Assembly (NCBI GenBank): GCA_019115665.1
Contig: DXDD01000094.1
Location: 1 to 41,024, forward strand
Source of the DNA: Candidatus Eisenbergiella pullistercoris
GTDB lineage: Bacteria > Bacillota > Clostridia > Lachnospirales > Lachnospiraceae
Direction: 5' to 3'
DNA: 41,024 nucleotides
Notes under the pieces: generated by a model
Told to the model about the DNA's origin: nothing
The model's input: only the letters and a program-made list of their open reading frames with translations
The model's database searches: none
In this document: piece by piece, positions 1 through 41,024 of the stretch
Layout of the letters: every line of letters starts with the position of its first letter
Numbering within the stretch: the stretch's first letter is position 1
Translations under genes and position numbers: made by a program

Positions 1-33
1 TAGTGGGGCTGGCTGTCGGAAATGGAGGACACT

Positions 34-282
34 ATGTTAAGACAGACCACCCGAAACCTTATTACCGCCCTTTATCCGAGATTATCCCACGAGGACGAGC
101 TGCAAGGTGAGAGCAATTCTATTTCAAACCATAAAGCAATTATAAAGGAATTCCGAAGAAAAAGTATAAGAATATATCCCATAAAATGTAAGATTATGAA
201 ATATTTGACGGCCAGAGGGGGATATGCTATGCTCAGAGAACAGAACGGGAAAAGGGGAGGGAGATATGCCGATCTATTTTAA
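34..282 (+). pseudogene. Truncated large serine recombinase (N-terminal fossil)
   Basis: About the first 33 residues after the ATG at 34 (preceded by GGAGG) match the start of the large serine recombinases carried by conjugative and mobilisable transposons of gut Clostridia: TTRNLITALYPRLSHEDE followed by LQGESNSISN. The YPRLSHEDE segment is the resolvase-family motif that holds the usual catalytic region start. After about position 132 the reading frame continues into AT-rich sequence that does not resemble a recombinase, and it stops at 282, overlapping the next gene. A complete enzyme would be about 500-560 residues, so nearly everything is lost. It is most likely the scar of a mobile element that was excised or deleted. 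The match is recalled from family knowledge, not searched. Confidence 0.72.
205..233 (+). promoter_or_regulatory. Candidate sigma-A promoter for the AraC-like gene
   Basis: TTGACG (205-210), a 17-base spacer, and TATGCT (228-233). The predicted transcript would start near 240 and give a short leader to the ATG at 266. This position also argues against the upstream in-frame ATG at 224, which lies inside the promoter. Confidence 0.5.
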
Positions 283-832
283 CAGCACATTGAGCAGAGA
301 GCCCTTTCAGTTCGATTCTCTCGGTATCCGCTGGGAACAGGAGCCAAACCGCAGGCCGAAGGGTTTTCCCCTGTATCATTACCTGCAGACGGAGAAGGGA
401 GTCGGCTCTGTCACCGTAGGGAAAGAAACCTATTTTCTGGAGGAGGACAGGGGGATCCTGCTGGCCCCGGGCGTACCTCATGAATATCATGGAGAGGGCG
501 GCGGATGGACCACTCTTTTTGCCACCTTCAGCGGCCTGCTGCAGGACAGCATTCCAACGCTTCTTCGGAATGCGCAGGTCCTGCTGGCGGAGGGAGAAAA
601 GGGACATGCGATCCGGAATATCGTACAGAAAGCGGCGAAGTGCTTTGAGGAGACGCCGGTCAACCTGTACCAGGCCTCTCTGTATAGCTACCAGCTTCTT
701 CTGCTTCTTTCGGACAGAAGGGTTCAGGTCATTGCCAATGAGGTGGGATACAGCGATACCAGCCATTTTATCCAGATGTTCCGAAAGACGGCGGGAATGA
801 CGCCGGGAACGTTCCGGAGGATACATCTGTAG
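266..832 (+). pseudogene. AraC-family regulator with internal loss of the first HTH
   Basis: 188 residues from the ATG at 266, chosen because GGGGAGGGAG lies just upstream. Residues 1-130 form an AraC-type cupin sensor domain (GILLAPGVPHEYHGEG motif), and the helical linker ends in YSYQLLLLLSD. The protein then jumps straight into the second helix-turn-helix: VQVIANEVGYSDTSHFIQMF and the closing PGTFRR. A normal family member is about 270-300 residues with two HTH motifs; here roughly 65-90 residues, including HTH1 and the connecting helix, are missing, although the frame is kept. DNA binding is therefore doubtful. It lies 13 bases before a two-component system and may once have regulated it or a lost neighbour. 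It could still act as a sensor-domain fragment. Confidence 0.75.
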
Positions 833-845
833 GAGAGGAGATACC

Positions 846-1550
846 ATGCAATATACGATTCTGATCGCGGAGGACGACGGGGATATCGTCGAGCTTCTGC
901 GCCTGTACCTGGAAAACAGCGGCTACCGCGTCATATCCGCCGACAATGGGGAAAAAGCGCTGGAGCTGATGAAAAGAGAGCATGTGGATCTGGCGCTTCT
1001 GGATGTGATGATGCCCCGGATGGACGGCTATGAGCTGACCAGAAGGATCCGGCAGATCAGCAATATCCCCATCCTGATCCTGTCGGCAAAGGACCAGGAT
1101 TACGACCGGATTCTGGGGCTGAATCTGGGAGCGGACGACTATCTGACCAAGCCCTTTAACCCCATGGAGGTGGCGGCCCGGATCCATTCCAATCTCAGGC
1201 GCTTCTATGAGCTGGGAGCGGCGGCAAACGACGCGGGACGGCCGGAGAGACTTACGCTTGGCGAGCTGTGTCTGGACGCGGGGGCAATGACGGTAACCAA
1301 AAACGGAAAGCAGATTTTTCTGACGCCGACGGAATATAAAATCCTGCTGAAGCTGATGCGTTCCCCGGGCCGGGTTTATACGAAGGCGCAGATCTATGAG
1401 AGCATCAACGGGGAATTTTTTGAAAACGACGATAAGACGATGATGGTCCATATCTCCAAACTGCGGGAAAAGATCGAGGATGATCCCAAAAATCCGCGGT
1501 ATATCAAAACGGTAAGGGGGCTGGGATATAAAATTGAAGACCGGAAATAG
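846..1550 (+). CDS. OmpR/PhoB-family response regulator
   Basis: 234 residues, the usual family length. The receiver domain spans about 1-118, with the acidic pair in IAEDDGD, the phospho-acceptor D53 in LLDVMMPRMDGYEL and K102 in LTKPF. A winged-helix output domain follows at about 135-230 (LTPTEYKILLKLM, and the closing YIKTVRGLGYKIE). GGAGAGGAG precedes the start. It overlaps the kinase gene by 17 bases, so the two are translationally coupled and surely a cognate pair. It should bind DNA as a dimer after phosphorylation by the kinase. The signal and regulon cannot be read from sequence; the pair lacks a neighbouring ABC transporter of the antibiotic-sensing type. Confidence 0.93.
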   Translation: MQYTILIAEDDGDIVELLRLYLENSGYRVISADNGEKALELMKREHVDLALLDVMMPRMDGYELTRRIRQISNIPILILSAKDQDYDRILGLNLGADDYLTKPFNPMEVAARIHSNLRRFYELGAAANDAGRPERLTLGELCLDAGAMTVTKNGKQIFLTPTEYKILLKLMRSPGRVYTKAQIYESINGEFFENDDKTMMVHISKLREKIEDDPKNPRYIKTVRGLGYKIEDRK

Positions 1551-3159
1551 AAGAAGGGAGGACCTGTTCCGTTTCCTGGCGGAAAATTATGTGTTTTTCA
1601 CCGTGATGAATCTGGTGATCCTGACGGGAATTTATCTGGTGCTCTCGGCGTACGGGAAGCATGTGGCTCCCACCCCGGACGCGGCCGGGCTTCTGGAAGC
1701 GCTTCCGGACGTTTCGGACCAGGAGCTTGGCCGCCTGCAGGTATCCGCCTGGCTGGGGAGAGATTTCGGATTTCTGGCGCTGGACGGGGAAGGAAACGTG
1801 CTGTGCAGGCAGGGAGATGCCGGGGACAGCTCCTTTCCGGAAGAGACGCTCGCCTGTATCCCGGATTATTATGCGGACAGCCGTGTGCTGGCCGCGGAGC
1901 TGCCGGAAGGGGGATATCTGCTGACCCGCGCGGCCTATCTGGAGGACGAAAGCCTCGCCATCACGGGCTACGCGTTCCTGGATGAGAACCGGGCGTGGAA
2001 ATCAGGCACAATTCTCGAAAGGGAAAGTCCGTTTACGGCGGAAGAACTGGAGTACCTGATGGGCCGCGACGGACAGGGGCGCAGCATCTACCGGCATTCC
2101 TATGAGAATCCGGAGGGCCTTTTCAGACAGGCGGTATTCTGGATGAGGGAAGCGGGTTCTAAGGAATACCGCCTGTTTTACCGGGTGGTGGACGGGATCA
2201 AATGGTTTATCCTTCCGATCTATCTCGGCACGGCGGCCTTCTGCATTTTCTGGCTGAGCCGGCGGGTGAAGCGGCTGCTTGCCCCGCTGAACGCCGCCGC
2301 AGCCAATCTGGCCGCCGACCGGCCCAGCGGGCTGGAGGGCTACAGCGGGCCGGCGGAATTTAAGGAGCTGGCCGATAATTTCCTGTATCTGGAGAAGGCC
2401 CTTCAGAAAAGCGAGGAGGAAAGGCAGCGGCTGGACGGAGAGAAAAGAAAGCTGCTTTCCGACATTTCCCATGACCTGAAGACGCCCGTTACGGTGATCC
2501 AGGGCTATGCGTCCGCGCTGCGCGACGGCCTGACGGCGCCGGAGGATCAGAAAAAGTATCTGGATGCCATTTCAAAAAAAGCAGACCGGGTCAGCGAGCT
2601 GCTTCAGACCTTTCATGAGTACAGCCGTCTGGACCGCCCGGATATGCCCGTCAGCAGAAGGCAGGAGGATCTCTGCGGGCTGGTTCGGGAATATTTCGCG
2701 GAACGGTATCAGGAGCTGGAGCTTGCGGGATTTGAGGTGGAAGCGTCCATTCCGGAAGAAAGCATCCCGGTCTGTGCGGACCGGGCGCTTCTCAGACGCG
2801 CCATGGAGAACATCGTGAACAACGCGGCCGCCTACAATCCGCCCGGAACGAAGCTGACGGTAGAGGTGGCAGAAGAAGAAGGACGCGCGAAGATCCGGAT
2901 CGCGGACGACGGGATCGGAATCCCGGAGGAGCTGAAGCGGGATCTGTTCCGGCCCTTTGCGACCGGGGACGCGGCGCGGGGGAGCGGACACGGTTCGGGG
3001 CTGGGCCTCGCGATCACCGCGAAGATCCTGGAGCTTCATGGGGGAAGCGTGCGGCTGGAAGAGCCCTCTCCTTTTGGAAAGGGCGCGTCCTTCCTTCTGG
3101 TTCTTCCGCTGGAACAGCCCGACGGGACATCGCCGCGGCGTCATACTGCCAGGACCTGA
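1534..3159 (+). CDS. Membrane sensor histidine kinase
   Basis: 541 residues from a TTG start at 1534; no ATG lies in a better place, and the overlap with the response regulator supports coupling. TM1 is at about 17-38, a poorly conserved extracytoplasmic sensor at 40-222, TM2 at 224-241 (WFILPIYLGTAAFCIFWL), then a HAMP-like/coiled-coil linker. The dimerisation domain has SDISHDLKTPVTVIQGYASA with phospho-His H313. The ATPase domain shows the N box (NIVNNAAAYN, about 425), G1 (DDGIGIPEE, about 458) and G2 (GSGHGSGLGLAI, about 486). All catalytic boxes are present, so it is expected to be active and to phosphorylate D53 of the upstream regulator. The stimulus is unknown. Confidence 0.93.
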   Translation: MKTGNRRREDLFRFLAENYVFFTVMNLVILTGIYLVLSAYGKHVAPTPDAAGLLEALPDVSDQELGRLQVSAWLGRDFGFLALDGEGNVLCRQGDAGDSSFPEETLACIPDYYADSRVLAAELPEGGYLLTRAAYLEDESLAITGYAFLDENRAWKSGTILERESPFTAEELEYLMGRDGQGRSIYRHSYENPEGLFRQAVFWMREAGSKEYRLFYRVVDGIKWFILPIYLGTAAFCIFWLSRRVKRLLAPLNAAAANLAADRPSGLEGYSGPAEFKELADNFLYLEKALQKSEEERQRLDGEKRKLLSDISHDLKTPVTVIQGYASALRDGLTAPEDQKKYLDAISKKADRVSELLQTFHEYSRLDRPDMPVSRRQEDLCGLVREYFAERYQELELAGFEVEASIPEESIPVCADRALLRRAMENIVNNAAAYNPPGTKLTVEVAEEEGRAKIRIADDGIGIPEELKRDLFRPFATGDAARGSGHGSGLGLAITAKILELHGGSVRLEEPSPFGKGASFLLVLPLEQPDGTSPRRHTART

Positions 3160-3199
3160 CATCGTCGTGGCACGGCGCAGTATCGCCGCGGCGCGGAAT

Positions 3200-3229
3200 T
3201 TGACAGGAATCCTTCCTCTGGCTTATAAT
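3200..3229 (+). promoter_or_regulatory. Consensus sigma-A promoter before hicB-like gene
   Basis: TTGACA (3200-3205), an 18-base spacer, and TATAAT (3224-3229): both hexamers match the consensus exactly. The following gene starts at 3262, giving a leader of about 25 bases with GGGAGGTTG as ribosome-binding site. No operator repeat is obvious around it. Confidence 0.75.
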
Positions 3230-3261
3230 GGGACGGAAATCATTCGGGAGGTTGTAAGACA

Positions 3262-3540
3262 ATGACATTTGTATATCCTGCTGTTTTTACCCCGCAGGCG
3301 GATGGGAGCGGATACCGCGCCAGTTTTCCGGATCTGGCCTGCTGTGAGGCGTTCGGCGCCGATATGGAGGACGCAATTGAAAATGCCATGGAGGCGGCCT
3401 ATAACTGGATTCTCTCCGAGCTGGAGGAGGACGACTGCTTTCTGCCGAACCAGACGGCGATTGAGGACATTCCTCTTGGAGAGGGAGAAGTGGCGCGCAA
3501 AATCATGGTGCGCGTGAAACTGCTTCCGGACAGTGAATGA
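3262..3540 (+). CDS. HicB-family protein (orphan antitoxin-like)
   Basis: 92 residues. The N-terminal half has the HicB fold signature: a YPAVFTPQADGSGYRASFPD strand pair, then AxGxDxEDAIENAMEA, the helix following the partial RNase-H-like sheet. The C-terminus carries no clear ribbon-helix-helix or HTH. HicB proteins normally neutralise the HicA mRNA interferase, but no HicA ORF of about 60-80 residues is visible on either side, so this is a solitary copy. It has its own very strong promoter. Solitary HicB-like proteins are common in Clostridia and may have other roles. Confidence 0.8.
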   Translation: MTFVYPAVFTPQADGSGYRASFPDLACCEAFGADMEDAIENAMEAAYNWILSELEEDDCFLPNQTAIEDIPLGEGEVARKIMVRVKLLPDSE

Positions 3541-3572
3541 GACGAGACCCAAAATATCGTGCAGAGTCACAG

Positions 3573-3656
3573 TTGACTTATATCGTAATTTTATTATGAA
3601 TATTTTTTGAATGTTCATCAAAATCCATTGACTTACATCGTAATTATATTTACAAT
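3573..3656 (+). promoter_or_regulatory. abiE promoter with duplicated operator-like element
   Basis: The element TTGACTTAYATCGTAATT occurs twice, at 3573-3590 and 3628-3645, 55 bases apart. The second copy supplies a promoter: TTGACT (3628-3633), 17 bases, TACAAT (3651-3656). Each copy contains an imperfect inverted repeat (TCGTAAT with ATTATGA in the first). AbiEi antitoxins of this type are known to repress their own promoters by binding repeats, so the two copies are a plausible autoregulatory operator. The stretch is far richer in A and T than the neighbouring genes. Confidence 0.6.
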
Positions 3657-3687
3657 ATTATTCAGTTGTTATAAGCGAGGTGAGTAT

Positions 3688-4281
3688 ATGGATTACATGG
3701 CTGAAATCGCCGCTATTGCAAAATCACATGGCGGAATCATTGAAACGAAAACGGCAGCACAACGCGGCATCTCCAAAGCGATGCTTTATAAGTTGTGCAA
3801 AGAAGATAAAATCCATCGCATTGTAAAAGGGCAGTACATTCTTCCAGACGATATGCAGGATGAACTGCTGGCGATCAGTAATCGTTCTGAAAAGGTCATT
3901 TTTTCTCACGAAACGGCACTTTACCTTCACGGAATTTCTGACCGTACACCGTTTGAACATACAATTACTGCGCCATCCGGTTGTATTCCATCAGCGGCAA
4001 TTAAATCTGAATGTAAGGTATATTACATCAAGCCTGAATTGTTTGAACTTGGAAAAACAACACTGAGAACACCTTCGGGAAATAACGTCCCTGCATACGA
4101 TCTTGAACGTACAATCTGTGATGTGATTCGCAGCCGCAATAAACTGGGAACAGAAACGTTTCTGGCAGCCTTAAAACTGTATGCGGTTAACCCAAAGAAA
4201 GATTTGAATAAGCTGAACTCTTATGCAAAAAAGATGCGGGTATCTAATGTCCTGCGTCAGTATCTGGAGGTGCTTCTGTGA
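3688..4281 (+). CDS. abiEi: Type IV toxin-antitoxin, AbiEi-family antitoxin
   Basis: 197 residues from the ATG at 3688 (preceded by GCGAGGTGAG); the upstream in-frame ATG at 3607 lies in the promoter region and is rejected. The N-terminus is a small winged-HTH (HGGIIETKTAAQRGISKAML), followed by IVKGQYILPDD, the SHETALYLHGISDRTP motif and YDLERTICDVIRSR, all typical of AbiEi. It should repress the operon and counteract the AbiEii nucleotidyltransferase in phage defence. It overlaps the toxin gene by four bases (GTGA). The gene is AT-rich compared with its surroundings, a sign of transfer. The antitoxin looks intact although its toxin partner is broken. Confidence 0.88.
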   Translation: MDYMAEIAAIAKSHGGIIETKTAAQRGISKAMLYKLCKEDKIHRIVKGQYILPDDMQDELLAISNRSEKVIFSHETALYLHGISDRTPFEHTITAPSGCIPSAAIKSECKVYYIKPELFELGKTTLRTPSGNNVPAYDLERTICDVIRSRNKLGTETFLAALKLYAVNPKKDLNKLNSYAKKMRVSNVLRQYLEVLL

Positions 4282-4890
4282 GTGAAGCAATGAGTCTGAA
4301 AGCAAAAATTCGCAATATTGCCAGACAGAAGAATATCCCTGCGCAGGTCATTTTGCAGAACTACATGTTTGAACGTCTGCTCGTCCGCCTTTCTGCTTCC
4401 GAATACAAAGAAAAATTTGTGTTAAAGGGTGGTATGCTGGTAGCCGCGATTGTTGGGCTCGACAACCGGGCAACTATCCATGGGCGACGCTATCACGCCT
4501 CATGCGGTACAGTATAGCTTCTCTGAAATATTTAATGACGGGAAATCCTATGAACTGTGGGCATACAATATCGAAACTGTGATGGCCGAAAAGGTGGAAA
4601 CGATCCTGCGCCGCGGCGTGTTCAACACCCGGCCAAGAGATTTTTACGATGCCTACATACTGACTACAACACAAAGATTCGATAAGGCAGTATTTGCAGA
4701 GGCTCTGAAGGCAACTGCAAACCATCGTGGTACCGCTCAGCAGATAGCAGATATTCCCTCTATTCTTCACAACATCGAAGAAAGCCCGGAACTCCAAATA
4801 ATGTGGGATAAGTATTGCAGGCAGTTCGCATATGCCAAAGAAATCAAATATACGTCGGTTATGACTGCTTTAAGACAATTGTTATTATAA
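4278..4890 (+). pseudogene. abiEii: AbiEii-family toxin, internally deleted and frameshifted
   Basis: A GTG start at 4278 (TGGAGGTGC upstream) opens a normal AbiEii N-terminus: FERLLVRLSASEYKEKFVLK then GGMLVAAIVGLDNRAT. The family normally continues with the paired-Asp nucleotidyltransferase site (MDMDATIKG type) and about 80-90 more residues. Here the sequence jumps, near 4479-4485, to the motif GDAITPHAVQYSFSE that belongs beyond that section, and in another frame. The first frame stops at 4517; the rest, from AYNIETVMAEKVETILRRG and NTRPRDFYDAYI, is readable in frame 4450-4890. The catalytic Asp residues are gone, so the toxin must be dead. The deletion length cannot be measured without a homologue. 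Confidence 0.85.
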
Positions 4891-4926
4891 CTGTTTTACG
4901 GGCTCCTGCCGTTTGATCCCTGCTTT

Positions 4927-5307
4927 TTATTGTCCGATTTCCTTTGTCCGAATATGCCGTTTAATCGCTTCAAAGCTTTCCGCGCTGATGACATGCTCGA
5001 TGCGGCAGGCATCTTCTGTGGCGGTTTCCGGATCGACGCCGAGGCGGATGAGCCAGTCGGAGAGAAGCTCGTGTCTTTCATAAATCATCTCCGCGATGGC
5101 CCGTCCGCTTTCCGTCAGGGTGATGAAGCCTTCCTTCGACACCACGATGTGCTCCTTTTCTCTCAGGTTTTTCATGGCCACGCTGACGCTGGACTTCTTG
5201 AATCCCAGTTCTTCGGCGATATCTACGGAACGGACGGCCGGATGCTTTTTGCTCAGAATGAGGATCGTTTCCAGATAGTTTTCTGCTGATTCATTTACAT
5301 GTATCAT
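4927..5307 (-). CDS. DtxR/MntR-family metal-dependent repressor
   Basis: 126 residues from the ATG at 5307, preceded by AAGGGTGAG; the longer frame to 5409 has no supporting site. The winged HTH is at about 5-65 (SAENYLETILILSKKHPAVR, SVDIAEELGFKKSSVSVAMK). The metal-binding and dimerisation helices follow, with YERHELLSDWLIRLGV and EDACRIEHVISAESFEAIKR, where E/H/C residues would bind Fe(II) or Mn(II). No SH3-like third domain is present, as in MntR-type members. It closes the feo cluster on the same strand, so it most likely represses feoAB when iron is plentiful; the operator-like sites at 8065 and 8460 are candidate targets. Manganese regulation is the alternative. Confidence 0.9.
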   Translation of the reverse strand: MIHVNESAENYLETILILSKKHPAVRSVDIAEELGFKKSSVSVAMKNLREKEHIVVSKEGFITLTESGRAIAEMIYERHELLSDWLIRLGVDPETATEDACRIEHVISAESFEAIKRHIRTKEIGQ

Positions 5308-5536
5308 ACGCTCACCCTTATTTCCCTTTCCTGTCTTCCTTTTGATGGGCTGCCCGAATATGATCGATGCGGACCGGGAAAGATTCCGTCCGGCAGATTT
5401 TATAATCATATTACCTTAAAACCTGCCGGCTGACAAGTCCGATTCCGATGCGACGCAGAAAGGACGCAGAAAGGCCCGGGGAGCGGGCCGCTGTCCGCCG
5501 GTCTGCCGGTGAACAGCGGCGGGAGCTGCCTGCAGT

Positions 5537-5911
5537 TCAGGATATGGCCGTAACATGATAGCCGGCTTTTTCCACGGCGCTTTTCAGAACCGAATCGTCT
5601 ACCTGGCGGCTGCAGGAAACCAGCGCCCTGCCTCTGGAAAGCTTTACCTGCGCGCTGACGCCGTCGATCCGGTTCAGACACTGTGTTACGCTCATGGCGC
5701 AGTGTTCGCAGTGCATGCCGTCTATGGACAGGGTCTTTTTGCAGACGACGGGGCCGTCCAGCTTTTTCCTGGGAAGGGAGCCGCTGCCGGAGCATTTTCC
5801 GCCGGCAGGGCAGCCGATGCATTTCGCCCCGCTTTTTTTCGCCCGGATGATATAAAAAACCGCGCCGCCGACGATCAGCACCAGAATGACGCTTACAATC
5901 AGATTTGTCAT
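5537..5911 (-). CDS. FeoB-associated Cys-rich membrane protein fused to HMA domain
   Basis: 124 residues from the ATG at 5911 (AAGGAGG nine bases upstream). Residues 1-22 are one membrane helix (TNLIVSVILVLIVGGAVFYI), followed by a Cys-rich patch (KCIGCPAGGKCSG), which together are the FeoB-associated Cys-rich membrane protein family that usually follows feoB and is often only 45-60 residues. The C-terminal 70 residues are a heavy-metal-associated domain: GMHCEHCAMSVTQCLNRIDG with the CxxC metal site (slightly altered from GMxCxxC), ending GYHVTAIS. The fusion joins iron-transport accessory and copper-chaperone-like parts. Role: probably metal handling at the inner face of the membrane beside FeoB; this is inference. 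Confidence 0.85.
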   Translation of the reverse strand: MTNLIVSVILVLIVGGAVFYIIRAKKSGAKCIGCPAGGKCSGSGSLPRKKLDGPVVCKKTLSIDGMHCEHCAMSVTQCLNRIDGVSAQVKLSRGRALVSCSRQVDDSVLKSAVEKAGYHVTAIS

Positions 5912-5935
5912 AGCTATTCCTCCTTCGATCGGCGG

Positions 5936-6016
5936 CCTGCGGCATAAATGCCGCAGGCTGCCCTTCGGGCTTATCGCGCAAAACAGTGGACAAAGAAGGC
6001 GTCCTTTGTCCACTGT
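5936..6016 (-). other. Three tandem stem-loops between feoB and the Cys-rich gene
   Basis: 5936-5957 is a near-perfect inverted repeat (CCTGCGGCAT with its complement). 5960-5970 is a small GCCC/GGGC hairpin. 5983-6016 is a 13-bp perfect stem (ACAGTGGACAAAG) with an 8-base loop. None ends in a clear U-run in the minus direction, so these look like mRNA-processing or stability elements, or leaky terminators, separating feoB from the downstream gene. Confidence 0.6.
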
Positions 6017-6040
6017 CTGCCATCATGATATCTTCTCTGT

Positions 6041-8044
6041 TTACGCCTGTGCGCCCAGCTTATATTCCGCCGCGAATTCCTTATCGGATACGCGGATCCG
6101 CCAGACGATCACCGCCGCGAATACCAGCACCGCGATCAGGCCGGGAACAAAGCCGGTTCCCAGAGCGCCGGTCGTTATGAGGGTTCCGATCTGATAGACC
6201 AGGAAGGCCACGGTATAGCCGGTCGCAAGCTGGAGGCAGATGCCGCCGAGCAGCCATTTCCCGCTCTTCATTTCAGAGTTCATGGCTCCGAGGGCCGCAA
6301 AGCAGGGCGGGGTATAAAGGTTGAACATCAGGTACGCAAGAGCGGCCGCAGAGGTAAGGCCGAGGACGGACGCCACATCGCCGCCTGCGCCCACAAGCTC
6401 CAGCGCTTCCGTGTCGATCAGGTTCGTAACGCCGTACACCACGGCGAGAGTTCCGACCACGTTTTCCTTCGCGATAAAGCCGGTGATCGCCGCTGCGGCA
6501 AGCTGCCATACGCCGAAGCCGAGAGGGATGAACAGGAGGGCGAAGGGATGGGCGACGCTTGCCAGAATGGAAGTGTTCTCCGCGCCTTCCTCTACCAGCT
6601 GGAACTGCCAGTTGAAGGTCTGCATGATCTGTACCACGGTGTTGCATACCAGGATGATGGTTCCGGCCTTAACGATATAGGCCTTGCCGCGCTCCAGCAT
6701 GGAAACGGCGGCTCTTTTCAGGCTGGGAAGCTTATATTCCGGCAGCTCGATGATGAAGAAGGACTTGCGGTACTTCTGGCCGGTGATCCGCTTTACCAGA
6801 AGAGCGCCGAGGAAGATCAGCACGATGCCCACCAGATACATGGTGGCGGATACCCAGGCGGCATTGGAGAAGAACGCGCCTGCAAACAGTGCGATGACCG
6901 GGATCTTCGCGCCGCAGGGCATGAAGGGCGTCAGCATGGCGGTGGTACGGCGTTCTCTTTCATTACGGATGGTACGGCATGCCATGATTCCGGGAATCGC
7001 GCAGCCGGTGCCGATCACCATGGGAATGATGGATTTGCCGGAAAGGCCGACCCGCTTGAAAATCGGATCAAGAACGACAGTGGCGCGGGCCATATATCCG
7101 CAGTCCTCGAGCAAAGCGATCAGGAAGTACATGACCATGACCAGAGGCAGGAAGCCGACCACCGCGCCGACGCCGCCGATGATGCCGTCCACCAGAAGCG
7201 CGTACAGGAGCGGGTTCGCGTTTTCCAGAAGATTCCCTACCCAGCCCTGGAAGGCTTCGATCCAGGCGACCAGCCAGTCCGCGATGTAGGTCCCGACGGT
7301 GGACTGGGATATGTAGAATACCAGGAAGATGATCACGGCAAAAATCGGAATCCCGATGATCTTGTGGGTGATCACGCCGTCGATCTTATCCTGAAAATTT
7401 TTATCCTTTGTGAAGACTTTTCTTTTTTCCACTTCCGAAACCAGACCGTTGACAAAGGTAAAACGGTTTCTGTCGGCGGCTTCCACCGCGGCGCGGTCAG
7501 TCAGATCAATGTCCTCCTGGACATAAGGAGCCTTCTGCTCTTTGCCGCTTACGGAAACGGCGGCCTGCACAACTTCCTTCAGCCCGTCGTGGCCGGAAGA
7601 GGTGGAGACGGTTTTTACCACCGGGCAGCCAAGCTTCTCGGACAGAAGCTTTTCATTGATCTTCGTCTGCTTCTTATCCGTCAGATCGCTCTTGTTCAGA
7701 GCCACCACGACCGGAACGCCCAGCTCCAGAAGCTGAGTGGTAAAAAACAGGCTGCGGCTTAAATTGGTCGCGTCCACAATGTTGACGATCACATCCGGAT
7801 GCTCGTTTCTCACATAGCTGCTGGTGATGCTTTCCTCCGAGGTAAAGGGAGACATGGAATAGGCGCCCGGAAGGTCTACTGCCACGAGCTCCTCGCCTCC
7901 GTCATAATAAGCCTTTCTGATCAGGCTTTCCTTTCTTTCGACCGTAACCCCGGCCCAGTTTCCGACGCGTTCGTTCCTGCCGGTGAGCGCGTTGTACATG
8001 GTTGTCTTTCCGCTGTTGGGGTTGCCCGCAAAAGCGATTCTCAT
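6041..8044 (-). CDS. feoB: Ferrous iron transporter FeoB
   Basis: 667 residues. The N-terminal G domain has G1 GNPNSGKT (7-14), G3 DLPG (57-60) and G4 NKSD (117-120), with a short helical (GDI) segment to about 215. The membrane part has the conserved Gate and core motifs: GVGAVVGFLPLVMVMYFLIA, LLEDCGYMARA, SIIPMVIGTGCAIPGIMACR and the duplicated ERRTTAMLTPFMPCGAKIPV. It imports Fe(II) across the cytoplasmic membrane and depends on GTP binding. ATG at 8044 is preceded by AAGGAGG. It lies 75 bases after feoA, and an operator-like palindrome sits in that gap. The length fits clostridial FeoB, which is shorter than the 773-residue E. coli protein. Confidence 0.97.
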   Translation of the reverse strand: MRIAFAGNPNSGKTTMYNALTGRNERVGNWAGVTVERKESLIRKAYYDGGEELVAVDLPGAYSMSPFTSEESITSSYVRNEHPDVIVNIVDATNLSRSLFFTTQLLELGVPVVVALNKSDLTDKKQTKINEKLLSEKLGCPVVKTVSTSSGHDGLKEVVQAAVSVSGKEQKAPYVQEDIDLTDRAAVEAADRNRFTFVNGLVSEVEKRKVFTKDKNFQDKIDGVITHKIIGIPIFAVIIFLVFYISQSTVGTYIADWLVAWIEAFQGWVGNLLENANPLLYALLVDGIIGGVGAVVGFLPLVMVMYFLIALLEDCGYMARATVVLDPIFKRVGLSGKSIIPMVIGTGCAIPGIMACRTIRNERERRTTAMLTPFMPCGAKIPVIALFAGAFFSNAAWVSATMYLVGIVLIFLGALLVKRITGQKYRKSFFIIELPEYKLPSLKRAAVSMLERGKAYIVKAGTIILVCNTVVQIMQTFNWQFQLVEEGAENTSILASVAHPFALLFIPLGFGVWQLAAAAITGFIAKENVVGTLAVVYGVTNLIDTEALELVGAGGDVASVLGLTSAAALAYLMFNLYTPPCFAALGAMNSEMKSGKWLLGGICLQLATGYTVAFLVYQIGTLITTGALGTGFVPGLIAVLVFAAVIVWRIRVSDKEFAAEYKLGAQA

Positions 8045-8064
8045 ACCTGTTTTCCTCCTTTATT

Positions 8065-8082
8065 TTAGTTAGAACATACTAA
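8065..8082. promoter_or_regulatory. DtxR-like palindrome between feoA and feoB
   Basis: TTAGTTAGAACATACTAA is an 18-base imperfect palindrome (six of nine pairs) just upstream of the feoB ribosome-binding site. It shares the TTAGTT...CTA pattern with the site over the feoA promoter at 8460-8480. This is the size and style of DtxR/IdeR/MntR operators; binding itself is inferred. Confidence 0.45.
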
Positions 8083-8119
8083 CCGCCAGACTGAAAAAAA
8101 TGGCCGAAGCCACTTTTTC

Positions 8120-8332
8120 CTATATTGAAATAGCCTGCGCTAAATCAGTATCGATGTTGTAGCGTCCATCCTTGATGGAAACCACGCAGCCGCCCTTTAA
8201 ATGGGAAACCACGGTGATCGGCTCGCCGCTGTAGCAGCCCAGTGAAAACAGAAAGGCTTCCAGCTCCTCATCCTCCGTGGAAATGTCTCTGATGAGGTAT
8301 TCTTCTCCTTCCTTCGCATCCAGTAAAGTCAT
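8120..8332 (-). CDS. feoA: FeoA-family protein
   Basis: 70 residues from the ATG at 8332 (GGAGGGAC 13 bases upstream, a long spacer); an in-frame ATG at 8356 would add eight residues but has no site. It is a small SH3-like beta-barrel: MTLLDAKEGEEYLIRDI, a turn LFSLGCYSGEPITVVSHL, and the closing strand VVSIKDGRYNIDTDLAQAI, which corresponds to the usual RGxxxALxxxxAxxI end. FeoA proteins bind or support FeoB. It is the first gene of the feo operon, under the promoter at 8465-8493. Confidence 0.88.
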   Translation of the reverse strand: MTLLDAKEGEEYLIRDISTEDEELEAFLFSLGCYSGEPITVVSHLKGGCVVSIKDGRYNIDTDLAQAISI

Positions 8333-8459
8333 GGGAACAGATGTCCCTCCTCTCATAAATGAAATAGATTCTGCAGCTGAGGGAGCCATGAAAATACGTC
8401 TTCCCGGCTGCCGGGGAGACAGCGGGCCAAAAGATAGACACGACTAACTCCTCGATTCG

Positions 8460-8493
8460 TAGATAGTCTAAACTAACTGGTTGGATTTGTCAA
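8460..8493 (-). promoter_or_regulatory. feo promoter with overlapping operator
   Basis: On the minus strand TTGACA (8493-8488), 17 bases, TAGACT (8470-8465). The palindrome TAGTCTAAACTA (+ strand, 8465-8476) covers the -10 hexamer, so a bound repressor would block polymerase. A second ACTAACT copy lies at 8443-8449. The cluster's own DtxR-type protein is the obvious candidate. The divergent gene at 8588 could share this control. Confidence 0.65.
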
Positions 8494-8587
8494 TCCCTTT
8501 TTTCCTTTCTTGTAGAATGGACGGAAAAAGCTTATAATGACAGAAAACAAAAAGGCCGCCTGAGGGCGGGAAAGGAAAAGGACAGGA

Positions 8588-9238
8588 ATGGAACGGGAGA
8601 TCGATCTGGCGGAAATATCGGACGGAAGGCTGTACGGGGCGGAGGATCTGGTAAAGGTGGGCTGCGGGGACTGCGCGGGCTGTTCCTCCTGCTGCCGGGA
8701 GACGGGAAACACCATCCTGCTGGATCCTTATGACATCTGGCAGCTGGGCTGCGGGACGGGCCTGACCTTCGAGGCGCTTCTCGGACAGGGGAGGATCGAG
8801 CTGCGCATGGCGGACGGCGTGATCCTGCCGAACCTGAAGCTGGGAGAAAACGGGGAGGGCTGCGGCTTCCTGAATGCGGAGGGAAGATGTTCCATTCATC
8901 CCTTCCGGCCGGGACTGTGCAGGCTGTTTCCGCTGGGAAGAATTTATGAGGACGGAGGATTCCGCTATTTTATCCAGGTCCATGAGTGCGGGAAGAAGAA
9001 CCGCTCCAAGGTAAAGGTGAAAAAGTGGCTGGGGATCCCGGATATCAGGCAGTACGAGGCTTTCGTGCTGGCCTGGCACGATTATCTGAAAAAAGTGGGA
9101 AGCCAGGTGAAGCAGGCGCGGGAGGAGGCCCGGATGAAGGAGCTGACCATGTCCGTGCTGAAGCTGTTTTACCTGCTTCCCTATGAAAAGGAGGACTTTT
9201 ACGGTCAGTTCCGGGAGCGGCTGTCCCGGGCGGAGTGA
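8588..9238 (+). CDS. YkgJ-family Cys-cluster (zinc/iron-chelating) protein
   Basis: 216 residues. The N-terminal half holds the family Cys cluster: C26, C29, C32, C35 and C36 in CGDCAGCSSCC, followed by LLDPYDIWQLG and a second group C92, C101 and C111 in the CGF..C...PFRPGLC pattern. Such proteins are thought to bind zinc or an Fe-S cluster; their biochemical role is not established. The C-terminal 90 residues are basic and helical with no recognised motif. The gene diverges from feoA with a 255-base gap that contains the iron-regulated promoter, so an iron-linked role is plausible but inferred. Confidence 0.88.
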   Translation: MEREIDLAEISDGRLYGAEDLVKVGCGDCAGCSSCCRETGNTILLDPYDIWQLGCGTGLTFEALLGQGRIELRMADGVILPNLKLGENGEGCGFLNAEGRCSIHPFRPGLCRLFPLGRIYEDGGFRYFIQVHECGKKNRSKVKVKKWLGIPDIRQYEAFVLAWHDYLKKVGSQVKQAREEARMKELTMSVLKLFYLLPYEKEDFYGQFRERLSRAE

Positions 9239-9262
9239 ACTGTAACGAATAGTAACTCTTAG

Positions 9263-9383
9263 GTTACTTTTCACGGGGCAGGGAACCAGACGGAATATTC
9301 CATAAATTTGTGCAGGAAAACATTCTGCAGAGTCTTCTACAGAACTTTTTTCGCTCATATTTTCCCAACCCATGAAAAGTAAC
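9263..9383. repeat. Inverted repeat in the 9239-9524 intergenic region
   Basis: GTTACTTTTCA (9263-9273) and its exact complement TGAAAAGTAAC (9373-9383) lie 99 bases apart. A related AGTAAC(AC)TCTTA string is found beside each copy (9251 and 9379), and AGTAAC/GTTACT also forms a local hairpin at 9251-9268 just after the Cys-cluster gene, a possible weak terminator. The rest of the gap is AT-rich and non-coding. Confidence 0.45.
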
Positions 9384-9415
9384 ACTCTTATTTCAAAAAT
9401 TAAGAAATTTTGCGC

Positions 9416-9444
9416 TTGACGGATAGACATCAGGGGGGTAATCT
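9416..9444 (+). promoter_or_regulatory. Candidate promoter for the carboxypeptidase gene
   Basis: TTGACG (9416-9421), 17 bases, TAATCT (9439-9444). The spacer ends in a run of six G, next to the -10. Slippage there would change the spacer length, but six is short for that. Confidence 0.55.
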
Positions 9445-9524
9445 GTTAAGTGGATGGAAAAGCATTGCAGCATATTCTGAAATCCTGTCTGATATTCAAC
9501 GAAAAAAGAAGGAGAATACTCCCC

Positions 9525-10982
9525 ATGAAATATAGATCCAGGCTTATGATAACGGCCGTCTGTCTGACGGTTTTTTTTACGGCTTTTCAGCCGGTGCGGA
9601 TCCTGGCGTCCTCTTCCCAGGCAGAGGAAACGCTGGAAACGGAGACTTCGCCGGAGGAGGAATGGCCCGAGGATCCCTTCATAGAAGCGCCCTCCGGCGT
9701 CCTGATGGAAGCGTCCACGGGGACGGTGCTCTATGACAAAAACATGCACGAGCAGCATTATCCGGCCAGCATCACCAAGATCATGACGGCCCTTCTCGCC
9801 ATCGAGAACTGTGACATGGACGAGATGGTGACGGTCCCCCATGAGGCAGTGTATATGGAGGACAAGGGTTCCCACATCGCCCTGGATGAAGGAGAGGAGC
9901 TGCGGGTGGAGGACTGCCTGTACGCGATCCTGCTGGCTTCCGCCAATGACGCGGCCTATTCTCTGGCGGTGCACATCGGGGGTTCCATAGAGGGCTTTGC
10001 CGATATGATGAACGAGAGGGCGCGGGAGCTGGGCTGTCAGGATACCCATTTCACGAATCCGCACGGCCTGCCGGATGAGAATCATGTGACCAGCGCCTAC
10101 GATATGGCTCTGATCACCAGAGAAGCGCTGAAATATGATATTTTCAGCGAGATCTCCGGAACGGTCTTTTATGAGATCCAGCCCTCGGACAAACAGCCGG
10201 ATCTGATCCCCATGTCCCATCATCACGCGATGCTTCAGGCGGGAACCTACCATTATGACGGCGCTTTCGCCGGAAAGAACGGCTACACCACGGTGGCTCA
10301 GAATACCCTGGTCACCTGCGCCGAAAGGGACGGCATGGTTCTGATCAGCGTTACCATGGAAACCCAGGGCAAGCAGGTCTATGTGGATGCGGCGGCGCTG
10401 TTCGATTACGGCTTCGATCATTTCAAAAAGGTGGATATCGGACAGGAAACGGGCGGCAGCACGACGGCGCTCATTCACGCGAGGACGAACGGCGCGGAAA
10501 GCGGTTCGCCCGCGGCGGCGGAGATCCCGGTCCGGCCGGAAGGGGAGGGCTATGTGATCCTGCCGGATACCGTAATGCTGAGCCAGCTTCAGCCGGATCT
10601 GTACTATGACACGGAGAATGCGTCCGAGGGAGCGGCCGCGACGCTGGAATACAGCTATGCGGGCCGTAAGGTCGGCGGCGGACAGATCGCGCTTCCCGCT
10701 TCTCTGGTCATTCCGGAGGAACCGGAAACGACGGCGGAGATCCCGGCGGAGGAGGAGCCGGAGAAGAGCGGAACCGGCTTCTGGTGGCTGTATGTGATCC
10801 TGGGGATCCTGGCAGCGGCAGCCCTGGCGGGCGGCGGGTATCTGTTTGTCCGCCGCCAGATCTGGAAGTCCAGGTGGAGAAGAAGGAGATACGGCGGAAG
10901 GGATACGGTCTACCGCCGCCATGTGAGAAGGAATCATGTGTACCATATCCAGGCGCGCAGACGCAGGCGGTGGAGAAGATAG
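9525..10982 (+). CDS. dacF: D-Ala-D-Ala carboxypeptidase (PBP5/DacF type)
   Basis: 485 residues from the ATG at 9525 (AAGGAG ten bases upstream); the frame open from 9450 lacks a site. A signal peptide covers about 1-28. The S11 peptidase domain has the Ser nucleophile in SITK (S82, K85) and SAN (S139-N141). The third motif is KNG (251-253, in GKNGYTT) rather than KTG. A beta-rich C-terminal domain follows, then one membrane helix (WWLYVILGILAAAALAGGGY) and a strikingly basic tail of about 45 residues rich in Arg. It trims D-Ala from peptidoglycan stem peptides outside the cell. The C-terminal helix replaces the usual amphipathic anchor. GYTT following KNG suggests a functional site. Confidence 0.92.
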   Translation: MKYRSRLMITAVCLTVFFTAFQPVRILASSSQAEETLETETSPEEEWPEDPFIEAPSGVLMEASTGTVLYDKNMHEQHYPASITKIMTALLAIENCDMDEMVTVPHEAVYMEDKGSHIALDEGEELRVEDCLYAILLASANDAAYSLAVHIGGSIEGFADMMNERARELGCQDTHFTNPHGLPDENHVTSAYDMALITREALKYDIFSEISGTVFYEIQPSDKQPDLIPMSHHHAMLQAGTYHYDGAFAGKNGYTTVAQNTLVTCAERDGMVLISVTMETQGKQVYVDAAALFDYGFDHFKKVDIGQETGGSTTALIHARTNGAESGSPAAAEIPVRPEGEGYVILPDTVMLSQLQPDLYYDTENASEGAAATLEYSYAGRKVGGGQIALPASLVIPEEPETTAEIPAEEEPEKSGTGFWWLYVILGILAAAALAGGGYLFVRRQIWKSRWRRRRYGGRDTVYRRHVRRNHVYHIQARRRRRWRR

Positions 10983-11092
10983 AGGCTTGTTTTTTTCCGA
11001 AAATGGGACTATGATTAAGAAAAAAACAGCCGGGCGGAAGAGCGGCTTTCTGCGTTTTCCTCCGCCGGCAGGAAGAAAAAGGAGGAAGGGGA

Positions 11093-11803
11093 ATGAAGCT
11101 TTGGGGATGGCTGAAGGGTGCGGCCGCGGCCGCAGCGGCAGTTTTGCTGTGCGCAGCGCCGATGAGAGCGGATGCGGCGGAGCTGATCCAGTCGCCTGTT
11201 TACGGACAGGTATATGTGATGGATGAAGCGGGGGTAAACGGACTTCTGTTTACGCAGGAGACGGACGCGGTAACGCAGTTTATGATGGAAACCGCTTCGG
11301 ATCCGTATTTTGTCAGATATAACCGGTTTGATAACGTTCTGGCAAAGCTGAAGACGGGCGCCGTATCCAGCGTGGTCATGGATGACGCGGGAAATGTGAC
11401 CGCGGTAAAGGACGCGGCGGAGCTTGCCCGGGAAGCGGCTGAGCATCTGTATCGTGTGGCGGCTATGGACGCCATGAGCGAGGAAGAGAAGCTTGCTCTG
11501 GAAAATCAGCAGCTCGCGCTTCTGAATCAGCAGGCGCTGATGGCGGCGGGAATGGCGCAGCAGGCTGCGGCGATGCAGCAGCTTTACGGAACGACTGCGT
11601 CAGCGGCGGATGCGGCCATGATCCAGACCTACGCGGATATGTGCGCGCAGCTGCAGGCGCTGATCGCCGCCAAGCAGCAGGCCGTTCTTCTTTATCAGCA
11701 GCAGGCTGATCCGGCGCTCTGCCAGCAGGCGCTTCTGAACATTCAGAGCCTGGCTGCCGCCGTGCAGCGTTCAAACGCGCAGCTTGCCCTTTATGGAGCG
11801 TAA
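11093..11803 (+). CDS. Secreted Ala/Gln-rich protein of unknown function
   Basis: 236 residues, AAGGAGGAAGGGG upstream. The signal peptide is WLKGAAAAAAAVLLCAAPMR, with a likely cut after ADA near residue 29. A compact domain of about 85 residues follows (SPVYGQVYVMDEAGVNGLLF...). The C-terminal 120 residues are almost entirely helical and built of A, Q, L and M, with NQQ, AAQQ and YQQQ clusters, probably a long coiled coil. There is no lipobox, sortase signal or enzyme motif. It follows the carboxypeptidase by 110 bases on the same strand and may be cell-wall related, but I do not recognise the family. Confidence 0.75.
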   Translation: MKLWGWLKGAAAAAAAVLLCAAPMRADAAELIQSPVYGQVYVMDEAGVNGLLFTQETDAVTQFMMETASDPYFVRYNRFDNVLAKLKTGAVSSVVMDDAGNVTAVKDAAELAREAAEHLYRVAAMDAMSEEEKLALENQQLALLNQQALMAAGMAQQAAAMQQLYGTTASAADAAMIQTYADMCAQLQALIAAKQQAVLLYQQQADPALCQQALLNIQSLAAAVQRSNAQLALYGA

Positions 11804-11868
11804 GCAAAAGGAAAGAACAGGGAAAACAGAGGCGGACTGATCCAATGCCGATGATAAGACAGATATCC

Positions 11869-11903
11869 AGAACCCCCGGATGCGCAGTGCATCCGGGGGT
11901 TCT
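11869..11903 (+). terminator. Strong hairpin terminator, probably bidirectional
   Basis: A 15-bp perfect stem (AGAACCCCCGGATGC) with a five-base loop (GCAGT), lying between the secreted-protein gene and the convergent small gene at 11949. The U-tract is weak (GATTTCT), but the stem is very stable. Confidence 0.8.
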
Positions 11904-11948
11904 GATTTCTGCCATAAAGGCGGACGGTACAGCCTGAACAGAAGCGGC

Positions 11949-12185
11949 CTACTTTTTTAATTCCTTCAGCTCCTGAAGAAGCTGAATATCCTCGGCGGTC
12001 AGCTTCAGGTTGGTTCCGATCCGCCTGCCGGCCGGAGAAGTAATGGTCACGTCTATAATGGTTCCTGCTTCCAGAGAGGCTCCTGCCGCCGCGTTCAGAA
12101 AGGCCGGAAATTTGGGATGGCGGTTCTGAAACTGTTCCCAGGAGCTCTTCAGCTGAAGCAGTTTGAGGGGATTGATACCGTTCAT
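11949..12185 (-). CDS. Small conserved hypothetical protein
   Basis: 78 residues from the ATG at 12185 (GGAAAGGAAAC upstream); the in-frame ATG at 12206 has no site. It begins NGINPLKLLQLKSSWEQFQN, has a PKFPAFLNAAAG segment, a beta section TIIDVTITSPAGRRIGTNLK and a helical end. This looks like a small protein widespread in Lachnospiraceae with no assigned role. It stands alone between two hairpin/promoter regions, convergent with the upstream gene. Confidence 0.75.
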   Translation of the reverse strand: MNGINPLKLLQLKSSWEQFQNRHPKFPAFLNAAAGASLEAGTIIDVTITSPAGRRIGTNLKLTAEDIQLLQELKELKK

Positions 12186-12284
12186 GTGATTTTGTTTCCT
12201 TTCCATTTATTGTGTGGATACAGTTTATACGAAGAAAAAGGCGTTGTCAAATGCCGTCTGATTGTTAAAATTTATCAAAAGCGG

Positions 12285-12314
12285 TTGAAAAGAGAAGGGT
12301 GTTTACGGTATAAT
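12285..12314 (+). promoter_or_regulatory. Promoter for the MBL-fold gene
   Basis: TTGAAA (12285-12290), 18 bases, TATAAT (12309-12314). The leader to 12435 is about 115 bases and GC-rich, without an obvious known riboswitch. Confidence 0.6.
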
Positions 12315-12434
12315 TGACCAAAAGATTTTTCCGCGGCGGAAGGAAAAAGGACGGCGGATCCGATCCGGTTCGTCTCTGCCGCGAAGTGCGCCTGCGGCGG
12401 ACACAGGAGAGAAAGAAGGAAAGGAGAGATCAGA

Positions 12435-13073
12435 ATGAAACTGCAGTATCTGGGACATTCCTGCTTTAAACTGGAATCAGAGGGCTACGAGATCGTGCTG
12501 GATCCTTATGAAAAGGACTCGGTGCCGGGACTGAACTGTCTGGATGTGGAGGCGGATCAGTGCCTGTGCAGCCATGGGCATGGAGATCACTGCGGCCTGG
12601 AATGCGTCCGGCTGAAAAACAGCGGGGCTGCGAATCCGTTTCAGATCGAGCGGCTGGAAAGCTGGCACGACGACAGGAAAGGGGCGCTTCGCGGCGGCAA
12701 TGCCATTCATATCCTGCAGGCGGAGGGCCTGAAGGTCATTCATCTGGGCGACATCGGCTGCATGCCGGAGGACTGGCAGCTGGAGCGGATGGAACATGCG
12801 GACGTAATCCTGGCTCCTGTCGGCGGATATTACACGGCGGAGCCGGAGGTGATCCGGAAACTGATCCGCCGCCTTTCTCCCGCGGCCATGGTCCCCATGC
12901 ATTACCGTACCTCCCAAAGCGGATATCCTGTCCTGAAGACCTGCGAGGAATATCTGAAGGACTGCGAAAACGTGACCGTCTATGACGCAGACACGACCCG
13001 GCTGGAGGCCGGACAGCCGCGGCCCGCAGATACCAGGATCCTTGTCCTGAAGCAGAGGGCGCTGAAGGACTGA
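12435..13073 (+). CDS. MBL-fold metallohydrolase (UlaG-like)
   Basis: 212 residues. It starts MKLQYLGHSCFKLE and has the metal motif CSHGHGDHCG (the HxHxDH motif), a second metal ligand region HLGDIG and a C-terminal VPMHYRT. These are the features of the short UlaG-like branch of the metallo-beta-lactamase superfamily, which are Zn- or Mn-dependent hydrolases of varied or unknown substrates. No signal peptide, so cytoplasmic. It is a single gene between its own promoter and the convergent MATE gene, ten bases away. Confidence 0.9.
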   Translation: MKLQYLGHSCFKLESEGYEIVLDPYEKDSVPGLNCLDVEADQCLCSHGHGDHCGLECVRLKNSGAANPFQIERLESWHDDRKGALRGGNAIHILQAEGLKVIHLGDIGCMPEDWQLERMEHADVILAPVGGYYTAEPEVIRKLIRRLSPAAMVPMHYRTSQSGYPVLKTCEEYLKDCENVTVYDADTTRLEAGQPRPADTRILVLKQRALKD

Positions 13074-13082
13074 CGCTTTTTT

Positions 13083-14438
13083 CTAGGCCTGTTTATCGAA
13101 GCCGTGCAGCCAGTCCGCTTTCAGGAAATAGATCAAAAAGAGGATGGAGCTTAAACACCAGGTGAGAGGATAGGCCCAGAATATCACCCGGATGGACGGG
13201 ATGAAGCGGACGGCGACGGTGATATAGCTGATCCGGATCACACACCAGCAGACCAGCATGACCAGCATGGGGACCGTCGCCCTTCCCGCGCCGCGCAGAA
13301 TGCCAGCCACGCAGTGGGAGAAGGACAGCAGAAAATAAAACAGCGTAACAGTTCTTGCCTGCGCCACGCCGTAAGCGATCATATCGGGGTCATTGTTGAA
13401 GGCGGCGATGAGAAGCGGCGCGGCCAGGTTGATGACGAGCCCTACAAGCTCGGCCATGATAACGGAGCACAGGATGCCGAACCTGGCGCCTTTCTTTGCG
13501 CGTTCATACTGTCCCGCGCCCAGATTCTGGCTGATGAAGGTGGTTAGGGACATGGCGAAGCAGGTGATCGGAAGGAAGCCGAAGCCCTCGATCTTGGAGT
13601 AGGCCCCGCAGCCCGCCATGGCCAGCGCGCCGAAGCTGTTGATGTTTGCCTGTACCACCACGTTTGCCACGGAAATGATGGAGTTCTGAAAGCCGGAAGG
13701 AAGGCCGTTCTGGATGATCTGCTTCAGATAGAAGCCGTGAAAGCGGATTTTTTTCAGATCGATCCGGTATTCCTCCGGGCTTCTTAACAGCTGGATCAGG
13801 CAGAGGATGGCGCTGACGAACTGGGAAAGGATGGTCGCGAAGGCCGCGCTTCCCACGCCCATGTGAAAACCGCCTACAAACAGCAGATCCAGCACGATAT
13901 TCACCACGGAGGATATGATCAGATAGATCAGCGGATGCGTGCTGTCTCCCACGGACTGCAGGATCCCCACGAAAATATTATACAGAACGAACGCGATGGA
14001 GCCGCAGAAATAAATCCGGAAATAGACGATGGAATTTGGCAGCACATTTTCCGGCGTTCCCATCCAGACCAGCAGAAGCGGGGCCAGAACAAGACCGATG
14101 ACGGTAAGCAGCACGCCTGCCACCAGACCGAAGGCGACCGTGGTGTGGATGGCCTTCTGCACCCTGTCGATCTGCCTCGCCCCGTAATAACGGGCGATCA
14201 CCACGCCCGCGCCGATGGAAATGCCGTTAAAGAATCCTACCATAAGAAAGATCAGACTCCCGGAGGAACTGACGGCCGCCAGCGCCTCGCTTCCCAGAAA
14301 ATTTCCGACGATCAGCGAATCCGCCGTATTGTAAAGCTGCTGAAACAGATTCCCCAGAAACAGCGGGATCGCAAAGGCGGTGAGCCGCCTGGCGATGGAT
14401 CCTTCGGTCATGGGTACGGACTGGCTGCTGTTTTTCAT
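13083..14438 (-). CDS. MATE-family multidrug/cation exporter
   Basis: 451 residues from the ATG at 14438 (GGAGGG eight bases upstream); the frame to 14522 runs into the leader hairpin. Twelve membrane helices can be traced. Family motifs are FAIPLFLGNLFQQLYNTADS, IVGNFLGSEALAAVS and the second-half NGLPSGFQNSIISVANVVVQ. It uses a Na+ or H+ gradient to export organic compounds; the substrate is not predictable. It stands alone, with its own promoter. Confidence 0.93.
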   Translation of the reverse strand: MKNSSQSVPMTEGSIARRLTAFAIPLFLGNLFQQLYNTADSLIVGNFLGSEALAAVSSSGSLIFLMVGFFNGISIGAGVVIARYYGARQIDRVQKAIHTTVAFGLVAGVLLTVIGLVLAPLLLVWMGTPENVLPNSIVYFRIYFCGSIAFVLYNIFVGILQSVGDSTHPLIYLIISSVVNIVLDLLFVGGFHMGVGSAAFATILSQFVSAILCLIQLLRSPEEYRIDLKKIRFHGFYLKQIIQNGLPSGFQNSIISVANVVVQANINSFGALAMAGCGAYSKIEGFGFLPITCFAMSLTTFISQNLGAGQYERAKKGARFGILCSVIMAELVGLVINLAAPLLIAAFNNDPDMIAYGVAQARTVTLFYFLLSFSHCVAGILRGAGRATVPMLVMLVCWCVIRISYITVAVRFIPSIRVIFWAYPLTWCLSSILFLIYFLKADWLHGFDKQA

Positions 14439-14500
14439 AAGTATCCCTCCATCCGGCCCTGGAACGGGGCCTTCCTGTGTGATAATCCTGTCTGATGAAA

Positions 14501-14537
14501 ATTGGGCTTTTGGTAAGCCCAATTACTGATTATAGCA
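14501..14537 (-). promoter_or_regulatory. Extended -10 promoter and 5'-end hairpin of the MATE gene
   Basis: Minus strand: TGCTATAAT (14537-14529) is an extended -10. A 9-bp perfect stem ATTGGGCTT with loop TTGGT (14501-14523) begins only about six bases after it, so the transcript would start in or beside the hairpin. This may stabilise the mRNA 5' end or act as a binding site. Confidence 0.6.
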
Positions 14538-14647
14538 TGGAATCAGAAAAAAGCATCCCCCCTGGGAGAAAAATTACAGGAGATTTTCCGTAAGAATTTC
14601 CGTGGGATTTTTCCCGGAAAGGATGCCTATGATAAAAAAGAAGGAAA

Positions 14648-14665
14648 GCTGCCGCCGGCGGCAGC
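14648..14665. repeat. Perfect 18-bp palindrome before the M20 peptidase gene
   Basis: GCTGCCGCCGGCGGCAGC is self-complementary across all 18 bases, 22 bases before the ATG at 14688. It could be a protein-binding site or a leader hairpin close to the ribosome-binding site. Confidence 0.5.
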
Positions 14666-14687
14666 GGAAAGAAAGGGGAACAGGGAT

Positions 14688-16142
14688 ATGGACAGAGAGC
14701 TGTATATGAGGGCAGGCGCCTGGCTTGAGGCGCATAGGGAGGAGCTGGCCGCGGACATCATGCGGCTGGTGCGGATCCCGAGCGTTTCCGACCCGGCTTC
14801 CGGCACGGCTCCGTTCGGAGAGGGGTGCCGCAGAGTGATGGACGAGATGCTGCAGATCGGAAGAGAGCACGGCTTCGTCGCGGAAAATTATGGGTATTAT
14901 GTGGGAAGCATCGGGACCGGGGAAAAGAACTGGGACAACATGATCGGCTTCTGGAATCATCTGGACGTGGTGCCTGCGGGGAACGGCTGGAGGTATGAAC
15001 CCTTTCAGCCGGTGAGAAAGGGAAATTTTCTGATCGGACGGGGCGCGCAGGACAACAAGGGGCCCGCGGTTGGAATGCTGTATGTGATGCAGTGCCTGCG
15101 GGAGCTTGCCGTGCCGCTGAAGCACGAGCTCTGCCTGTTCGTGGGCTGCGACGAAGAGAGAGGGATGGAGGATCTGGAATGGTATGCCGCCCATTATCCC
15201 TGCCCGGCCATGTCCATGATCGCGGACAGCGGATTTCCGGTCTGCTATGGAGAAAAGGGGATCCTGGAGGGAGGGCTGGTCTCTGAAAGGGAGTGGTCTG
15301 ACGCGGTGATCTCCTGCTTCGGAGGAAGCGCCGGGAATATCATCCCGGATCAGGCCCATGCCGTTTTTCGCGAAAATGCGGAGCTGTATGAGGAAATTCT
15401 GCGCCGGATCGATGAAAAAAATGCAGGCGGAACGCTTTTTGCGGAACGGACGGCGGAAGGGATCCGGGTATCCGCAAAGGGGACGGCAAAGCACAGCGCG
15501 TTTCCGGAGGGAAGCCGGAATGCGATCTGGGAGCTTGCCTCTTTTCTGAAGGAGCTTTCCGCCCTCCCGGAAGGGGACAGGAGCCTGTTTGAAACGCTGG
15601 CCTTTTTTTCACAGGAATATTATGGAGCAAATGCGGGGATCCGCTATGAGGACGGGATATCCGGCAGGACGACCTGCGCGGCCACGGTGCTTTCCATGGA
15701 AAACCGCCGCCCCGTCCTGCATCTGAATATCCGTTATGCCATTACGGCGAATGCGGAGCGGATGACGGAAGCGATCTGCAGGTCGGCGGCCGGGCGCGCG
15801 ATGCGGTGGAGGCAGGAAAGGGACAGCGCTCCGAACTATTTTCCGAAGGAGCATCCCGCCGTTTCGATCCTGACGGAGCTTTACAACGAGATCACGGGGG
15901 AAAGGACGGAAAGCTTTGTCATGGGCGGAGGCACCTACGCCAGAAAGCTCCCGAACGCCTTTGCCTACGGCGTGGGCGGCCTGCGGGAGACCGGGGAGGA
16001 GGAAAGGGAGAAGGCGGAGCTCTTCGGCCCCGGGCGCGGAGGCGCGCATGAGCCGGATGAAGGGCTGAATCTCAGGCAGCTGCTGGAGGCGCTCAGGATC
16101 TATGCGGTCAGCATCGCAGCGCTGAATGACTGTCCGCTCTGA
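14688..16142 (+). CDS. M20-family dipeptidase (PepV/Sapep-like)
   Basis: 484 residues, AAAGGGG upstream. Zinc-site motifs of the family: NHLDVVP (H91, general D93), RGAQDNKGP (D122), [11 protein letters not shown] (D155, E156-E157), then [14 protein letters not shown] and the C-terminal [18 protein letters not shown] lid/dimerisation domain (about 190-390) is shaped like PepV. It is a cytoplasmic dizinc dipeptidase that hydrolyses short peptides. The gene is monocistronic in context. Confidence 0.92.
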
Positions 16143-16172
16143 CAAAGTCTCTCGTTCATATTTCACAAAAGA

Positions 16173-16255
16173 AAAACAAAAAATGCAACATCATGCATGA
16201 AGAAAAACAATTTTGGTGTAGATAATTCATCTGCGAAAAAGTAAACTGCTTATAG
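16173..16255 (+). promoter_or_regulatory. Orphan copy of the regulon promoter
   Basis: AAAACAAAAAATGCAACAT (16173-16191) matches the operator element upstream of lplB. A CTTATAG box (TTATAG 16250-16255) lies 58 bases after ATGCAACAT, as in the lplB promoter where the gap is 60. GGAGG follows at 16260-16264. Nothing recognisable is transcribed: to the right is only the 3' end of the minus-strand AraC gene. It may be the relic of a lost member of the regulon, or make an antisense RNA. Confidence 0.45.
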
Positions 16256-16264
16256 CATCGGAGG

Positions 16265-17272
16265 TCAGGCTTCGGCCGCGGCGGGCGCGGCCATGGAAGC
16301 GGCCCCATCCATGGAGGCGTCGGTTTCCGCACCGGGCGCGGATCCGGCGATGGAGGAGGCCCCGGCTATGGGAGCTGTCCCGGAAAACCGGCTCCGGCGG
16401 TAATCGGAAGGGGATTCTCCGCAGAAGCGCCGGAAGACCCGGTTAAACTGGGAGAAGCTGGTGAAGCCGCAGTCGGAAGCGATCTCGGTGATCTTTTTCC
16501 GGCTGTTGATCAGAAGGAACTGGCAGTTGCGGATGCGGACCAGATGGATGTAATGGGTGATGGTATAGCCCGTGATCCGTTTGAACTGGTGGGACAGATA
16601 GTAGGGACTCATCCAGGCCTCCTTCGCAAGCTCCTCCAGAGAGAGCTCCTCCATATAGTGGGTATGGATATAGTTGCAGACGGCGTAGATCCGTTCGGAA
16701 ACGGTATCCTCCGCGTGCTCGGTGTGATAGATGTTGCTGTCCTTAAAGCGGTTCAGCCAGAACAGGAATTCCGTGAAGATGCTGTGCAGAAGAAGCTCGT
16801 TGACCCCGGTGAGCTCCTGGGTGCCGGCCCGGCGGGAAAGCTCCACGATCCGGTTGATCAGGCCGATGAGGACGGCCTGCTGTTCATCGGGGAACCGGTA
16901 GATGGGAAGCGGGGCGTGAAAGGGAGCGAGCATTTCCTCGTAGGCATCCTGAAAGCCGTAGCCGTCGCTTTTGTACATAAAGGTGATGACGAGCCTTCTT
17001 GACGGCACGCCCTCCGGATAGCCGGTTTTGTGCAGGAGCGAGGGCGGAAGCAGGACGAAATCGTTCGCCTGGATCGGATAGGGCATTCCTTCTATAAAAT
17101 GGAGGGCATGGGGACTGAGCAGGATGTGGATCTCATAGTAGGAATGAAAATGCTCAAATTCCATGTTTTTGGAATTGGAGCGGGTGTCAAAGTCAAAAAA
17201 GTAAAACAGCGTATTCTGGATGTCATTGACAATGATAAAGCGTTTTTCTTCATAATTGATCTGGTTCAGCAT
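16265..17272 (-). CDS. AraC-family transcriptional activator of the glycan/inositol locus
   Basis: 335 residues from the ATG at 17272 (AAGCAGG eight bases upstream). An in-frame ATG at 17305 is possible, but the predicted transcript start (about 17312) leaves almost no leader. The N-terminal cupin domain is FEHFHSYYEIHILLSPHALH. The C-terminal double HTH (about 195-295) is ELSLEELAKEAWMSPYYLSH with KRITGYTITHYIHLVRIRNC, and KITEIASDCGFTSFSQFNRV followed by ESPSDYRRS. A tail of about 38 residues rich in Ala, Gly and Met follows, which is unusual for the family. It diverges from the HAD-GH105 gene, and repeats in the gap and before lplB are likely binding sites. A sugar or inositol glycoside is the likely inducer. 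Confidence 0.9.
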   Translation of the reverse strand: MLNQINYEEKRFIIVNDIQNTLFYFFDFDTRSNSKNMEFEHFHSYYEIHILLSPHALHFIEGMPYPIQANDFVLLPPSLLHKTGYPEGVPSRRLVITFMYKSDGYGFQDAYEEMLAPFHAPLPIYRFPDEQQAVLIGLINRIVELSRRAGTQELTGVNELLLHSIFTEFLFWLNRFKDSNIYHTEHAEDTVSERIYAVCNYIHTHYMEELSLEELAKEAWMSPYYLSHQFKRITGYTITHYIHLVRIRNCQFLLINSRKKITEIASDCGFTSFSQFNRVFRRFCGESPSDYRRSRFSGTAPIAGASSIAGSAPGAETDASMDGAASMAAPAAAEA

Positions 17273-17318
17273 AAAATCGACCTGCTTTCTCTGGAGTGAG
17301 AGCATACGCTCTTCTGAC

Positions 17319-17373
17319 AGTATACTGAAAAAACGCAAAAGATGCAATATTTTTATAAAAACGCAAAAAATGC
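17319..17373. promoter_or_regulatory. Operator repeats and araC-gene promoter
   Basis: Two direct copies of AAAACGCAAAARATGC (17330-17345 and 17358-17373) lie 28 bases apart, a normal arrangement for an AraC dimer. A minus-strand promoter TTGCAT (17347-17342), 17 bases, TATACT (17324-17319) is covered by the first copy, so the regulator may repress itself while acting on the rightward operon. No good rightward -35 is seen, as expected for an activated promoter. Confidence 0.65.
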
Positions 17374-17401
17374 GCGATGGCGCGGATGGGAGTAAAGGAA
17401 A

Positions 17402-19042
17402 ATGAGGGAACAGAAAAAGATCATTATTTTCACGGACAGCGGGGACACGATCATCGACGAGGCCACCCAGCAGCTCAGGGAGGACGGGATCGTTACCACG
17501 GCGGATTTCATTGAGGATGCGGGGGAGGTCCTTCAGCGGATGGATGAAGCGGGCTACACCATCGCGCTTGTGGCGGACGGCGAGGAGGAATCCTTCCAGA
17601 ATGTATACCGGGAAAACGGGCTGAAGCACTGCTTTGACGCCTGGGTGGTGTCGGAGACGGTGGGACAGCAGAAGCCCGCGCAGATCATGTTTCAGACGGC
17701 AATGGATCAGCTTGGACTGACGGATGCGGATAAATCCAGGATCGTGATGATCGGAAACAACCTGAAGAAGGATGTGGCCGGAGCGAACCGCTTCGGGATC
17801 ACGTCCATCTGGCTGGACTGGTCGCCCCGGTACTTCCATGAATTTGAAGAAGAGGACTGGAAGCCGGACTACACGGTAAAGCATCCCTCCGAGCTGCTTC
17901 CGCTGCTGGAAGAGCTGGAAAAGAAATGGAACGAGGAGGAGGCTAAGATGGAAGCAGAAGCGAAAAAGAAACTGGATCTTCTGGTGGACGCGTTCGTTCC
18001 GATCCTCTATGAGGACGACGCGCAGTTCATGAAGAACATGAGGGAAAAGAAGCATATTTCCGAGGAGGAGCTTCAGAAATACGCGCACTGGGAGTGGACG
18101 CAGGGCGTCGGTCTGGTAGGCATCTGGAAGCTGTTTTCCATGACCGGGAAGCAGGAATATCTGGATATCCTGACCAGATATTATGACAACCAGAAAAAAG
18201 TGGGCTTCCCTCCGTCCAACGTGAACACCATGGCGCCCTATCTGGTGATGTCCTATCTGGCGGAATATCTGAAGAGCGAGGAATACATGGCGCCCTGCCG
18301 CGAGGCCGCGGAGTGGATCATGACCGAGATGCCCAGGACCGAAGAGGGCGGCATCCAGCATCAGACCTCGGACGACTGGAACGAGGGCGAGATCTGGGAC
18401 GATACCCTGTTCATGACGGTGCTTTTTTTGGCCAACATGGGCCGGATCCTCGACAGAAAGGATTATCAGGAGGAGGCGCAGTATCAGTTCCTGCTCCACA
18501 TGAAATATCTGCAGGATAAAAAGACCGGCTTCTGGTATCACGGCTGGACCTTCCTAGAGCGGAACAATTTCGCGGGCGCGTTCTGGGGCAGAGGAAACTG
18601 CTGGATCACCATCGCCATCCCGGAATTCCTGGATACGCTGAAATGCCCGCCCGCCGTTGAAAAGATCCTCAGGGGCGCGCTGGAAAATCAGGTGCGGGCG
18701 CTGGCGGAATGCCAGGCCGAAAGCGGCATGTGGCATACGCTGCTGGACGATCCCGATTCCTACGAGGAGGCGAGCGCCACCGCCGGATTTGCCTATGGCA
18801 TCCTGAGGGGCGTGCATGCGGGACTGCTGGATCAGAAGTGGGAGAGCGTCGCAAGGAAGGCGCTTCGTCCGATCCTTTCCCTGATCTCTGAGGACGGGGT
18901 CGTGAATCAGGTTTCCTACGGCACGCCGATGGGACGGATCTCCAGGGACTTCTACAAGACCATCCCGATCCAGCCCATGCCCTACGGCCAGGCGCTGGCA
19001 ATCTTATTCCTGATCGAAAGCGGAGTGGAAAACGATAAATGA
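17402..19042 (+). CDS. HAD-like domain fused to GH105/GH88 unsaturated uronyl hydrolase
   Basis: 546 residues in two parts. Residues 1-180 are a HAD-superfamily fold: IIIFTDSGDTIIDE (nucleophile D12; the +2 acid is Gly, as in DLGN/DLGG-type members), K91 in QQKPAQ and GNNLKKDVAGANRFG with D124. Residues about 190-546 are an (alpha/alpha)6 barrel of the GH105/GH88 type: WEWTQGVGLVGIWKLF, EIWDDTLFM (candidate catalytic D333/D334), WYHGW and AFWGRGNCW. Such enzymes remove unsaturated glucuronic or galacturonic residues left by polysaccharide lyases. No signal peptide. It begins the operon opposite the AraC gene and overlaps the GH38 gene by four bases. The pairing of a phosphatase-like domain with a uronyl hydrolase is unusual. 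Confidence 0.85.
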   Translation: MREQKKIIIFTDSGDTIIDEATQQLREDGIVTTADFIEDAGEVLQRMDEAGYTIALVADGEEESFQNVYRENGLKHCFDAWVVSETVGQQKPAQIMFQTAMDQLGLTDADKSRIVMIGNNLKKDVAGANRFGITSIWLDWSPRYFHEFEEEDWKPDYTVKHPSELLPLLEELEKKWNEEEAKMEAEAKKKLDLLVDAFVPILYEDDAQFMKNMREKKHISEEELQKYAHWEWTQGVGLVGIWKLFSMTGKQEYLDILTRYYDNQKKVGFPPSNVNTMAPYLVMSYLAEYLKSEEYMAPCREAAEWIMTEMPRTEEGGIQHQTSDDWNEGEIWDDTLFMTVLFLANMGRILDRKDYQEEAQYQFLLHMKYLQDKKTGFWYHGWTFLERNNFAGAFWGRGNCWITIAIPEFLDTLKCPPAVEKILRGALENQVRALAECQAESGMWHTLLDDPDSYEEASATAGFAYGILRGVHAGLLDQKWESVARKALRPILSLISEDGVVNQVSYGTPMGRISRDFYKTIPIQPMPYGQALAILFLIESGVENDK

Positions 19043-22000
19043 GTTACGGCAGAAATTATCCCGGAAGACAGTGGAAGGACAGGCTCGACATGTGGGCGGA
19101 GGAATTCCCGAAGCACTATATCCTTCCGGAAGAGGAACTGAAGGTCAGCGGCTTTGTTACGAAAGAAAGGCTGGCTTACAACGAAGCGCTGGAACGGGCT
19201 GAGCGGGAAGCAAAGCCCGTTCCGGAAGGAACGGCCTGGGGATGCTACTGGGAGTACGGCTGGTTTTTTCTGGAATATACCGTTCCGGAACGGCTGGCCG
19301 GAAAGCGGCTGGTCTTCCTGCCCGGCTTTGGAGAGGAAATGCTGGTATGGGTGAACGGCAGGGAAAGCGGAGCCGTGGATAAGAAGCATTCCTGCATCAC
19401 CCTTTCGAAAAGCGCGGAGGCGGGAGAACGCTTCCTGATCGCGGCGGAATGCTACGCGGGACACGGCCCCAGAATGGAGAGCGGCTGTTTCTGCCGGAAG
19501 GGAGAGAAGCCCTTTTCCGATGCGGACGGCCCGCAGCTTGTGACGAAGCCTTCCTTCGCGGGCGTGTGGCAGGAAGAGATCTTTCAGGCGGGCATGGATT
19601 ATCTGACGCTGTATTCTCTGCTGTCCCGTCTCCCGGAGCGGTCGCTGCGGGCGATGAAGGTGACCGAGGGCCTGAAGAAGTTTACCCTGCTTTCGGATTT
19701 TGAGCTTCCGGAGGAAGAGCTGGCAGAGAACCTTGCAAAGGCTGATGAGGCTTTAAAGCCGCTTCTTTCCTGCACCAACGGCTCCACCGCGCCGGAGTTC
19801 ACCGTTTTCGGCCAGTCCCATCTGGATCTGGCCTGGCTGTGGACGCTGGAGGAGACCAGGCGCAAGGCGGCGCGTACCTACAGCAATCAGCTGGCGCTGA
19901 TGGAGGAATATCCGGAATATCAGTTCCTGCTCTGCGAGCCTCCTGTGCTGGAATATCTGAAGGAATCCTATCCGGAGCTCTGGCAGCGGGTGAAGGAGCG
20001 GACCGCGGAAGGAAGGATGATCCCGGACGGCGCGTTCTACGTGGAAAGCGATACCAACATGCCCTGCGGGGAAAGCCTGATCAGACAGCTTCTGTACGGA
20101 AAGAAATGGTTTCAGGAGGAGCTCGGCGCGGACAGCAGGGTGGCCTGGCTGCCGGACTGCTTCGGCTTTTCTCCGGCGCTTCCCCAGATTCTTTCCCGGT
20201 GCGGCGTGCCCTATTTTGCCACCCAGAAGCTGATCCGGCAGGATCCGGAATGCGAGCCCTTCCCGTACAATGATTTCTGGTGGGAGGGAATTGACGGCAC
20301 ACGGATTCTGGCACATACTTATAAGGAGAACAATGCGCGGATCTCGCCCGGGGACATGATCCGCCGCTGGGAAGAGGACCGGGTCCAGGACGAAGGGACC
20401 GAAGGGATGATCTATTCCTACGGCTACGGCGACGGAGGCGGCGGCCCCACCAGAGAGCTTGTGGAAGCCGCGCTTCGCTGCCGCGATCTGGAAGGCGCGC
20501 CCAGAGCCGTATTCGAGGGACCGGAGGCTTATTTCAGGAAGCTGGAAGAGCGGGGCTGTGAAAATGTGTTTTCCGGCGAGCTGTATCTGGCCTGGCACCG
20601 CGGAACCTACACCGCCCAGGCGAAGACCAAGCTGGGCGTGCGGAGAGCCGAGTGCCTGCTGAAGGAAGCGGAGTACTGGAATACGCTGCTGGCGCTGCGG
20701 GAGCTTCAGAACGGGCGGAGCCCGGAAGAGGACGCGGGCGCCGGAAAGCGGGCGGAGCGGCTGCATATCCTGTGGAAACGGCTTCTCATGCAGGAGTTTC
20801 ACGATATCCTGCCGGGCACGGGAATCGCCCGGGTGCATCAGGAGGCGGAAGAGGAGCTTGCCGAGGTGGCGCGTCTGACAAAGGACTGCCTGGCGGAAAG
20901 CCTCACTGAGCTGGAGCAGGCCGTGCGGGCGGATGGCGGAGACGGAAAAAGGGCAGTTTCATCGAATGACGGAAATGGCGCGGATGCGGCAGAAACCGGC
21001 CGGAACGGATCCTGTCCGGAGGCCCGCGGACAGAGGCTTTTCCGGGAGGGAGAGGAGTTCCTCCTTCAGAGCGATCTTCTCACCGTACGGCTGAACAGGG
21101 CCGGCCAGGTGCTCAGCCTGCGGCCGGAAGGCCCGGACGAGGCATGGGAAGCGGCGGGAGAGCCGATGAATACCTTCCGGCTGTACCGGAACGTGAATTC
21201 CTATTATGACGCCTGGGAGATCGGCAGCATGTATGAGCAGGAGGAGGAAGCGCTGGATACCGCCGACTGGCACATGACGGAGGATGTCTTTGAGGGGCGT
21301 CCGGCATGGAGGCTGGAAGGAAGGATCAAGGAATCTCCTCTGACCCAGTACATCTGTCTGAGCCCGGACGGGCGGATGGCGGAGTTTCACACCAGGATCG
21401 ACTGGCAGGAGAGACACCGCATGCTGAAGGTGGATTTCCCGGCGGCCTTCCGTTCGGACCATGTGACGGCCGAGGTTGCCTGCGGCGCCTGGACCAGACC
21501 GACCACCCGCTCCTATCAGTGGGAAAAGGACCGCTACGAGGTCTGCGGACACCGCTACAGCGTGCTGGAGGACGGCAGATACGGGATGGCGCTGATCAAT
21601 GACTGCAAATACGGCTTCAGCGCGAAGGAGGACCGCATCAGCCTGACGCTTCTGCGTTCCCCGCTGATGCCGGACATGCATGCGGATCAGGGCAGACAGG
21701 AATTTTCCTACGCCTGCTTCCCCTACGCCGGAGCATTCCGGAATGCGCAGGTTCTGGAGCGGGCGGCGGAGTTCAACCGCAGATCCCACGTGGACGCGGC
21801 GCTGCGGGAAAGACAGGAACGGCTGACGGAGGTTCTTGGAACCTTTGCTCTTCAGCCGGAAGGCGGCGCGCAGGGAACGGTCTGCCACGTATTCCCGGAG
21901 GCGGTGAAGCTTGCGGAGGACGGAAGCGGACGGGCGGTGCTCAGGCTGTACGAATCGGCCGGCTGCCCTCAGCGGGTGAGACTCCTTCTGCCGGAAGGGC

Positions 22001-22128
22001 TGCGGAAGGCCTGCGTATGGGAAAGCACTCCCCTGGAGGAAACCGGGCGGGAGCTTTGCGTGAAGGACGGCTGTGTGGAGCTGGAATTTCAAAAGTTTGA
22101 AATCAGGACGCTTCTTCTTTCCGTATAA
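19039..22128 (+). CDS. Glycoside hydrolase family 38 alpha-mannosidase
   Basis: 1029 residues, overlapping the upstream gene in ATGA. An N-terminal beta domain (1-240) is followed by the catalytic GH38 domain: FGQSHLDLAWLWTLEETRRK (zinc ligands H261, D263), WLPDCFGFS with nucleophile D373, and a third zinc motif near QEFHDILPGTG. An Asp/Gly/Ala-rich linker (about 630-655) leads to the C-terminal beta-sandwich domains, as in other bacterial long GH38 enzymes. No signal peptide, so it would remove alpha-linked mannose from imported oligosaccharides. The exact linkage is not predictable. Confidence 0.94.
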   Translation: MSYGRNYPGRQWKDRLDMWAEEFPKHYILPEEELKVSGFVTKERLAYNEALERAEREAKPVPEGTAWGCYWEYGWFFLEYTVPERLAGKRLVFLPGFGEEMLVWVNGRESGAVDKKHSCITLSKSAEAGERFLIAAECYAGHGPRMESGCFCRKGEKPFSDADGPQLVTKPSFAGVWQEEIFQAGMDYLTLYSLLSRLPERSLRAMKVTEGLKKFTLLSDFELPEEELAENLAKADEALKPLLSCTNGSTAPEFTVFGQSHLDLAWLWTLEETRRKAARTYSNQLALMEEYPEYQFLLCEPPVLEYLKESYPELWQRVKERTAEGRMIPDGAFYVESDTNMPCGESLIRQLLYGKKWFQEELGADSRVAWLPDCFGFSPALPQILSRCGVPYFATQKLIRQDPECEPFPYNDFWWEGIDGTRILAHTYKENNARISPGDMIRRWEEDRVQDEGTEGMIYSYGYGDGGGGPTRELVEAALRCRDLEGAPRAVFEGPEAYFRKLEERGCENVFSGELYLAWHRGTYTAQAKTKLGVRRAECLLKEAEYWNTLLALRELQNGRSPEEDAGAGKRAERLHILWKRLLMQEFHDILPGTGIARVHQEAEEELAEVARLTKDCLAESLTELEQAVRADGGDGKRAVSSNDGNGADAAETGRNGSCPEARGQRLFREGEEFLLQSDLLTVRLNRAGQVLSLRPEGPDEAWEAAGEPMNTFRLYRNVNSYYDAWEIGSMYEQEEEALDTADWHMTEDVFEGRPAWRLEGRIKESPLTQYICLSPDGRMAEFHTRIDWQERHRMLKVDFPAAFRSDHVTAEVACGAWTRPTTRSYQWEKDRYEVCGHRYSVLEDGRYGMALINDCKYGFSAKEDRISLTLLRSPLMPDMHADQGRQEFSYACFPYAGAFRNAQVLERAAEFNRRSHVDAALRERQERLTEVLGTFALQPEGGAQGTVCHVFPEAVKLAEDGSGRAVLRLYESAGCPQRVRLLLPEGLRKACVWESTPLEETGRELCVKDGCVELEFQKFEIRTLLLSV

Positions 22129-22217
22129 AGGTTCTGTTTGTAAGAAAGAAGAGAGCTCGTTTCAATAAAAAAAAGACTGATTTACGGAGCCAATAACGCT
22201 TCGGAACGGAGGGAAAA

Positions 22218-23375
22218 ATGGCAAACGGATTTATCATGCCCGGCAAGATCATCAGCGGCAGCGGCGCGCTGGATCAGGCGGGAGAGCAGTTTCAGAAGAT
22301 GGGAAGCCGCGCTCTGATCGTTACGGATCAGATGATGAGAAAGCTGGGGACCCTGGATAAGGTAACGGCGGTCCTGGAGAAAAACGGGGTTCCCTACAGC
22401 GTGTTCGACGGCGTGACCGGAGAACCTACGGATGTGATGGTAAACGAGGGCCTGGAGATTTACAAAAAGGACGGCTGCGATTTTCTGATCGCCCTGGGCG
22501 GCGGAAGCCCCATCGACTCCATGAAGGCGATTTCCGCGCTGGCCGTGACGGATCAGAAGATCACGGATTTCTTCGGAAAGGAGATCGAAGGGAACCTTCC
22601 TCCCACGGCGGCCATTCCCACCACGGCGGGAACCGGTTCCGAGGCGACCCGCTTCACCATCATCACGGATACCGAAAAGGATGTGAAGATGCTGTTGAGA
22701 GGGGACGTGCTGATGCCGGACCTGGCGATCGTGGATCCTCAGTTCACGATCACCGCGCCTCCTAAGACCACGGCGGCCACCGGCCTTGACGCTCTGACCC
22801 ACGCGGTGGAGTCCTTCACCTCCGTGAAGGCACAGCCGCTTACGGATGTATTCGCCCTTTCCGCGGTGCAGAGGATCTTCAAGTATCTGCCCGTTGCCTT
22901 CCACGAGGGCGGAAATGTGGAGGCCAGAGAGGAAATGTCCCTGGCGGCCCTGGAAGCGGGCATCGCCTTCAACAACGCTTCCGTCACCATCGTGCACGGC
23001 ATGAGCCGTCCCATCGGCGCCCTGTTCCATGTGGCGCACGGCATTTCCAACGCTATGCTTCTGAAGGCCTGCCTGACCTTTGCCCTGGACGGAGCCTATG
23101 AGCGCTTCGCGCGGCTGGGAGACGCCATCGGCGTGACGAAGGAAGGACAGAGCGATCCGGAAAAGGCGCAGGCCTTCCTGGACGCGGTGGTCGCCCTGTG
23201 CAGGGAGCTGGAGATCCCGACCCTTGCGGAATACGGCATCGATAAGGAACAGTTCTTCGCCGTGACGGATAAGATGGCGGATGACGCGCTGGCCAGCGGC
23301 AGCCCGGCGAACACCAGAAAGCCGGTGACGAAGGAGGATATCCTTCAGATCTACGCGGATCTCTGGAAGGAATAA
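22218..23375 (+). CDS. Iron-containing (type III) alcohol dehydrogenase
   Basis: 385 residues, GGAGGG upstream. The NAD-binding motif is ALGGGSPIDSMKAI, followed by PTTAGTGSEATRFTII, and the metal ligands lie in DALTHAVES (D/H), HGMSRPIGALFHVAHG (H) and further His. These enzymes reduce or oxidise small aldehydes and alcohols. It is 89 bases after GH38 on the same strand. Inference: in the inositol pathway it could reduce malonate semialdehyde, since no iolA dehydrogenase is present here; a general aldehyde role is equally possible. Confidence 0.92.
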   Translation: MANGFIMPGKIISGSGALDQAGEQFQKMGSRALIVTDQMMRKLGTLDKVTAVLEKNGVPYSVFDGVTGEPTDVMVNEGLEIYKKDGCDFLIALGGGSPIDSMKAISALAVTDQKITDFFGKEIEGNLPPTAAIPTTAGTGSEATRFTIITDTEKDVKMLLRGDVLMPDLAIVDPQFTITAPPKTTAATGLDALTHAVESFTSVKAQPLTDVFALSAVQRIFKYLPVAFHEGGNVEAREEMSLAALEAGIAFNNASVTIVHGMSRPIGALFHVAHGISNAMLLKACLTFALDGAYERFARLGDAIGVTKEGQSDPEKAQAFLDAVVALCRELEIPTLAEYGIDKEQFFAVTDKMADDALASGSPANTRKPVTKEDILQIYADLWKE

Positions 23376-23377
23376 AA

Positions 23378-23423
23378 GCGGACACGGTCCGCATTCCGGC
23401 CGCGCCGCCCGCTGCGGCGCGGC
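23378..23423 (+). other. Two GC-rich hairpins before mgtC
   Basis: GCGGAC/GTCCGC (23378-23392, 3-base loop) and GCCGCGCCGC/GCGGCGCGGC (23399-23423, 5-base loop). There is no U-tract, so these are more likely mRNA processing or stability elements than full terminators. Confidence 0.55.
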
Positions 23424-23444
23424 ACGCAGGAGGGAGATTATTCA

Positions 23445-24158
23445 TTGGAAGAGCTTTTAATGGAAGAGCTTTTATGGGGAACCCTTCGGGGAACGGATAC
23501 GCCGGATATCACCCTGAAGCTGTTTCTCTGCATCGTCTGCGGAGGGCTCATCGGCCTGGAGCGGGGAGCAAAGGGACAGGCGGCAGGCTTCCGGACCCAT
23601 ATCCTGGTGTGCATGGGCGCCTGTATCGCCATGCTGACCGGACAGTACATCTACGAGTATTTTGAGACCAATTCCGACCCGGCCCGTCTGGGCGCGCAGG
23701 TGATCAGCGGGATCGGTTTTCTGGGAGCCGGAACGATCATGAGCCGGGAAACGACCCGGGTGAGAGGGCTTACCACGGCGGCCGGCCTGTGGGCTGCGGC
23801 CTGCATCGGGCTGGCTGTGGGGATCGGATTCTTCGAGGCCGCGATCGGAGCCACGGTGGTGGTGATGGTCACCATCGTGATCTTTCAGCGGGTCGATAAC
23901 TTTTTCTATACCAGATCCCCGATCCTGCGGGTGTATCTGGAAATGGAGAGCATCGACTATGTGAAAGGGCTGATCCGCACCATCCGGATGAACGGGATGC
24001 GCGTTTCCGGAATGGAGCTTCAGAAGCCCAGAAGCGGAATGCAGAACGCGGTCGGGATCGCGCTGGTGGTAAAAAAGAACACCAGAAGGAATCCGGTGGA
24101 TATGCTGGAGGTGATCAGCAAGGTGGAAGGAGTCACCTTTATTGAGGAGACCCTGTAG
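23445..24158 (+). CDS. mgtC: MgtC/SapB-family membrane protein
   Basis: 237 residues. It starts with TTG at 23445, seven bases after AGGAGGGAG; an ATG at 23460 lies too far away. Codons 1-5 are a duplication of codons 6-10 (see findings). The N-terminal membrane part contains the family motifs GGLIGLERGAKGQAAGFRTH, MLTGQYIYEYF, GIGFLGAGTIM and VRGLTTAAGLWAAACIGLAVG. A soluble C-terminal ACT-like domain follows (about 155-237). MgtC proteins act in magnesium/phosphate homeostasis and can modulate an F-type ATPase. Its place inside a sugar and inositol operon is odd; it may be a hitchhiker or help with phosphate balance. Confidence 0.9.
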   Translation: MEELLMEELLWGTLRGTDTPDITLKLFLCIVCGGLIGLERGAKGQAAGFRTHILVCMGACIAMLTGQYIYEYFETNSDPARLGAQVISGIGFLGAGTIMSRETTRVRGLTTAAGLWAAACIGLAVGIGFFEAAIGATVVVMVTIVIFQRVDNFFYTRSPILRVYLEMESIDYVKGLIRTIRMNGMRVSGMELQKPRSGMQNAVGIALVVKKNTRRNPVDMLEVISKVEGVTFIEETL

Positions 24159-24278
24159 CCTGTGCCGGAAAAAGCCCACACCGCGCGAGACAGGGGAAGG
24201 AGCATCCCTGCCTGATTCATTGGACAGAAGCCTCCTCCGGCCGGCTGCCGGGAGAGGGGAAGATAGGAGGAAGAAGAC

Positions 24279-25295
24279 GTGAAATATATCACCTTTGATG
24301 AAACAAGACCGATGGACCTTGTCCTGCTGGGAAGGATCGCGGTGGACTTCAATCCCGTGGACTATTTCCAGCCCCTGGAGGACTGCACCACCTTTAAAAA
24401 GTATGTGGGCGGCTCCCCGGCGAACATCGCAGTGGGCGTATCCAGACACGGCCTGAAGGCAGGCTTTTTCGCCCGCGTGTCCGACGATCAGTTCGGCGAT
24501 TTCGTCACTCATTTCTTTGAGAAGGAGGGCATCGATACCTCCCGCGTGCGCCGCTGCGAGCATGGGGAGAAGATCGGCCTGACCTTCACGGAGATCCTTT
24601 CCAGAGATGAATCCAGCATTCTCATGTACCGCAACTGCATCGCCGACCTGCAGCTGTGCCCCGCCGACATCGACGAGGAATATATCCGCAATGCGAAGGC
24701 GATCCTGATCTCCGGAACCGCCCTCGCGGCAAGCCCCTCCAGAGAGGCGGCCCTGAAGGCGGTCATGATCGCGAAGCGCGTGGGAACCAGGGTGATCTTC
24801 GATATCGATTACCGCGCCTACAACTGGACCTGCGAGGATGAGATCTCCATTTACTATTCCATGGTGGCAAAGAATGCGGACATCATCATGGGCTCCCGCG
24901 AGGAGTTCGATCTGACCGAGCGGCTGATCGAGCCCGGCAGGGACGACTGGCAGAGCGCGAAGGCCTGGCATGAGGCGGGCGCGAAGATCGTGATCATCAA
25001 GCACGGAAAGGAAGGTTCCACCGCCTATACCAACGACGGCGAGAGCTATTCCATCAAGCCCTTCCCGGTCGATGCCCTCAAGTCCTTCGGCGGCGGGGAC
25101 GGCTACGGCTCCGGCTTCCTGTACGGACTGTTCCAGGGCTGGGAGATGATCGACTGCCTGGAGTTCGGCAGCGCCGAAGCGGCCATGATGGTGGCGGCCC
25201 ACTCCTGCTCCCAGGATCTGCCCGGGACTGAACAGGTGAAGGATTTTATCCGGGACTGCAAGGAAAAATACGGCGAAATGGTAGCCAGAGTATAG
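24279..25295 (+). CDS. iolC: 5-dehydro-2-deoxygluconokinase
   Basis: 338 residues from a GTG at 24279 (AGGAGG eight bases upstream). PfkB-family signatures: YVGGSPANIAVGVSRHGL near the start, FDIDYRAYNW typical of IolC, and the ATP/catalytic motif FGGGDGYGSGFLYGL with the conserved Asp. It phosphorylates 2-deoxy-5-keto-gluconate in myo-inositol catabolism. It is the first iol gene of the cluster, spaced by about 120 bases from mgtC. The canonical GAGD of the motif is GGGD here, a mild variation. Confidence 0.93.
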   Translation: MKYITFDETRPMDLVLLGRIAVDFNPVDYFQPLEDCTTFKKYVGGSPANIAVGVSRHGLKAGFFARVSDDQFGDFVTHFFEKEGIDTSRVRRCEHGEKIGLTFTEILSRDESSILMYRNCIADLQLCPADIDEEYIRNAKAILISGTALAASPSREAALKAVMIAKRVGTRVIFDIDYRAYNWTCEDEISIYYSMVAKNADIIMGSREEFDLTERLIEPGRDDWQSAKAWHEAGAKIVIIKHGKEGSTAYTNDGESYSIKPFPVDALKSFGGGDGYGSGFLYGLFQGWEMIDCLEFGSAEAAMMVAAHSCSQDLPGTEQVKDFIRDCKEKYGEMVARV

Positions 25296-25316
25296 CACAG
25301 ACCTGCGGGTCGTGCC

Positions 25317-25368
25317 GGAGGATGGCTTACGCCATTCTCCCCGTTTGAAAAAGCCGCCCTGCGGCGGC
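25317..25368 (+). other. Stem-loops between iolC and iolD
   Basis: GGAGGATGGC ... GCCATTCTCC (25317-25340, 4-base loop, one G-U pair) and GCCGCC CTGC GGCGGC (25353-25368). Both sit upstream of the iolD ribosome-binding site. They resemble other hairpins in this cluster. Confidence 0.6.
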
Positions 25369-25385
25369 GAAAAAGTGGAGGCTGT

Positions 25386-27314
25386 ATGAAAACAACAAGA
25401 ATGACGACTGCCCAGGCGCTTGTGAAGTTCCTGGACAACCAGTATGTGGAATTTGACGGAAAAGAAACCAAGTTTGTGGACGGGATCTTTACCATTTTCG
25501 GCCACGGGATCGTGGTGGGACTGGGACAGGCTCTGGATGAGGATCCGGGAAGCCTGAAGGTCTATCAGGGCCGCAACGAGCAGGGCATGGCCCATGTGGC
25601 GGCCGGATTCGCCAAACAGGCCAACCGCCGCAGAATTATCGCCTGCGCGTCCTCTATCGGACCCGGCGCTGCGAACATGGTGACGGCGGCCGCCTGCGCC
25701 ACGGTAAACCACGTGCCGCTGCTTCTCTTCCCCGGCGATACCTTCGCCAGCAGACAGCCCGACCCGGTGCTGCAGCAGCTGGAGCGTCCGGACGCCCTGT
25801 CCGTGACCACCAACGACGCGTTCCGTCCGGTCTGCCGCTTCTGGGAGCGGATCATCCGCCCGGAGCAGCTCATGCCCGCCATGGTGCAGGCCATGCGCGT
25901 GCTGACCGATCCGGAGCTGACCGGCGCGGTCTGCATCGCCCTGTCCCAGGATGTGGAGGGAGAATCCTATGATTTCCCGGACTATTTCCTGAAGAAGAGA
26001 GTGCATAAGATCAGAAGACCTCTGCCTGTGAAAGAGGATCTGGACGATCTGGTCGCGCTGATTTCCGAAAGCAGACGGCCCATGGTGATCTGCGGCGGCG
26101 GCGTCCGCTATTCCGAAGCGGGAGAGGCGCTGGAAGCCTTCTGCGGAAAGTTCGGCATCCCGTTTGCGGAGACCCAGGCAGGAAAGAGCGCCTGCCATTC
26201 CAGCCATCCCATGAACGTGGGAGGCCTCGGCGTGACCGGAAACCTCTCCGCCAACACCATCGCAGGGGAAGCGGATCTGATCATTGCCGTGGGAAGCAGG
26301 CTGACCGACTTCACCACCGGCTCCAAGCTGCTCTATACCGGAGAGGGCGTGAAGATGGTGTCCGTCAACCTTTCCGGCTTTGACGCCTGCAAGATGGACG
26401 CGGTGTCCGTGATCGGCGACGCAAGGGAGACCATAAAGCTCGCGGATAAGGCCCTTTCCGAAAAAGGCTATCAGAGCGGCTGGGGAACGGCCGTGGCGGA
26501 GGCGAAGAAGAGCTGGGATGAGGAATACGCCCGTCTGGCGGATTATTCCTGCGACGAGAACTTCAGGCCCCTGATCGCCGCCGGAAATCCGGAGTCCATT
26601 CCCGAGTTCAGAAAGCTCACCGGTTCCGACATCACCCAGACCTCAGCCATCGCCCTGATCCGAAAGACCATCGATCCCGACGCCATCATCGTCGGCGCTT
26701 CCGGAAGCCTTCCGGGAGACCTGCAGAGAATGTGGACCACCGACCGCAGGGACAGCTATCTGATGGAATACGGCTATTCCTGCATGGGCTATGAGATCGC
26801 GGCGGCGCTGGGCGCGAAGCTGGCCTTCCCGGAGCAGGAGGTTTATTCCATGGTGGGAGACGGCGGCTTCCTGATGCTGCACAGCGAGCTGGTGACTTCC
26901 CTGCAGGAGGGAAAGAAGATCAACGTGCTGCTCTTTGACAACTGCGGCTTCGGCTGCATCAACAACCTGCAGATGTCAAACGGCATCGGCAATCTTGCCA
27001 CCGAGTTCCGCTACCGGGACGAGAAGGGCGGCTTAAACGGCGGACTCATGCCCATCGATTTCGCGGCTGTGGCGGCCGGATACGGCGTAAAGACCTATAC
27101 GGCAAGGACGCTGGAGGAGCTTCAGGCGGCGCTTATAGACGCGAAGAAGCAGACCGTTTCCACCCTGATCGACATCAAGGCCATCCCCAAGACCATGACG
27201 GACGGCTACAAGTCCTGGTGGAACGTGGGACTTGCCAGCACCACCGGCGTGCAGGCGCAGAAGGATGCCTATGAGAAGCTGATGGACAACCGGGCAAAGG
27301 CGAGAAAATATTAA
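25386..27314 (+). CDS. iolD: 3D-(3,5/4)-trihydroxycyclohexane-1,2-dione hydrolase
   Basis: 642 residues. It is a thiamine-diphosphate enzyme: the N-terminal catalytic part has [27 protein letters not shown] (Glu of the PYR domain) and [16 protein letters not shown]; the C-terminal PP domain has [20 protein letters not shown] (the GDG...N motif) with [13 protein letters not shown]. It opens the inositol-derived ring to give 5-deoxyglucuronate. Length fits IolD (about 635-645). It follows iolC by 90 bases. Confidence 0.96.
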
Positions 27315-27418
27315 GCCGCACAAATCGGTCAGAACGACGGATCGCCCGCGGAGGCCGGGAAAGCACCGCGCCGCCGCGGCGGGATCCGATAGAAAAATAT
27401 ATGGGAGGATAACAGAAA

Positions 27419-28318
27419 ATGCTGGACAAGACAAAAGTAAAGCTTGGGATCGCGCCCATCGCGTGGACCAACGACGATCTGCCTGACCTGGGCGGAGAGA
27501 ACACCTTCGCGCAGTGCGTCAGCGAGATGGCGCTTGCCGGATTTACCGGCTCCGAGGTGGGAAACAAATATCCCAAGGACCCTGCCGTCCTGAAAAAGGC
27601 GCTTTCCCTCCGCGGGATCGAGATCTGCAACGCCTGGTTCTCCACCTTCCTCATCAGCAGGCCTTATGAAGAGACCGAAAAGGCCTTTGAGGAGCATGTG
27701 GCGTTCCTTGCGGAAATGGGAGCCAAAGTGGTGGGCGTTTCCGAACAGAGCTACAGCACCCAGGGCATGCAGGATCAGCCCATCTTTGAAGGAAAGCATG
27801 TGATGAACGACGAGGAGTGGAAGCTTCTTACGGACGGCCTGAACCGTCTGGGAAAGCTTTCTCTGGAGAAATACGGCGTGGCGCTCACCTTCCACCATCA
27901 TATGGGAACCGTGGTGCAGACCGCTGCGGAGACCGACCGGCTGATGGCGGAGACCGATCCCGCCTATGTGAGCCTTCTGTACGACAGCGGCCATTTCGCC
28001 TACTGCGGCGAGGACCCGGTGGAGCTGGTAAAGCGCTATGCGTCCCGCATTAAGCATGTGCACCTGAAGGACATCCGTCCTGATGTGGTGGAGCGGGTGA
28101 AGAAGGAGCGTATGAGCTTCCTCGGCGGCGTGCGCGCCGGCGCGTTCACCATCCCCGGCGACGGCTGCATCGACTTCTCGCCCATCTTCCAGGTGCTGGA
28201 GGAGACCGGATATACCGGATACATGGTGGTAGAGGCGGAGCAGGATCCCGCGAAGGCGGATCCGCTGGAGTACGCCATCCGCGCAAGAAAGTACATCGCG
28301 GAAAAGACCGGGCTGTAA
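27419..28318 (+). CDS. iolE: 2-keto-myo-inositol dehydratase
   Basis: 299 residues, GGGAGG upstream. It is an AP-endonuclease/xylose-isomerase-type TIM barrel: [19 protein letters not shown] at the start, [24 protein letters not shown] (metal ligands), [15 protein letters not shown] and [20 protein letters not shown], ending [15 protein letters not shown] and VVEAEQDP. It dehydrates scyllo-inosose (2-keto-myo-inositol) to the IolD substrate. The order D-E-G-B matches clostridial clusters. Confidence 0.96.
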
Positions 28319-28475
28319 TCGATGTGTGATAACAAGCGGCCGGTCTGCGACAGGAAACAGGCCGGGCTGCGGCCGCATTCCGGGGCCGCGGCCTGGGCGG
28401 GAAGCTTTCGCCGGAACGTATTTTTTCAGTAAGACAGCGGGCGGACGCCCGTATGACGAAAGGAGCAAATAAATT

Positions 28476-29489
28476 ATGGTAACAGTAGGAATCATCGGAG
28501 CCGGAAGAATCGGCAAGGTGCACACCAGAAGCATCTGCAACTTCGTACACAACGCGAAGCTGAAGACCGTTGCGGATCCCTTCATGAATGAGGAGACGGA
28601 AAAGTGGCTGAAGGACATGGGCGTGCAGAACACCACGAAGGATTATCACGAGATCCTGAACGATCCCGAGATCCAGGCGGTGCTGATCTGCTCCTCCACG
28701 GACACCCATTCCCCGATCTCTCTGGAAGCGATCGCGGCAGGAAAGCACGTATTCTGCGAAAAGCCCATCGATCATGACCTGGGCAGGATCCGCGAGGTGC
28801 TGAAGGCGCTGGAAGGCAGCAACCTGAAATATCAGGTGGGCTTCAACCGCCGTTTTGACCACAACTTCGCGGCCGTGAAGCAGGCGGTCCTGGACGGAAA
28901 GGTGGGCGATCCTCATATCATCCGCATTACCTCCAGAGATCCTGAGCCGCCGAGCCCCGCTTATGTCGCCGTATCCGGAGGCATGTTCCTGGATATGACC
29001 ATCCATGATTTTGATATGGTCCGTTTCCTGGCCGGCTGCGACGCGGAGGAGATCTATGTGCAGTCCGCAGTCCTGGTGGATCCCGGCATCGGAGAGGCGG
29101 GAGATGTGGATACCGCGGTCATCACCCTCAAGATGGCAAACGGCGCCATCGCCGTGATTGACAACTCCAGACGCGCGGCCTATGGCTACGACCAGAGAGC
29201 GGAGGTGTTCGGCTCCAGGGGAATGGCGGCGACCTCCAACGATACCGCTTCCAGCCTGGTACTCTCCACCGCTGAGGGCATCACCGGCGAGAAGCCTCTG
29301 TACTTCTTCCTGGAGCGCTATACCGAGTCCTTCGCGAAGGAGATCACCTGCTTCATCGACTCCATCGAGAACGATACCCCTACCCTTGTGGGCGCGGAAG
29401 ACGGTCTGAAGCCCGTCCTGATGGGCATCGCCGCGAAGAAATCCGTGGAGGAGCACCGTCCGGTGAAGCTTTCCGAGATCGTATATTAA
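28476..29489 (+). CDS. iolG: Inositol 2-dehydrogenase
   Basis: 337 residues. The GFO/IDH/MocA fold is clear: MVTVGIIGAGRIGKVHTRSI (NAD site), CEKPID with the conserved Lys, GFNRRFDHNF, and DMTIHDFDMVRFL with the catalytic Asp/His pair. It oxidises myo-inositol to scyllo-inosose with NAD+. It may also accept scyllo- or chiro-inositol. It follows iolE by 157 bases that hold a GC-rich stem-loop (GCTGCGGCC, 28363-28389). Confidence 0.93.
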   Translation: MVTVGIIGAGRIGKVHTRSICNFVHNAKLKTVADPFMNEETEKWLKDMGVQNTTKDYHEILNDPEIQAVLICSSTDTHSPISLEAIAAGKHVFCEKPIDHDLGRIREVLKALEGSNLKYQVGFNRRFDHNFAAVKQAVLDGKVGDPHIIRITSRDPEPPSPAYVAVSGGMFLDMTIHDFDMVRFLAGCDAEEIYVQSAVLVDPGIGEAGDVDTAVITLKMANGAIAVIDNSRRAAYGYDQRAEVFGSRGMAATSNDTASSLVLSTAEGITGEKPLYFFLERYTESFAKEITCFIDSIENDTPTLVGAEDGLKPVLMGIAAKKSVEEHRPVKLSEIVY

Positions 29490-29505
29490 ACCAAAAAGTT
29501 TCTGC

Positions 29506-29561
29506 TTTCAGTCAGAACTTTTCAGGCAAAATTTTTCAGACAAAATTTTTCAGTCAGAACG
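29506..29561 (+). repeat. Four tandem 14-bp repeats in the iolG-iolB gap
   Basis: Consecutive units of TTTCAGNCARAAYK: TTTCAGTCAGAACT (29506), TTTCAGGCAAAATT (29520), TTTCAGACAAAATT (29534), TTTCAGTCAGAACG (29548). Outer copies resemble each other and so do the inner ones. The unit is not a whole number of codons and no gene covers it. Confidence 0.85.
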
Positions 29562-29612
29562 CTTCCGGGGAAAGAGGACGCGCCGCCGGCGCAGGGTCCT
29601 TTCTCCGGAAGC
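29561..29612 (+). other. Long imperfect stem-loop before iolB
   Basis: GCTTCCGG at 29561 pairs with CCGGAAGC ending at 29612, continued inward by GAAAG/CTTTC and GGAC/GTCC with a two-base bulge, and a small inner GCGCC/GGCGC stem. The apex has no U-run, so it is more likely an RNA-processing or stability structure than a terminator. Confidence 0.7.
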
Positions 29613-29643
29613 CTGAAATAGAGAGGGAAAGGAGAAGAAGATC

Positions 29644-30417
29644 ATGAGCCAGTTATTCAGCTACCCGGAATTCGATGATCAGGGCGTGAAGGTACTGAGC
29701 CGCGCAGGCGAAGGCGAAGGGCCTGACGACATGATGATGAACATCACCGTTTATCAGATGAAGGCCGGGGACGAAAGAAGCTTCTGCCTTCCGGAGGAGG
29801 AAATGGCCGTCCTTCTGGTGAAGGGAGATATCACTTTTTGCTGGAACGGAGAGGAAAAGAGAGGGAAGAGAGACAGCTTCATCGAAGAAGGCCCCTACTG
29901 TCTGCATGTGAGCAGAGGCGTATCCGTAACGGTAAGGGCGGAGGCGGACAGCGAAGTGCTGGTGCAGAGCACGGAGAATGAAAGGGAGTTCGCGCCCGTT
30001 TTCTACACGCCCGCGGACTGCAGGGACGATATCTTCGGAGACGGCGTATGGGACAACAAGATGAAGCGTACGGTCCGCACCGTGTTCGACTACAGCAACG
30101 CGCCCTACTCCAACATGGTAAACGGAGAGGTGATCAACCACCAGGGCGGCTGGTCCAGCTATGCGCCCCATCACCATCCGCAGCCCGAGGTTTATTATTA
30201 CCGCTATGAGCGTCCGGAAGGCTTCGGGGCCTGCTACATCGGCGACGACGTGTTCCGCATCGCGGACGGAAGCTGCGCGCATATCCGCTGCGGAAAGGTT
30301 CATCCGCAGGTGACGGCGCCCGGATATCCCATGTATTACTGCTGGATGATCCGCCATCTGCCGAATGATCCGTGGACGGATCGGATCGTGGATCCCAGAT
30401 ATGCCTGGATCCAGTAG
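29644..30417 (+). CDS. iolB: 5-deoxy-glucuronate isomerase
   Basis: 257 residues, GGAAAGGAGAAG upstream. The bicupin family marks are present: MMNITVYQMKAGDERSFCLP near the start, then NHQGGWSSYAPHHHPQPEVY with the metal-binding His cluster and YYRYERPEGFGACYIGDDVF, and QVTAPGYPMYYCWMIRH. It isomerises 5-deoxy-glucuronate to 2-deoxy-5-keto-gluconate, the substrate of IolC. With C, D, E, G and B present, the window lacks only iolJ (aldolase) and iolA. Confidence 0.95.
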   Translation: MSQLFSYPEFDDQGVKVLSRAGEGEGPDDMMMNITVYQMKAGDERSFCLPEEEMAVLLVKGDITFCWNGEEKRGKRDSFIEEGPYCLHVSRGVSVTVRAEADSEVLVQSTENEREFAPVFYTPADCRDDIFGDGVWDNKMKRTVRTVFDYSNAPYSNMVNGEVINHQGGWSSYAPHHHPQPEVYYYRYERPEGFGACYIGDDVFRIADGSCAHIRCGKVHPQVTAPGYPMYYCWMIRHLPNDPWTDRIVDPRYAWIQ

Positions 30418-30431
30418 GACAATGCGCCATT

Positions 30432-30515
30432 AAGCAAAATATGCAACATTCTGAAACGCAGAAAAGCAAATGATGAGTGGATGTGGCGCACGGTAACAGA
30501 TTAAAATACTTATAG
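30432..30515 (+). promoter_or_regulatory. Operators and promoter of the lplBC operon
   Basis: AAGCAAAATATGCAACAT (30432-30449) and AAACGCAGAAAAGCAAATG (30454-30472) match the repeats in the araC-GH105 gap. A TTATAG box (30510-30515) or TAAAAT (30502-30507) serves as -10, with the second repeat close to the -35 position, as for class II AraC activation. The lplB start follows at 30573. This makes the permease a likely member of the same regulon although it is preceded by iolB. Confidence 0.6.
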
Positions 30516-30572
30516 AATTCAGAACGGAGAATTATAAAAGTATGAAGTAATGTAAAAAGTGGGGAAGGTAAT

Positions 30573-31505
30573 ATGGCGAAACAAAAAGCAGCAGTGAAAG
30601 AGAAAAAGAATGTCAAGACCTATCTGAAAAACACATGGCAGCTGTATGCCATGCTGATCATCCCGGTGGTTTATATGATCCTTTTCAAATATAAACCGAT
30701 GCTGGGCGTGGTCGTCGCATTTAAGAAATTCAACGTGTTCCAGGGTATCTGGAACAGCCCGTGGATCGGACTTGCGAACTTCCAGGAAGCGTTTTCATCC
30801 AGAGACTTCTGGAGCGCGCTGGCGAATACGCTGATCCTGAACATCGGCGATCTGATCATCGGCTTCCCGATCCCGATCTTCCTGGCGATCTTCCTGAACG
30901 AGCTGAAGAGCAGCGCGGTAAGAAAGACGACGCAGACCCTCCTGTATCTGCCCAACTTTCTTTCCTGGGTTATCATCGCCGGTATCAGCACGCAGCTGTT
31001 CTCTTCCAGCGGACTGGTGAACAACCTTCTGAATGCGCTGGGCATCGGCACGGTGAACTTCCTGACCAACTCCTTCGCGTGGAGGATCGTATACTGGTTC
31101 TTCGGCGTATGGCAGGGCGCGGGATATTCCCTGATCGTTTATCTGGCGGCCCTGATGGCGACGGACGCTTCCCTCGGCGAGGCGGCCTACATAGACGGAG
31201 CGACCAGACTTCAGAGAATCTGGTATGTGACGCTTCCTCAGATCTCTTCCACCATTACGGTTCTTCTGATCATGCAGGTCGGAAAACTGGTGAGCATCAG
31301 CTTCGACCGTCCTTACATGATGGGCAACTCCCTGGTAAGAGACGCGGCGGACGTTATCAGTACCTACGTATATTCCATCGGTCTTGCAGCCGGACGTTTT
31401 GACTTCGCAACGGCGGTTGGTCTGTTCCAGACGGTAGTCGGCATCGTCCTGGTACTTTCCGCGAATGCGGTCATTAAGAAAATGGGACAGGAGGGAATCG
31501 TGTAA
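30573..31505 (+). CDS. lplB: Carbohydrate ABC transporter permease (LplB type)
   Basis: 310 residues, GGGGAAGG upstream. Six membrane helices; the N-terminal segment is KNTWQLYAMLIIPVVYMILF, and the EAA coupling loop GEAAYIDGATRLQRIWYVTL near residue 205 contacts the ATPase. It belongs to the CUT1-type permeases that import oligosaccharides with a lipoprotein binding protein. No ATPase gene is seen here; these systems usually share MsmX-like ATPases encoded elsewhere. Its stop overlaps the next gene's start (TAATG). Confidence 0.93.
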   Translation: MAKQKAAVKEKKNVKTYLKNTWQLYAMLIIPVVYMILFKYKPMLGVVVAFKKFNVFQGIWNSPWIGLANFQEAFSSRDFWSALANTLILNIGDLIIGFPIPIFLAIFLNELKSSAVRKTTQTLLYLPNFLSWVIIAGISTQLFSSSGLVNNLLNALGIGTVNFLTNSFAWRIVYWFFGVWQGAGYSLIVYLAALMATDASLGEAAYIDGATRLQRIWYVTLPQISSTITVLLIMQVGKLVSISFDRPYMMGNSLVRDAADVISTYVYSIGLAAGRFDFATAVGLFQTVVGIVLVLSANAVIKKMGQEGIV

Positions 31506-32375
31506 TGGGAAGCAGTATTAACAGCAGAACAGAGAAGTTATTCCAGTTTTTCTGGACAGCATTTTTTATCATTGTCACCATAATCGCAATGGTTCCGATC
31601 CTGCGGGTTATTTCCATGTCCTTCAGTACCAAGGAGGCCATTCTGGCAGGCAAGGTCATGGTATGGCCGGTGGGCTTCACTCTGGAAGCCTATGACAGGG
31701 CGTTAAACAGCGGAAGCTTTGTCAGAGCGTTCGGTTATTCCATCGTCCTGATGATCGGTTCCACGGCGCTGAGTCTGATCATGACGGTAATCGCCGCCTA
31801 TCCTCTTTCCAAGAAGCATCTGGTAGGGGGGGGGAGCGATCATGACTCTGTTCGTCCTGACCATGTACTTAAATCCCGGCGTTATCCCGGAGTACCTGAA
31901 CGTCAGAGACTTCAAGATGATCGATACCGTATGGTCCCTGCTGATTCCGGGAGCGCTGAGCGCCTACAATATGATCATCATGTGCAACGCCTTCAAGGGA
32001 ATCGACGCGGCCATCTACGACGCGGCAAAGATCGACGGGTGCAGTGAAGGGCGGACGCTGATCAGCGTGGCTCTGCCTCTGGTTTATCCTACCATTGCGA
32101 CCCTGGGTCTGTTCTACGCGGTCGGCAGATGGAACGGCATCAGCGACGTATTGTACTACATCAACTCCTCCGAGCTGTTCACCGTGCAGATGGTTCTGAA
32201 GCAGTTCATCGAATCCATCAACGTAACGGCCGAGGAAGGTATCCAGACCAACCTGGTAGCCGACAACATCAAGGCGGCGAGTATCGTGATCTCCATGCTG
32301 CCCATGCTGATCGTATATCCTTTCGTGCAGAAGTTCTTCACCAAGGGTATCATGATCGGAGCGGTAAAGGGTTAA
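31505..32375 (+). pseudogene. lplC: Carbohydrate ABC permease (LplC type), +1 frameshift in G9 run
   Basis: The first 107 codons (KLFQFFWTAFFIIVTIIAMV..., AYPLSKKHLV) match LplC permeases, then the frame runs off after a run of nine G (31826-31834). Reading with eight G continues seamlessly as VGGGAIMTLFVLTMYLNPGV and IPEYLNVRDF, through EAA motif AAIYDAAKIDGCSEGRTL to ITMIGAVKG, giving about 289 residues in total. The 3' part has its own ATG (31842) a few bases after GGGGAG, so reinitiation is possible. Either the allele is phase-variable by slippage, or ribosome/polymerase slippage restores it, or it is a base-calling error. The rest looks under selection, so the gene was recently functional. 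Confidence 0.9.
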
Positions 32376-32453
32376 TGCGATTAATCTATCCTTTCGGGCA
32401 GGTCCTGCCCGGAAGGGTATGTTAATAAAAAACGAATGGGAGGTAACCAAGAA

Positions 32454-34142
32454 ATGAGGAGAAAAAGTCTACTCAAAAGATCACTGGCAATCCTGCTTGC
32501 GGCGGGAATGGCTGTGACGGGAGCGGCATGTGGAAGCTCTTCTTCCACTACCCCTTCTGAGCCTGCGGCTGAGACCGCTCCTGCAGCTACGGAAGAAGCT
32601 GCGGCGACGGAAGAGGCTGCGGACAGCGCTGCTACGGAAGAAGCAGCGGCTGACGCCGATCTGTTCGGCGATGAAGTCACCATCAACGTAATGGTATGGG
32701 ACAGAGGAAACGCTGCGCCCGGAACCACCACCGAGGACAACAACCTGACCAAATGGATCCAGGAGCAGGTGAAGACGCTGTACAACATCAACGTTGAGTA
32801 CACCGCTGTTCCCAGAGCCGAGTCCGACGACAAGGTTAACATCATGCTGAGCGGCGGCACCGCCCCCGACATCATCATGACCTATGACCAGGCGCTGTTC
32901 TATAACTATGCGAGCAGCGGAGCCCTGAAGGATCTGACCGATCTGTATGCGCAGTACGGCGGAGACATCGAAGCCAACTGTACCGAGGCTGAGCCTGCGG
33001 GCGTGATCGACGGCGTGAGATATGCCGTTATGAAGCAGAGAGGTACCGAGGAACCCCGTCATACCGCTTACATCCGTCAGGACTGGCTGGATGAGCTGGG
33101 CATGGAGATCCCTACCACCAAGGAAGAGCTTGGCGAGTATCTGTATGCGGCTAAGGAAAACAACCTTGGCGGCGACAACACCATTCCGTGGGCAATGAGC
33201 GGACGTACCGATACCGAGAAGATGTATCTGAACTTCGTTGGATCCTATGTGGATCTGCCCAGCGACCGCGACGCTTACATGTATGCAGAGAGCTACATGG
33301 CAGTAGCGCCCGGCTCCAAGGATGGTCTGCAGCAGCTGAACACCTGGTACAACGACGGCCTGATCAGCCAGGATTTCCCGACTGACTCCGCGGAAGATGT
33401 ATACAAGGCTGCCATCGCAAACGGCAACGCAGGCTTCGTGCTTGACGACGTTTACAACCCTCATGCAAGCTTTGAGGTTCTCAACAACACCCTCGGCGTG
33501 CAGGAGACCTTCGTTCCGGTACAGTGCTTCGACCTTCCGGACGGCTCCTACAGAAATCCTTTTGAGTACAGATATGCCATGTATGTCATGATCCCTTCCA
33601 CCACCAGCGATGAGAAGGCGGCTGCCTGCATGAAGTACCTCAACTGGATGTCCGATCCTGAAGTAGCGATGAACATTTATTATACTCCTGACTACACCAC
33701 CAACGATCTCGGCGTAGCGGTTGCTCCTTCTACCACCGAGCTTCAGGAGCTGGGTTATCCCGGAACTCCCGACGACCTGTCCATCGTGAACCAGAACTAT
33801 ACCTGGGTAAACGATTATGAGGTTATGGCTGCTACCAGCTATGAGAACAGAACCTCCGACTGGGTGACCGAGGAGTGGTATCTGAACCTGTACGAAGTGA
33901 AGGAAGTCGGCAAGTATCGTTTCCCGACCTACGCTTACATCTCTCCTGATGAGCAGACCTATGGCGCTGACATCAAGACCAGAATGATCGAGTTCGTTTA
34001 CAACTGCATCTGCTGCCCTGCTGATCAGTTCGAGTCCACCTATGAATCCGGATATCAGGAGCTGGTAAACGCCGGCCTGCAGAAGATCCTGGATGCAAGA
34101 GGAGCTTACTATGACAGCGTAAACGGCGGCGCTGCTGAATAA
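32454..34142 (+). CDS. lplA: Sugar-binding lipoprotein of the LplA type
   Basis: 562 residues from the ATG at 32454 (GGGAGG upstream); an upstream in-frame ATG at 32436 has no site. Signal peptide LKRSLAILLAAGMAVTGAAC with a lipobox VTGAAC; a Ser/Thr/Glu/Ala-rich spacer of about 50 residues follows. The mature part has the extracellular solute-binding family 1 fold (ITMIMLSGGTAPDIIMTY-like GGTAPDIIM, WLDELGMEIPTT, and WMSDPEVAMNIYY). It captures the oligosaccharide for LplB/LplC. It ends with a terminator at 34215. Confidence 0.92.
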   Translation: MRRKSLLKRSLAILLAAGMAVTGAACGSSSSTTPSEPAAETAPAATEEAAATEEAADSAATEEAAADADLFGDEVTINVMVWDRGNAAPGTTTEDNNLTKWIQEQVKTLYNINVEYTAVPRAESDDKVNIMLSGGTAPDIIMTYDQALFYNYASSGALKDLTDLYAQYGGDIEANCTEAEPAGVIDGVRYAVMKQRGTEEPRHTAYIRQDWLDELGMEIPTTKEELGEYLYAAKENNLGGDNTIPWAMSGRTDTEKMYLNFVGSYVDLPSDRDAYMYAESYMAVAPGSKDGLQQLNTWYNDGLISQDFPTDSAEDVYKAAIANGNAGFVLDDVYNPHASFEVLNNTLGVQETFVPVQCFDLPDGSYRNPFEYRYAMYVMIPSTTSDEKAAACMKYLNWMSDPEVAMNIYYTPDYTTNDLGVAVAPSTTELQELGYPGTPDDLSIVNQNYTWVNDYEVMAATSYENRTSDWVTEEWYLNLYEVKEVGKYRFPTYAYISPDEQTYGADIKTRMIEFVYNCICCPADQFESTYESGYQELVNAGLQKILDARGAYYDSVNGGAAE

Positions 34143-34214
34143 AGAGCAGAGGATAAAGCCCCACATCCTGAACGGCGGATAAACGCTGCGCGGGACATCC
34201 AAGGTTCAGGTTTT

Positions 34215-34250
34215 ATGACCGTCCTGGCGTCATGCCGGGGCGGTCATATT
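34215..34250 (+). terminator. Intrinsic terminator after the binding-protein gene
   Basis: ATGACCGTCCTGGC (34215-34228) pairs with GCCGGGGCGGTCAT (34234-34247) with two G-U pairs and a five-base loop, followed by ATTTG. The following lyase-like gene may still be read through, or have its own start. Confidence 0.7.
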
Positions 34251-34318
34251 TGACAGCGGGGAAAACGGGGAAAGGAAGAAAAGCGTCCTGGCGCGGACGC
34301 TTTGGAATGGAGGAGACA

Positions 34319-36037
34319 ATGAAGAGATATTGGCCTCATATCGTAAGATCCACGGAAAAAATGGTGGAGGATTATCTTGCAAAGCAGGTAAAGGACAGCA
34401 GCAGACCGGATTATGGCCGTATGCCCAGCGAGATCATCGAAGGGAAGCTGACCATTTATCTTCTGACCAACGCGGTCTGCCTGTATTTCTGTAAGGAAAG
34501 CAGATACTATAAGGATGAGAAGCTTTTTGACGCCATAAAGACCGGCCTTGCCTTCATCGAAAGATGGCAGAGAGACGACGGAAGCCTGGACTATCCCAGC
34601 TGCAATTTCTATTCCGCGCCTGACACCTCCTTCTGCTTCCGCAGACTGTACGGCGCCTGGAATATCCTGGAAAAGCACGCGCAGACGGAAGAGGAGAAGG
34701 AGCTGCAGAACAGATATCTCATCCTGCTGCTTCGCTGCATCCCGATCCTTCTGTACGGCGGCTTCCATACGCCCAACCACCGCTGGGCGGTGATGTCCGT
34801 GCTTTTCACCCTGGCGAACGTGGTGAAGCAGAACGGACAACTGGCGCTTGAGGTTCCCCGCTATCCTAAGGAGTATTTCAGCGAGGATCAGATCCCGCAC
34901 ACCGTGGAGGAGCTGGTGCGGAAGCTGAGAGACCGGGCGAACCAGTATCTGGCGGAAGGCATCGACGGGGATGAGGACGGCGAATACGCGGAGCGCTCCA
35001 CCGGCAACTACAACGCCGTGGTGGACAAGTCCCTGATCTCCGCCTATGAGGCTACCGGAGATGAGAAATTCCTGGGCTACGTGGAGCGGAACCTGAACAT
35101 GATGCTCTACTACATCGACGGGGACGACACCATTTTTACCCAGAACTCCACCAGACAGGATCACGGAACCAAGCAGTATGCGGACAAATATTTTTATCTG
35201 TATACCTACATGGCGGACAAGACGGGCAATCCGCTCTTTGACGCGGCGGCCCACAAGATCATCAAAGACAATATGGAGCGGGCGGACCTGGCTCAGGACT
35301 GCATGTATATCTTCATGATGTACGACTGGCTGCTGGACTATGAATTCAAGGGCTACGGCTTCCTGCCTGAATACCGGAAGTTCTTCCGCGGCTCCCAGGT
35401 CCTGCGCGTGAAGAAGGAAAATTATGTATACAGCGTGCTGAACAACAAGGCGGCCTTCCTCTTCCTGAAATTCGGCTCCCTTCCCATCGGCCTTCGCATC
35501 GGAGAATCCTACTGCGATATCCGGAATTTCATCCCGAAGTCCATCGAGGTGAAGGACAACGGCTGCGTGCTGAAGGCGGAAGCCGGCGGCTGGTATTATC
35601 AGCCCTTTAAGGAGGATCAGGGAACCAGCGACTGGTGGGCCATGGACCATACCAAACGGGATAAGATCCACACCAGCAAGGTCGCAATCACCGTGACCCT
35701 TTCCGAGCTGGAGAACGGCTTGGATATCAATGTGAAGGCCGAGGGAATGAGCGGCCTGCCGCTGCGCGTGGAGCTGGATGTTCCGGCGGGCGTCGTGCTG
35801 GAAAACGAAACCATGTGCCTGACCGCGGGAAAGGGCGAGAGCATGATCTTACGGGGCGGCGAGCTCAACCTTCATGAGGGCGCGCAGAAGATCGTCATCG
35901 GCCCCGGATACGGAACCCATGCCTTCAAGGGCCACTATTCCGGCGAGGAGCGCAACGAATACGGCTACAGCATCTTCCTCAACGACTATACGCCTTATGA
36001 CCGGAGCTTCCGCATCGTGGACGGAACGCTGAAATAA
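34319..36037 (+). CDS. Predicted (alpha/alpha)-toroid glycan-active enzyme, lyase-like
   Basis: 572 residues from the ATG at 34319 (GGAGG, five-base spacer). Residues 1-370 are helical repeats of an (alpha/alpha)-toroid: ERWQRDDGSLDYPSCNFYSA, GGFHTPNHRWAVMSVL and STGNYNAVVDKSLISAYEA, with FTQNSTRQDHGTKQYADKYF. The N-H/R pair in PNHRW and the later Tyr and His residues recall heparinase II/III-type lyases. A beta-sandwich follows (about 385-572: NYVYSVLNNKAAFLFLKFGS, WYYQPF). No signal peptide, so it acts inside the cell. The lyase role is inferred; a glycoside hydrolase of similar fold is possible. It is followed by a protein of unknown function 17 bases on. Confidence 0.55.
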   Translation: MKRYWPHIVRSTEKMVEDYLAKQVKDSSRPDYGRMPSEIIEGKLTIYLLTNAVCLYFCKESRYYKDEKLFDAIKTGLAFIERWQRDDGSLDYPSCNFYSAPDTSFCFRRLYGAWNILEKHAQTEEEKELQNRYLILLLRCIPILLYGGFHTPNHRWAVMSVLFTLANVVKQNGQLALEVPRYPKEYFSEDQIPHTVEELVRKLRDRANQYLAEGIDGDEDGEYAERSTGNYNAVVDKSLISAYEATGDEKFLGYVERNLNMMLYYIDGDDTIFTQNSTRQDHGTKQYADKYFYLYTYMADKTGNPLFDAAAHKIIKDNMERADLAQDCMYIFMMYDWLLDYEFKGYGFLPEYRKFFRGSQVLRVKKENYVYSVLNNKAAFLFLKFGSLPIGLRIGESYCDIRNFIPKSIEVKDNGCVLKAEAGGWYYQPFKEDQGTSDWWAMDHTKRDKIHTSKVAITVTLSELENGLDINVKAEGMSGLPLRVELDVPAGVVLENETMCLTAGKGESMILRGGELNLHEGAQKIVIGPGYGTHAFKGHYSGEERNEYGYSIFLNDYTPYDRSFRIVDGTLK

Positions 36038-36054
36038 GAAAAGGGGAAAACGCC

Positions 36055-36765
36055 ATGACAGCAGAAAGAGAGCTTGCCTTAAAATACCTTCCCGTTTTCA
36101 TGCTGGATGAAAAGGAACCCTTTGACATGAAGGCGGTAGGCTATACCATTTTCAGTAGCGATCTTCGCAGCGACTCCTTTCCCAAACGCGTCATCGCAGC
36201 CGACTGGGAGAAAACGGACTGCGTGATCGAATATGAGATCTGGTTCGACTATGATATCCAGCACCTCTACGAGCTGGAGCATGTCTGGGTCTACGTGGGA
36301 AAGGACGGCGGCGTGCAGAAGGCGGAAGGAAGCTTCCACGGAAAGTACCTGAACCAGGTGAACCTGGATACGGGAAAGCCTCCTCTGGATGAAAACGGAC
36401 GCGTATGCGTTTATCTGCAGCCGGGAAAGCACGCCGTGCTTTCCGATCCCCGGCTGGTGCGCCTGGTTCCCCAGTGGCAGGAAAGCTGCGGGGAGCTTGC
36501 CGGCCTGGACGGCGTCCCGCTTCCCGAAATGTTCCAGGACGTGATGGCCGTCCCGGATGAAGCGGCCCAGGAGATGGTGCACCGTTATATCCGGAAGAAC
36601 TTTTCCTTTGAACCTTCCCTGCGGTTCGTTCCCTTCTTCCCGGAAACTTTCCTTCCGGAAAAGGAGCTGCTCCTGCCCTGGCCGGAGCTGAAGGCCAGCG
36701 TGCCCAAGCGGCTTCAGAAGGAGCTTTGGCGCATCGCGGAGGCGGAAAAGAGCGGAAGGGGATGA
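36055..36765 (+). CDS. Conserved hypothetical protein of the glycan locus
   Basis: 236 residues, AAGGGGAAAA upstream. I do not recognise the family. Visible features are a beta-rich first half with CVIEYEIWFDYDIQHLYELE and HVWVYVGKDG, a central GSFHGKYLNQVN loop and a YLQPGKHAVLSDP segment, and an acidic, helical C-terminus. No signal peptide or membrane helix. It follows the lyase-like gene closely, so it may act on the same substrate or as a lectin-like helper, which cannot be proven here. Confidence 0.6.
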   Translation: MTAERELALKYLPVFMLDEKEPFDMKAVGYTIFSSDLRSDSFPKRVIAADWEKTDCVIEYEIWFDYDIQHLYELEHVWVYVGKDGGVQKAEGSFHGKYLNQVNLDTGKPPLDENGRVCVYLQPGKHAVLSDPRLVRLVPQWQESCGELAGLDGVPLPEMFQDVMAVPDEAAQEMVHRYIRKNFSFEPSLRFVPFFPETFLPEKELLLPWPELKASVPKRLQKELWRIAEAEKSGRG

Positions 36766-36785
36766 CGGCCGAAGACCTGAAGGGA

Positions 36786-36837
36786 AAATCCCGGCGGTAT
36801 GCTGGATGTGCTGCATTCAGATCCCGCCGGGATTTTT
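36786..36837 (+). terminator. Terminator ending the glycan/inositol locus
   Basis: AAATCCCGGCGG pairs with CCGCCGGGATTT over 12 bp around a 26-base loop, followed by TTTTT. It lies 20 bases after the hypothetical gene and should also stop the convergent ABC genes. Confidence 0.85.
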
Positions 36838-36880
36838 GCGTGCAAAGACCGGACAGAGGAAATCCGTTTCCCTGTCCGAT

Positions 36881-38593
36881 TCATTCCCGGTTTTCCAGAT
36901 GCAGAACCCGGGTACAGGCATCGCAGACGCGCTGTTTATGGGTGATGAGGAAAATGATTTTTCCTTTTGCGGCTTCCTTTCTCAGGCTTTCCAGAACGAT
37001 ATCTTCGGAAGCGGCATCCAGGGCGCTGGTGGACTCATCCAGAATGAGCACCTTTTTGTCGGAAAGGAAAGTGCGGGCAAGGGCGATGCGCTGCCGCTGG
37101 CCGCCTGAAAGGTTGCCACCGTTATCTGTAAGGGGATAAGCATAACCGGATTCCTTCTCTTCCAGAAAGCCGGCTGCATCGGCGAGTCGGGAGGCATGAC
37201 GGACGCGTTCCATCGTTTCAGGAGAAAGCTGACACGAAAAGCCGGAAGCGGCGCCCCCAAGGATATTTTCGGCGGCAGAAACGGAAAAAAGCCAGGGAAA
37301 CTGAGACACATAGGCGGTAAACGTGCAGACGGAACCCCAGGGAAGACAGGAGGCCGGCAGGTTGTCATAATAGATTTCACCTTCCGTCGGCGTCAAAAAT
37401 CCGGCGAGAAGCTTTGCCAGCGTGCTTTTCCCTGCACCGGAAGGACCCGTGACGGCGATGATATCGCCGCTTTCGGCGGAAAAGCTGACATCCTTCAGAA
37501 CGTATTCTGATTCAGGAAAATAGCGGAAGCCCACTCTACGGCAGGTAATCCGGCTGACGGAGGAGGGAGCGGCAGCCGGCGGGAAGTCCTTTTGGGGAGC
37601 CGGAAGCTCCAGAATCTCATAAACCCGGCGCAGGCTTACGGAGTAGTTCTGGAGGGAAGCAAAAAAGTCCTTCAGATTGCTGAACATATAGGAGATTCCG
37701 TCCTGAACGGTCAGAAAAGCCATCACTGTACCCAGATCAACATATCCGGAAAAGTACAGGGCAGTTCCGGCAGCAAGCGCGGCAAGCAGATTCAGAGAGC
37801 CGGTCAGATCGCTGACCGCGTTCATCAGGGCGAGCCTGTCCGTCTGCTTTTGCCTGCGTTGAAGGATGGATTCCTGTATGTCGGAATATTTTCGCTCCAT
37901 CAGCTCAGAAAGGGAGAGCATGCGAATGCTTTTCAGGCGGCCAGGCAGAGAAAGAAACAGGCGGATCCCCCTGGTGCTGTCTTTCCGAATGCTTTCTTCA
38001 AGCAGGCGGATTTTTTCGGAAAGCTTTCCGAGGCAGAGCGTTTCCAGGATAGCGAGAAAGAGGATAACAAGGGAAAGCTGCCAGCAGAGAAGGAGCATGA
38101 GCAGGATGGAACCGCCGCCATAGAAAACGGCGAGAAAGAACCGGTGAAGGGACCAGGAGTACAGCTCGCCGATACGGGACATGTCCTCATCCATTCTGGC
38201 AAGAAGCCCGCCGTTGTCACAGGGTTTCCCGGCAGACGGGGGAAGAAACATAAGTTTATTGGAAAAACGTATTTTCAGGCGGGCCATGGACAGCTCGGTC
38301 TGCTTTTCCTTCTGGTACTCCGCGAAAGAGTTCAGAAAGAAGATGAGGAAAAATACAAAAGCACAGTATAGAAAAACCTCTTTTAAAAAGGATGGCTGAT
38401 GAAATTCCACTGCGTTGACCAGGCGCTTTTCCGCCAGACTCATAAAAATCTGAGCCAGCGGAAAGGCGGCGGAATCCAGAAGGAGAGCGGCGAGATAACG
38501 CCGCAGGGTTTTATGGCGCAGAAGGCCACCTGATGCGGTCATGTCAGCTTCTAAGGGAACGCGGAAAAGAAAGGCGATCTTTGCAGGCTTCAT
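36881..38593 (-). CDS. ABC exporter half-transporter (second of the pair)
   Basis: 570 residues. The N-terminal membrane domain (about 25-310) has six helices. The ATPase has Walker A GPSGAGKST (about 384), signature LSGGQRQRIALARTF (about 494), Walker B VLILDESTSALD and H-loop LITHKQRVC. Both key Glu and His are present, so this site is competent. Its start overlaps the end of the previous gene (ATGA), and the two probably form a heterodimer. It lacks a C39 peptidase domain, so it would not trim a leader peptide. The substrate could be a lipid, drug or peptide. Confidence 0.92.
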   Translation of the reverse strand: MKPAKIAFLFRVPLEADMTASGGLLRHKTLRRYLAALLLDSAAFPLAQIFMSLAEKRLVNAVEFHQPSFLKEVFLYCAFVFFLIFFLNSFAEYQKEKQTELSMARLKIRFSNKLMFLPPSAGKPCDNGGLLARMDEDMSRIGELYSWSLHRFFLAVFYGGGSILLMLLLCWQLSLVILFLAILETLCLGKLSEKIRLLEESIRKDSTRGIRLFLSLPGRLKSIRMLSLSELMERKYSDIQESILQRRQKQTDRLALMNAVSDLTGSLNLLAALAAGTALYFSGYVDLGTVMAFLTVQDGISYMFSNLKDFFASLQNYSVSLRRVYEILELPAPQKDFPPAAAPSSVSRITCRRVGFRYFPESEYVLKDVSFSAESGDIIAVTGPSGAGKSTLAKLLAGFLTPTEGEIYYDNLPASCLPWGSVCTFTAYVSQFPWLFSVSAAENILGGAASGFSCQLSPETMERVRHASRLADAAGFLEEKESGYAYPLTDNGGNLSGGQRQRIALARTFLSDKKVLILDESTSALDAASEDIVLESLRKEAAKGKIIFLITHKQRVCDACTRVLHLENRE

Positions 38594-40266
38594 AGGGTTA
38601 CCTCCTTCTGTGTGCGGCGTATTTCTTTTAGTCCGTTTCGGGACAGCAAAAAGGTTTTGTCGCAGGCCAGGAGCAGTGCGGGACGATGGGAAACGATGAG
38701 GACGGTACGGCCTTTTTGGCGCAGCAGGAGAATGCTGTCAAGCAGGAGCTTTTCCATCTCCGGATCCAGAGAAGCGGACGGCTCATCGAACAGATAGAGC
38801 CGTGCCTCCTGAAGAAAAGCTCTGGCAAGGTTCAGCCGCTGGTACTGGCCTCCCGACCATTCGTCCGCTTCGCCGCTTAAAAGGGTATCATACCGGTCGG
38901 GAAGCTGCTGGATGAAAGGGTCCAGTCCCGCAAGACGGGCCGCCTGCCTGATCTCGGAAAGAGAGGCTGTGGGGCGGGAAAGACGGATGTTCTCCTGCAC
39001 CGTTCCGGGAAAAATCTGATTTTCCTGAAAAACGCAGGCAATCGACCTGCGAAGATCAGAAAGCTTCCATTCTCTGATATCCCGCCCGAAAAGGAGAAGA
39101 CTTCCGGATGTGGGTTCGAGCAGGCCGCAGATCAGCCGGAAAAGAGTGGTCTTTCCCACACCGCTTTCTCCGGTAATCCCGATGCACTCGCCGGAAGTAA
39201 CCCGGAAGGAAATCCGGTTCAGAATCCCGGAGAAGCACATCCTGCTGCAGACAACGGGAAAACGGCTGTCCGCGATACCGGCTCTGCCATCTGTCCGCTC
39301 CGGAGAAAGGGTGAACAGATCGTCCAGCCGACGCATGGATTTTTCCGCTTCCCGAAGATCGTTCAGAGAGCTGAACAGATCGACGATAGGAGCGTTGATC
39401 TGACCGATGAGCTGACTGTACGCGAACAGCAGCGAGACGGAGATATCTCCCCGGAGAGCGAGGATTCCGCCGAAGAGAAGGGAAATGATACCGGGCACGT
39501 AAGTGACCGACATGATGAGGGAAAGGGAAAGACATGCGTTTTTCGTGTATCGCTTTCGGACCTGCAGCAGCTTCTTCAGAATGCCCTCCATCTTCTGGAG
39601 CATGACGCCTTCCATCTGATTCGCGGCAATGGTTTCCGCGCCCTGAACAATGTCGCAGGCTGTCTGTGTGTAGCGGGTCTGGATGCCTCTCTGATTTTCA
39701 TAGATCCGTCCCGCACGGGCGGACAGAGCATTCAGCGAGACCGCAAACAGCGGAACCGGAAGGAAAACGCCAAGGCTGAGCCGCGGACTGTACTGAAACA
39801 AATAGAGGAAGCCGCAGATGGACAGAAGTGGATTGAGCAGCAGGTGAAGGGGGCCGGAACAAAAAAATCCGGAAATCCGGGCAGCATCGCCGTCATAGCG
39901 GCTGAGAAGTTCTCCGGCGGGAATGCTTTCTGCCTGATCCATACGGACTGCGAGCAGGTGCCGGAGCAGCCGGTTCCGGATGGAACAGAGGGCTTTCGCT
40001 TCCAGCCGCCCGGAAAAGCTTTCAAACAGAGCATTTCGCAGCATCATTGCCAGAGCGGCAGCGGCAAAGGCAAGAAAGGCTGCCGTGATGTGGCTCCTGT
40101 TTCCGCCAAGAACGGCATCAATGAACCGCTGAACCGTATTTATCTGAAAAAGGCTGAGCACAATCAGCAGGAAGGTAAGGAGCAACAGCACCAGAAAATC
40201 GAGCCGGTATTGTTTCAGATATCTGACTGACCAGCCGGTTACATATCGGATAGATTTTGATTTCAT
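38590..40266 (-). CDS. ABC exporter half-transporter (first of the pair)
   Basis: 558 residues, AGGAGG before the ATG at 40266. The six-helix membrane domain starts LDFLVLLLLTFLLIVLSLFQ. The ATPase has Walker A GESGVGKTT (about 367), signature WSGGQYQRLNLARAF (about 468), Walker B LYLFDEPSASLD (about 492) and the H-loop IVSHRPALL. It is distantly related to its partner, the usual picture for a heterodimer. It follows a terminator and a candidate internal promoter, so its transcription is likely separately controlled. Confidence 0.92.
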   Translation of the reverse strand: MKSKSIRYVTGWSVRYLKQYRLDFLVLLLLTFLLIVLSLFQINTVQRFIDAVLGGNRSHITAAFLAFAAAALAMMLRNALFESFSGRLEAKALCSIRNRLLRHLLAVRMDQAESIPAGELLSRYDGDAARISGFFCSGPLHLLLNPLLSICGFLYLFQYSPRLSLGVFLPVPLFAVSLNALSARAGRIYENQRGIQTRYTQTACDIVQGAETIAANQMEGVMLQKMEGILKKLLQVRKRYTKNACLSLSLIMSVTYVPGIISLLFGGILALRGDISVSLLFAYSQLIGQINAPIVDLFSSLNDLREAEKSMRRLDDLFTLSPERTDGRAGIADSRFPVVCSRMCFSGILNRISFRVTSGECIGITGESGVGKTTLFRLICGLLEPTSGSLLLFGRDIREWKLSDLRRSIACVFQENQIFPGTVQENIRLSRPTASLSEIRQAARLAGLDPFIQQLPDRYDTLLSGEADEWSGGQYQRLNLARAFLQEARLYLFDEPSASLDPEMEKLLLDSILLLRQKGRTVLIVSHRPALLLACDKTFLLSRNGLKEIRRTQKEVTL

Positions 40267-40288
40267 GGGATCGGCCTCCTTTCAGACG

Positions 40289-40336
40289 TATGCCGGATAT
40301 TTATATGACCATCCGGTTACAGAAAGTATGCCGGAT
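40289..40336. repeat. Direct repeat before the ABC genes
   Basis: TATGCCGGAT occurs at 40289-40298 and 40327-40336, 38 bases apart, in the leader before the exporter genes. Between and over them lies the CATCCGG/CCGGATG inverted pair (40310-40337), so it can also be drawn as a hairpin. Confidence 0.55.
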
Positions 40337-40365
40337 GGGAGGAAGAACAACAAGAGGAGAAAATC

Positions 40366-40371
40366 ATTATA
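40366..40371 (-). promoter_or_regulatory. Possible internal promoter before the ABC genes
   Basis: A perfect minus-strand -10, TATAAT (40371-40366), with a weak -35 (CGGAAC, 17 bases away). It lies just after the attenuator-like terminator, so the exporter genes could have a second transcript. Confidence 0.35.
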
Positions 40372-40395
40372 AAAAAAGTAAGACCTCCGTTCCGG

Positions 40396-40435
40396 AAAAA
40401 ACGGCTGGAAAAGAAGATGCCCTCTTTCCCAACCG
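40396..40435 (-). terminator. Intrinsic terminator between the HTH gene and the ABC genes
   Basis: On the minus strand CGGTTGGGAAAGA (40435-40423) pairs with TCTTTTCCAGCCG (40414-40402) over 13 bp with two G-U pairs, followed by TTTTTT. It ends the short upstream transcript and would limit exporter expression unless read through. Confidence 0.8.
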
Positions 40436-40441
40436 CGTGAT

Positions 40442-40699
40442 TCAGCGATAAATAATCTTTTTTATGGTACTGACGGACAGATGATAGCGCGAAGCCAGAG
40501 CGGAAACAGAGATTCCCAGGCTGTGCTGTTCTCTGATTTCCCGGTTCCGCTTCTGGTAGTAGGAGCGGGAACCGCTTTTGGTCCCCCAGGTTCTCCGCGG
40601 AGCAGACTGGGGAATGTAGAGAAGCTCTCCGTCAATATAGGCCTGTACCTGCTGAAGAAGCTCAGCAGGCAGCAGGTCCGCTGCATTCTGATATTTCAT
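40442..40699 (-). CDS. CD3324-family HTH protein
   Basis: 85 residues from the ATG at 40699 (AGGAGAGG upstream). The family pattern is clear: KYQNAADLLPAELLQQVQAY, IDGELLYIP, WGTKSGSRSYYQKRNREIRE and a closing HTH, LASRYHLSVSTIKKIIY. These small HTH proteins of Clostridia have no known targets. An in-frame ATG at 40774, overlapping the end of the leader ORF, could give a 110-residue form but lacks a good site. It sits between the leader peptide and the terminator, so it may regulate the exporters. Confidence 0.85.
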   Translation of the reverse strand: MKYQNAADLLPAELLQQVQAYIDGELLYIPQSAPRRTWGTKSGSRSYYQKRNREIREQHSLGISVSALASRYHLSVSTIKKIIYR

Positions 40700-40760
40700 T
40701 TCTGCCTCTCCTGTATCCTGCGATAAAAAACGCCGGTATCCTTCAGCAGAAGCAGCAGCG

Positions 40761-40802
40761 CATACAGGATGCATTACATTACCCCATACAGACCCCTGTA
40801 TG
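40761..40802 (-). promoter_or_regulatory. Mutually exclusive hairpins in the exporter leader
   Basis: In the transcript, CATACAGG (40802-40795) can pair either with CTGTATG (40791-40785, 7 bp) or with CCTGTATG (40768-40761, 8 bp). The first pairing spans the last codons of the leader ORF (stop at 40779-40781). This is the layout of an attenuator switched by ribosome position. Confidence 0.6.
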
Positions 40803-40874
40803 TCTGCACTTCCGCATGGGGGCAGCGGACATGGCAAGGCCGTCTCTGAATAACAGACGCTGCTTTCGGTTCAT
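40779..40874 (-). CDS. Leader ORF of 31 codons (small peptide)
   Basis: Thirty-one codons starting at the ATG 40874, seven bases after AAGGAGGTGA, a near-perfect ribosome-binding site, and ending TAA. It begins MNRKQRLLFRDGLAM and ends RKCRHTGVCMG; it is basic, with two Cys and no signal or membrane helix. It is too short for the ORF track and lies in the leader of the HTH/exporter operon. It could be a regulatory leader peptide whose translation steers the alternative hairpins, or a small exported peptide. The lack of any homologue knowledge leaves this open. Confidence 0.6.
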   Translation of the reverse strand: MNRKQRLLFRDGLAMSAAPMRKCRHTGVCMG

Positions 40875-40903
40875 ATCAGGTTCACCTCCTTCAGCTTTCT
40901 ATT

Positions 40904-40950
40904 CCGGCTGTGACAGTCTGGATTTGTTGAAGAGAGACTTTGGCAGCCGG
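40904..40950 (-). other. Structured 5' untranslated region
   Basis: CCGGCTG (40950-40944) pairs with CAGCCGG (40910-40904), with an inner AGTCT/AGACT stem (40939-40935 with 40919-40915). It lies between the promoter and the leader ORF's ribosome-binding site. Confidence 0.6.
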
Positions 40951-40967
40951 ACGTTTTTACAACTTCT

Positions 40968-40996
40968 ATTATGTTGGAGAAGGAATGGCCTGTCAA
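40968..40996 (-). promoter_or_regulatory. Promoter of the HTH/ABC exporter operon
   Basis: Minus strand TTGACA (40996-40991), 17 bases, CATAAT (40973-40968). The transcript would start near 40961 and carry an 87-base leader to the leader ORF. Confidence 0.75.
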
Positions 40997-41024
40997 CGTT
41001 ATCTTCACATTGATGTTACGGCGG

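Follow-up and report, generated by a model that had tools for sequence, protein, structure and literature searches.

Plant membranes contain GIPC lipids whose sugar head is digested in the gut in an unexplained way, and a locus in a Lachnospiraceae MAG, with mostly Eisenbergiella among its named relatives, raises the question of whether its glycosidase and inositol genes together act on such a molecule. A sequence-only reading of the window (the whole 41,024-nucleotide stretch analyzed here) had proposed that they might. On balance we favor the view that this block enables the intracellular use of a glycoside that joins a 4-substituted hexuronic acid to inositol, with the plant GIPC head group as the likeliest substrate.

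Every gene which that reading named at 17402-36765 was confirmed there, and all lie on a single (+) strand. Genes beyond its list are an iron-containing alcohol dehydrogenase (Fe-ADH), an MgtC-family protein, an orphan of 236 aa, and an AraC-family regulator on the opposite strand. The window holds 80 mechanical ORFs of at least 120 aa, 30 of which were scanned with Pfam, and the features are as follows.

16265-17377, minus strand: AraC-family regulator (Pfam HTH_18, AraC_binding), divergent from the block; the mechanical ORF extends to 18541
17402-19042, plus strand: HAD domain fused to GH105, the unsaturated uronyl hydrolase family (Pfam Glyco_hydro_88, 323 bits; HAD_2)
19039-22128, plus strand: GH38 alpha-mannosidase, Ams1-like (four GH38 Pfam domains; no signal peptide seen)
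22218-23375, plus strand: Fe-ADH (Pfam Fe-ADH)
23445-24158, plus strand: MgtC-family membrane protein (Pfam MgtC)
24279-25295, plus strand: iolC (TIGR04382, 401 bits, cut-off 300)
25386-27314, plus strand: iolD (TIGR04377, 902 bits, cut-off 715)
27419-28318, plus strand: iolE (TIGR04379, 415 bits, cut-off 290)
28476-29489, plus strand: iolG (TIGR04380, 468 bits, cut-off 355)
29644-30417, plus strand: iolB-like, KduI/IolB family (Pfam KduI, 177.9 bits; TIGR04378, 93.6 bits, under the cut-off of 205)
30573-31505, plus strand: ABC sugar permease 1 (Pfam BPD_transp_1)
31505-32375, plus strand: ABC sugar permease 2 (Pfam BPD_transp_1, covering the second half); reading frame broken in the present assembly
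32436-34142, plus strand: solute-binding lipoprotein (Pfam SBP_bac_1; hydrophobic start, lipobox-like Cys)
34313-36037, plus strand: toroid protein, predicted polysaccharide-lyase-type enzyme with an alpha toroid and a beta domain (AF2, Foldseek)
36055-36765, plus strand: p236, conserved orphan of 236 aa (no Pfam or NCBIfam match)

The absence of signal peptides noted earlier was borne out for HAD-GH105, GH38, and the toroid protein, and p236 likewise had no signal-peptide-like start, as judged by a look at hydropathy rather than by a dedicated predictor. Scans with Rfam and for tRNAs, promoters, and terminators gave nothing useful. Permease 2 is open in all 3 relatives read (298, 298, and 323 codons in L032, L034, and L036; 289 aa from the first Met).

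GH105 enzymes act on unsaturated uronic acids and are best known from rhamnogalacturonan. The catalytic Asp appears to be kept here, since Asp143 of YteR, which we take to be the catalytic residue, aligns to an Asp. The import genes resemble what we presume to be LplA/LplB/YtcP, and in this, as in the conserved Asp and the lack of a visible signal peptide, the locus is like the YteR-type GH105/GH88 systems for rhamnogalacturonan. It differs from them in that its GH105 has its nearest PDB matches in 3pmm, 3qwt, and 4xuv (292-344 bits) rather than in YteR (90 bits), is fused or adjacent to HAD (the 2 are separate genes in G008), and is linked to iol. The NCBIfam equivalog matching this domain is beta-galactosidase BglB (445 bits against a cut-off of 420), a name that conflicts with the predicted unsaturated-uronyl activity; on BglB, nothing on point was found among the matches listed in the literature searched.

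The HAD domain had been assigned the removal of phosphate. If the roles we assume for the HAD motifs hold (DxD in motif I, Thr/Ser in motif II, Lys, acidic motif IV), then the nucleophile Asp, the Lys, and the motif IV Asp are kept, while all 17 aligned domains carry Gly instead of the second Asp and Ala instead of the motif II Thr/Ser. Because 2 catalytic positions are changed, the phosphatase step is doubtful. GH38 has its N-terminal, middle, and C-terminal domains, all above cut-off; its motifs, whose roles we presume, start at residues 260, 372, and 588, and among solved structures it is nearest to the alpha-mannosidases 7ufs/7ufr and to fungal Ams1.

IolG, IolE, IolD, and IolC pass their equivalog cut-offs, and only the IolB-like protein falls short of its own. 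As had been claimed, no inositol-specific transporter was found among the 30 ORFs scanned, and neither IolJ aldolase nor IolA was found among them; an aldolase occurs in Lacrimispora-type loci, and G1074, whose genome belongs to a different class, has an IolA-type gene. Homologs of the Fe-ADH at 61-63% identity lie inside stand-alone iol operons of the family (L159, L161, L163, and L176), which suggests that it is a member of some iol operons that perhaps reduces malonate semialdehyde. The block shares iolC, D, E, and G and the iolB-like gene with known bacterial myo-inositol operons, and Fe-ADH with some of those in other Lachnospiraceae, but it differs from the known operons in the transporter, iolA, and iolJ not found, and in that its iol genes are set between glycosidase genes and oligosaccharide-import genes.

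The toroid protein had no Pfam family over cut-off and no significant NCBIfam or PDB sequence match. Its ORF opens at 34232, and homologs start at about 34319. In the AF2 model (pLDDT 88), an (a/a)6 toroid is joined to an antiparallel beta domain, and the best Foldseek matches are lyases (E 1e-9 to 1e-8, TM about 0.5-0.6, identity about 10%), from PL33 and PL17 and from what we take to be PL15 and PL8. It has a conserved Asn-His and Tyr, which may correspond to the Asn/His neutralizer and the Tyr acid-base of these lyases; all 14 sequences aligned keep N155, H156, and Y233 unchanged. Across 115 rows, some of which are one locus fetched twice, the N and Y motifs are each present in 112, with a spacing of 49-57 in 93. 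The corresponding spacing in PL33 is 53 (N238, Y291) according to the available text of PMC11848413. By sequence alignment, no His of the toroid protein comparable in position to PL33 H444 is invariant. The protein is predicted to be a lyase-type enzyme, set apart from the polysaccharide lyases by its low identity, its lack of a visible signal peptide, and partner genes that point to a small glycoside.

The adjoining p236 has an invariant His/Glu/Asp set, including H70, E75, H76, H95, and H126 in an 11-row alignment. A fold search of the PDB with its AF2 model (pLDDT 86) gave nothing at E 0.001. Its His/Glu motifs had suggested a fold of the Vps62/NLP type, and since NLPs bind GIPC this would have been another tie to that lipid; the idea was dropped, as the best PDB match had an E of 0.23 and no NLP was among the best 50 of 248.

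Taken together, these genes suggest the following route. The glycoside would be imported by the solute-binding protein and ABC permeases, further mannose, where present, would be trimmed by GH38, and the toroid protein would then beta-eliminate the sugar on C4 of GlcA to leave a 4,5-unsaturated uronosyl-inositol. GH105 would hydrolyze this to 5-keto-4-deoxyuronate and inositol, the latter being fermented by IolG-E-D-B-C and Fe-ADH; handling of phosphate by the HAD domain is possible at best. A point against this route is that, were GH38 to take off the C4 mannose first, the lyase would be left without a leaving group. Among known molecules, we infer that the plant GIPC head group, Man/GlcN(Ac)-(1-4)-GlcA-(1-2)-inositol(-P), fits best, because in it a 4-substituted GlcA sits on inositol. 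The available portion of PMC8099651 gives the GIPC core as GlcNAc(a1-4)GlcA(a1-2)Ins, with Man variants, and that of PMC11496612 describes Man-GlcA-inositol-P freed from GIPC. The same molecule connects the locus to the phospholipases of GIPC turnover. Those enzymes, a Botrytis PLC and reportedly plant NPC4, cut the lipid, whereas the locus would consume the freed head group. No GIPC phospholipase was identified with the 1 family searched, PF00388 (PI-PLC-X), which matched neither the MAG nor 14 controls; this result is uninformative because 14 of 14 controls also lacked a match.

To learn whether the toroid and iol genes belong together, we sampled 392 genomes evenly across the order, with about 10 kb examined on each side of every toroid locus. 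An iolD gene lay within about 8 kb of the toroid gene in 10 of 21 loci; counted by genome this is 10 of the 16 that carry a toroid gene, and by genus 4 of 8. Minus the window's own genome, these figures are 9 of 19, 9 of 15, and 3 of 7. On a generous estimate, chance would give 0.8% per locus. Toroid loci are not independent, and the genus count is a fairer measure than per-locus statistics. In a quick tree of 37 iolD rows, toroid-linked iolD fell in several separate clades, with 6 label changes, at least 5 of them forced by starred branches. For this tree the divergent rows L167, L168, L174, and L175 of a first tree were taken out and L166 kept, L183, L184, and L187 were added and L185 and L201 were not, and L165 (G007) was labeled linked with its toroid gene on another contig, since both contigs break inside the block. 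A toroid tree, which left out 7 fragmentary, frame-broken, or near-copy rows, 9 duplicate or near-copy fetches, and 1 identical row, had 9 label changes with 24 of 98 rows iol-linked. We relied on the iolD tree because 3 unlinked toroid rows (L055, L061, and L071) are cut by contig ends.

The linked loci are also rearranged. Overlapping gene content in an order other than that of the window is found in L050 (HADGH105-GH38-toroid-iolC-D-B-ADH-G-E), L063/L109, L183-L185, and L187, while in G1074 GH38, GH105, iolG-B-C-A-D-E (iol above cut-offs), a solute-binding protein, 2 permeases, p236, and toroid occur together. In Lacrimispora and its kin, 2 iolD lineages adjoin the same MgtC(-PHP)-ROK-toroid set. 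Within the genus of the window's genome, GH38 orthologs (75-100%) are found in 4 of 13 genomes, the same 4 that have the block's iolD. Among the best 80 toroid loci, GH105 is within 12 kb in 37, a ROK sugar kinase is present in 41, phosphoesterase-like partners (HAD, PHP, or CehA types) in 34, and MgtC in 19; AraC homologs adjoin HAD-GH105 or GH105 and toroid in many loci. A NagB-type gene and ROK adjoin toroid in L082, L087, L091, and L186, an arrangement that would fit GlcN as the leaving sugar.

The linkage is far from universal. Flanks of up to 10 kb, some ending at contig edges, did not show 3 or more iol genes in 61 of the best 80 toroid loci, and 15, some again ending at contig edges, had no iol, GH105, GH38, or phosphoesterase-type partner. 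GH105 and GH38 are both missing from the Lacrimispora loci, and in L063 and L109, where iol, HAD, and GH38 are present, the stretch gave no GH105 match. In 3 species of the genus HAD-GH105 or its remains lie beside toroid with no iol between and no iolD over cut-off in the genome, and G009 (81% complete) has an intact HAD-GH105-toroid-p236, its toroid 99% identical to the window's, with no iolD over cut-off. Starting from iol, linkage is seldom seen: it was present in 1 of 20 iolD regions fetched, and the majority of the iol operons examined are solitary. The survey proposed earlier as a check has a mixed outcome, in that the linkage recurs, but iol operons lacking these glycosidases are common in the family and toroid without iolD over cut-off occurs in the genus.

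How is this mixed distribution best explained? Chance adjacency of 2 unrelated pathways would account for the patchiness of the 15-kb GH38-to-SBP block, which some species of the genus have and others lack, and for toroid and iolD lying on different contigs in 3 of 8 relatives having both (G001, G055, and G132). We strongly disfavor this alternative and give it very little weight, since linkage at 10 of 21 loci, against less than 1% expected, recurs across the order and a fuller gene set is present in another class. An unlikely but more substantial account is that 2 plant nutrients that arrive together are served from one locus, with GH105, toroid, and GH38 acting on an ordinary uronic oligosaccharide (pectin, glucuronoxylan, or an arabinogalactan side chain) and iol on free inositol, such as phytate could supply. 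The usual home of GH105 in rhamnogalacturonan use, the many toroid loci without iol in the stretch read, the iol operons that stand alone, and a GH28-cluster gene in some toroid loci, such as L063, L083, and L109 (by Pfam on L083 and by the cluster map), all agree with it. It is less easily reconciled with the position of the window's iol genes inside the block, with the lack there of any inositol transporter or secreted pectinase found, and with a linkage repeated separately in several iolD clades and 2 classes.

That the toroid protein uses this fold as an epimerase or a hydrolase instead, with another route to inositol, strikes us as improbable: the presence of GH105, with its need for an unsaturated uronic acid, near toroid in so many loci and the PL33-like Asn-Tyr spacing argue for a lyase, although the protein has no PDB relative by sequence search and human uronyl epimerase shares the (a/a)6 toroid and beta-sheet fold, according to the available part of PMC11848413. 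We regard another inositol glycan as substrate as similarly improbable. GH38, iol, the phosphoesterase-like partners, ROK, and NagB would suit the mannose, glucosamine, inositol, and phosphate of a GPI-anchor glycan, a mycobacterial mannosyl-inositol lipid, or a fungal mannosyl-inositol-phosphoceramide, but none of these is known to carry uronic acid in the core, so that GH105 and the lyase-fold toroid would have no part to play. Intracellular cleavage of a uronosyl-glycoside that feeds the iol pathway, in contrast, has strong comparative support from a linkage that is repeated, rearranged, and present across classes, while its reactions, their order, and the substrate are what we infer.

Among the matches listed in the literature searched, with subscription literature mostly outside it, no locus for use of the GIPC head group was named, and nothing on point was found for Eisenbergiella or Lacrimispora and inositol. 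The toroid-iol pair is present in culturable carriers, such as [Clostridium] aerotolerans DSM 5434 and Lacrimispora amygdalina. We tentatively suggest, as a possibility somewhat short of an even chance, that this is the first genetic system for GIPC head-group use, in which a new family of cytoplasmic lyases would act on hexosyl-(1-4)-GlcA-inositol and a dedicated branch of GH105 would split the product, fermentation would take up both the inositol and the sugar that leaves (mannose, or glucosamine in loci with ROK and NagB), and p236 would be a further new enzyme, the whole recurring in Clostridia of the gut and of plant matter and in a second class. If true, this would provide a concrete gene set and a candidate new lyase family for the use of the GIPC head group.

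The DNA is the entire contig 56 of a draft genome (3.29 Mb, 178 contigs, 89.9% complete) that is closest, among named relatives, to members of Candidatus Eisenbergiella and to other Lachnospiraceae. Family searches bore out the gene list that the sequence-only reading had given for the block, and added an Fe-ADH, MgtC, a 236-aa orphan (p236) and an AraC regulator:

Left end of the block, divergently oriented: AraC regulator
17402-36765, plus strand: HAD-GH105 (HAD domain fused to an unsaturated uronyl hydrolase), GH38, Fe-ADH, MgtC, iolC, iolD, iolE, iolG and iolB; in the right part two ABC permeases, a binding lipoprotein, the toroid and p236
31505-32375, plus strand: second permease, its frame interrupted at a run of G
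34313-36037, plus strand: the toroid, a predicted polysaccharide-lyase-type protein
36055-36765, plus strand: p236
36881-40266, minus strand: two ABC-exporter half-transporters, immediately past the block

All three relatives read have an open frame for the second permease, 289 aa long when counted from the first Met, so a sequencing or assembly error may explain the interruption in the window. The exporter pair, likewise found past the toroid in G004 and G010 (G numbers denote genomes compared, L numbers fetched loci), is not part of the proposed pathway. Fe-ADH homologues are present in several stand-alone iol operons.

The toroid had no Pfam match above a cut-off, no significant NCBIfam match and no relative in a sequence search of the PDB. 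Its AlphaFold model, built on 14 aligned rows (pLDDT 88, pTM 0.87), resembles hyaluronate lyase of PL33, alginate lyases (PL17 and others) and chondroitin/hyaluronate lyases, with 8-12% identity, TM (query) of ~0.45-0.6 and rmsd of ~8-11; the best of these matches have E of 1e-9 to 1e-8. The model thus suggests the same architecture as these lyases, without close kinship to them. N155, H156 and Y233 are invariant (14/14 aligned rows), and the N-H and Y motifs each occur in 112 of 115 homologue rows, some of them fetched twice. One or both motifs are missing from four rows: the fragments L067, L110 and L126, and L119, which has no Y pattern. The N-to-Y spacing is 49-57 in 93 of these rows and 78 in 13, and the window's toroid, with an insert of ~20 residues there, has 78. 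The active residues of PL33 are N238, Y291 and H444 according to a passage of PMC11848413, whereas the toroid, its residues mapped by spacing rather than superposition, has no invariant counterpart of H444. We read it as a predicted lyase-type enzyme. The window's own genome (G000:C171:5612-7237, L045) carries a toroid paralogue at 33-34% identity, as do G211, G308, G376 and G442 in second copies; the stretches read around these paralogues contain neither iol nor GH105.

An even sample of 392 genomes of the order held 21 toroid loci in 16 genomes and 8 genera. In 10 of the 21, the window's own included, iolD lies within ~8 kb (10 genomes, 4 genera), while several of the other 11 are close to contig ends; the expected linkage is ~0.8%, even assuming one iolD per genome. 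Without the window's genome, 9/19 loci, 9/15 genomes and 3/7 genera are linked. Among 195 relatives, iolD was above cut-off in 8/17 toroid genomes versus 18/178 others, and five of those eight have both in one block (G000, G004, G008, G051 and G007, the last pieced together from two contigs whose ends fall within it); the other three, G001, G055 and G132, carry them on different contigs. For the best 80 of 411 relatives in the named collection, the flanks contained at least three of the five iol genes in 19, GH105 in 37, GH38 in 22, MgtC in 19, p236 in 14 and ROK in 41 (39 at ≥50% identity); in 15, iol, GH105, GH38 and phosphoesterase-type partners were all missing. Viewed from the iol side, linkage was found in 1 of 20 iolD regions fetched (L165, same genus), out of 28 places above cut-off, 4 of which were already known from other loci; another of the 20, L167, has GH38 at 30%. 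Toroid loci without iol in the stretch read, the majority of those examined, may serve other uronic glycosides.

A similar cluster occurs in another class of the same phylum. In G1074, read from two overlapping pieces of one contig, it comprises AraC, GH38 (31%), GH105 (44%), iolG, iolB, a LacI regulator, a methyltransferase-like gene, iolC, an iolA-type dehydrogenase, iolD, iolE, an 840-aa frame matching the AraC query, SBP, two permeases, an AP-endonuclease-type TIM barrel, p236 (39%) and the toroid (26%). All five iol genes, and the dehydrogenase as well, score above NCBIfam cut-offs. A similar set occurs in G882, where the stretch read contains no GH38. The sample held four further toroid genomes of that family (G925, G963, G1185 and G1224); the stretches read from them show SBP, permeases and toroid but no iol operon.

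For its 22 toroid-linked rows, an iolD tree of 37 rows (quick method) requires 6 label changes, gains or losses, at least 5 of them forced by starred branches; an earlier 38-row tree (careful method) gave 5 changes, at least 3 forced. By these trees, the toroid-iol linkage arose more than once. Within one toroid clade, of Lacrimispora and its kin, two different iolD lineages occupy the same place. Gene order varies among the window, L050, L062/L063/L109, L183-L185 and L187 while content overlaps, toroid and iol being present in all, GH105 missing only from L063/L109 and GH38 from L062 and L187. In the Lacrimispora-type toroid-iol loci L068-L078 and L126, an oligopeptide-type ABC importer replaces the SBP_bac_1 system and a YcdX-like PHP protein stands in place of HAD.

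Within the genus, GH38 orthologues (75-100%) occur in 4 of 13 genomes (G000, G004, G007 and G008), and these four also have iolD above cut-off; in a fifth genome, G001, the iol operon stands alone and its iolD is of a different lineage. In G009, G010 and G005, which have no iolD above cut-off (G009 is 81% complete), HAD-GH105 or a remnant directly adjoins the toroid; GH38, Fe-ADH, iol and ABC genes are absent between the two. Both genes are intact in G009. G010 has lost most of its GH105, G005 has a toroid broken into two frames and an open frame missing most of HAD, and the search next to the G006 toroid gave no HAD-GH105. Decay thus accompanies absence of the block in three of these four species, and gain of the block elsewhere may be the alternative.

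Alignments of the GH105 domain with 3pmm, 3qwt and 4xuv are stronger than that with YteR, whose catalytic Asp is matched by an Asp. An NCBIfam equivalog that goes by the name beta-galactosidase BglB also matches the domain above cut-off; a literature search did not trace the origin of this name. G008 encodes HAD and GH105 separately, and seven loci (L057, L058, L063, L066, L109, L118 and L129) have HAD near the toroid without a GH105 match within 12 kb. The 17 aligned HAD domains, namely those of the window, L034, L050 and L187 and 13 of the 15 from the 80 loci, all retain the nucleophile Asp, with Gly for the usual second Asp and Ala for motif II Thr/Ser, which makes a phosphatase role for HAD uncertain. 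A YcdX-like PHP protein occurs in 13/80 toroid loci (family name tested on L076 only), and a CehA-type protein in 6/80 (family name tested on L103 only). A protein cluster, whose member from L103 matches a CehA/McbA-type metallohydrolase, recurs next to the toroid loci L048, L095, L103, L105, L106, L110 and L131. The p236 family, near the toroid in two classes, is conserved with invariant His/Glu/Asp residues, and Pfam, NCBIfam and fold searches gave no match.

A lyase-fold enzyme together with GH105 points to a C4-substituted uronic acid that is made unsaturated and then freed from its aglycone, and the repeated iol linkage points to inositol as that aglycone. The toroid would render the uronic acid unsaturated, GH105 would release it from inositol and GH38 would act on further mannose; removal of a C4 mannose by GH38 would block elimination, a weak point in schemes with both enzymes. 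The leaving sugar would be phosphorylated, and would be glucosamine in some species. ROK near 41/80 toroids fits a phosphorylated leaving sugar, as does a NagB-type gene with ROK next to the toroid in L082, L087, L091 and L186 (an NCBIfam equivalog for L087, the others assigned by 66-78% identity); these four loci, with no iol in the stretch read, point to a glucosamine-bearing substrate. Outside the window, the genome has another KduI/IolB-family gene (G000:C33:10749-11465), a candidate keto-deoxyuronate isomerase.

Passages of PMC8099651 and PMC9113257 give the plant GIPC core as GlcNAc(a1-4)GlcA(a1-2)inositol-1-phosphoceramide, with Man or GlcN replacing GlcNAc in other plants or tissues, and a passage of PMC11496612 describes accumulation of Man-GlcA-inositol-phosphate and inositol glycans upon GIPC degradation. 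That the block is a new utilisation locus is well supported; the GIPC head group, matched by this logic, is its candidate substrate, and the reactions are as predicted here.
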